DNA of 46,222 nt from Saccoglossus kowalevskii (Eukaryota > Hemichordata > Enteropneusta > Harrimaniidae), in the NCBI RefSeq assembly GCF_000003605.2, contig NW_003143796.1, positions 77,015 to 123,236 on the forward strand. The letters run 5' to 3'. Positions within the stretch are counted from its first letter, which is position 1; each line of letters opens with the position of its first letter. This document shows positions 1-46,222 of the stretch, piece by piece. A program made the position numbers and the translations under genes. The notes below the pieces were generated by a model that saw only the letters and a program-made list of their open reading frames with translations, had not been told where the DNA came from and searched no databases.

Positions 1-205
1 CACTCTGGCACGATACCTTCAATTCTCTAATTTTAGTGAATATTTTGTATAAAAAATACTTTTTTTGAGTTATTTAAAACGACTAGCACAATTGCTTTGG
101 TATTTTATATGTAGACACCTTGGCTGGCCTGCTGACAGATTTGTTTCTTTTTTATGACAATAAGTTTAATTTTCTAAATTTAGTGAATATTTTATATTTT
201 TGGCA
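1..205 (+). repeat. Diverged fragment of the AGCTCCGCT-family minisatellite element
   Basis: Two degenerate units are visible. Each has a 'caattctctaatttt(a/g)gtgaatattt' type segment followed by 'gcacaattgctttg' type sequence, matching the subrepeat units seen at 1560-2000 and 24420-25105. No terminal hairpin is present, so this is a truncated relic. It abuts the LINE relic that follows. Confidence 0.6.
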
Positions 206-485
206 AATCTGTGCATCCCCGGTGGGTTATAAGGTTGCAATAAAACCTTGCCAGTGTATTGTGCCCTTAGCTTTTGGTCTGTGCTCCACCCTATGGGAGA
301 CCCATCTCCTCCAATTCAGCTATGACAGTCCTACACCAGGTTGTCTTTGGTCTTCCATATTTTCTCTTTCCCGGTGGTGTTCATCTCAGGGAAGCCTTAT
401 GGGTATTCTGTCACCTGCCATTCTTACATGTCCCAGCCATCTCACTATGTCTATCTATGCAGTTGAGATACACATGTCAGTTTAT
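205..485 (-). pseudogene. Non-LTR retrotransposon C-terminal relic
   Basis: Reading the minus strand from about 485 down to 205 gives pieces such as RWLGHVRMAGDRIP, then KYGRPKTTWCRTVIAELEEM, then GLP-stop-GGAQTKS. This is the familiar 3' end of many LINE endonuclease/reverse transcriptase proteins (GHVLRM...GRPKTTWRRTV...). Stops interrupt it, so it is a dead copy. The clade (RTE- or Jockey-like) is not resolved. The plus-strand open frames over this interval are shadows. Confidence 0.75.
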
Positions 486-1224
486 AGGCTGATTGTTTTC
501 AAAACCAAGACCTGTAGCCAATAGAAAATTATATCATTTGGTGCAAAATTATCTGAAAAATGGTAATATATAAAAATACGCAAAATGTTGCTTCAAAATT
601 TTGGTGGGAAAAATTTGGCCATTCTCATGGTGGTTAAATGTGTGAATCTCTACTGTGCCTTATAAGACAGTGTGTGGAAATATATTGCATAGTAATTTTC
701 AATTTAATGAATATATTTGCTGTAAGTAATGTTTAAATAATATCATGAGCTACTGATACTCAAGAATTAATAAAAAAATTAATATAATTTCACTATAAAA
801 ATAACAAGGCTGAAAGTGAATGTCTATAAACTGCATATCAATACAACTCAAACATATATGAAAGGTTGTCTGTTACTGCAAAGGAATATAAAAAAACGTG
901 CTTCAGAATTATTATTCAACTGCTCAAAAATTTATAACTACATGCAATCTTTTGCGGGGGTGTCCCTGTCATTACCACCCACACTATGGTGTGCATTGAT
1001 ACAAAACACTTGCAGATACATGTATGCTCACATACATGTAAATACGCACCTCTTCTGGGTCTACCCAGTGGTTATCAATTTGCTCTATAGGGTGGGTATA
1101 ATCATTCACAATGCCTAAGGAATGAATTCAGCTAGAGAATTATCAAATGATGCCCAAATCTTGCCATTTTTTCTGAATGCTATTTGCAACTTGTTTTTAG
1201 CTCATTGAAATTTGAAAATCAGGA
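486..1224. other. AT-rich intergenic sequence, nothing recognised
   Basis: The stretch is low in GC with scattered A/T runs. A short open frame at 816-1118 has no recognisable motif and no coding character. Confidence 0.5.
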
Positions 1225-2560
1225 TCAGGACAATGTCTATATTGGTAATAAAAACACCATTACCAGTACGTTTAACTGAGTCTGATCCTGAAGATGATCT
1301 ACTCTTAGCTAGGTTACATGTTTTGGGATTCTGGTAATCAACTAATATTTGACTTAGAAATGAGAACCATGTTGATGTTGATGCTGATTTGTTTAAATAA
1401 TGAAGATAATTTTTTCATGATTTTGCCAAGTATAATAACATTTCAATACAACTTCTAGAAAAAATGATGACTTTTGTTGGTAAATCAGTATCAATATTGT
1501 CAATCTTAAGTGTTTTTTTTTAGCTCCGCTGTCGACTTTGTCGAGCGGAGCTTATCATATGAGTGGTCGTCCGGCGTCGTCCGTGTCAATGTTTTACTTT
1601 TTCAACTTCTTTTTGAAAACTACAAGCCTGAATGCTTTGATACTTGGTGTATATGTACCTTGGGTAGACCTCTCTCAGATTTGTTCATTTCGTGATGATA
1701 TCTTCTTTAATTTTGGTGAATATTTTTGTCATTTTTGGTAAAAAGTGATATTTTTGACTTCTTGTTAAAAACTGTAAGTCCGGTTGCTTTGATATTACAT
1801 ATATAGGTACTACGTGTGGACCTCTCTCATATTTGTTCATTTCGTGATGATATCTTCTTTAATTTTGGTGAATATTTTTGTCATTTTTGGTAAAAAGTGA
1901 TATTTTCGACTTCTTGTTAAAAACTGTAAGTCCGATTGCTTTGATACTATACATTTTCTAATGATATCTTCAGTTTTTTAATTGTAATGTGCATTGCTAA
2001 CAGCGGAGCTATCTCAGCCGATAGGCTGCTTGTTTTACTTCTGATTTACTGATAGACATTGTCATAGAAACCAACCGCTATGCAAAACAGAATTGCTTTG
2101 ACCTTAATAATCTGAAGTCAGCGTACTTTCATAGCATTAACAATGAGTTTGATGGATAAGAAAATTACATTCAAATAATATTGAACTGAATACTGGAGTT
2201 CATCGTTTGAAAATTATATGTCTCGATCATGATTTATACAACCAAGTACTGAGGTTTTAACATTTTGTTGTCAAAAATGTTCTCGCTACTTATGAAACGA
2301 TCCCCACAATGACCGATTAAAAAAATAAATCCTGTAATAAACGTGTTGCAAAAATTTCAGGAAATTTATACCTCTGATAGGCAGCTTACTTTTGATGAAA
2401 GCATGATAATATTCAAAATGTCAGGTATGCAGGCAAAGATACCAATTACATTAGTGCAGTATGCAAGGTTAGGATGTACACATAGTGCCATACGCTTTGA
2501 TCTGTACCATTATCTCAGTACATCCAAATTGTGCTGGCAGGGAATTATCTGAGGAAAAAA
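1225..2560 (+). pseudogene. Decayed piggyBac-like transposase, interrupted by a repeat insertion
   Basis: Several plus-strand pieces fit a piggyBac (PGBD) transposase in order. An acidic N-terminal piece, LTESDPEDDLLLARL, lies at about 1272-1320. IDIVIETNRYAKQNCFDLNN lies at about 2053-2115, matching the ETNRYA motif near the start of the PGBD domain. A YW/MSRSWF-like piece lies at about 2190-2240. FQEIYTSDRQLTFDESMIIF lies at 2358-2417, where the D in DES corresponds to the first catalytic Asp of the DDE/D triad. The frame shifts between pieces and contains stops. The C-terminal half, including the later catalytic residues, is missing or unrecognisable. The stretch 1522-2036 is an inserted hairpin-capped element, not transposase. 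Confidence 0.75.
1522..2036 (+). mobile_element. AGCTCCGCT-family hairpin-capped element (HINE-like), complete short copy
   Basis: The 5' end at 1522-1552 is a terminal hairpin: AGCTCCGCT pairs with AGCGGAGCT around an inner CGAC-TTT-GTCG stem. It is followed by short GTCGTC-type sequence and two subrepeats with a period of about 152 bp (centred on the 'tgacttcttgttaaaaa' segments at about 1755 and 1907). The 3' end carries AGCGGAGCT again at 2002-2010 (inverse of the 5' start). Next comes a small hairpin, CAGCC-GATA-GGCTG, then CTTGTTTT. It sits in a T-run (ttttttttt before, tttt after) inside a piggyBac relic. The asymmetric inverted ends, subterminal palindrome and central minisatellite match the described layout of non-autonomous Helentrons. 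That classification is inference. Confidence 0.7.
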
Positions 2561-3400
2561 AAATGATCGTAGATAGGATGAAGAAGAGGAAGAAAATGGG
2601 ACTCATTGATGAGTGAAATAACTTGATTCAGTATTTTGTTTAAACCTGTATTACCATAATCAGGTCGGCAATTACCGGTAGTTAGCTAATTTGCATATTA
2701 AGCTAATGTATGCATAAACACAGATCATTTGCAAATGTAGTGTTTTTATAATAGCAAAAACAATTCAGGCCTTATAAGCTGGATCCTAACCATAAAGAGA
2801 CATATGCAGGGAGGAAAGGGTTAAACTATTATGATTTTTTCCATCATATGCAACTAAATAAAATTTGATGAGATATTTTTACTATATGATATACAAAACC
2901 AATAAGAAATTGCACAAAAATGCCATTTTGATGCATTTAAGTAGTAGTAGTTGGGTTATTGTACTTTATTATCTGAATTTGTGAGCAATAAAACCACAGC
3001 ATAAAAGTCAAGGATAGGTTTTAATAGTATTCTCATCAATGTGTTGTCTAGTGTACATGTCTGATTGTATCCTTCACATCAATACTCTTCCATTTCGTAT
3101 TTTAATGTCAACCAAAATTTCACTATATTTAGGAATATATTACAGGTTTTTCCTATGTTTATGATTTGACACTGTGATATGATCTGCCCTCTCATGCATC
3201 AAGGAGAAGATAGGTGCTTCTCATGCAGGCGCATTCAGCTAAATATTGGTCATTTAAACAGTGGTACGGGTACATGTAGTAGAGTGCTAAATAGAGGTTC
3301 CCTCAATATAAATAATTATGTATAAATGAATGTTTACTTTGCCCTTATATTGTAGATTCAGGGAAAATAATATTTCTAATTATGTGCATATTTGATTAGA
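2561..3400. other. Intergenic sequence, no gene seen
   Basis: AT-rich with scattered short motifs ('accggtagttagctaatttgcatattaa'). Nothing coding is recognised. Confidence 0.5.
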
Positions 3401-4543
3401 TTTTAGGTTAAATCCATGCACATTATTTACTTAATTTGCATGATACACATGTACATGTAATTAGCTTATTTTTAGCTGTTCCATGACTGTTCCACTGATA
3501 ACTGAAGAACTACAGATTGGATTTTTATGAAACTTGGTACATAGATGCTTTGGGACAATGCGCAGACCTGATTAGTTTTGGGTAAAAATCCATGCCTGTT
3601 AATTACCTAATTTGCATAATGATTAGTCAATTTGTGGCTTTTTCACTGATATCTGAAGTACTAATCATCACATTACAATGAAATTTTATAAATAGATGCT
3701 CTAGGGCAATGCACAAACCTGCTATCTTTTATGTTAATATTGTGCATATTAATTACCTAATTTGCATAATTAATCAATTTTCATCTTTGATTTTTCAAGT
3801 ACTAATCATTACATTTCAATGAAACTTTGATATTTCAAGTACTAATCATTACATTTCAATGGAACTTTGAGGACTATGTACAGACCTGATTAGTTTTTGG
3901 TTGAAATCCATGTTTATTAACTACCTAATCTGCATAATTTACCAATTTTCAGCTTTCGCACTGATATCTCAAGTACTTATTGCATTTCAATGAAACTTGG
4001 TAAATAGATGCTCTAGGACAATGCACAAACCTAATTAGTTTTGGGGTGAATATTTGTGCATTTTAATCACCTAATTTGCTTTATTAACCAATTTTTAGCT
4101 TTCACACTGATACTGTATCTCAAGTACTAATCATCACATTTCAATGAAACTTAGTACATAGATGCTCTAGGACAAATTATGCACAGATCTGGTTAGTGTT
4201 TTGTTGAAATTTGTGCATATTAATTACCTATTTTGCATAATAGGTATAAATAATAGGTATTTGCATAAATAATTATTGTCCGTGTGCTCGCGATCGCTTA
4301 TCCTCCATTCATTGCCATTCAATTTTCAGCTTTTTCACTGATATCTTAAGTACTAATCATCACATTTCAATACAACTTGGTTCATAGATTCTCTAGGACC
4401 GTGCACAGATCTGGTTAGTGTTTTGTTGAAATTTGTGCATATTAATTACCTATTTTGCATAATAGGTATAAATAATAGGTATTTGCATAAATAATTATTG
4501 TCCGTGTGCTCGCGATCGCTTATCCTCCATTCATTGCCATCTT
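3400..4543 (+). mobile_element. ACTCCC-family element body, 5' hairpin missing
   Basis: The stretch is filled with degenerate units built on 'aaacttggtacatagatgct', 'gacctgattagttttgg' and 'ttaattacctaatttgcata'. These are the same units that follow the ACTCCC hairpin at 10783. The terminal hairpin and microsatellite are absent here. The last part contains a recent internal duplication (4191-4315 and 4413-4541). Confidence 0.65.
4191..4541 (+). repeat. Near-identical direct duplication, period about 222 bp
   Basis: The segment from 'ggttagtgttttgttgaaat' through 'ctcgcgatcgcttatcc' to 'cattgccat' occurs at about 4191-4315 and again at about 4413-4541 with almost no differences. It includes an octamer palindrome, GCGATCGC, in otherwise very AT-rich sequence. 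Confidence 0.85.
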
Positions 4544-5168
4544 GAAAGAATGTTTTTAATAAGTTTGGGTATTCCTTAGCCCCTGCTAACCAATGTCTAG
4601 TCCTGTGTGAGAAGGCAATTGGGTCTATTCGTATACGAAAACATATGAGATTCGCTTTAATCATAGCCGAACTTCATGTAGCGTGTTGTCAATCATGATG
4701 CCTTATGACAAACTTTAGAACTGCTCTTCTGATTAAAATGGGAATTAGTCAATTACCCTCATACTGCGGCCTCTTTCCAATTCATTTGAACATTTATGTT
4801 GATTATTATATTGAGAAACATAAAGCTGTCTCATAGCAATTAATTTACATTTATTTCCTCAGACATTGGCTTCTTGATTTATATTTTAATCTTAGTTTTT
4901 TTTCTGTCAGTTCATCAGTCTGTAAGTATGTACATGTGTGTCAAATCCAGCTTTGCCTATGTCTCAACAGCCTCCATTTTGATTAGAATTGAACTTGTAG
5001 CATTAAACATCAGTACAATTGCTTCCTATTATTTTGGTAATTTGCATAATAATTAATTTCTTTTGACATATTCTTTGTCAGTATGTTTTTGTACAAAAGC
5101 ATTGCAACATAATTGCTTGTGTTTGTGTGAAAGGAATATTTAATTTATCGTTTATTTTAGCTTATTTA
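4544..5168. other. Intergenic sequence, no gene seen
   Basis: AT-rich. Short open frames (4446-4664 minus, 4874-5056 plus) show no recognisable domain. Confidence 0.45.
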
Positions 5169-5345
5169 ACCTTTTCACCACCAGTTCAATCTGTTCATCA
5201 CAAATTCACAAAACAGACCTGTTTATAGTCTGCCTTTTCCTTCAGAAGATCTGAAAACTGACTCAAATTTTGTCTATTGGCTTCAAATTCCTGATTTATT
5301 TCCAGAAATATTAAAAATTATAATAAAAAAATGCAGACAAATTTG
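5169..5345 (+). repeat. Interspersed repeat, copy 1 (CCTTTTCACCAC type)
   Basis: It begins 'ttaaccttttcaccaccagtt' and contains 'catcacaaattcacaaaa' and 'cctgtttatagtctgc'. It matches a second copy at 20629-20820 in the same order. It looks like a MITE or MITE fragment. The right end is unclear here. Confidence 0.65.
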
Positions 5346-5439
5346 CTCAAATGGCTTAAAACTTGGTACATGCATATTACTTGTACAGTTGATTATATTT
5401 TTCAATCAATCTCAACATTTTAATTAATAGCTTGTTTTC

Positions 5440-5625
5440 ATAGTGTTTTGTATATATTTGGGTACTCCAGGTTTCATGAATCAGTGAATTTGTTTTATGA
5501 ACATTTGTAAATTTATCAAAAAAGATCTATGTGTGTTTAATCCAAATCCAAAGAAAAAGTTTCCTTTTGAGATATTAACCACTTGGCAATGCCAATTACC
5601 CATAAATCTTTGTTTTTACAATCAT
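5440..5625 (+). repeat. Interspersed repeat, inverted partner at about 37295-37430
   Basis: Segments such as 'tttcatgaatcagtgaattt', 'taatccaaatccaaagaa' and 'caatgccaattacccat' recur in reverse complement around 37295-37430 ('atgggtaatggcattaccaa', 'tctttggatttaaatta', 'gcttttatgaaacgtggtg'). The class is unknown and the copies are diverged. Confidence 0.5.
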
Positions 5626-5977
5626 TGGCGGTCATTAACGCAAAAGATAGATCCTATCAAATTTTTCAACGCTTGAAATTATTTTGTTCCCTGAAATAAA
5701 TTTAAAAGAATGCAAGTATATGTAGTACAGTACATTATTTTTGGCACAGAATATTAAATCGCGAAAGCGAGCTAGTGTCAAAGAACAGGTTAAAGGTTAA
5801 CTGACTGGAGTGTTTTTAATCGCAATTTATAAAAGCCTTCTTAGAACCCTGTGTACTGTTTATGTAGATGAATATCTGATAATAAGTTATGCATACCTGT
5901 ATTATTTTACTTTTTTCAGCTTTTTTTATATCATAGCATTATTATTATCAACTTAATAGTGGTGACAAATCATTTTT

Positions 5978-7401
5978 AGTCCCTGTTCGGACGCAGTCCG
6001 AAAACGGGGACTTATGTTTTGACCTCCGTGTGTGTGTGTGCGCGTGCGTGTTTGCGTGTGTGCATGTGTCTGTGCGTGCATCCAGACCTGTATCTTAGAA
6101 ATGCCTGGACGAATCACAATAAAACTTCACACATACATCATACATGATATTATACATATGCACGTCAATTTATTTCATGATCTGATTCAAAATGGCCGAA
6201 TGGCGGCCATTTTTGTGCTAAAAATCATCAAAATCAAGCATTTCTTGGCTGTTTACAGATGGATTTGTCAAACTTGGTATATACATTTGACATTATAGGA
6301 CCTTGATGCACATAATTTTGTTTTTCAAATAAGATTCAAAATGGCCGACTGGTGGCTATTTTGTATTAATGAATGTGGTTCTTGTGCCATATCTCTGACT
6401 TGCTTTCACTGATTATGTTAAAATTTTAAATATTCATTATACATCATGTCATAGATAGACAGATATATTGGTTTGACGATCCTATTCAAAATGGCCAAAT
6501 GGTGGCCTTTTTTGTGTTAAACAATCATCAAATATCAAGCATTTCTGGCATTTATGGATGGATTTCGTTCAAACTTGGTACATATATTAGACATTACAGG
6601 TTCCTGATGCACATCATTTATTTTTCAGATCGGATTCAAAATGGCTGCCTGGCGGCCATTTGGTTTTAATGAATGGGCTTCTAGACCCATATCTTCGACT
6701 TGTTTTGACTGATAATATTTTCAAATTTTAAATATTCATTGTACATCATGTCATAGACAGATATATTGGTTTGACTATCCTATTCAAAATGGCCAAATGG
6801 TGGTCATTTTTGTGCTAAACAATCATCAAATATCAAGCATTTCTGGCATTTATGGATGGATTTCGTTCAAATTTGGTACAAATATTAAACATTACAGGTT
6901 CCTGATGCACATCATTTATTTTTCAGATCGGATTCAAAATGGCTGTCTGGTGGCCATTTTGTTTTAATGAATGGGCTTCTAGACCCATATCTCCGACTTG
7001 TTTTGACTGATAATATTTTCAAATTTTAAATATTCATTATACATCATGTCATAGATAGGCAGATATATTGCTTTGACTATCCTATTCAAGATGGCCGAAT
7101 GGCGGTAATTTTTGTGCTAAAAAAATCATAAAAATCAACCATTTCTCGGCTGTTTACAGATGGATTTTGTTCAAACTTGGTATATACATTAGATATTACG
7201 AGCTGATTTTGAATGCTGTTCCAGAGCAATATCTCTCAATATGGACAAGTACTTGTTTGATGATCAGATACAAATGTCAATCATTTTAATTTAAAAAAAT
7301 CATATTCCTGACATGGTTATATTCCAGCTATATCACTATAAACAAAACTATATATCTTAAATTTAATAACTAATGGGGACTGTGCCATGCATGGCTTGTT
7401 T
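5978..7401 (+). mobile_element. AGTCCC-family hairpin-capped element (HINE-like), full copy
   Basis: The 5' terminal hairpin at 5978-6012 pairs AGTCCCTGTTCGGAC with GTCCGAAAACGGGGACT around GCA. Next is a GTGTGTGTGCGCG microsatellite (about 6026-6080). Then come repeated units with 'gattcaaaatggcc', 'ggcggccattttt' and 'aaatattcattatacatcatg' at a spacing of roughly 150-300 bp. The 3' end at about 7375-7401 has GGGGACT (inverse of the 5' start), the hairpin GCCATGCATGGC, then TTGTTT. A T-run precedes it (cattttt). No transposase is encoded, so it would be non-autonomous. Confidence 0.75.
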
Positions 7402-9788
7402 CAATTTTTCTGATATGAAAAATGTCTGCTATGTACACCAGTAAAGTTCAAGGGACTACAATATAGGTTTAAAGTACTATGGAATAGTCATGCTATGGAT
7501 TAATTAGCTAATAGTCTTTGCTTTTACATGGCTGGCAACTTTATTTCTTCTTCTGTTTCCCCATCTAGTTATAGCTGTTCTGAGAATTATTCCGACAGAC
7601 TGCAAGCAAAGGCAGCCTCGCAACATGTTAGCTTCAGTACTGTGGATCAGATTATTTTCTTAGTTTGCTTCACAAAAAAAAGCACGACATGTATATATGA
7701 ACCAACAGACCCCTTTATATTTAAAGTGCCTGTGAAATGGCCGCTATTTTCTCGTCTAAAATTATCCATTGATACATAGATATTATTAATTTCTATGTTT
7801 CTAAGCATGAATTTTTTTTTTTTAAGTGAAAAAATGTGTTTTAAACTCAGTCCACGGCAACTTTATTTTTGTTTATTTTAAAACGAGGCTCCTCATTAGC
7901 TTCTCATTTGCATACAGAAAATCCCCTTGTGACGTCAGAAGGGGAACTCGCTGGGCAGGTTGCATTGCCGATACGTGTAAATAAGGCAAATTTCTTGTGC
8001 AGTTTTCTCATCTTTGACTAAATTGTCACTTATGTACTTGTTCGTTGAAGAAGAATGTACCATAATGAACACATAGTTGAGTTAGATGCGAAATATGTCC
8101 GTTCTGGTGTAACTGGTCACCGTGATCATCACTGCCACCGTCACCAGCACCGGCACACGTTTGTACACTGTCACTGGAACCCGGCACTGGATAAAATCAA
8201 ATTAGATGCCTGACTTGTCTCGTTATTTAGCAGGTTACTAGGCATGTCACTACACTGTTTTATTTCATCTATCATCTGAGTAAAACAAGAGAAAAAAGAG
8301 AACATATTTTGACATTCTAAACATTAAACTATAGTGATCAATAAAATAGAGAAATAATTTAAAAAACGACAAATCACAGTTACTAAATAAATGACAGCCG
8401 CATGGAAATAAATTGACATTTTGTTGAAATGGGTGAACGTGTTGGGTCACGACGAGGACAAGTGCGTTAAAGGCGGTGTTTAATTGGATAACAAAAATAA
8501 TCAAGAGCGACACACATACAGATAAATTCAAAGTGGATTTGAATTAGCATGATCCATGGCGTGATTGTCATAATTATGACATCATATTAAAACTTTATTT
8601 GGTGGAAACACTTTGACAGCCCAAGCCCGGATTCTTATTCCATAAATTATTACGCAGATCAAGCTGCAAGTAAAGGTAACAGAAGTGTGAATTCAACCAT
8701 ATTTTTAGCTCCATGATTCGACATTCAACACCAATCGCCGAACAGTTCAGAAACTTTTAGCCTGCAGAAATGAAAACAATTAGCAGTGTGTAAGGGCTGT
8801 GTAATTTCCGGTTTGTCTTACACTTCGTTTTCTTGTCACTATCAAAATTATTGCTACCTTTTACTTAACACTGACTAAATGGTTTCTTTAAAACGATAAT
8901 CAGGATCGTAAAAAAAGTCAAATAATTTGAAACACTTGTCTGACGTCTCTCTCTTTCTCTCTCTCTTCTGAAATCCGCCTCGGTGATCATGAGCTGGTCC
9001 GGAATCTTTTTCTTTCAAAAGTGTTGTGCCAGGTTATGTGGCATGTGGCAGTTACGGCATTTTTCAACCATTTCTCGTTGCTTTCATGGCTTTCGGCCAC
9101 TGATGTCGCACCTTCAGATCTATTGGAAACATGTGAATACTTACACTATGACTATACGTATCACTGCTCTTCAATAATCAATAACTGCCCATTTCAGTGG
9201 AATATGAATGTAAAATGGGAAACATGTGGGTGGGCATTGCACAAGCACTTTAAAGGGATACCTTCAGTAACTTCAGCTCTAAGCATTCTTTGATTCGTCC
9301 CATATGTCATAAAGCCCAATTTCTAATGACAAAATAGTTTGAATTACAAATGGATTTTGACAATGTTTATAGCTGTATTAACCAATAATTGGAAATGATC
9401 TAATATAAAAAGGCCACATTTTAGTGATTATTTCCAATTTGGGACAGTGACAACAGATTTTTTTTTTGACTGAGGCATCATGCATGAAATTTAACATAAA
9501 AAAGGCACAAACTAAGGTCATAGTGTTATGATGGCATCAAAATATCACAGAGAATTCAACAAACATGAAAGTACACTTAATAATGTGCTATACACATCTT
9601 AAGAGGGTAGATTTTTATCATTTAAGGGTGTCACAACACCATATTCCTCTCTGAAAGATCGGAATTTTGACATTGAACTATAAAACAGGAAATTCAAGTT
9701 CAAATGAAATTGTTAAATTTATGAAGCAGATATTCGATATTTCCCTTTCACAGATTACGTTAGATCACACTGCTAATTGAAAGTCATG
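7402..9788. other. Intergenic region, no gene recognised
   Basis: Open frames at 7528-7779, 8265-8531 (minus) and 8983-9293 have no recognisable domains. Visible items are a CRE-type TGACGTCA at 7930-7937 and a CT-rich microsatellite at about 8946-8966. No first zinc-finger exon for the downstream receptor was found here. Confidence 0.5.
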
Positions 9789-9791
9789 TGC

Positions 9792-9968
9792 TGTAAAATA
9801 CTTTATTTTCGCTGAAGGAATGATTCAGTGAAAATAAAAACAAGCGAATATTCTTTTTTTTCCCATATTTTACATTTAACTCATCAAAAATCATTGAAAA
9901 TAAAATCCATACAAAACACCAAAAAGTCTTTTCAGCGAAAATTAATTCCAGCTAAACTAAAGTATTAA
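9792..9968 (+). mobile_element. Diverged copy of the 208-bp TTTTCGCT MITE
   Basis: It begins 'ctgtaaaatactttattttc' and ends near 'agctaaactaaagtatta', with internal 'aatgattcagtgaaaataaa' and 'ttttcagcgaaaattaatt'. This follows the order of the two intact copies at 18242 and 18483. The TA target duplication seen there is not preserved. Confidence 0.75.
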
Positions 9969-10402
9969 ACTTCCTCATTATGGATATGTATTCTCAAATA
10001 TTTAAATTTTTTTTTATGTACCAGTAATGTTAATGTGTTTTCAATAATATGCTATTTTCAATTATATTCAGTATAAATTTCCCTTTATCAGTAAACATGC
10101 TTTAGAAAATATCAGACAATTTCACTGTACAAGGATATATGTCGTGAAAAACAATTCTTGCTTTAGGCAGAAAGCAATTTTGTTTATAGCAGGAAAGTAC
10201 AGTTGTATGCTTGATATTTCTTTTATTTTGTCGGCTTTTTTCTGGCTTTAGACTCGAGACAATCTAGCTGCCTGGAGATCATTACATGTTATTGATATGT
10301 TCTTAATATGTATCTTGGTGTGCAAAATCTCTTCTATTCAAATCCCATGATCACAATGTTGTTGGTGAGCATTCTCTGCAGGTTTGCAAAATATTGTATA
10401 TG

Positions 10403-10567
10403 TTAAAGTGGGGGAGTCTTCACCTGCGCATGCGTCAGATGGCCATAGCGTGTCACTGTTTACAAACAAGTTCCTACCCATGAGCCTTTGCATTTTTAGC
10501 GTGTGTTGTAATCGTCGCTTGGGACTCGATTCCCATGCGTGCGCAAATGAAGACCCTCCCTCTTTAA
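10403..10567. mobile_element. TTAA-flanked MITE with about 29-bp inverted ends
   Basis: The element 10407-10563 lies between TTAA at 10403-10406 and TTAA at 10564-10567. The left end AGTGGGGGAGTCTTCACCTG... and the reverse complement of the right end AGAGGGAGGGTCTTCATTTG... match at about 22 of 29 positions. TTAA duplications are typical of piggyBac-type insertion. The terminal bases are not the usual CCY of piggyBac, so the family is uncertain. The open frames across it are incidental. Confidence 0.7.
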
Positions 10568-10782
10568 TTTGATCAATTTTGTGTAAAAACTGGAGCAGTA
10601 CGTGAGGCAATTTGTTTTTATACATTTACTGCACAGCCAATTTTACAGGTATTATCACTTTGAACGAAATAAGTTGAAAATAAAAGTCTGCTGCCACTTA
10701 TTTTCATGGTGAACGCGCTGACAAAAAACATAAATTTATTTTTTGTAGGCCTTCTTGATGTAATGTTGATGTAATATTTTTT

Positions 10783-11990
10783 ACTCCCGTGTGCGAAGCA
10801 CAAAAGGGAGTCTTTGCAGTTACCCTGTCTGTATGTATGTATGTATGTCTGTATGTATGTATGTCACTTTTTTTGTTCCACCATTATCTCAAAAACCACT
10901 AATCAAATTTGGGTGAAACTTGGTACATAGATTCTCTGGGATAATGCGCAGAGTTGATTAGGTTTTGGTAAAAATCTATGAATATTAATTACCTAATTTG
11001 CATGATAATTAGCTGATTTTTAGCTGTTCCAAGACTGTTCCACTGATATCTGAAGAACCACTCATTGTATTTTGATGAAACTTGGCACATGGATGCTCTG
11101 AACTAGTGCGCAGATTTGATTAGTTTTGGGTAAAAATTTATGAATATTAATTATCTAATTTGCATGATAATTAACTGATTTTAAGCTGTTCTATGACTGT
11201 TCCACTGATATTTGAAGAACCACTCATTGGATTTCAATGAAACTTGGCACATGGATGCACTGAACTATTGCGCAGATTTGGTTAGTTTTGGGTAAAAATT
11301 TGTTAATATTATTAATTACCTAATTTACATAATGATTAATCAATTTTCGGTTTTTCCACTGATACATGTATCTCATGTACTAATCATAACATTTATATAA
11401 AACTTGTTAGTTAATTAGTTTTTGGGTAAAAANNNNNNNNNNNNNNNNNNNNNNNNNNNNNNNNNNNNNNNNNNNNNNNNNNNNNNNNNNNNNNNNNNNN
11501 NNNNNNNNNNNNNNNNNNNNNNNNNNNNNNNNNNNNNNNNNNNNNNNNNNNNNNNNNNNNNNNNNNNNNNNNNNNNNNNNNNNNNNNNNNNNNNNNNNNN
11601 NNNNNNNNNNTTATTGGATTTCAATGAAACTTTTAAAGAGTACCCATCACATTTCAATGAACCTAGAACTATACACCAGATTAGTTTTTGGTAAATATTT
11701 ATGCTTCTTAATCACAATTAATTAATACTGATATCTCAAGTATTGATCATCACATTTGAATAAAACTTGGTAAATATATGCTCTAGGACAATATATGCTC
11801 TATGACTGGGTTAAAATCTGTTCATATTAATTCTCTAATTAGCATAATTTTTTTTAATTTTTTTGTTCTAATCACATTTCAATGAAACTTGGTACATTGT
11901 GCAGACCTTATTAGTTTTACACTTAAATCTGTCCATATTAGTTACCTTATTTGCATAATTAGTTTTCTATTAAGTTTCCATCAACATCTC
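10783..11990 (+). mobile_element. ACTCCC-family hairpin-capped element (HINE-like)
   Basis: The terminal hairpin at 10783-10811 pairs ACTCCCGTGTGC with GCACAAAAGGGAGT around GAA. It follows a T-run and is followed by a (TGTA)n microsatellite at about 10830-10864. Degenerate units ('gaaacttggcacatggatgc', 'ttaattacctaatttgcat') continue to about 11990, interrupted by the assembly gap. No clear 3' hairpin was found, so the right boundary is approximate. Confidence 0.7.
11433..11610. other. Assembly gap (N), 178 positions
   Basis: The run of N falls inside the degenerate units of the ACTCCC-family element. Its true length is unknown. Open frames spanning it are artefacts. Confidence 0.99.
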
Positions 11991-12430
11991 AAGTTCAAGT
12001 AATTTTAAATTAATTTTTAATGTGTCTCCAATACTTACACGGGAATTCTTTCTAAGCTTTCTTTGATTTATCCTTTTAATACCCCCCATGTCACCTTGTC
12101 ACATCTTTAGTATTATAATATTATCCATTATAATTTCATTATACATTACCTAAATGTAATAAATTGATTTAAAATTTAATCAACTATGGTTTCTAAACGT
12201 GTGATATAAAATTATTATTTAAATTACCACTGTCATTGTACTACATCTTGTTCAATTTGTTCCCACATAGTTCCTATGTAGACTCCTGGTCCCAGTCTCT
12301 CATCGCTTGAGTGCTGAGACTCAACATAAACAACATTTGTAAAATCTATAGAACTGCACTGGATGATCATATATTTGTTGTTACTGTTTTTGTTTGTGTT
12401 TTGAAACTGTGTTTTTTAATATCCTTACAG

Positions 12431-12572
12431 GGATTCTATAGACGAAGTATTGTCAAGCACAGTACATACGAGTGTCTTCGAAAACAGTGTTGTGTCATAG
12501 ATAAATATAGCCGAAATCGTTGTGCATACTGTCGATGGCAAAAATGTCTGGAAGAAGGAATGTCAAAAGATG
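12431..12572 (+). CDS. Nuclear receptor exon: second zinc finger of the DNA-binding domain
   Basis: The acceptor is 'atccttacag' and the donor is gtaagt at 12573. The exon encodes [20 protein letters not shown], then [19 protein letters not shown], then LEEGMSKD. The zinc ligands are spaced C-x5-C-x9-C-x2-C (Cys15, 21, 31, 34). The start at GF(Y/F)RR is the conserved splice position after CEGCK in many receptors. Oddities are GFYRR instead of GFFRR, CRWQKC instead of CRFQKC/CRFKKC, and an extra Cys20 beside Cys21. It ends in phase 1. The open frame continues upstream only by chance. Confidence 0.95.
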
Positions 12573-15500
12573 GTAAGTTTATATGGATATGTTTATAAGC
12601 TTTTAGGTAAGTAATTACTCTGTTGTGTGTGTGTCTGTGTGTGCGTGCATGTGTGTGCGTGCGTCCGGATTGTCATCGGCCAAATCCCAGTTATGCATCA
12701 TACGCTTTCATTCATACTACTAGATCCTAAAATCATTTTTTTGCAAATGTTCGAATCAAAAGTTGTAATAATTCATCTTTCACAAGGTTCAACTTACATA
12801 GGTCACTTATTCTATTTGTTTTATGGCATTATAATTTTACACCAGACACCAAAAACAAGGATGCATGAATCTGAGACATGCCTGGACTGATTACATTCAA
12901 ACTTCACACATACATAGTATTATACATATGCAAATCAATTTGTTTCACGATCTGATTGAAATCAAGCATTTCTGGCGGATCTTAGATGATTGAATGTCAA
13001 TCATTTTAATGTTAAAAAATCATCATAGTTAAGCATCAGCTTCTGGATCCACATCTCTGACATGTTTATGTTCAAACTGTATTACTGTGAACAAAACTAT
13101 ATATCTTAAATTTGATAACTAACAGGGACTGTGCCATGCTTGGCTTGTTTTTATTGAGTTGATCAGATCGAAATATTTCATGAAAACATTTTTTTTTTCA
13201 TAATTCAACAACTAACTGAAAAAAGTTTTCTTTTTTTCTCATACATGTAGCTGTAAAGTTTGGCAGAATTCCAAATCGTGAAAAAGAGCTTGCCATGGCT
13301 GAATTTGCTGAAAACAAGAATGATATCGAAAGCACCATTCGCAGAATGGAAGAGGAAGAACGACAGAGACGAATTGAACAGAATAAAGATCTTATTCAGT
13401 CTACTAAGCCTAATTATGTTAAACGGCCGCCACCACCTTTAATAAGTGTACCTGCTGTGTTGCCTACTTTTAAAGCCGATCCAGAAGTAATAGAAATAAT
13501 CCAACAGATAAGAGAAGCTCATTCGATGGCGTGCCCATTCAGTGAATTGAACCTCAAAAATTACACCAAACATTCTCCCAAACGGCAAAAAATTGAATAT
13601 CATAGATCACCAGAACCATTGTTTCTCTCAAGGCGAGACTATTCACCGGGTTTTATAAATTCACCAGGAGCATCATCCTCATCAAGTCAATCTTCATCAG
13701 CCGCTCCATCTCCATCAACCTCTTCTGAAGTGTCGTTTTCAGTTTCATCTCCGGAATCATTGGATTTTTCTATGGAAAATACAAAGGTGAACACACTCTT
13801 TTTTTTTTTCTTTTTTTTTTACCTGTACCTTGCAAAATATGGTCATAGCTGGATTTTTTACAGTATTAATACAGTGGAATTCTTCTCAACTTTATAGCTT
13901 TACTATTCAAAGCAGATATATTTGTATAATTTAAAATGAAAACAAATTATGAACAAAAAAAAAATTTTTTTTTTCTTCTAAGGCATTATTGCATGTGTCT
14001 GTTTGAAAACCTGCGTCTTGCAACTTTGTTTGGCAATTTTATATGACTGTTTCCGCCATGTGATTTATCCCGAAAAATCTTTGGAACTGTTAAACACATT
14101 GTTCTGAAATAGGCTTTTGTAGCATCTATTTATAATTCTAATCCCTTTGTGATTGATCACGTGGTTTAGATGTCATTTTTTCTTTAAACAGGAAGCATTT
14201 TTTTTACAGATGCCACGTTTATCTGATTATTTTGAAATTTGTCATGTTGCATCTCTATACTAAACTATTTCAGACAGCAGACATAAAATTCAAATCAATC
14301 ACAGGATTGTAAAAAAATGGATTTGTTTCTCATGTGTGCTTTAACTGAACAACTGGATATTTGGCATGTACAAATGTATAATATATGGCAACATCTTATA
14401 ATTTGTATCAGTCCCCTGGTTTGGCCGCCATCTTGGATTTCCACCAAAAATGGCCACAATTTTGGGCATTTGTTTTTCATGTGTGCTTCAACTGATCAGC
14501 TTGATATTTTGCATGTTTCCTACATGTATATGGCCATATCCTCTTATGAGAAAAATAAAATAATTTTGATCACTCACATGGTTTGGTCGCCATCTTGGGG
14601 CATTTGTTTCTCATGAATGCTTCACCTTGATCAACTTGATATTTTGCATGTATAACCAAAGCATCTTCTGAGAAAGATATCATATATATCAGTGGGTACA
14701 TATTAATGCATACTCAAGCGTCAAACTTGGACCAGACAAAGCTGTTCTGCTCTATATCATTAATTTTTATAATGGACACTGTAACTAAAAACTAGATAGG
14801 GACTTTGTCATTGACAATGACTTGTATACTATTAATGTTGTTACATTGTATTTGAGATGTATTTTATATTCTGTACGCAGTAGCAATGAAAACACAATAA
14901 CAATTGTTTGAAACCACTATACTTCAGTGTTCTCAACAGGAGAATGCTCAATCAGGTGGCTAATCTGCATATGAAAGATAATCTTAAATGAACTATTTGT
15001 CTTGTTAATTTATATTGGACACAATTATGCAATAAAAGACTATAGGGAAAACACATATATGAGCAATTCTCCGCAATTAATTACTGCAAAACTCGTGAGA
15101 AATTACTGTAAAATGTTTAATTTTGGGAATTTTGCTGATTTTTAATAAAATTCAAAGAGTACATTGTGCAAAACTTGCATATACCCAATGAAATTCAAAA
15201 ATATGTAATTGTATTCTGCGAAATGATAATAATTTACAATATTTTTTGATACTACAACCTTAAAATAACATATTCATTGAGTCATTTTATTCCCGAGATC
15301 CTGAGCATATGTTTTTCTGTGTCGCCTGTTTTGATGCCAACCTGAGTAAATAAAAATGTTAAATTAAATATTATTATTAATAAGAAAGGAATAATTGTTC
15401 ATGTTGCAGATTTATAATCCAAAGCTCCTGTAAATATATAAAATGCATATGAGACACATTACTCATGCTTCACACACAGCTCAAAAAATTGGTTTTAAAC

Positions 15501-18500
15501 TGTCAGTTTCAGCTGCCATCCTGTGCATATAGTGGTAAATTCTTTTCTATATATACAATAATAATAATACACTATAACTGAAATATGGCATGTATCTCAC
15601 TCTATGTACAACAGCTAATTCATTCATGAAAAATATCCACATATACATTGCCTACATTCTCCTAGAAAGTTGTGATCTTTCAAACTCAATGCACCAGCAT
15701 GGTATACAGGTCCCACATTGTCATATCTCCTTTCAACCTGTGTAAGCAAAATCTCAAAAACTTTTGAGCAGTTTTTAATCAAATTTATAGTACGTACAGT
15801 ACTTTGGAATAATAGGTATGCCAGAATGGCAACACCAAATGATGATAGAAATTTATAGATTTCTACTGTTTGGAATTTGACATTGATTGACCTTTACAGC
15901 AGTTATTGTGGCCTGTCTGAATACACAAACAATAAATCAGCTATTTAAAGACTATTCTGGACTTGACTTTGATTTGACCTTAACACAGTTAACACTTACC
16001 AACCCAAACTCGTTTAAATATAAACAGTCAATACCTTGACTTGACCTGAAAATTATATGGAAGTGGTCTTATCCATTCCAGTTGTGTATTTTTAACAAGT
16101 GATTAAAAAAATAATATAAGAACATTACTTTACTCAAATATTAAATATTAAAAGCCTATTTTTGTTTTAACATTTACCTCACAGTTTGGATAAAATATTG
16201 TTTTATTTCATCCAAATACATGACTCAAATAGTTGATACTCTATACTGCTGATGATGATTACGAGTTTTGACTTTTACCTTTGGACCACTAACAAGATGT
16301 CACACAATATATACATGCCTCGCTTTCTTCTAAACTTCAACAACTTTTCCTACCTTAAAACTCCAGTCTGTTTGTGATACATAGTTCTCCTGCCAGCCGC
16401 ACACAAACATCTGGTAGATACAGTGTTACAATAAACCTAATAAGTTACAACTGGAACTTTGTATGCTTTTACAAAAAACAAGTCATCTGAAGATGACACA
16501 GTCCCCACTTGTCAGATGTGATTATAGTTGGCTATGAATTATAAAGTTTGAATGTATATGTATGAAATCGGGTAGGAAGATTAAGTTGAATATCAAAAGT
16601 ATGTTACTCAAAGTTAACAGCTAGGACATCTCTATTAAATTTGGTGAAATTTGCATCAATTTTAACAAAAATTCACAATCAATTGAATATGGAAATTCAA
16701 TTGAGTCAATATTAAATAGCAAAGATATTAACAAAAATTCAAAATTAATTAAATATTCAAATTAGCTCATTAATTAATTTGAAAGTCAATATTGCATAGC
16801 ACACATCTTATATTGACAGATCAAGTAAGTCTATACCAAGTTTGGTCTCATTCGAACAATTAGTTCACAAGATATTAAGAAAAATTCAAAATTAATTAAA
16901 TATGCAAATGAATTTGTTAATGAAATTGAAACTCAATATTGCATAGCATATATCTTATATTGACAAATCAAGTCTCTACCAAGTTTGGTCTGATTTTATT
17001 ATTATTAGCTCACAAGATATTAACAAGAATTCAAATTAATAATTAAATATGCAAATGAGCTTATAATTGATTCCTTGAAAAAATAAATCAATGTGCATCT
17101 GTACCAGTGGTTACTCTGTCTTTGTACCAAGTCTCAGCAAAATCGGTCCCTGCATCTCCGAGAAATGATGATGGACACACCCAAAACTGGATTTTACAAG
17201 ATTTTGACATTCAAAATGGCCGCCAGGCAGCCATATTTTATCAAATCAGGAAATAAATCCATCTGAATATATATACCTCCACACTGTGTTCTTGTACCTA
17301 GTATCAGTCAAGGCATCTCTGAAAAATATCAATGGACAAACAAAAGCCATGATTAACAATCAAAATGGCTGCCAGTCGGCCAAATTTTATCATTTCAAAC
17401 AACGTGCATGGGTGGTCCCTTTGTCTTTGTAACAAGTCTCAACAAATTTGGTCAAGCCTTCTCCGAGAAATGACGATGGACACACAAGGGCCGAATTGAA
17501 TTTTGGTATTAAAAGTCAACCATATTTGATCGTATCAGAAAATAAATTGACATGCCACATGTATATGGTTGACCACTATGTCTTTGTACCAGGTTTCAAA
17601 AAAATCAGTCCAGCCATCTCCGAGAAATCACTCCGGATGGACGGACAAAGGCGAAACTACAACAATCATATGAACACTAAAACAAGATGCATTAATTACC
17701 GTAAAATCACTGTTTTGATCAGTTCATCATTGAAATTCAGTCTGTTGTCTCACATGATACTGTTTAATCCATTCCATTTGGAATACACCAACTTTTCGAT
17801 TTTATATATACATTAACATTTCAACCATTCAAACAACTACAAGTCTCAGAAGTTGTCTCTGTCTAGCTTCTTAATTTTTAATGATTGACTTTTACAGGTC
17901 TCGCAAGCAATAATAGCTATGATTAAAAGAATTGTGGTCTTCAGTAAAAAGTTGCCAGGATTTCGGGAACTCTTCCAGGAAGACCAGATTATTCTTCTGA
18001 AAGGTATGTTGAACTTGTTGATTAGCATACAAAGATTTTCTTAAACCATAGACAACAAGACAAAATAATAAAATTGAAAAATACATACAGCATGTTTAAG
18101 TCCAATTTTGTTACCTGTCACAAAATAAACCTGCCACAGCGTAAACTTATTAATTACTAGTCATAGCTGGTCTACCTACAAAAATAATGGTATCACCCAC
18201 CAGGTGTAAGACAGTAGAAATCACAAGCTCAGATTTGAATACTGTAGAATACTTTATTTTCGCTTGGAATTTATTTTCGCTATTTTCGCTGAAGGGATGA
18301 TTCCGTGAAAATAAAATCCAGCGAATATACTTTTTTTCCTATATTTCACATTAAACTCATGAAAAATCAGTGAAAATAAATTCCAAGCAAAACGCCCAAA
18401 AAGCATTTTCAGCGAAAATTAATTCCAGCGAAAATAAAGTATTCCACAGTAACACCCAGTTTAGTCTATACTTAGTAGTGTACTGTAGAATACTTTATTT

Positions 18501-21500
18501 TCGCTTGGAATTTATTTTCGCTATTTTCGCTGAAGGGATGATTCCGTGAAAATAAAATCCAGCAAATATACTTTTTTTCCTATATTTAACATTAAACTCA
18601 TCAAAAATCAGTGAAAATAAATTTCATACAAAACGCCCAAAAAGCCTTTTCAGCGAAAATTAATTCCAGCGAAAATAAAGTATTCCACAGTACCATCAAT
18701 TTAACTGCTAGGGATCTGTGACTTAAAGCTTGTTAGAAATTTTAATGAAACTAGTAAATACTATGTTCCTTATTTGTACTTCAGTACACACAAGTTCTTT
18801 CTAAGCTTTCTTTGATTCACTTGTATGTATATAGTGCATTATATATGACTGTTTTGATATGCAAATTGTGAACCAAATTTCTTCAATTGATGATTTTTGT
18901 GAATTGATATAAAACTCCAACTAAAGTACATTGTACTAGTACCTTGAAGATGGTCTTCAACTCCCAGATGTGTATGCCGTCTGTGCATAGAACCACATAT
19001 TTTGTGTCTTCTTCGCTCATCTTAATGGTCTTCTGACATTTTGTTATCTCTCTCTAGGCGGTGTTTTTGAGGTGTGGATGTTACAGTCATGTAATATGTT
19101 ATTGGGGGGCAGTAACGAATGTAATGACACGCCTTACAAAATTGACGACATGTCTTTATTTTGTCCGCCTAATATGATTGAAAAAATGGTTAAGGTGAGT
19201 TCATCTTCCCTCTAATCTGACCCACTTGATTAACATGCTGCATGGAAATTATTGATGATGTTAGCGTTCAGTATCAAGTTTCTACCTCCTGTGTTTCCTA
19301 GGTTGGCTGGTAGAGGGCGCCATATACGCTATATTATCAGTAGAATAAGTTGAGTTGATAATTGTATTTTGTCTTCTGCTCAACTAATTACTTTGCCTTT
19401 CGCTAAAAAAAAATGGTGTGATGACAAGCTGAAAACATGTCACAACATATTACTACATGTTTGACAGTAATACTCATTAGGTATTACGAAATATAAAACA
19501 AACAACTCATACCCTTTCTTGGCAGTAAACTTATTATTTTTCTTTATTACCTTGTAGTTTGCTGAGGGTTTCAACAAGTTTAATTTGACAGAAACCGAGA
19601 TTGCACTGGTGTCTACAGTAGCATTAGCTAATCCTGGTAAGCTTGAAATATGCATTTAATTGTCATATAACATTTGACGTGCATTTTGTGTTGTAACCTC
19701 AGCATCTTTAATTTCATACCAGACAAAAGTTCATCGAATTCATGAGTCAATTGTAACTGCAACATTTTGCAACTGGTGTAGATGTCACATATTGGCCAAT
19801 TTTTTTTTTCCAGATCGAAAAGGCCTACGGAATTCTAATCCTGTTGGCAAAATGCAGAATTCATTCCTGGAGGCTCTACAAACGGAGCTTTGCAGATATC
19901 ATGGTGTGGGAAAAGGTCGCAAACTGTTTGCTGAGATCCTTCTTAAAATGTCAGATTTAGCTGTACTCAGTGAACAACATGCCCATAATGCCAGAACACT
20001 GAAAGTAAGTTTTGTTTTGTTACTTTGCTGACTTGAAGTTTGTTTGTTTTCTTCACTGTCAACTCCTACACTGACTTTTTAATAGCAATCAGGTTTTAGG
20101 TTACTATGACAATATTTATATTTATGTGGTATTGCAAAAATTAGTATTTATATATTTTCTAGCACGTAGCACAAGAACAAATTTAAAGTGTACCACACGT
20201 TATCCTCTGGAATTATGAGTGAATGATGAACCTCTTTATTATATGCGCAACTGCGTCTTCACAAAACTGACCACCAGAAAGAAGACAAGTGTGAAAGGTA
20301 GCAGCAATATTGCAGAAAAAATTGAGATTATCTCAGGATAGAGAGTTAATTACTTGGGTCAAAAAATATCATGTGATGTGGATGGAATACCGCAAAATAT
20401 GACCACAGTTAAACATTAGGACACCACTGATAATACAGTTGCACAAATGATGAGAAGTAGTTTTGATTTGGGGGTAATTTTATTGAACAATGCTTATGAA
20501 TCCTTATGCTAATTTATGCCAATTAGCATGCTTATGTACCTCAGTGGATATGCATTAGCAGTAATTATTGTTTAAAATTGAAAGAAATATTATTTAATAT
20601 CCTTTTAAAATAAACATAGTCATTATTAACCTTTTCACCACCAGTTCCCTCTTTTCATCACAAATTCACAAAATAGTCCTGTTTATAGTCTGCACTTTGT
20701 TTGATTGACTCAAATTTTGGTTGTTTGCTCCAAAACAAGGGTTCATTTCCAGAAATATTTAAGAATATAAGAATATAAATGCAGAATAATTCAGACGAGA
20801 ATGTCTTGTGGTGAAAAGAGTATTTATTGCACTATGCACGTAATTGTTATCCTGTCCAATAATAAAAAGGGTATCATGGTCATGTGATTATGTTGTATAA
20901 GGATAGACTTAAGGCAGAAACCTACTAATAATTTTTGAGAAAGTTGGTCATATATCACATGACAATGTTCACTGGTTTATTATGTAAAATCATAGCGGAC
21001 AACAAAAAATATCCAATCATTTCCTCAATTTGCGATATGATATAATATTACTGTCATATAAACCCATTGTTAGAAGCATTATAATACTGAAAAATGCAAC
21101 ACTATCCACGAAAATTAGGATGTTGACTCCCAACATTTTATATTGCCTGGCAGTACAAATTATTGCAAAATGAATAAATTCTGGGTGTTTGCACTCATGA
21201 GTGTGCTTCTACCTTAACTAGAACACCACTTCAAATTCTTGCTATTTTGCTGGGCAAAAGGTTTCATAAAAAAAAGTCTAAGAACAAATGAAAAGAGTGG
21301 GTACCTGAACTAGTTGCTGACTTTGTGATTTCCTCATAGGATTAAGCTTTACTCCAGCAGCTAGATTGAATTAAAACATTTCAAAACTCAAAGTATATGC
21401 TGTCTTTATTAAAAATCGTCTAATTGGAGACGGTATTCATCTAATTGAGAGTATAATGGATAACACGCATGAAATTAATTTATCTGGTATTTTGTTAGCT

Positions 21501-23348
21501 ATAGATTTCCGCAAAGCATTTGACAGCATAGAATGGCCTTTTATATTTTCTGCATTAAAATCATATAATTTTGGGGCATCGCTGTTGCAATGGATTCATT
21601 GCGAAGGGCGATCCCATTTCTCCGTATTTATTTATATTATCCCTAGAAATACTTCTTTTTTCTATCAGGTCTAACGGCTCTATCCATGGAATCAGTGTTG
21701 AAGGTTGTGAAATAAAAAATGATCGCCGATGATTTAACTTGCTTTTTATCGGATGAGTCATCTGTTATAGCTCTCTTGTCGCTTATGAAAGATTTTTATA
21801 AATATGCTGGGCTCGCCATAAATTGTGACAAAACAGAAGCAATGTGGCTGGGAAAGTGGAAAAATCGCAGGGATAAATCCGTTCAGGGTTAAATGGCCAA
21901 CATCACCAATCAAGATTGTTGGTACGTTTTTCTTGTACAACAAGAATAAAGCATTCAACTCTGTCAAGTCCATACTAAATTGGTTGTTATCTGGAGGACT
22001 CACTATAATTGGTAAAATAACAATTTACAAATCCTTAATAATTCCAAAATTTATATACATATTAAACTCTATCTATATAGAGCCGTTTGATATGAAGACT
22101 ATTAACAGTATAATTTATAATTGTATTTGGAAAGGACATGATAGAGTTGCTCGAAACACGATAAATGGTGATGTTGGCCAAGGTGGGCTAATAAGGGATG
22201 GTCGATATGTATAAATCTCTAATGGTGAAATGGGTACGGTATTTAAATGACAAAATAAATCATCCATGGAAGTTATTTCTGAATAGATACTTGGACCTGT
22301 CGGTGGAAAACTAATCTTTAAATGTGATTATAAAGTTGATCACCTACCGGTTGATATTCCAGATTTCTATATTACAATGTTAAACGTTTGGTCAGAGATA
22401 AAAAAACTTCATAGCTCTGAGAAAATAATCTGGAATAACTCAAATATTTTAATTAACAACAAAAGTATCTTTTATTGGGAATTTTACTCGCATGGAATTT
22501 TGTACATATCTGACATTTTTAACGATGAAAAAACGATAAAAACATGGGATGACTTGATTCTATTAGGCCTTTCCCCAATTAAATTATTAAAATGGAGAGG
22601 CGTTATTTCGGCAATCCCATCTAAATGGAAGCGTGACCTTCCTAAAATCGTACGCCCCGAACCCCCAATTTCAGTTATTATCAAAGATATTGTAAACTCC
22701 ACTCAGCGACTGCAAAAAAAATTTTTAAATTTTTAAAAACAATTTGAAAAGTTATCTCAAATCTTAACTTTGTTCCTCTAATTAGTAAATTTCATTTTCA
22801 GCAATTATTTAAAATTGATGAAATAGAATGGACAAAAAAAAACAACCAAAGTATATTTCTGATCAAGTGCATTAGACTGCTTTTATACCGTATTTGTTCT
22901 ATTAGAAGCACATCACAAATAAACCCTAAATCACATCTCTTGTATATTAACTATAGAAACACCGCAGTATGTAATTTATGAAAACTACTAATTCAACTTA
23001 GGATTATTCTGTTGGTGTATATAATTCACATTATATTTGTATATACTAGAATTGATTTGTTTTGTTTTGTTTTTTCTGTAGGTGGACAGTCCTGACTTGG
23101 AGGTACCACAGTTATTTGCTGAAATTTATGATATACAAGAGCAGCGAAATGAGTGCTGCGATGACGTGTTACTGAAGTGCAAGGGAGTTACACTAAACAC
23201 CTCTTTTGACAAGCTACCTGTTGAGCTTAAAGAGTACCTACGTCAAAAACATGAAAGAGCAAAGAAATCCAACTCAGTGAAAAAAGAGATGAGACACCTA
23301 AAACACTGTCTATCTTACTCTCCTGACTTCTCCCCTCCCAAAACGTGA
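12431..23348 (+). CDS. NR1-class nuclear receptor, Rev-erb/E75-like (gene span, seven exons)
   Basis: Joining 12431-12572, 13251-13786, 17898-18003, 19058-19194, 19558-19636, 19814-20004 and 23082-23348 gives a continuous 485-residue 3' part of a ligand-regulated transcription factor. All junctions are GT-AG with matching phases (1,0,1,0,1,0). Residues 1-47 are the second zinc finger (Cys15, 21, 31, 34). 48-60 are a C-terminal extension ([13 protein letters not shown]) like Rev-erb/ROR. 61-125 are a charged hinge. About 126-415 are the ligand-binding domain, with [28 protein letters not shown] and DRKGL matching the Rev-erb/E75 pattern. 408-413 (LFAEIY) fit the AF-2 helix, and 416-485 form a C-terminal tail. 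The exon for the first zinc finger (C-x2-C...CEGCK) and the N-terminus were not found. Known family role: nuclear, binds AGGTCA-type half-sites. The exact subfamily (NR1D, NR1F or an invertebrate-specific NR1 group) needs a tree. Confidence 0.9.
12573..13250 (+). other. Intron containing an AGTCCC-family element relic
   Basis: The intron runs gtaagt to 'atacatgtag'. A 5'-truncated copy of the AGTCCC-family repeat fills about 12620-13150. It has a GT/GC-rich microsatellite at about 12623-12664, family body, then CAGGGACTGTGCCATGCTTGGCTTGTTT split over 13123-13150 as its 3' end (hairpin GCCATGC-TTGGC with one mismatch, then TTGTTT). Confidence 0.8.
13251..13786 (+). CDS. Nuclear receptor exon: C-terminal extension, hinge, helix 1 and serine-rich loop
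   Basis: The exon encodes residues 48-226. [13 protein letters not shown] is the DNA-binding domain extension. It is followed by a Glu/Arg-rich, probably helical hinge ([20 protein letters not shown]) and a proline stretch (RPPPPL). Then comes helix 1 of the ligand-binding domain ([20 protein letters not shown]). A basic segment (HSPKRQK) and a Ser/Pro-rich loop (about 166-226) follow. Cys142 in ACPFS sits where Rev-erb beta has the heme-ligand Cys of VCPMS. The donor at 13787 (gtgaac) is followed by T-runs. The reading frame runs past it to a stop at 13897, which I regard as intronic read-through. The phases support the splice. Confidence 0.92.
14316..14826 (+). mobile_element. AGTCCC-related element, 3' part
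   Basis: Repeated blocks carry 'catgtgtgcttcaactgatc', 'gatattttgcatgt' and 'tggccgccatcttgg'. It ends at about 14798-14826 with AGGGACT, a hairpin GTCATTG-ACAATGAC, then TTGTAT. The 5' hairpin and microsatellite are not visible. The body differs from the 5978 copy, so this is probably a subfamily. Confidence 0.6.
16477..17660 (-). mobile_element. AGTCCC-related element in inverted orientation
   Basis: The left edge reads AACAAGTCATCTGAAGATGA then CACAGTCCCC. In reverse complement this is GGGGACTGTG, the hairpin TCATCT-TCAGATGA, then CTTGTT: the same 3' end design. The body to about 17660 has repeated 'atatgcaaatgagct', 'aagtttggtct' and 'tcaaaatggccgccag' blocks. The far (5') hairpin was not found. 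Confidence 0.65.
17898..18003 (+). CDS. Nuclear receptor exon: ligand-binding domain helices 3-5
   Basis: Between 'ttttacag' and 'gtatgt' it encodes [20 protein letters not shown] then [15 protein letters not shown] (residues 227-261). This is the ligand-binding-domain signature region. The LPGFR-x-L-x3-DQ-x2-LLK pattern closely follows Rev-erb/E75 (IPGFRDLSQHDQV-x-LLK). The exon is phase 0 in and phase 1 out, matching its neighbours. Confidence 0.95.
18242..18449. mobile_element. 208-bp MITE, copy A, TA target duplication
   Basis: It starts CTGTAGAATACTTTATTTTC and ends ...GAAAATAAAGTATTCCACAG, inverted ends of 23 bp with one mismatch. It is flanked by TA at 18240-18241 and 18450-18451. The interior has further 'ttttcgct/agcgaaaa' inverted motifs, so the whole element can fold back. 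TA duplications suggest a Tc1/mariner-type mobiliser. It encodes no transposase. Confidence 0.88.
18483..18690. mobile_element. 208-bp MITE, copy B, TA target duplication
   Basis: It has the same length and the same ends as copy A, with only a handful of differences. TA lies at 18481-18482 and 18691-18692. It lies 33 bp from copy A in the same orientation, in the same intron. Confidence 0.88.
19058..19194 (+). CDS. Nuclear receptor exon: ligand-binding domain helices 5-7
   Basis: Acceptor 'tctctag', donor gtgagt. It encodes [18 protein letters not shown], then [20 protein letters not shown], then NMIEKMVK (residues 262-307). The GG-x-FEV-x-ML start corresponds to AGTFEVLMV in Rev-erb. It is unusually Cys-rich. 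Confidence 0.93.
19558..19636 (+). CDS. Nuclear receptor exon: ligand-binding domain helices 7-8
   Basis: Acceptor 'ccttgtag', donor gtaagc. It encodes [20 protein letters not shown] then VALANP (residues 308-333). This aligns with the F-x-F-x2-KLN-x-L-x-L-(S/T)-x-EE-x-x-L-F-TA-V-V-L pattern of Rev-erb. The minus-strand open frame over this exon is a shadow. Confidence 0.93.
19814..20004 (+). CDS. Nuclear receptor exon: ligand-binding domain helices 9-11
   Basis: Acceptor 'ttttttttccag', donor gtaagt. It encodes [20 protein letters not shown], then [20 protein letters not shown], then [20 protein letters not shown], then RTLK (residues 334-397). It matches the DR-(S/P)-G-(L/I) and LLLKLPDLR-x-LN-x2-HSE patterns of Rev-erb/E75. 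His389 (QHAH) falls at the position of the heme-ligand His in Rev-erb beta helix 11. Confidence 0.95.
20629..20835 (+). repeat. Interspersed repeat, copy 2 (CCTTTTCACCAC type, MITE-like)
   Basis: It starts 'ttaaccttttcaccaccag' and ends 'gtggtgaaaagagta', giving inverted ends CTTTTCACCAC/GTGGTGAAAAG. The interior matches 5169-5345. The size is about 190-205 bp. The target duplication is uncertain (possibly TTA/TA). Confidence 0.7.
21380..22980 (+). pseudogene. L1/Tx1-like LINE reverse transcriptase relic
   Basis: Plus-strand pieces in order: [17 protein letters not shown] and [19 protein letters not shown] (21480-21543; RT palm motif with the catalytic Asp of DFRKAFD). A shifted [14 protein letters not shown] at about 21722-21765 is the degenerate F/YADD box. 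[20 protein letters not shown] (about 21953-22013) then [20 protein letters not shown] follow, the L1/Tx1-type thumb region 'LNxW..RGLTLLGKI.V.KSL..PK..Y'. NCIWKGHD...GDVGQGGLI follows at about 22115-22195. C-terminal pieces continue to about 22980. Frameshifts and stops show that it is inactive. The endonuclease domain is missing, so it is 5'-truncated. Confidence 0.88.
23082..23348 (+). CDS. Nuclear receptor last exon: AF-2 helix 12 and C-terminal tail
   Basis: Acceptor 'ttttttctgtag', stop tga at 23346-23348. It encodes residues 398-485. [20 protein letters not shown] holds helix 12, with LFAEIY (408-413) fitting the phi-phi-x-E-phi-phi AF-2 core used to recruit coactivators. A tail of about 70 residues follows, Lys/Glu-rich in the middle ([20 protein letters not shown]) and ending [11 protein letters not shown]. 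It carries CC and other cysteines. Vertebrate Rev-erbs end before helix 12. Insect E75 keeps sequence beyond it. Confidence 0.93.
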   Translation: MDSPDLEVPQLFAEIYDIQEQRNECCDDVLLKCKGVTLNTSFDKLPVELKEYLRQKHERAKKSNSVKKEMRHLKHCLSYSPDFSPPKT

Positions 23349-23660
23349 TGACTTGTGTCTTCATACGCTGCCATGGGTGTACAATATTGATTATTGGAAA
23401 GACCACAAACAATGTTAGTCATGATAGTAAGTGTTCTCAGGTAAAACTCTGAGGCTTGCGAAAAATACTATTTATTATCATAAATCTCTGATTATGAAAA
23501 TGTTTACTGTGATATACCATAAATTTTGTGAGTTATACTAGTTTTTAAAGTTGATTTCACCAGTTTTTGGAAAATTTTCTACAAATCTTTTTGTTGCTTG
23601 CCATGTGTGTATGTTACATAATTTTTGTGCAAAAATAAACAATGGACTGGAGACCACATC
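23349..23660 (+). promoter_or_regulatory. Likely 3' untranslated region with AATAAA at 23634-23639
   Basis: The first canonical AATAAA after the receptor stop lies about 290 bases downstream ('aaaaataaac'). The sequence between contains no open frame of note. Usage is inferred from position only. Confidence 0.5.
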
Positions 23661-23715
23661 AGGAACAATTATTTGGATGTGTCTTCATGGGATGAGCTCA
23701 TTTCTCTCATCAATT

Positions 23716-23815
23716 ACCTGCTTAGCTCAGTTTGTAGAGTGACTATACCACAACTTGGTTGATTAGAGGAAACATGGTTTGAGTCCTGGGTCTCGCCAAT
23801 AACAAAAAGAAATGT
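23716..23815 (+). repeat. tRNA-derived SINE-like element
   Basis: About 80 bases resemble a tRNA gene. There is an A box (TAGCTCAGTTTGTAGAG at 23723-23739) and a B box (GGTTTGAGTCC at 23776-23786) with normal spacing, then an A-rich tail (aacaaaaagaaa). It lacks paired acceptor ends, so it is a SINE or tRNA pseudogene rather than a working tRNA. It lies just past the receptor 3' end. Confidence 0.7.
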
Positions 23816-24316
23816 TTTTTTTTTTATAGAATATGGAATAAGTTTCACTTTTGCGCACTTTCATCATGAGATGAAACTTTGGTTTGAAACTGCCTGAATA
23901 ACCAGTAAACGCTGACAGTTTGCAACAAAAAAACTCAGATTTATTAGTAAATCAGACAGTTTCCAAAAATAAAATAAAATCTGATTTACAAGCAAAGAGG
24001 GAACAGTCCTATTCTGGGGAAAAGAGTGAATTACAGAACATAAAAAGGCATACTTAGAAAAATAGCGATGAGACAAAAAGTGGTATAACGGGAATAAACG
24101 TGCATCCAGAACAATTGGTCACATGACCAAAAATGGTATAAATAATGAAAATTGCACTATCTTTGTATGTTGCATATTTTGTTGCATTTGGTTTACTAGT
24201 ATTAGTTTGATGTCACAACTTTCATAACATTTACTTAGTTCATCATGTACATGTGAGTATGTGCTGAAACTTAGTTGAATGCTCGCTACATATTCACGAT
24301 TCATCGTTGGATTTTT

Positions 24317-25692
24317 AGCTCCGCTGTCGACTTTGTCGAGCGGAGCTTATCATATGAGTGATTGTCCGTCGTCGTCGTCGTCGTCGTCCGTCGTCGTCGT
24401 CCGTCGTCCGTGTCAATGTTTTACTTTTTTGACTTCTTCTTGAAAACTACAAGCCTAAATGCTTTGATACTTGGTGTATATGTACCTTGGGTAGACCTCT
24501 CTTAGGTTTGTTCATTTCATGTTGATATCTTCAATTCTCTAATTTTGGTGAATATTTTTGTCATTTTTGGTAAAAACTGATATTTTCGACTTCTTGTTAA
24601 AAACCGCAAGTGCAATTGCTTTGATATTACATTTATAGGTACTACATGTGGACCTCTCTCAGATTTGTTAATTTTGTAATGATATCTTTAATTCTTTAAT
24701 TTTGGTGAATATTTTTGTCATTTTTGGTAAAAACTGATATTTTCGACTTCTTGTTAAAAACCGCAAGTGCAATTGCTTTGATATTACATATATAGGTACT
24801 ACATGTGGACCTCTCTCAGTTTTGTTCATTTTGTAATGATATCTTTAATTCTCTAATTTTGGTGAATATTTTTGTCATTTTTGGTAAAAACTGATATTTT
24901 CGACTTCTTGTTAAAAACCGCAAGTGCAATTGCTTTGATATTACATTTATAGGTACTACATGTGGACCTCTCTCAGATTTGTTCATTTCGTGATGATATC
25001 TTCAATTCTCTAATTTTGGTGAATATTTTTGTCATTTTTGGTAAAAACTGATATTTTTCGACTTCTTGTTAAAAACCGCAAGTGCAATTGCTTTGATATT
25101 ACATANNNNNNNNNNNNNNNNNNNNNNNNNNNNNNNNNNNNNNNNNNNNNNNNNNNNNNNNNNNNNNNNNNNNNNNNNNNNNNNNNNNNNNNNNNNNNNN
25201 NNNNNNNNNNNNNNNNNNNNNNNNNNNNNNNNNNNNNNNNNNNNNNNNNNNNNNNNNNNNNNNNNNNNNNNNNNNNNNNNNNNNNNNNNNNNNNNNNNNN
25301 NNNNNNNNNNNNNNNNNNNNNNNNNNNNNNNNNNNNNNNNNNNNNNNNNNNNNNNNNNNNNNNNNNNNNNNNNNNNNNNNNNNNNNNNNNNNNNNNNNNN
25401 NNNNNNNNNNNNNNNNNNNNNNNNNNNNNNNNNNNNNNNNNNNNNNNNNNNNNNNNNNNNNNNNNNNNNNNNNNNNNNNNNNNNNNNNNNNNNNNNNNNN
25501 NNNNNNNNNNNNNNNNNNNNNNNNNNNNNNNNNNNNNNNNNNNNNNNNNNNNNNNNNNNNNNNNNNNNNNNNNNNNNNNNNNNNNNNNNNNNNNNNNNNN
25601 NNNNNNNNNNNNNNNNNNNNNNNNNNNNNNNNNNNNNNNNNNNNNNNNNNNNNNNNNNNNNNNNNNNNNNNNNNNNNNNNNNNNNNNNNNNN
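24317..25692 (+). mobile_element. AGCTCCGCT-family element with 157-bp minisatellite, entering an assembly gap
   Basis: The terminal hairpin at 24317-24347 is identical to that at 1522-1552. It is followed by a (GTC)n microsatellite at about 24363-24412. At least four subrepeats follow with an exact period of about 157 bp: the 'cgacttcttgttaaaaa' segment recurs at 24587, 24744, 24901 and 25059. The array runs into the gap. The sequence after the gap is unrelated, so the 3' end is not visible and the copy number is unknown. Confidence 0.85.
25106..25692. other. Assembly gap (N), 587 positions
   Basis: The gap interrupts the 157-bp minisatellite of the element above, the usual place for an assembler to fail. 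Open frames crossing it are artefacts. Confidence 0.99.
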
Positions 25693-26599
25693 GCATACAC
25701 AAACATATGAGAATGTTTATAGCTTACAATATGAGTAGCTGTACTTCTGTGGTCTATGTCAGATAAACGGTATATACATGGTTTATGATTTACTGATTGT
25801 ATTTCATCACTGACCACTGTCTCATGTTCTCATAAAACAATAACAGTTTCAGTGTTTCTGAAATCTGCAAGATGTTGAGAGATGCATTGTAATAAGACGC
25901 AAATGTTGGGTGGGAGGTTTTAGTATGATGAATCGGCAGTTATCTATTTAAAAAAAAAACTTTCATAGACCATCAGTTCATATTTATGTAGAGGAAGTGG
26001 CATGCTCTACAATACAGTGAAGAGTACATGTATATACAGTGGCACTGTTCTCAGGATTCTATTTGACACTTATTTATCGCTATTAATGACCATGTCTTGT
26101 TGGGTGCTGTAACTGATAATATTAGTTTATACTTTACTGGTGTCTTATCTTGCTCCTTGTGAAATTTTAGAATGTCAAAAACAATCTGTATTTTGAAATT
26201 AGCCGTAATACTACTAAGTAGGCTTTCTCTGTAAATATTATATTTAAAAATACAATTTTATTTTATCAACTTAATACAATTTCCCTCATTTTTAAAGAGC
26301 TTGCCAGTTTGTGAAATTCAATCTTGATAAAATATATTATTATACATCTGTCACCGTAATGCCATGAATTACAGCATGCCATAATTTTGCCTTATTTTAT
26401 GGGGTATTTTTTTTATTCTACCATATTAGGAAATGCGAATTCCAAATATGGAATGATTACACACGTAAGTGTCCTCTAATAATAAAAACAAACATGACTG
26501 CCACTAGAGTTTGACAGGAATCCACATAAAGAAGTTCGCTGATTCTGTTCTAAACATTTTGGATTTCGGCATGAAGTATCCTTGGAAGGAAAAGATGTA
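25693..26599. other. Intergenic sequence, nothing recognised
   Basis: AT-rich. There is no coding signal and no recognisable repeat. Confidence 0.45.
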
Positions 26600-26746
26600 T
26601 AATAATAAGGAGATTATAAGGATACCTCAAAGTATGCACTCAGACAGTACGCTGCACATCGACTTCCACTGCATGTTTTTCGATACTTCCGCTGTACTGC
26701 CTTTGTGCATACTTTGAAGTATCCTCATAATAACCTTATATTATTA
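26600..26746. repeat. Long imperfect hairpin (foldback element), about 147 bp
   Basis: The left arm, about 26600-26639 (taataataagg...ggatacctcaaagtatgcac), pairs with the right arm 26705-26746 (gtgcatactttgaagtatcc...ttatatttatta-like). Pairing continues inwards through 'cagtac'/'gtactg'. The open frame 26511-26717 across it is incidental. It may be a foldback MITE. A structured transcript is possible but unsupported. Confidence 0.7.
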
Positions 26747-26771
26747 GTAAACAAAAGATTACCAACACTGC

Positions 26772-26785
26772 CCACCAGAGGGCAG
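26772..26785 (+). promoter_or_regulatory. CTCF-consensus match
   Basis: CCACCAGAGGGCAG fits the 14-base core CCASYAGRKGGCRS at every position. It lies about 3.4 kb past the receptor stop and about 7.9 kb before the next putative first exon. This is a sequence match only. Confidence 0.5.
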
Positions 26786-26789
26786 CCAA

Positions 26790-29700
26790 CATTTGTCTTT
26801 TCCCAGCCTGAGGTGTTGGGTAATACAATAGTAGGTAGATGATCCACCAAGGTCAGTTTGTTGTTTGTTTCCGGGGCAATGATGCAAAGATAGCCGCTGT
26901 TATATCACATGTACATGTTTTAACATAGTACACTGGGTTTTAAGTGTCATGGAAGTAAGAGTTGCAGTATAATTTATAGTAAGAATTTCCAGTATAAATA
27001 AATAAATTTACTGTTGGCTTTGAACTAAAACGATGGGTTTTAATTAAACTAGTAAATTAGGAGTAACAAGTTCTCGGGAAATATCACCATTGTACTAATA
27101 TCTTTTTAAAATGCTTGTGTAAACAACAAGAAAGTTACAGTACTTGCTCTATAGGTAGAATATTGTGCTTTGATACATAAATAAGTATATATTTAAAATA
27201 AGCCAAATTTGAATGATCAAGAAATACAATTTTGGGTTTATATGCCCTTTTGTTAAGATGTGCTTCTCATAGGACAAATATGGTATATGGCTAGAGCTCT
27301 GTGTATATATATATATACACTCTAATACAGTACTTTATTAAATTTACAAACAAAAAATTAATTTATTACAAGTAATTCACAAAAAACCTTGAAGTTCTGT
27401 ACAATTTGTCTGTAAATGTTGCTGTACATATTACTTTGTTTGAATTGTTACCATCACTTCCAGTATTACTGTTCTATACATCCTTCCCTCCATCTACCGT
27501 ATTCATTATATCAGTGATCATGTATTGGGATTGTACTGTTGGTGTATATTGTGATCCATTGTCTGAGAACACCTTCATACGAATAATTGAGTTGCTGCAA
27601 TGGTCTGCTCTTCTTTGACTTAACTTGACTTCTGTGAGCATCATAACAGCTTTGTGTTTTGTTGCATTTCATGACAAATGTTATTTATAAGTCCCATCCC
27701 AAACTAAAGGAAGTCGTGCAAACATCAGAATGCACACATGCCTTGAATGGATAATAAAAAATATGTTGATTTCACTTTCAGCAGATATAGTATCTATTCT
27801 CAAATGTTATTGACACTTTTGTTCATCTACCTCATTCCCTCTTATATTTCCAAGCAATCCTATAATAAATGGATTATTCCACTCCAGATGATTATCTAAT
27901 TTTTGGTTTATTAATGTGCGAGTTGATACAAACTTAAAATGTGTACAAGTAGTGACAATCTAAAGGTTCAATATACCTGCAGTGTCGCATTAAAGAAATG
28001 CTCAAGCTAAATTGTGATGTGTTCCAGCATTAATTTAAAATCCTTAGATGTGCAGTCTGTGTGAAACTTAATATGTTATTGTACTGATCCTGTCTACCAA
28101 ACAATTGTGTGTAATGCTGACACTGACAGTACATTTACTGTGATTATGTATTTTCTTCCAATGTCAAGAGTTTTCAAATATTTGGAAAAAAATACAGTTA
28201 AAGGTGGTAATACCATGCACTGTTCTTAAACAAAATTGCACATTCTCAATGGCTAAGCATGGTCAGATGATCAGCACATGTACCATATTTGTTCTATTAG
28301 TTGCTCATGTTGCTCAATTTGTAAATAAGGTAATCAAATCAAGTATACAATAAATACAATTTTTGGTTTTATGTGCTTTTCAATACCGGTATATTGCTAT
28401 GAATCAAGACATTGGTCACTGTATTTTTTTTGGGAGGGGGAGTGGGGGGTTAATAACTCTCGGATATGAATTTTACCTCAGGTTTTTTGCTGCTAATATA
28501 ATTGTTTAGGTCAGTGTGTTGTGACCATACATGTCTGATTTAACACTGCTGCCATCATCACCACTTGTCATTTCCAGTAAAACCTTTGAACTTGCTTGAA
28601 CATAACAGACTATGTGGTTTTTTTGTGACATGCAAAGCCGTTTTCAATTCCATCAATTTGGCTTCTTCAGGGATTAGACCCCTCCCCCTTTCCCTCTATC
28701 TTCTGCTTGTTGATCTTTTTATGATTGGTACAACAGAACACCATGCACACCTTTTTCATTCAAACCATTTTTTTTTCTTGCCTTTTAATTTATTATATTA
28801 TTACCATATTTTCTTTATTATTAGCGCATGCACTTATATAAATAACTGTGTGCATTATCAAAATAAGTCGTCCCGCGCTTCTAATAAAGCAAGTACAGTA
28901 GTATTTATTTATAGTTTATTGATGAAATTTGATATTAACAAGCTTGGCTCATTGGTATTCACATTTTTAATATACTAGTATTTGCATATCTGATATTTAG
29001 GAGCTGATCTGATTTAAAATGTGATTGAACTATATTCTGGAAACCAGTACTGCTTTATAAAATATTGTATTAGTTATCTACTAATAAAAATATTACACAT
29101 AAGTATCTGTATTTATTTTGTGTATGAACAGAGAGACACGTACAGAGAAATAAGAGAATGAAATTACCTTAAGATGAAAAAGAAATATTAATTTTACCCA
29201 ACAGCAAATAATTTGCTTCCTCCTAACTGTGAATGTCCATTTAAATTACATCATATACACTAGCATTTTTTTCTATTGAAGGGTGGGCAGGAATCTGCTT
29301 GTCTGTCTAAATAATACTCAGATAAATACTCGGCTTCTGTTTAAACTTCTGTGTAGTGGTGTAAGAAAAAAAGTGTTAACCCCCCCCCCCCCCCGTATGA
29401 CTGCCACAGCGTGAGTATATGCGCCCTCGACGACCATTTCTGGCTACTAATGGCTCAGAGAGCAAGTCTTGGTTTCTAGAAGTCCAGCAATATATCAACT
29501 GGGGTGGGGTGGGGATAACTGAAAGATATGGTTAAATCAAATTCAAGCTAGACACCAAGGATGTTAGGTGTTACAATATAAGAATGTTAAGGCAAAAAAA
29601 AAAAAAAAAGAAATGTTCTCCTATTCCAGCCACCCTAATGATGTCTAATATTTGATCCCCAACCACGATTACATGCCGGACCATGTTTAAATTGTTTAAG

Positions 29701-29900
29701 CATATACTGTACAGTCTACAGTTATGGATAACATTATTTTCTCGCTATTTAGGCAAAGGTGACAGTTTTTGACATCGACACAACTTGAATGGTATGTGCT
29801 AGTATGTTTTTCTTTCACAAATTTCTTCGCAAAATATTATGCTGTTGCATTGACTGTAATTGTGTAACTGACAGATTTATTTTCGGTAAAACTGGATTTC
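26790..29900. other. Intergenic sequence, no gene recognised
   Basis: It contains a short (TA)n palindrome (gtgtatatatatatatacac, about 27300-27319), a poly-C run (about 29380-29394) and a poly-A run (about 29595-29610). Open frames at 27406-27618 and 28565-28978 lack domains and have low-complexity composition. Confidence 0.5.
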
Positions 29901-30060
29901 TCCTTTTCTCCGCCCAATACAGATAATTACTCTCACGGGGGTGGCTTCATTCATTCATTCAATCGAAACGAAACGGGAGTCGCACAATCCTGACGCCATA
30001 TTCTGTAATGCAGGTGATTTACATTTTATATCTGGGCGGTACATCTATATTTTGTATTCG

Positions 30061-30074
30061 CCACCAGATGGCGC
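30061..30074 (+). promoter_or_regulatory. CTCF-consensus match
   Basis: CCACCAGATGGCGC fits CCASYAGRKGGCRS at every position. It is the second exact match in the same intergenic interval. Confidence 0.5.
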
Positions 30075-30594
30075 TATTCTCAGTATGACCATGAGTGTGA
30101 TTACTACATTGTTTGCATGCAAGACATGTTCTGATATGTCTAGTTTACAACAATATGTGACCTCATGAATCGAAGTATGAAGTGTATTCATTTGCGATTT
30201 GTTTTCAACAACAAATCCTAGCTGCTGGGCGCCTAACAAAGTCCATATACATGTAAGAAGATAGTTCTTTATTACAACCACATTGAAAGAAATTCAATTT
30301 AGGTGAATACAAATGTAATTATTCTAAAAAACCTAAAACTATACTTATCATAAAGATACAGTAAAGAAATATTACTGGTACTTGAAGATAAAAATTAAAA
30401 TATTAAATTTCCATGAGTTTTTGTTTAATATCGATAATATTCTTTTCTTGTTGAATATGCTGTTTTTATGTATTTAATTAATTTTTTTATCAATGGTCTG
30501 TTCTCAGCATTTAAAATGTAAAAAAAGTGTTTCTGTATTATTTGCTTGAACAAAATTTTCAATTGATTCTGAACATTTTGTGTATAATATTACT

Positions 30595-31130
30595 CTGGCC
30601 TTAGTATAAAGACTGCATGATGTGAAAAACTGCAGCTCATCTTCAGTAATACCGGTATTACATTTTGCACATTTTCTATCTTAAATTTTTATTTTTGATG
30701 TCTTCCAGATTCAATGATTAGTTTATGTGCACTTAGTCTTAGTCTAGAAATAAGGCTAGTTTCTTTTCTGTTTTGTAATGTTTTTAAGTATTTGGCAATT
30801 TCAATCTTATTTTTTAATAATTTATATGTCCGTAGTTTTGGATCATTATTGCTCAAGTTCCATTTTGTTTCATAGTAATCTTCAGTTTTCTGTTTAAATT
30901 CATCTTTGTTGATGTTTTTTATGTCATGTATATTGTAAATTTGTTGTAATTTTTTGAAGATTTGTAAACCAAGAATCTTTGTATTGATTCTGTTGCTGGT
31001 CTATCTATATGCCAAGCTTATTGGACCATTCCTCAAAATATTGAGATAATATTTTATGGCTTGGTATTGTATTTTAGCAATTAAAGGCAGCCGCCCAATC
31101 TCCATTCTAGTGCCAATGTTCTGGTACATA
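30595..31130 (-). pseudogene. Non-LTR retrotransposon C-terminal relic
   Basis: The minus strand from about 31130 reads MYQNIGTRMEIGRLPLIAKI then QYQAIKYYLNILRNGPISLA. After stops and shifts it gives KTEDYYETKWNLSNNDPKLR, TSLISRLRLSAHKLIIESGR, and in another frame AKCNTGITEDELQFFTSC. The E-x-GR-x-PL, SRLRLSAH-L-IE-GR and EDE-x-x-F-x2-C order is typical of the C-terminal region of many LINE proteins. It is frameshifted and dead. Confidence 0.78.
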
Positions 31131-31689
31131 ACCTGAGGTGGTGTTTTTCTGTTTTTGTTTTGTATATGTATATGTGTGTAACGACAGTTGTTTGTTTAAC
31201 TAAACATTGAAAAGCTACACTGATCCAACAATCTGGTCAGACATTAAAACGTAGCTGTTGCTAAAATGAATATGGTTCATTCACCTGTAAATGTGAGCTC
31301 GACGCATGGAGCCGGGAACAACCACAGGTGGCGCTGTATACAATGGAAATCTATTTAGGCTTGTTAATAATAATTGCACTTTAAAATAATATTCATGAGC
31401 TATGTCTACGTCATAACCTCGCTAAAGTTATTAGCATATTGTGTACGCGGTGCGTATGCGTCGGGTCCTTTTTTCGTATTCCAGTACGCATGCGTCATCA
31501 CAGTGAGGTCAATTGTAATTTACACAGTTAAGGGTCTGTAAGTGACGTACAGTACCGTTAATGAGGTTCGTCAATTGCAAAGGATTTGTACACACTCCCA
31601 CCATGTCGTACGCTGTAATATACAATTACAATTCTGGTTCAAACAATAACTCTGGATACGATTACACAAGTATGTCTCAGATGCACCGT

Positions 31690-32166
31690 TACTGTTTAAG
31701 AAATCCTTGGTTTCACATTGATAGTTTTCCCCATAAACAAATTTCAAATGTGTGTAAATCAGCCTCTTATGCATTAAGTCGTATTGGCCGTATTATAAAT
31801 GTTTTAAATCGTAGTATTAGTACTGAGCAGTTAATTCAAGCTTTTATAACTTCTAGAATGGATTATTGTTATAGTCTATATTTATATCTTCCCGGTTATC
31901 AATATATATATATAATATTCATAATTCCACAGCTCGATTAGTTGCCCTCTCACGTAAACATGAGCACATAACTCCCGTTCTTCAAAATCTTCCCTGGTTA
32001 CCAGTTTCCCAACGAATTCAAGTTGTTTAAAATAAGATTTTACCTACCCGACCTTTTTATTTTATTTTTCTAAATAATGTATTTTTATAACTATTTTTAT
32101 GTAAAGTGCATTGAGATTATATGTTTTATGTAATGCGCTATATAAGAATTATAATACTAATAATTA
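31690..32166 (+). pseudogene. CR1/L2-like LINE 3' end relic
   Basis: The plus strand reads LRNPWFHIDS...KQISNVCKSASYALSRIGRI, EQLIQAFITSRMDYCYSLY and LPGYQ. After a shift it gives STARLVALSRKHEHITPVLQ then NLPWLPVSQRIQ. This is the standard CR1/Jockey-superfamily C-terminus. The non-coding tail ends 'aatgcgctatataagaatta' with TAA-rich repeats, as in many such elements. The ATG at 31561 and the frame before 31690 are not part of a real gene. Confidence 0.85.
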
Positions 32167-32258
32167 CTGGAACTTTTACGTAGTACGGTAGTCGCATTAG
32201 CCAACTTGCAATTGCTAAATATATGGACGAAACGAAACGAAAGGAATAACACACGTAC

Positions 32259-32322
32259 GCGTTGTGTACGTCGCTATGAGTCCCACGTTGAACAGGACGC
32301 GGCGCGACGACCACCGCCTTTT
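32259..32322 (+). repeat. CpG-rich interspersed repeat, copy 1
   Basis: The segment 'gcgttgtgtacgtcgctatg' through 'aggacgcggcgcgacgacc' recurs at 42943-43006. This copy keeps most CpG dinucleotides. The family is unknown. Confidence 0.75.
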
Positions 32323-32699
32323 AATGTCCTTGTCATACTTTGAAGATCATGATTATATACTCTCTACATTTAAATTATAAAAAAAAATAGGTACTTTGTA
32401 AAATATTATAATCTGGTTTAAATCAGCGAGATTCACACTGTGTGTAAAAACAAGGAAGGGAAGGATTGGTAACTCGGCATTTCCTTTACTTTACTGAAAC
32501 GTATCTTGAAATAAAATGTTGACATTAATATATGCTCACTACTTGTCCGCGCAATCAATTGTAGACTAAAGAGTAATGAAAATGACCCACCGGTTTAACC
32601 TTTCTTTCTTAATGTCTAAAAATGTTTCACTAATTTCTACACACATTCTTGCTGACGAAATACATATATGCATACTAAACTAGATATCAATTCAAAACC

Positions 32700-33570
32700 T
32701 CGTACAGCTCTGCTCACAAAAAGACATGCTCATAGTTATTCATGATTATTTGTGACGTCACTTGTTTACGTCTCCGCGCGAGATCCTGATAAAGGCTATG
32801 TAGGCGTTCAAGTTGTAACCGGTCATTGGCCGCGATATAAATCGGGGGCCCCACCTGTCGCCACGTGTCTTCGATAAATAATTAACTTTGTTTGTGCAGA
32901 ACAATGTGTCAATTTCCATGTAAAATTCAGTCCATCTGAAACCTCTAAAATGGCCGTCAACGCTTTACAAATATGACACACGCCTACATAACACATTTAA
33001 TTCTATTCACGATTTACAGTGTATCCTCGGGGGCGGACATCCGGGCATTTTCACCGCCTGGCAACCCGCGGCGGTGAAAACAAAGGCCCAAAACTCGCAG
33101 AAAACGGTACTTTGGGATGATTGTTGAGACTCCTCTGAACAGTGTAACAAGATTAGCCCTACGTGTGTAACATATATAAATTTGGTTGTTCAGGATTACT
33201 TCAAAGTTGCTCGACCGGCGTTCTACAGCAGCGCGCACAGAGCCCATAGAAATGCATGTACAGTGGTGCGCGTCGTAGCAACGTGGAACGTCTTGGGACG
33301 TAGCTCCGCCCCGGATGATACTAGTAGTACATTCAGTGCCAGTGGTTTTTAAAAATAGTTTTCCCCTAGCTCGTCTGAGGGCGTACTGCTAGTGGCTAAG
33401 ATCGGTACCACGCAACGCATTCGTACTATTCCACACTTTTGGTTTAATCCATTTGAAATCTGGGGGTAGAAAAAAAATCGACGGGCTCGATAGTAAGAAA
33501 AAACCTACAAAACGTCACCTGAGGGCGCGCTGCTGGGAGCTTGAAATCTGGGGGTGAAAAACAATTAAAT
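32700..33570. promoter_or_regulatory. CpG-richer intergenic stretch
   Basis: The local GC and CpG content is clearly higher than the surroundings. It includes a CRE-type TGACGTCA at 32753-32760, 'gggggcggacatccggg' at about 33031-33047, and 'gctccgccccgg' at about 33303-33314. A minus-strand open frame at 33014-33247 has no domain. It may be a distal part of the promoter or CpG region of the downstream gene. Confidence 0.4.
33370..33566 (+). repeat. Imperfect direct duplication, period about 130-140 bp
   Basis: 'cgtctgagggcgtactgcta...ttgaaatctgggggtag' (about 33373-33471) is echoed by 'cacctgagggcgcgctgctg...ttgaaatctgggggtga' (about 33508-33558). Confidence 0.6.
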
Positions 33571-34046
33571 AGATTTAAGATGGGTCAACTCCTAATAAAA
33601 TCATATTAATATCTTTTTGTTAAATCTAGAAATAATATTATTAAAAAAACAAAAACAAAAAAAAAACAATTTTGGTTGAAATACCGAAATGAAGTTTGTA
33701 GTAGTTTAAAATTACTCCTCCACGAGTACATAGTACGTTATGTTCCTGTAAGTTGTATATTTTTTTTTTATTTGTTATTCATTTTAATTGTAATCCTTTT
33801 CACCACTTCCGAGGAATGTTACGTGTTAATAAAATTATTACTATTATTGAAAATCGATGTATGTCCCATCCCCTCCCAAATTTCACGGTTGAAATTTCGC
33901 CCAACACGAGTCAAGGCTCGGGGGTTTATTTCAGTGTACAATTTATGATGTTCATATTAATTTTGAGGATTTATGCGGTGTTGTTGAAAGGGTTGATCAC
34001 GTTTTTTTTTTTCTCTCACCTGATCTCAGGTTTTGAATGATGGGTT

Positions 34047-34363
34047 TGACGTCATCACTGCGCGTTGAATCCACCGTCTCGCCACAGGGAGAGTCCATTT
34101 TATGTGAAAGGGGTTGTTGGCATTAGAAAACATGAGTTGCATATATGTTTACAGGAGCGTGTTCTGTAGAAAACAAAACAAAAAGAAAACGAGAATTAGA
34201 CGAGAATTAGTGGGATATTTTTACTAATCGATTTTATCGGAAGCACGCGGATAATATGATTAACCGCAATTTGTCACATGACCATCATTTAGGTGAGTGA
34301 CCTCAGATATCGGCGATCCGCCATTAGCCAGCACCCAATCTAGGTCAGCATAGTTATAGGTCG
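34047..34363 (+). promoter_or_regulatory. Putative promoter region of the 34634 exon: CRE and AGGTCA-type half-sites
   Basis: TGACGTCA lies at 34047-34054. Upstream of the exon are three nuclear-receptor-type half-sites: TGACCT at about 34296-34301 (AGGTCA on the minus strand), AGGTCA at 34342-34347 and AGGTCG at 34358-34363. No TATA box at a convincing distance was identified. The assignment rests on position and short motifs. Confidence 0.35.
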
Positions 34364-34633
34364 ACCATAGCTGAGTGTCTGCGTACAATTTCACATCGTT
34401 TGCGGAGTTATTGGGATACACACAGCAATTTTCCATTCACAGAAAATTGTCTTCACGACTTTCAACTTGATCCAAAGCAAGAAGGGCGGTTTTTACTGGA
34501 AAGGAATCTACTGTAGCGAGAAAAAACGGAGACCGTGCGTAGTTGCTGTGTACTGTAGCCGCCACTCAGACAGACTGCTCTGATCGCTTCGAGTGAGAGA
34601 AGTGGTGCGGTTGCGTTCCGAGCCTTTACAGAA

Positions 34634-34745
34634 ATGGACCACTGCGAAATGGAATCTAGCACCATGGACCATGTTCAGTTGCCTGTTTCTAACCCGAATG
34701 GAAAGGCAGCCCTGTCGTGTAAAGCACAGCCCAGTAATCGCATTG
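34634..34745 (+). CDS. Probable first coding exon of an unrecognised gene
   Basis: The ATG at 34634 (context acagaaATGG: G at -3 and G at +4, good Kozak) is the first after an in-frame stop at 34556. It opens 37 codons (MDHCEMESSTMDHVQLPVSN then PNGKAALSCKAQPSNRI) plus one base, ending at a strong donor, g|gtgagt. Sequence before it looks like a GC-richer 5' untranslated leader. No domain is recognisable. A downstream in-frame M (codon 11) could also start. No convincing next exon was found in the remaining 11.4 kb, so the first intron is either long or short exons were missed. The overlapping open frames on both strands (34593-34790 plus, 34462-34665 minus) are shadows. Confidence 0.55.
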
Positions 34746-36340
34746 GTGAGTAAACGACCGATTGTTGTTCACCAACCTACATTCTTTTAGACTGAAATGC
34801 GACGTACCAAGTATACTAGTATACGATAACAACTAGCCACCATGCATATGACCTTGATCAAAGACAAAGGAGGTCGATTTTATTTCGGTCTGCTTTGCAC
34901 ATTGAATTGCATATTTGATTTCTTGCAATATTATGTTCATGCCATTTTTTATGAGAATGACGTAGTTCGTCCAAGTTATTTTTTTGCAGACCAACCACTC
35001 CTGATTGGTCACCGATCAAACGTACTGGAGTAATTTATTTGAGTGACATCGACCATGTCGCCCACTGCCACGGTGTTCCATTTGTTCACATGGAAAGGCA
35101 TATTGAGCTTCTGGTCAATAATTCCGTGTTCAGTGGAAATCATGTCTTTCTGTTCTGATTTTGATTCTACGACTGTCACACAAACACACTGAACACTGGT
35201 TTATTGTTCTGCAATTTCGTTGTCTGGTGCTCCGTTTTTTCATTTGTTCCTTTCTTTGTGAATGTATTTTCCTTTTACTCACTGGGTCCAAAGACTTGTG
35301 TATTGTTTGTGTACTTAACTTTTACAATATAACAACTGTATAATTTACATACAATGATTTTTGGCGTATTACTCCCCAGAATGACTCACTGCTCATATCT
35401 TCCGCCATGTCGGCAAACACAACACGGAAGTGATGTCGTGACCGAATTTCTGAGAAAGTTACGTCAGCGTTTAGGTTGTTGATTGGGCCTTCAGTACTTG
35501 GCCGCCTTTATGAAGAGTTTGTGAAAACGAACTATCGACGGCGCTGACAAGGGCACTTTCAAAGGGGAGGGGGGTGGGTGGATGGGTGTCAGGTGTTAAC
35601 ACATGCATATTATTACTTTACATTAATTTGCTGTTTATTTTCACTGATTTTTTACAAATTTAATTTAAAGTATAGGAAAAAATGTATTGTCGCTGCATTC
35701 TATTTAAAAAAATTCCAAGTGAAAATATAGTTTTTTACAGTATAGTTTTAGAAGTCAATATTTATTTGTGTTCAGTCTTTAGTATTACAGTGATACATAA
35801 AACAATAATATAGAATATGTATACTATGAAGATTTTACGTGATTAAAATACACAGTAACAGTTACAGCCGTAACTTGTGTACTTAACCCAGAAAAAAAAA
35901 TGATTACCCTGGTAAGTACTTAACCAGAATAACTAGTGCTTGCAATAACACTTGTATTCAATACTGTTTTTTCGATTCTTGTAAACGTGTTGATTGAGAA
36001 GGGAAAACAAGAAATTAAAGCTATTACATAATAATAATATAAGTACTTGTTACTTCTCAGTCACATGAAGGTCAAGCAACTATGATTTAACTAATTCTTA
36101 CCATGACTGTCACAAAGTGAGGAATTTCAGCCAATCATGTTGCTGCTGTGAATAAGCATAGCTTAATTTGTAGTTGTTTTGTCATACATTCAGAGATTTC
36201 ATTACATTGATCTCACGTACCAATATCCAGGTTACGGCATAAACACGGACACTCTAGAACGCCATAAACCAGTTGAGTGTTTGACCTTAATTTACTGACA
36301 AACAAAAGTGAGTAATATCATCCATAGTTGATTTTTTTTC
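34746..36340 (+). other. Putative first intron or flank, no exon recognised
   Basis: It starts gtgagtaa. It contains an Ets-type ACGGAAGTG at about 35423 and a CCGCCATG at about 35403. No open frame shows coding character. Confidence 0.4.
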
Positions 36341-36346
36341 AGTAAG

Positions 36347-36482
36347 TCAATGGTGTAATGTATCTTTTACCTCCATGGTGTAATGTATTTCTCACATCCA
36401 TGGTGTAATGTATTTCTCACATCCATGTTGTAATGTATTTCTCACTTCCATGGTGTAATTTTTTTTTACTTCCATGGTGTTA
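36347..36482 (+). repeat. Minisatellite, about 25-bp unit, 5-6 copies
   Basis: The unit 'tccatggtgtaatgtatttc' plus 'tcaca' repeats with small changes (ccatgttgtaatg, ccatggtgtaattttttt). Each unit contains CCATGG or a one-base variant. Confidence 0.9.
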
Positions 36483-36489
36483 TCGTGAT

Positions 36490-39400
36490 ACATGTATAAC
36501 ATATTTTCTTTTATAATCACCATCAAAACAAAGAAACTCACTAAAGTGTATGGTTTAATTGTTCACACCTCGAGGTCACTCATCTGTTTGCATCTTTTGT
36601 GATTTAATTAGCCTAATTGAGAGTTTTTAATTTATAAAATGTTTTGTACTAAAATTAGCACTGAAGTGAAATATTGATGTCATCACTAATTAACCCCATG
36701 GACGACTGAATACCTGTCAAGTGATTCCTGCATCACCATGCTAGTTTTAAAGGGTATCTCAACAGTGTTCCCACCTTTTCATAAATAATATGTGGCTTAC
36801 ATACATCAGATTTCACCCTACACTCTGTTTCATGTAGGCATGAATCATTTGCTGCAAGTTACAGAGCACATACTAGTACCTAAGCGGCCATCCCTCAGCA
36901 AATAATGAAGCAAAGGCATTGAAATCCCGAAACTCACTCTTTTTACACAAACTGGCAAGTTTGAATTACTAAACGAAGTACAGGACGACGAAGATAAAAT
37001 ATCCAAGAATCTACACATATCAAAAATTATATCTCAAAAGTGAATATTTGTGGTGTATTTTAAGTCTAACCAGACCATAAGTGGAATTTTCTCAGTACTC
37101 TAAATATCATATTTTAGTATAAGATAGTAAATATATTTATAAATCCACAAAAAATTCCAAGTAATGGTGGAAACCAAATTGACGGGTGAATACTGCCCAT
37201 ATAGAACTCCACTGCAGTTTTAAACAAATTTGATTTGATTTGATCTATCTTTTGCATTCATGGCAGTAAATCTGCCTATGATTGAATACAACCTGCAAAG
37301 GCTCATGGGTAATGGCATTACCAAGCATCTTCTTTGGATTTAAATTAAGCAGCATAAATGATTTACAAATTATACATGTTCGTAAAACAAATTTACGCTT
37401 TTATGAAACGTGGTGTAAAATCATTCATTTCTATTAAACATTTATAAACCTTTATAAATTTTAAATGACAGTGTACCATTCATAATAACTTGACAAATCA
37501 TATTGATTGATGCCTTAGTGAAAGACACCCTCCTATTTATAATCCTACAACTATCAGTGTGGATTTTGACCCATCATGTCAGTTTTCCTGCTAACTGAAA
37601 ATGAAAATGTTTTAAAATTTAAAACATTCTATATCAAATTGTAATGGCAATACTACAGTAATATTAAAAATATATATCTGCAAACTATTACCGGTAGTTA
37701 GAATCGTTTTGTATTATATGGAGACAATCTTTCACATACATTGTACATGTAAATTGTGAACCGATGGGAATTATGGGTAATGAGCATCACCAAAGGGCTT
37801 CTCTAGGCAATGAAAGCAGATTTGAAAAATAACACAAAGTGAATGTTTTATACATTTTTGTATAAATAGTTCGTACTTTAGGTGAGATTCAGTGTAAGTG
37901 AATTATGTACATGTTTTATAGTGAAACCCCAGTTACCTGCACTGATCCATCATCTATCAATCAGCAGTGTTTATAAAATCCCATTCCCTTGAAAATGGAT
38001 AATGTTTGTAATTTGTTGATAAATTTTTTGAGATCAAAATTTGTTATGAAAAAAGTCATTATCAGGGTTTTGAGTGTTTGTTCCTTTTCGCTATACCCAA
38101 TTCTGTTGGAAACAGTCGAGTATATGTCAAAGTGAGTATATGTAAAAGTATATTCTTGTTGGCATGACAACATGCTCTAGCAGCCTTGACCACACTAGTA
38201 GCAGATAAAATGCTTAAGGTTTGAAGGATACTGGTGGGTATATTTGTCAGTAACAAATTTTGAGGTCCACTCATAGCAACCACAGTTGCAACCAATGCTG
38301 TTTTTCTTTATGGATGTTTGTCATGGATGCCATTTGCTCCAAAATTGTAAACCAGATTTTCTCTGACAGGGTGCCTAGATTGACGTTGGTATTCTCTCTG
38401 GAGATAATGCTCTAATTACTTTTAAATATGATAAACAATTAAATTTAGAAAACTCATCCTAGCACTTTTTGTTTTGCCGATATTTCATGCTAGATGATTT
38501 AATATACTAGCTCTATATTCAAAGACAGACTTACAGTGGAATTGTTCCGCCTGATAGACTGCATAGTACGGTAGAGGTTTGTTCATGCTATGATTACATC
38601 GTACATGTATGTGTGTACAGATCTGTCTATTAAAAACAACTGCACACCCACAGTCTGCAGACAATGAATGTTTGTGAATTGGTGTATAGTCGCTGTTATG
38701 TTTTTAACAATGTTTGGCACATATATGTCCATTAAAATGTACACCCATATTGATTTTTACAAATCCTTGAACGATTTTTCATCCAGTGTAAACTGCAATC
38801 CCACCTACCTAGGTATGCATTTACATAATAAAAAACATGCAGATTTATTTGTGTTCTACTGGCATTTGAAAGTATTTACCCGTATATAGGTTTACCTTCC
38901 CTTTCCATGAGTTCTAAGCACTAAGATAGTTATTTTTATAACAATTGGCATATACAATATTGCGTTGGTACACCATGCAAATGAGGAAACGTATTCTTGC
39001 TGCATTGTACATTCCAGTAATACAGAGGTTTTATAATTCTAACCACGTGCACACAAACACGTACATATGGATTAAAGAACAAGAGCGTATGCTTATGCGA
39101 CTAACTGAAAATTTATATTGGGTCATTTCATTATTTAAATTCATCGTTTTAGGCCGTGTTCGTCAGAATTTAAATTATTTGGACCCTGGGGGCTGTCTAT
39201 AGTTGACATTTCCAGTGGGTTCATTGCCTGCAGAATATTGTTTGAGATATTTGATTGCATGTAGAATATGATGTGGTTGTTATTGATTTTACCGTACATA
39301 TAATGTCACTTTTAGGAACTTTATCCATATTTAATTAATACTAAAGAGTAAGAGTAGACTAGTTTTAATTAATGCTAAACAGTAATTCCTTTATTGTATA

Positions 39401-41890
39401 GTATTGAGTTTCTAGTTGCTGCATTACAAAAACAACATAATCAGTACAGAACTTGAAGCTTGTGCAGAAGAATGTCTTCCTGACACTTCCTAACACACTT
39501 TCTGCTGACCAAAGGTGTATATTAAACCGTTTAACGTCAATCAACACTTCTCCTTTTCTCACTCTGCCTCATAGCAGCTGAGTAAACAGAGAGAGCCCAA
39601 ATAAATGAAAGCAAATGTCTATTATCTTGTGAATATTGCATCATCACAGAGAAAGCCAGTCAATATACGTGTCTAGACAGACTGTACCGGCTGTGTTAAT
39701 ATGGACGTCATTTGAATCAATTCCTGAATGTTCATGAAAACGTTTGAATTATGAAATATAAATGTAGGCTAATTTTTTAATTATGCATAGGTCTAAGGTC
39801 ATTTGTGAACAATTGTCTATTTGGTACATCTCTGGATGGTCATGATAATGCTTGAATTATGAAATAATTTTTGAAAGGTGCGTAGCAGGTCAGAGTTCAT
39901 TTGTGAACAACTGCTCATATGGTACATCAGTATATTGACTGGAAATGGAAGCTTAATTATTTTTTCTCACTTTTTATCATTATACTGATTATATGTATGT
40001 CATATTTGAAAACGTTTTGTATTCCTTGAATCTCTCAAGCCCTCTCCACGCTTGTAAATGGTCCATCCCTTAAATTAAAAATCTAACATTTGCACATACT
40101 GCCTTAATTGATGTGAGGCCTAAATGCACTGTTTGACCTAGATACTGTCTCCTCCTAGATGTTGCAAATGACTTTCAACTCAAAATTGCTTTTTATGAGA
40201 ATTTCTTTTTACTTTTGGACTCATTTTATAATAAAATAAAACCTTGTAATAAAATCCGATCTTTTTATTTTTATAGTCTCTCTACAAAAGCACTGCCTAG
40301 AGGTACCTTGTGACATCACAGGTTTACCATAGTGTCCTTTACACTTGGTTTCTGTTTTTATGGCAACTAACATCATGGTGTATTATGACTATGAGAACAA
40401 ATGATCTGGTGAGTGTATTGTTACAACAACAATGATTTTGAAAAAAAAAAATTAAGATTGGTGCCCAGTGATGTTCTCAGCTGGGTGCCAACTTGTTGTT
40501 GTTATTTGATAGTCCACCAGCTTTATTATGATAATTCTTACAACAAATTTATTTATTTTAATGGCAAATATTGAAATAGTATATAACAACATTTAGGTAT
40601 CCCACAATTCCATGGTGCAGTTTCAGAGATTCACTGCCTGTCTTTCGATACTACTTAAAAACGATTGTGCTCAATTTATTGGTGAATCGTGAAACTTTAA
40701 AATCTTCATGCATTCTTGAAAAGATGCGTTTGCCATAATATAGCCTTTTCCTTTGCCTACTATGCATAGTTTCATAGTCGGTCATGATCACTTAAGGCTT
40801 ACTACAGTTTGACAGTGTTAGCATATGATTGTGTTGTTACTCTAACATTCTATGTGCAATTTTAAATACAAAACAATAAAATAATAAAACAAACTACAAG
40901 TGACTTTATTTATTTCAAATATTTAACTTTGTTTCACATCTGCACAATTCCCAAAAGATTATTGCCTACGTGTGTTATTGAAAACAAAAAATGAGCAGTG
41001 CATGTCATGTGGACTCACAACTAGTATACTGCTTCTTCTATGCAAGTGCTGACTGTACATATACCTACCATATTTGCTGTATTAGAAAAATATCTCTAAT
41101 AGAAATGCATATTAACCAAAAATTGTATTTATTTAAACAATAATGAATCCCCCACATTGCCATATTGGATGGGGAGAAGAATATATGACAAGATAATTAT
41201 CACGTCTATCACCCTTTTTGAAACCATTTTGCCGATTCATTACCGTTGTTATAAATCACCACAATCAGAATTAAACAAATTTGGTTAAATCTGGGGGGGG
41301 GGGGGGGTTGAATGAATTTACTTTTGAATACAGGTTTACATTAATGTGTCAAGCTATAATGTCATAATTACCTCTAATTTTGATAGTGTGGATTATTAAT
41401 AGTGGTGCATATGAGGTGTACATAGTCATAACCAAAGAAAATTAAAATTTGAATATGTTCTTCAGTAATGGCTGTTGTTGACCTCTTCCCTTCTAGCAAC
41501 AAGCACTCTTGACTGAAATGGTCAATAACCTGGCTCAACATTATTTGCACACTACAAGTGTGTTGACCATTTACTTATTGCCAATTCTGAATTACATTAT
41601 TATAAAGTGACTATCCGTATACCCCCTCCTATTACTTCTATACCCCACCCTCCCATCATCATAAACTGGTCGAACCAATCACTGATGACTTTCTTGTTAT
41701 ACATTTTGTATACTGTGAAATCATTAAAATATTACTTACCGGTACTGTAAAAAACAAAATTTATTCCCATAAATCAATACAGGCACTTTCAAAAAAAAAA
41801 AAAATTTTAACAGGTCTGTTTTGTACAGAATTCTCATCGTAATTTATTTCTTCAGCTTTCTGAGTGCTTTATAAAATAATTTGGTTTATA
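36490..41890. other. Non-coding sequence, no gene recognised
   Basis: AT-rich. A diverged inverted partner of the 5440-5625 repeat lies at about 37295-37430. A poly-G run lies at about 41293-41308. Open frames at 37961-38295 (minus), 38668-38889, 38945-39202 and 39365-39562 (minus) show no domains. The absence of coding sequence fits a long intron or intergenic space. Confidence 0.5.
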
Positions 41891-41897
41891 AATGTAG

Positions 41898-42077
41898 TAC
41901 AGTAAAATCTGTATTAGAAGCCACATCTCTAATAGAAGTCTGACACACACATTTGTTTTGAACAACTGAGAACCAAAAATTCATTATTTCTCATATGTGT
42001 AGATGCTCCAATAGAAGCCACATTCCCTCTGTTATATTTTAATAGAAACCGTGGCTTCTAATACCAATTTTACAGTA
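41898..42077. mobile_element. 180-bp MITE with 27-bp inverted ends
   Basis: The left end TACAGTAAAATCTGTATTAG...AAGCCAC and the reverse complement of the right end TACTGTAAAATTGGTATTAG...AAGCCAC match at 24 of 27. The ends begin and finish with TA, suggesting a mariner-type element. Inside, 'tctaatagaag' type motifs repeat. Similar 'ctaatagaa' pieces appear at about 41093 and 42478. Confidence 0.75.
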
Positions 42078-42609
42078 ACAGTTTTTGAAAAATACACGCG
42101 TTTGTCTCAATGTTTTAATAAATGTAGAATTTTGAGACCTAATGGATAACTAATGTGCAAGCACATGCATCTCAGTTTTGACCTTGAACTTAATCTAAAA
42201 GTAAATAATAATGGAATCCTATAGTTTGATTGATAATAATAGCCACTCCTAAACTTATTTAATTTTTTTTTATTTTAAATGACGGACTTGAATGATTAAA
42301 GAAAGGACTGAATTTGAATTTTATAAAAAAGAATATTAATTTAAAACATTTCAAGATTACCCATTTGTGCTTTTAGTGTCTACTGTAATTCAGGAGTGTT
42401 TGTATTTACTGTTATTACCTAATAATTACTAATCTGTGTATTCTTCTGATTTTCTACTCTATATATAACTACACAGCTCTAATAGAAAACAGAAATAGCT
42501 TTTAATGGTTACCATATATATTTTGAGGAAGTAATAAAAAATATAAAAATAAACTAATCTACAAAAACAGAATATTAATGAAAAAAATATAATAAAACAA
42601 CTCCTTCAA

Positions 42610-42860
42610 TTAATGCAAAATTTGTTGTCTAATTTCAAAGCACTTGTTGATATACTGTGCTACCTGGATGACAATACTACCATTATTTAACAGTGCAGTG
42701 AACTGTTCTTCAGGAGGCAGGTTGTGAAAGGAGTCAATCACATCAGCCGCTGTATTGAATAGAATACTGCGTCTATTACTGTATTTGGGACACTCCACCA
42801 CAAAATGAAATTCATTTTCAATGGTATCTTGGTTATAAATGTGGCCTTCTAAAGTTTAAA
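42610..42860 (-). pseudogene. Non-LTR retrotransposon C-terminus relic
   Basis: The minus strand from about 42857 reads EGHIYNQDTIENEFHFVVEC then PKYSNRRSILFNTAADVIDS, FHNLPPEEQFTALLNNGS and IRQQILH-stop (stop at 42610-42612). The (I/E)E(D/N)E-x-HF-x3-CP-x-Y-x3-R pattern marks the extreme C-terminus of many LINE proteins, so only the last about 80 residues remain. The ATG inside it is not a real start. Confidence 0.8.
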
Positions 42861-42942
42861 ATCGTTGCATATCAATTGAAGCGCGGTGGTTGTAGCGCAG
42901 CACGTGTTCGAATTTCATGTAAATAAACAATGTATTTTACAC

Positions 42943-43006
42943 GCGTTGTATACATCGCTATGAGTCCCATATCGAACAGGATGTGGCACGACGACTGCCG
43001 CCCTTT
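42943..43006 (+). repeat. CpG-decayed interspersed repeat, copy 2
   Basis: It is homologous to 32259-32322. Most differences are CG in copy 1 changed to TG or CA here (for example gacgcggcgcgacg versus gatgtggcacgacg). Confidence 0.75.
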
Positions 43007-43019
43007 AAAAAAAATGACA

Positions 43020-44300
43020 GCTTTTAGCATTCATAAAAAATATCAGTCGCCCATTTAAAATATATACATACAGAAAAAAAAAAATCTTTGCTATGTCTGT
43101 AAATATTCTAGTCGGATAGACCATCCTTCGAAGCAAGCACATCTTAAGTCATGACAAACACTGTCCCTTTAAGATAGGTGACTTGGTTGTCAGATGCGTT
43201 GTTCTGCCAGTTAAGAACAGCTGACATACATAATACATGTCTGGCATGTTTGTCTGGGGCTACTGAATAGTGTAACAGTCATACTTTGTTCTAGTTTACC
43301 TTGACATTTTTATGGTCAAGGTTGGAATTAAAAGCTAATTGCATATGAGATATATAACACCACACAACACACAAAGCTAAATAAAACCTAATATAGGCTG
43401 ACATTGTGTTGATTCACTGCAAACTTTGTTGATGTTTTTTTTCACAGTCTGATGAATGAAATAGTGTTATGATTTTGTTAATTTAATGAAAATAGAAACC
43501 ACTAAATGTATACATTGTTGGACCCAGCCATGTCGTGTATTTCTTGTTAAATTTTTGCTAAGTAGTTTTATTTATTTGTGAAAATATCTCAATATAGTTT
43601 TGCAGTGTATCTAAGACATAGGTAGTTCAATTGTCACTTTTTTTCTATTGATACAATAACTATAAGCAAATTACATATATGCTAACTATATGCAAATTAG
43701 ACAGAATATAATGCTTGTTTTCATGGGATAGTTGAGAAGATAAAATAACAGCTTGTATTTATCGCAAATAATTTCTGGAACATATGCATGTCCATTATTA
43801 GCGATTATTACTTTGAGCCATAAAACTGAAAAATTGTTGCATCTAAAATAATAACACAATGAATAAAAAAATAATATTGCCCTGCTGTTGAGTTACTATT
43901 TTAAAATTGTGACTGGGAGTGAAATACCTCAACCTCTCGTATATGCCGGTAGTCAATGATTATTGTAATAGTGAGTCATTCATATGATCCTCCATATTTA
44001 ATAATATTTTATTCTCACACCAATTCTTTTTATTTTTTGTATGGTGTAAGAAAAGCATTTTGTAAAATCAGGGCATATTTGTTTCCTAATTCTCCAAGTT
44101 GGTTCAAAATTTATTGTTTTACTTTAAATGATACTGATAATTACCAGTTATTTTTCTAATCTGTTACCATGGAGATCAGGATTCACAGCTGTATCATTTT
44201 AAACAATGCATAGCTGAATCTCGTACACTGTAAACTCAATAATTACAACAATGCTCTTTCTATACATATATATATATTTTCAACATTTCAAGCAAAGAGT
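43020..44300. other. Non-coding sequence, nothing recognised
   Basis: AT-rich, with a short (TA)n near 44270. The open frame 43956-44159 has no domain. Confidence 0.45.
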
Positions 44301-44339
44301 GTATTGTATGTTTCTCTACATTTCCAATACACCGCCAGT

Positions 44340-44760
44340 TCTGAAATGATAGAAAGGCTTGAATTTGATGGATTTGTTGATAAATGGACGCCATTGGACG
44401 GTCTTGAATTGGATCGTCAAATGAACGTTTGTGCATATGTGAGACGTAATGCATGCTGTACGTGTGTGTATAAAATTCAAATGTTGGTGAAGGCATGTCT
44501 GAGATATGGCCCCAGAACAGCATTCATTGAAACAAAATGACTGTCAGTTGGCCACTTTGAATCCGATTCAAAAACAAAAGAGCATGCAATGTCATACAGT
44601 GACCAATGTATGTACCAAAAATCCATCCTTAGGCAACTAAGATCTGGAAAAGCAAAGCTGTATCTCAAAATTTCATCAGTGACATACAGTAGCGTGAAAA
44701 AATGATAATGTTTGAAAAAAAAGTACTTATCACACATTTGATGTTACTTCAATGAGGCAT
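44340..44760 (-). repeat. AGTCCC-family body fragment, inverted
   Basis: The reverse complement carries 'gattcaaagtggccaactga', 'cagacatgccttcaccaac' and 'acgtacagcatgcattacgt' type segments comparable with the 5978 and 45690 copies. The ends are missing and the copy is much diverged. Confidence 0.4.
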
Positions 44761-45689
44761 ATAGGAATCATTGATGAAATTTCAGATTGACAGTGAACAA
44801 ACAAAAATTCGCATATATTTGCTAATACTAAAACCATACAGATTTTGACATAAAATATTGTCACCACTATGCACAAAAAACGTGCAGGTAGCATATTCTG
44901 CCTTAATCAATATAAAAAGTACACTTACACAAGGCGTGTTTATAGTTTTCCATAAACCGGGATTAAACATAGTGGATATTACATGTAGTAGACAATATAT
45001 CCTTCAACTGTCTATGTCTACATCTATTTTAAAGTTGTATTGTCTTTGACATATCAAGTAATCAAAGTTGAAAGTTTATAGACAAAAAAAATAACTAGCA
45101 TTTCTGAGGAGTCATTTTTGAAGGAGTTATCAGCATCTTAGGGAGTCTCCATCAAGTCACAAAATCGCACATAGTTTTTTTCTGTCGGCAATCTGAAAAT
45201 GACCTGATCACAAAATCAGAATTCAATAAGAAGCAATTGCTATTAACACAGAATTCTTGTTAGTTTTGCTATACAACTATTTTGTTTCCTTTTTCAGAAG
45301 TTATTATTTAGCATGATGTCATTATATGTTGTACGAACAGTTGCTGAGGTTTCATCCCAAGCAATCAAATTTATCATGAAATCGTTTTGCAATTTTCTTT
45401 CATTATTTATTTATTTTTGATTGATTGCAGCCATATACCTGTTGGATTCTCCAAAATGTTGGTTGTCTTAATTTTTTATTCCAGAATTGAGTGCTATTTA
45501 TTTGGGTTCCATTAGTTCGGGGTCATTTCTCAAGAAATGATTGACCAATTCAAACTTACCACACTACCATGTATGGCATGTTGTATATTATGTTGTATTT
45601 TACATGAGTTGTATATTATGTACATTGATTTTCTTCTATCATTTGATCAAATCATGCCTTTTTAGGTGATACAAATGGAATCAAACCAA

Positions 45690-45985
45690 TCATTTCTGTC
45701 CTTCAATAACTGTATCTCAGTCGTGCATGGTTGGATTCCATTCAAAATGTGCATGTACATCATGTAACCTTGATGCATGTTATTTTGTTTTTCCTGATTG
45801 AATTTAGAATGGCTGTCTACTGTTACTGAATACTGTTTTGAGGTGTCTCTGATGTGGCTGGTCTGATCATGTTCAAATTCCACACATACATCACGTGTAT
45901 GCACACGCATTTGTTTCACATTCTGATTCAAGATGGACAAATGGCAGCCATTTTAGTGCTAGTAATGCTTGATAAACTTCAATTG
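45690..45985 (+). repeat. AGTCCC-family body fragment
   Basis: It contains 'catcatgtaaccttgatgca', 'ttcaaattccacacatacat', 'ctgattcaagatggacaaat' and 'ggcagccattttagtgctag', matching the body of the 5978-7401 element. Both ends are missing. Confidence 0.6.
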
Positions 45986-46179
45986 CAGAGTAAAGGAAGG
46001 AATCCCTCAGGTGAAGATGCTCAATTTTTATCATGTCTGTCATTATTGAGGCAATGGGTATTTTCGTAAGCTGTAATCAATTGCTTTTAATTATCGTAAT
46101 AATGTAATTTAAATAAATAAATAAAAACGTAAATTCATAGACATGGGCAAGGTGTAAAATCTATTCAGTTATATTTTTG

Positions 46180-46222
46180 ACTCCCGTGTGCGAAGCACAA
46201 AAGGGAGTCTTTGCAGTTACCC
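46180..46222 (+). mobile_element. Start of another ACTCCC-family element, cut by the window edge
   Basis: All 43 bases from the hairpin ACTCCC to the window end are identical to 10783-10825, again after a T-run (atattttt-g). Only the terminal hairpin and the first few bases are in view. Confidence 0.8.

Follow-up and report, generated by a model that had tools for sequence, protein, structure and literature searches.

Helitron2 transposons, as described by Bao and Jurka (2013; PMC3627910), have a 5′ repeat that is terminal and lies within a 5′ hairpin, and a 3′ repeat that precedes a 3′ hairpin; compensatory changes, and insertion following TTTT, are also reported for them. The HINE/Helentron elements described in mite, Culex, and Drosophila (Thomas et al., 2014; PMC4067079) have palindromic subTIRs, a 3′ palindrome, and Ts at the border, optionally carry a microsatellite and tandem repeats, and lack coding capacity. 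In a stretch of 46,222 nt of DNA (the window) we found repeat elements that resemble both groups in anatomy, while differing from Helitron2 in their end sequences. An earlier note on this DNA had likened them to Helentrons, and for two of the families (families 1 and 2) anatomy bore this out well: they have a T-rich flank ahead of a 5′ hairpin with an end repeat, a core that combines a microsatellite with satellite-like repeats, and a 3′ hairpin with an inverse repeat 18–23 nt from the 3′ end, which together led us to classify them as non-autonomous Helentron/Helitron2-type elements. We consider it about 90% probable that the relics in the window come from several non-autonomous rolling-circle transposon families of Helitron2/Helentron type, known as HINEs.

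Elements and their satellite-like cores

Both ends were present in only two elements, each on the forward strand. The complete family-1 element (1517–2033) begins with a T-run (1517–1521) and a 5′ hairpin (1522–1552), followed by a GTC/GTCC microsatellite, 152-bp subrepeats (1599–1951), a 3′ inverse repeat (2000–2010), a 3′ hairpin (2015–2028), and CTTGT ending at 2033. The complete family-2 element (5973–7399) likewise has a T-run, a 5′ hairpin (5978–6012), a GT/GC microsatellite (6033–6081), 149-bp subrepeats (6122–7274), an inverse repeat (7376–7381), a hairpin (7384–7395), and TTGT (7396–7399). A second family-1 copy (24312–25105, forward) has a T-run, a 5′ hairpin identical to that of the first (24317–24347), a GTC microsatellite (24367–24408), and 157-bp subrepeats (24426–25105), its 3′ part being lost in a gap of Ns (25106–25692). 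Family 3, which begins with ACTCCC, is represented by a forward element (10778–11963) with a T-run, a 5′ hairpin (10783–10811), a TGTA microsatellite (10826–10864), and 162-bp subrepeats (10874–11963) interrupted by a gap of Ns (11433–11610), and by a second forward 5′ end (46175–46222; hairpin at 46180–46208). Because the element starting at 24317 runs into a gap, the one at 46180 is cut at the window end, and the one at 10783 has an internal gap, the plan could be checked at both ends in the two complete elements only.

Three further elements retained 3′ ends. A family-2-related forward copy without a recognizable 5′ hairpin (12619–13148) comprises a GT microsatellite (12619–12662), subrepeat remnants (12866–13067), an inverse repeat (13121–13130), a hairpin (13133–13144), and TTGT (13145–13148). 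A forward element of the same AGTCCC group (14321–14825), overlooked in the earlier note and without a recognizable 5′ end, has its own subrepeats (14321–14719), the inverse repeat AGGGACT (14798–14804), a hairpin (14807–14821), and TTGT (14822–14825). The third, on the reverse strand and without a recognizable 5′ hairpin (16478–17659), has a core related to family 2 (17659–17108) and a second, 147-bp array (17078–16660), followed by an inverse repeat (16505–16500), a hairpin (16497–16482), and TTGT (16481–16478).

All three of the microsatellite types previously noted (GTC/GTCC, GT/GC, and TGTA) were indeed present, and the subrepeats of about 150 bp resolved into arrays of 152/157, 298 (2 × 149), and 162 bp. 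Wherever sequence remains, a microsatellite and 149–162-bp subrepeats come after the 5′ hairpin; a microsatellite with central tandem repeats is a common feature of HINEs, albeit not an obligatory one. We counted the order of microsatellite, satellite-like array, and then subTIR with palindrome in favor of the HINE reading, as this is the order described in HINEs (PMC4067079, PMC7492417). The cores did not unite families 1, 2, and 3 into one family: their profiles gave no cross-matches except for a family-3 match in family 2 with E 0.085, against best matches of E 0.33, 0.53, and 0.24 in ten shuffled windows.

Subrepeats also occurred apart from any recognizable ends. Family-3-type units fill 3382–4479 (forward), with pairwise matches to 10874–11405 and profile matches (best E 1.5e-41, several of these units having gone into the profile itself), and diverged family-2-type subrepeats lie at 44343–44618 (reverse; profile E 4.4e-11 and 7.3e-16) and 45754–45968 (forward; 2.9e-5 and 1.9e-12). 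These arrays favor a view in which satellite-like arrays grew from microsatellites, with the hairpins arising by chance or being kept as DNA or RNA structures rather than as transposon ends, as does the observation that shuffled sequence also yields T-runs followed by hairpins. We regard this view as highly improbable, since identical hairpins are found at the start of dispersed copies whose flanks differ, the 10- and 11-base inverse repeats are placed exactly ahead of a hairpin and CTTGT, and no Rfam family was found in the window at gathering score (ARAGORN, run with the bacterial code, also returned nothing). Diverged family-1-type subrepeats were also present at the window start (4–207, forward; profile E 1.2e-5 and 4.7e-14).

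Element ends and insertion flanks

The 5′ ends reported at 1522, 24317, 5978, 10783, and 46180 each proved to have a T-run followed by a hairpin (5/5), and in all five a 5′ repeat lies at or adjoining the element end and forms part of the hairpin. Every one is preceded by T4 or T4G, which precede 694 of the 29,598 non-T bases in the window. The hairpins of families 1 and 2 folded with z-scores of −6.1, −6.1, and −4.6 relative to shuffles; those of family 3 folded merely 2.0 and 2.9 standard deviations better than shuffles. A T-run with a hairpin is by itself a weak signature, near chance: the window contained 13 such sites, including the five 5′ ends, compared with a shuffle mean of 6.8, and 1 of 100 shuffles reached 13, after which we dropped it as stand-alone evidence.

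The 3′ ends were more distinctive. An inverse motif, a hairpin, and TTGT were found, as had been described, at 2002–2036, 7375–7401, 13123–13150, and, inverted, 16477–16506, and we identified a further such end at 14798–14825. For family 1 this combination occurred once in the window and never in 200 dinucleotide shuffles; for AGTCCC it occurred four times, compared with a mean of 0.1 and a maximum of 2 per shuffle (200 shuffles). The rule given by Thomas et al. (PMC4067079) is that subTIRs are identical over at least 11 bp; here, the 3′ inverse repeat of family 1 matched its own 5′ arm at 11/11 positions, and in family 2 the match was 6/6 within the complete copy and 10/10 between the 5978 arm and the 3′ end at 13121, whose ten-base string was found elsewhere in the window only as the complement of the 5′ end at 5978.

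At all five 3′ ends (families 1 and 2 and the AGTCCC group) the inverse repeat lies 18–23 nt inside the end, upstream of the hairpin. This placement bears on whether the elements could instead be DDE transposons of a foldback or MITE-like type, with inverted repeats that form terminal hairpins by accident, as might be supposed from the inverted repeats at each end of both complete elements, from their lack of recognized coding sequence, and from the former annotation of DINE-1-like elements as MITEs (PMC4067079). DDE elements would have their repeats at the very ends, whereas here the 3′ repeat is internal with a separate hairpin behind it, and the flanks of the two complete copies (1517–2033 and 5973–7399) have nothing but Ts in common; we therefore consider this origin very unlikely. 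Canonical Helitrons (Helitron1) would also have a hairpin near the 3′ end and no evident target duplication. Their described ends, however, are 5′-TC and CTRR-3′ with no 5′ hairpin (PMC4067079, PMC3627910), whereas these elements have a 5′ hairpin and run from T-run/AG or T-run/AC to CTTGT, which makes a Helitron1 assignment exceedingly improbable.

The HINE reading did not extend to every detail that had been claimed for the ends. The 3′ stems had been called different, which holds only for family 1 against the rest; the other four of the five ends belong to one AGTCCC group with related stems and one compensatory pair change (C-G to T-A), so these four are not independent designs. These four ends (7375, 13123, 16506 on the reverse strand, and 14798–14825), which we compared aligned on TTGT after leaving aside a MAFFT alignment that misplaced the loops, have GGGACTKTGYCA...TGRCTTGT in common. 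Structure-based recognition was too strong a claim, since it draws mostly on these four ends, which are conserved in sequence as well. The compensatory change counts in favor of the HINE reading, and the weak folding of the hairpins at the five 3′ ends (z −0.2 to −2.8) counts against it. Family 3 conformed to the 5′ half of the plan, but a plan search of the window returned no 3′ inverse repeat with hairpin and TTGT for it. A candidate 3′ end at 12036–12068 was rejected; its first 11 bases (12036–12046) match the inverse of the 5′ arm at 9/11 positions, which is one of 8 such matches outside the family's own hairpins, and CTTGT is absent.

Comparisons between copies placed the boundaries at the same features. 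Positions 1517–1949 and 24312–24786 match at 85%, starting inside the T-run; 10771–10825 and 46168–46222 match at 96%; and 7308–7401 and 13057–13150 match at 87%, both ending at CTTGTTT. The copies thus start in a T-run or stop at CTTGTTT, beyond which the flanks diverge. With a T-run at 5/5 5′ ends, and with CTTG followed by a T at the five 3′ ends, the flanking sequences are compatible with a possible insertion between T and T without duplication.

Genomic setting and a possible mechanism

Three of the elements are situated between the coding parts of a gene for an animal nuclear receptor. One exon in the window encodes a zf-C4 domain (E 5.9e-14), and its matches in the PDB are to nuclear receptors; as these are animal genes, we took the DNA to be of animal origin. 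Scans for exact matches to the end hairpins in viral contigs, and to the family-3 hairpin in prokaryote genome contigs, returned none, and 5973–7401 gave no blastn match to plasmids and phages. No Rep/helicase domain was found in the 23 translated stretches scanned within the window.

By analogy with the known family, a Rep/helicase encoded by an autonomous element at another genomic site would nick the T-run at the 5′ end, and rolling-circle synthesis would peel off one strand until it stopped at the 3′ inverse repeat and hairpin, possibly through the pairing of end repeats that, in the proposal of Bao and Jurka (PMC3627910), melts the 5′ hairpin; the freed strand would then enter another T-run without target duplication. 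In family 1, the computed energy of the end-repeat duplex was −16.2 kcal/mol versus −12.8 kcal/mol for the 5′ hairpin, so that pairing between the end repeats is predicted to be more stable than the hairpin, in line with the published termination model. Against the HINE reading stands the complete family-2 element, whose 3′ repeat matches at 6 bases only and gives a duplex (−8.0) weaker than the 5′ hairpin (−12.1), although the repeat of the other copy (13121) reached −12.5. The family-1 ends provide a small and clean system in which to test the idea, published but so far unproven, that such pairing sets the end point of rolling-circle synthesis.

The core arrays would be passengers, expanding and being exchanged between elements. 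More speculatively, and in our view improbably, several HINE lineages whose cores are unrelated and whose ends differ might coexist and all be moved by one Rep that reads the geometry of hairpin and inverse repeat plus CTTGT instead of sequence. The 5′ arm would then pair with the 3′ repeat in preference to folding into the 5′ hairpin, so that the two ends would work as a strand-exchange stop switch, and satellite cores would be swapped between lineages, as the two arrays in the inverted element at 16478–17659 suggest.

Comparison with known elements

The Helitron2 group was defined with a Rep/helicase phylogeny (PMC3627910), whereas the elements described here are placed by their anatomy. The position of the 3′ repeat, 20–30 bp from the end in the description of Helitron2 (PMC3627910), is close to the 18–23 nt seen here; the 38–60 bp given for the 3′ subTIR of mite HINEs (PMC4067079) is deeper, which counts against a match. 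The Cg_HINE elements of the Pacific oyster (PMC7492417) belong to another host, and the likeness is one of described architecture: their left flank combines a subTIR with its complement and a microsatellite (GTCY/GTCC in several), satDNA-like monomers follow, many of them 140–180 bp long, and a 3′ subTIR and palindrome come last. Some oyster elements are also described as having two arrays, with monomers unrelated between groups (PMC7492417). For repeat annotation, our analysis contributes further families of HINE type, and for two of these both ends are defined; the families are new, and their kind has already been described in other animals.

Hairpins at the 5′ ends

The earlier note described, in this 46-kb window, three repeat families sharing one plan (T-run, hairpin, microsatellite, ~150-bp subrepeats, inverse motif, second hairpin and TTGTTT), an observation that is real, with corrections. 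We recovered all five 5′ hairpins as claimed, each behind at least four Ts (TTTTTG at 46180). When folded as single-stranded DNA and compared with dinucleotide shuffles, the identical 31-nt hairpins of family 1 (1522 and 24317) each had an energy of −13.1 kcal/mol (z −6.1), the 35-nt hairpin of family 2, the AGTCCC family (5978), had −12.4 kcal/mol (z −4.6), and the identical 29-nt hairpins of family 3, the ACTCCC family (10783 and 46180), had −7.4 and −9.1 kcal/mol (z −2.0 and −2.9). T4 or T4G stands in front of only 694 of the 29,598 non-T bases of the window. A T-run followed by a hairpin nevertheless proves little by itself: the combination, with a 6-bp outer arm as the sole demand on the hairpin, occurred at 13 sites on the two strands together versus a shuffle mean of 6.8, with 1 of 100 shuffles reaching 13. 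The real weight for the 5′ ends lies in an identical hairpin leading dispersed copies with differing upstream flanks: 1517–1949 and 24312–24786 of family 1 are 85% identical in an alignment that begins within the T-run, and 10771–10825 and 46168–46222 of family 3 are 96% identical.

Inverse motifs and hairpins at the 3′ ends

The complete family 1 element (1517–2033) carries ACAGCGGAGCT at 2000–2010, matching the inverse of the element's 5′ arm at 11 of 11 positions, followed by a 5-bp hairpin and CTTGT. The complete family 2 element (5973–7399) has GGGACT at 7376–7381 (a 6/6 inverse), then a hairpin and TTGT, and its related copy (12619–13148) has AACAGGGACT at 13121–13130, which matches, inverted, the opening ten bases at 5978 (10/10) and recurs in the window solely at that 5′ end, in complementary form. 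These two ends (7308–7401 and 13057–13150) are 87% identical, and both stop at CTTGTTT. GGGACT, a hairpin and CTTGT also make up the end of an inverted element at 16505–16478 (−) and a fifth 3′ end, at 14798–14825, absent from the earlier note. At the latter CTTGT is followed by ATAC, whereas the other ends continue in Ts, so the conserved part finishes with the last base of CTTGT or slightly upstream of it. The combined 3′ plan had four matches for the AGTCCC group, where 200 shuffles gave a mean of 0.1 and a maximum of 2 each, and a single match for family 1, where they gave none; a search of the window for family 3 found no match, and of the shared plan this family shows the 5′ half only.

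Aligned on TTGT, the four AGTCCC-group ends have in common GGGACT, K, TG, YCA...TGR and CTTGT; their stems are GCCA...TGGC in two and GTCA...TGAC in two, separated by one compensatory C–G to T–A change, and their loops vary. Rather than using different stems, as had been claimed, they represent a single terminal group in variant forms, and only family 1 (CAGCC-GATA-GGCTG) differs. The 3′ ends fold only 0.2–2.8 sd better than shuffles. Structure-based recognition is possible rather than implied, as it was previously held to be.

In the model proposed by Bao and Jurka, the asymmetric repeats of the two ends pair with each other, which would abolish the 5′ hairpin and mark where replication stops (available excerpts of PMC3627910). 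For family 1 the duplex of 5′ arm and 3′ repeat had −16.2 kcal/mol versus −12.8 for the 5′ hairpin (DNA parameters); for family 2 the duplex had −8.0 with its own 3′ repeat and −12.5 with the 13121 copy, versus −12.1 for the hairpin. Energies of a duplex and of a hairpin cannot be compared strictly. Family 1 is thus consistent with the model, family 2 is so only when the 13121 copy supplies the 3′ repeat, and neither puts the model to the test. By analogy with the known family, nicking would be followed by rolling-circle synthesis and then single-strand insertion.

Core arrays and their surroundings

Subrepeat periods were 152/157 bp in family 1, 298 (2 × 149) in family 2 and 162 in family 3. 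Profile searches among the three gave a family 3 match in family 2 (E 0.085) as the sole link, against best matches of E 0.24–0.53 in ten shuffled windows, and the earlier description of their cores as unrelated therefore holds. The inverted element (16478–17659, −) has arrays with periods of 147 and about 157. The family 2 profile matches its 157-bp array (E 4e-11, 1e-5 and 0.012), as well as diverged fragments at 44343–44618 (−) and 45754–45968. A palindromic motif accounts for part of the match to the inverted element, 17207–17250 being matched on the other strand too (E 2e-5); the best matches there span 112–138 nt and extend past the motif. The 147-bp array, close to the 3′ end, shows marginal similarity to family 3 (family 3 profile at 17144–17044, E 0.005; two-unit profile of the array against family 3, E 0.008 and 0.04). 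The inverted element looks like a mosaic; excerpted sources report two-array elements in oyster (PMC7492417) and treat array mixing among elements (review PMC12628747). Separately, a family-3-type array contains 139 bp duplicated at 100% identity (4180–4318 and 4402–4540) among units otherwise 60–80% alike; either the duplication is recent or the assembly is at fault.

The elements at 12619–13148, 14321–14825 and 16478–17659 are flanked on one side by a zf-C4-coding stretch of a nuclear-receptor gene (within 12311–12595, +; E 5.9e-14) and on the other by 17889–18041 (+), which resembles a nuclear-receptor ligand-binding domain (E 8e-5, just under Pfam's cut-off). None of 23 translated window stretches contained a Rep/helicase domain, though a spliced or decayed gene could escape such a scan; of 21 stop-to-stop ORFs with at least 105 aa, the set included 15, and the other six all span the N gap. 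Broken reverse-transcriptase pieces at 21375–21889 (+) (RVT_1, E 5e-5 and 1e-4, neither reaching Pfam's cut-off) are retrotransposon remains.

Other repeats include a TTTTCGC-rich MITE-like family with terminal inverted repeats (9804–9966, 18240–18454, 18481–18695 and 35634–35743 (−)), in which two copies adjoin each other and are 96% alike, and the inverted repeats 18240–18281 and 18451–18411 match at 93%. TAAGCNTTCTTTGATT occurs exactly three times (9280–9295, 12053–12068 and 18802–18817), the last two within a longer common stretch, and is perhaps the end of another family. We also noted a long imperfect hairpin (26599–26744, ~146 nt, 76% self-complementary), dispersed pairs at 5166–5343/20626–20791 (77% identity, 179 columns) and 32257–32324/42941–43008 (68 bp, 84%), and 5.3 tandem copies of the 25-bp unit ATGGTGTAATGTATTTCTCACATCC (36350–36480).

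Comparison with Helitron2 and HINE elements

In the excerpts available, Helitron2 has its 5′ repeat 0–2 bp from the end, inside a hairpin, and its 3′ repeat about 20–30 bp inside the opposite end with a hairpin following it, and its Chlamydomonas examples inserted behind TTTT (PMC3627910); HINEs, non-autonomous Helentrons, have palindromic asymmetric end repeats (subTIRs), a 3′ palindrome, variable flanking Ts, microsatellites or tandem repeats, and no target modification (PMC4067079). Families 1 and 2 closely match these descriptions, and the Helitron2/HINE identity proposed earlier is very likely right for them; for family 3, for which the search found no 3′ plan, it is likely. The 3′ subTIR of mite HINEs lies deeper than here, 38–60 bp from the end (PMC4067079). 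Oyster Cg_HINEs run from microsatellite to satellite-like monomers in the same order as here, their most abundant monomer clusters being 140–180 bp (PMC7492417). Helentron proteins from acorn worm, sea urchin, fish and frog are catalogued in the DINE-1 paper, as excerpted, so deuterostomes are also known to carry such elements. A literature search by words rather than sequences (titles and abstract starts) found no paper naming these families, which may already be catalogued; they are new examples of an already described element type.
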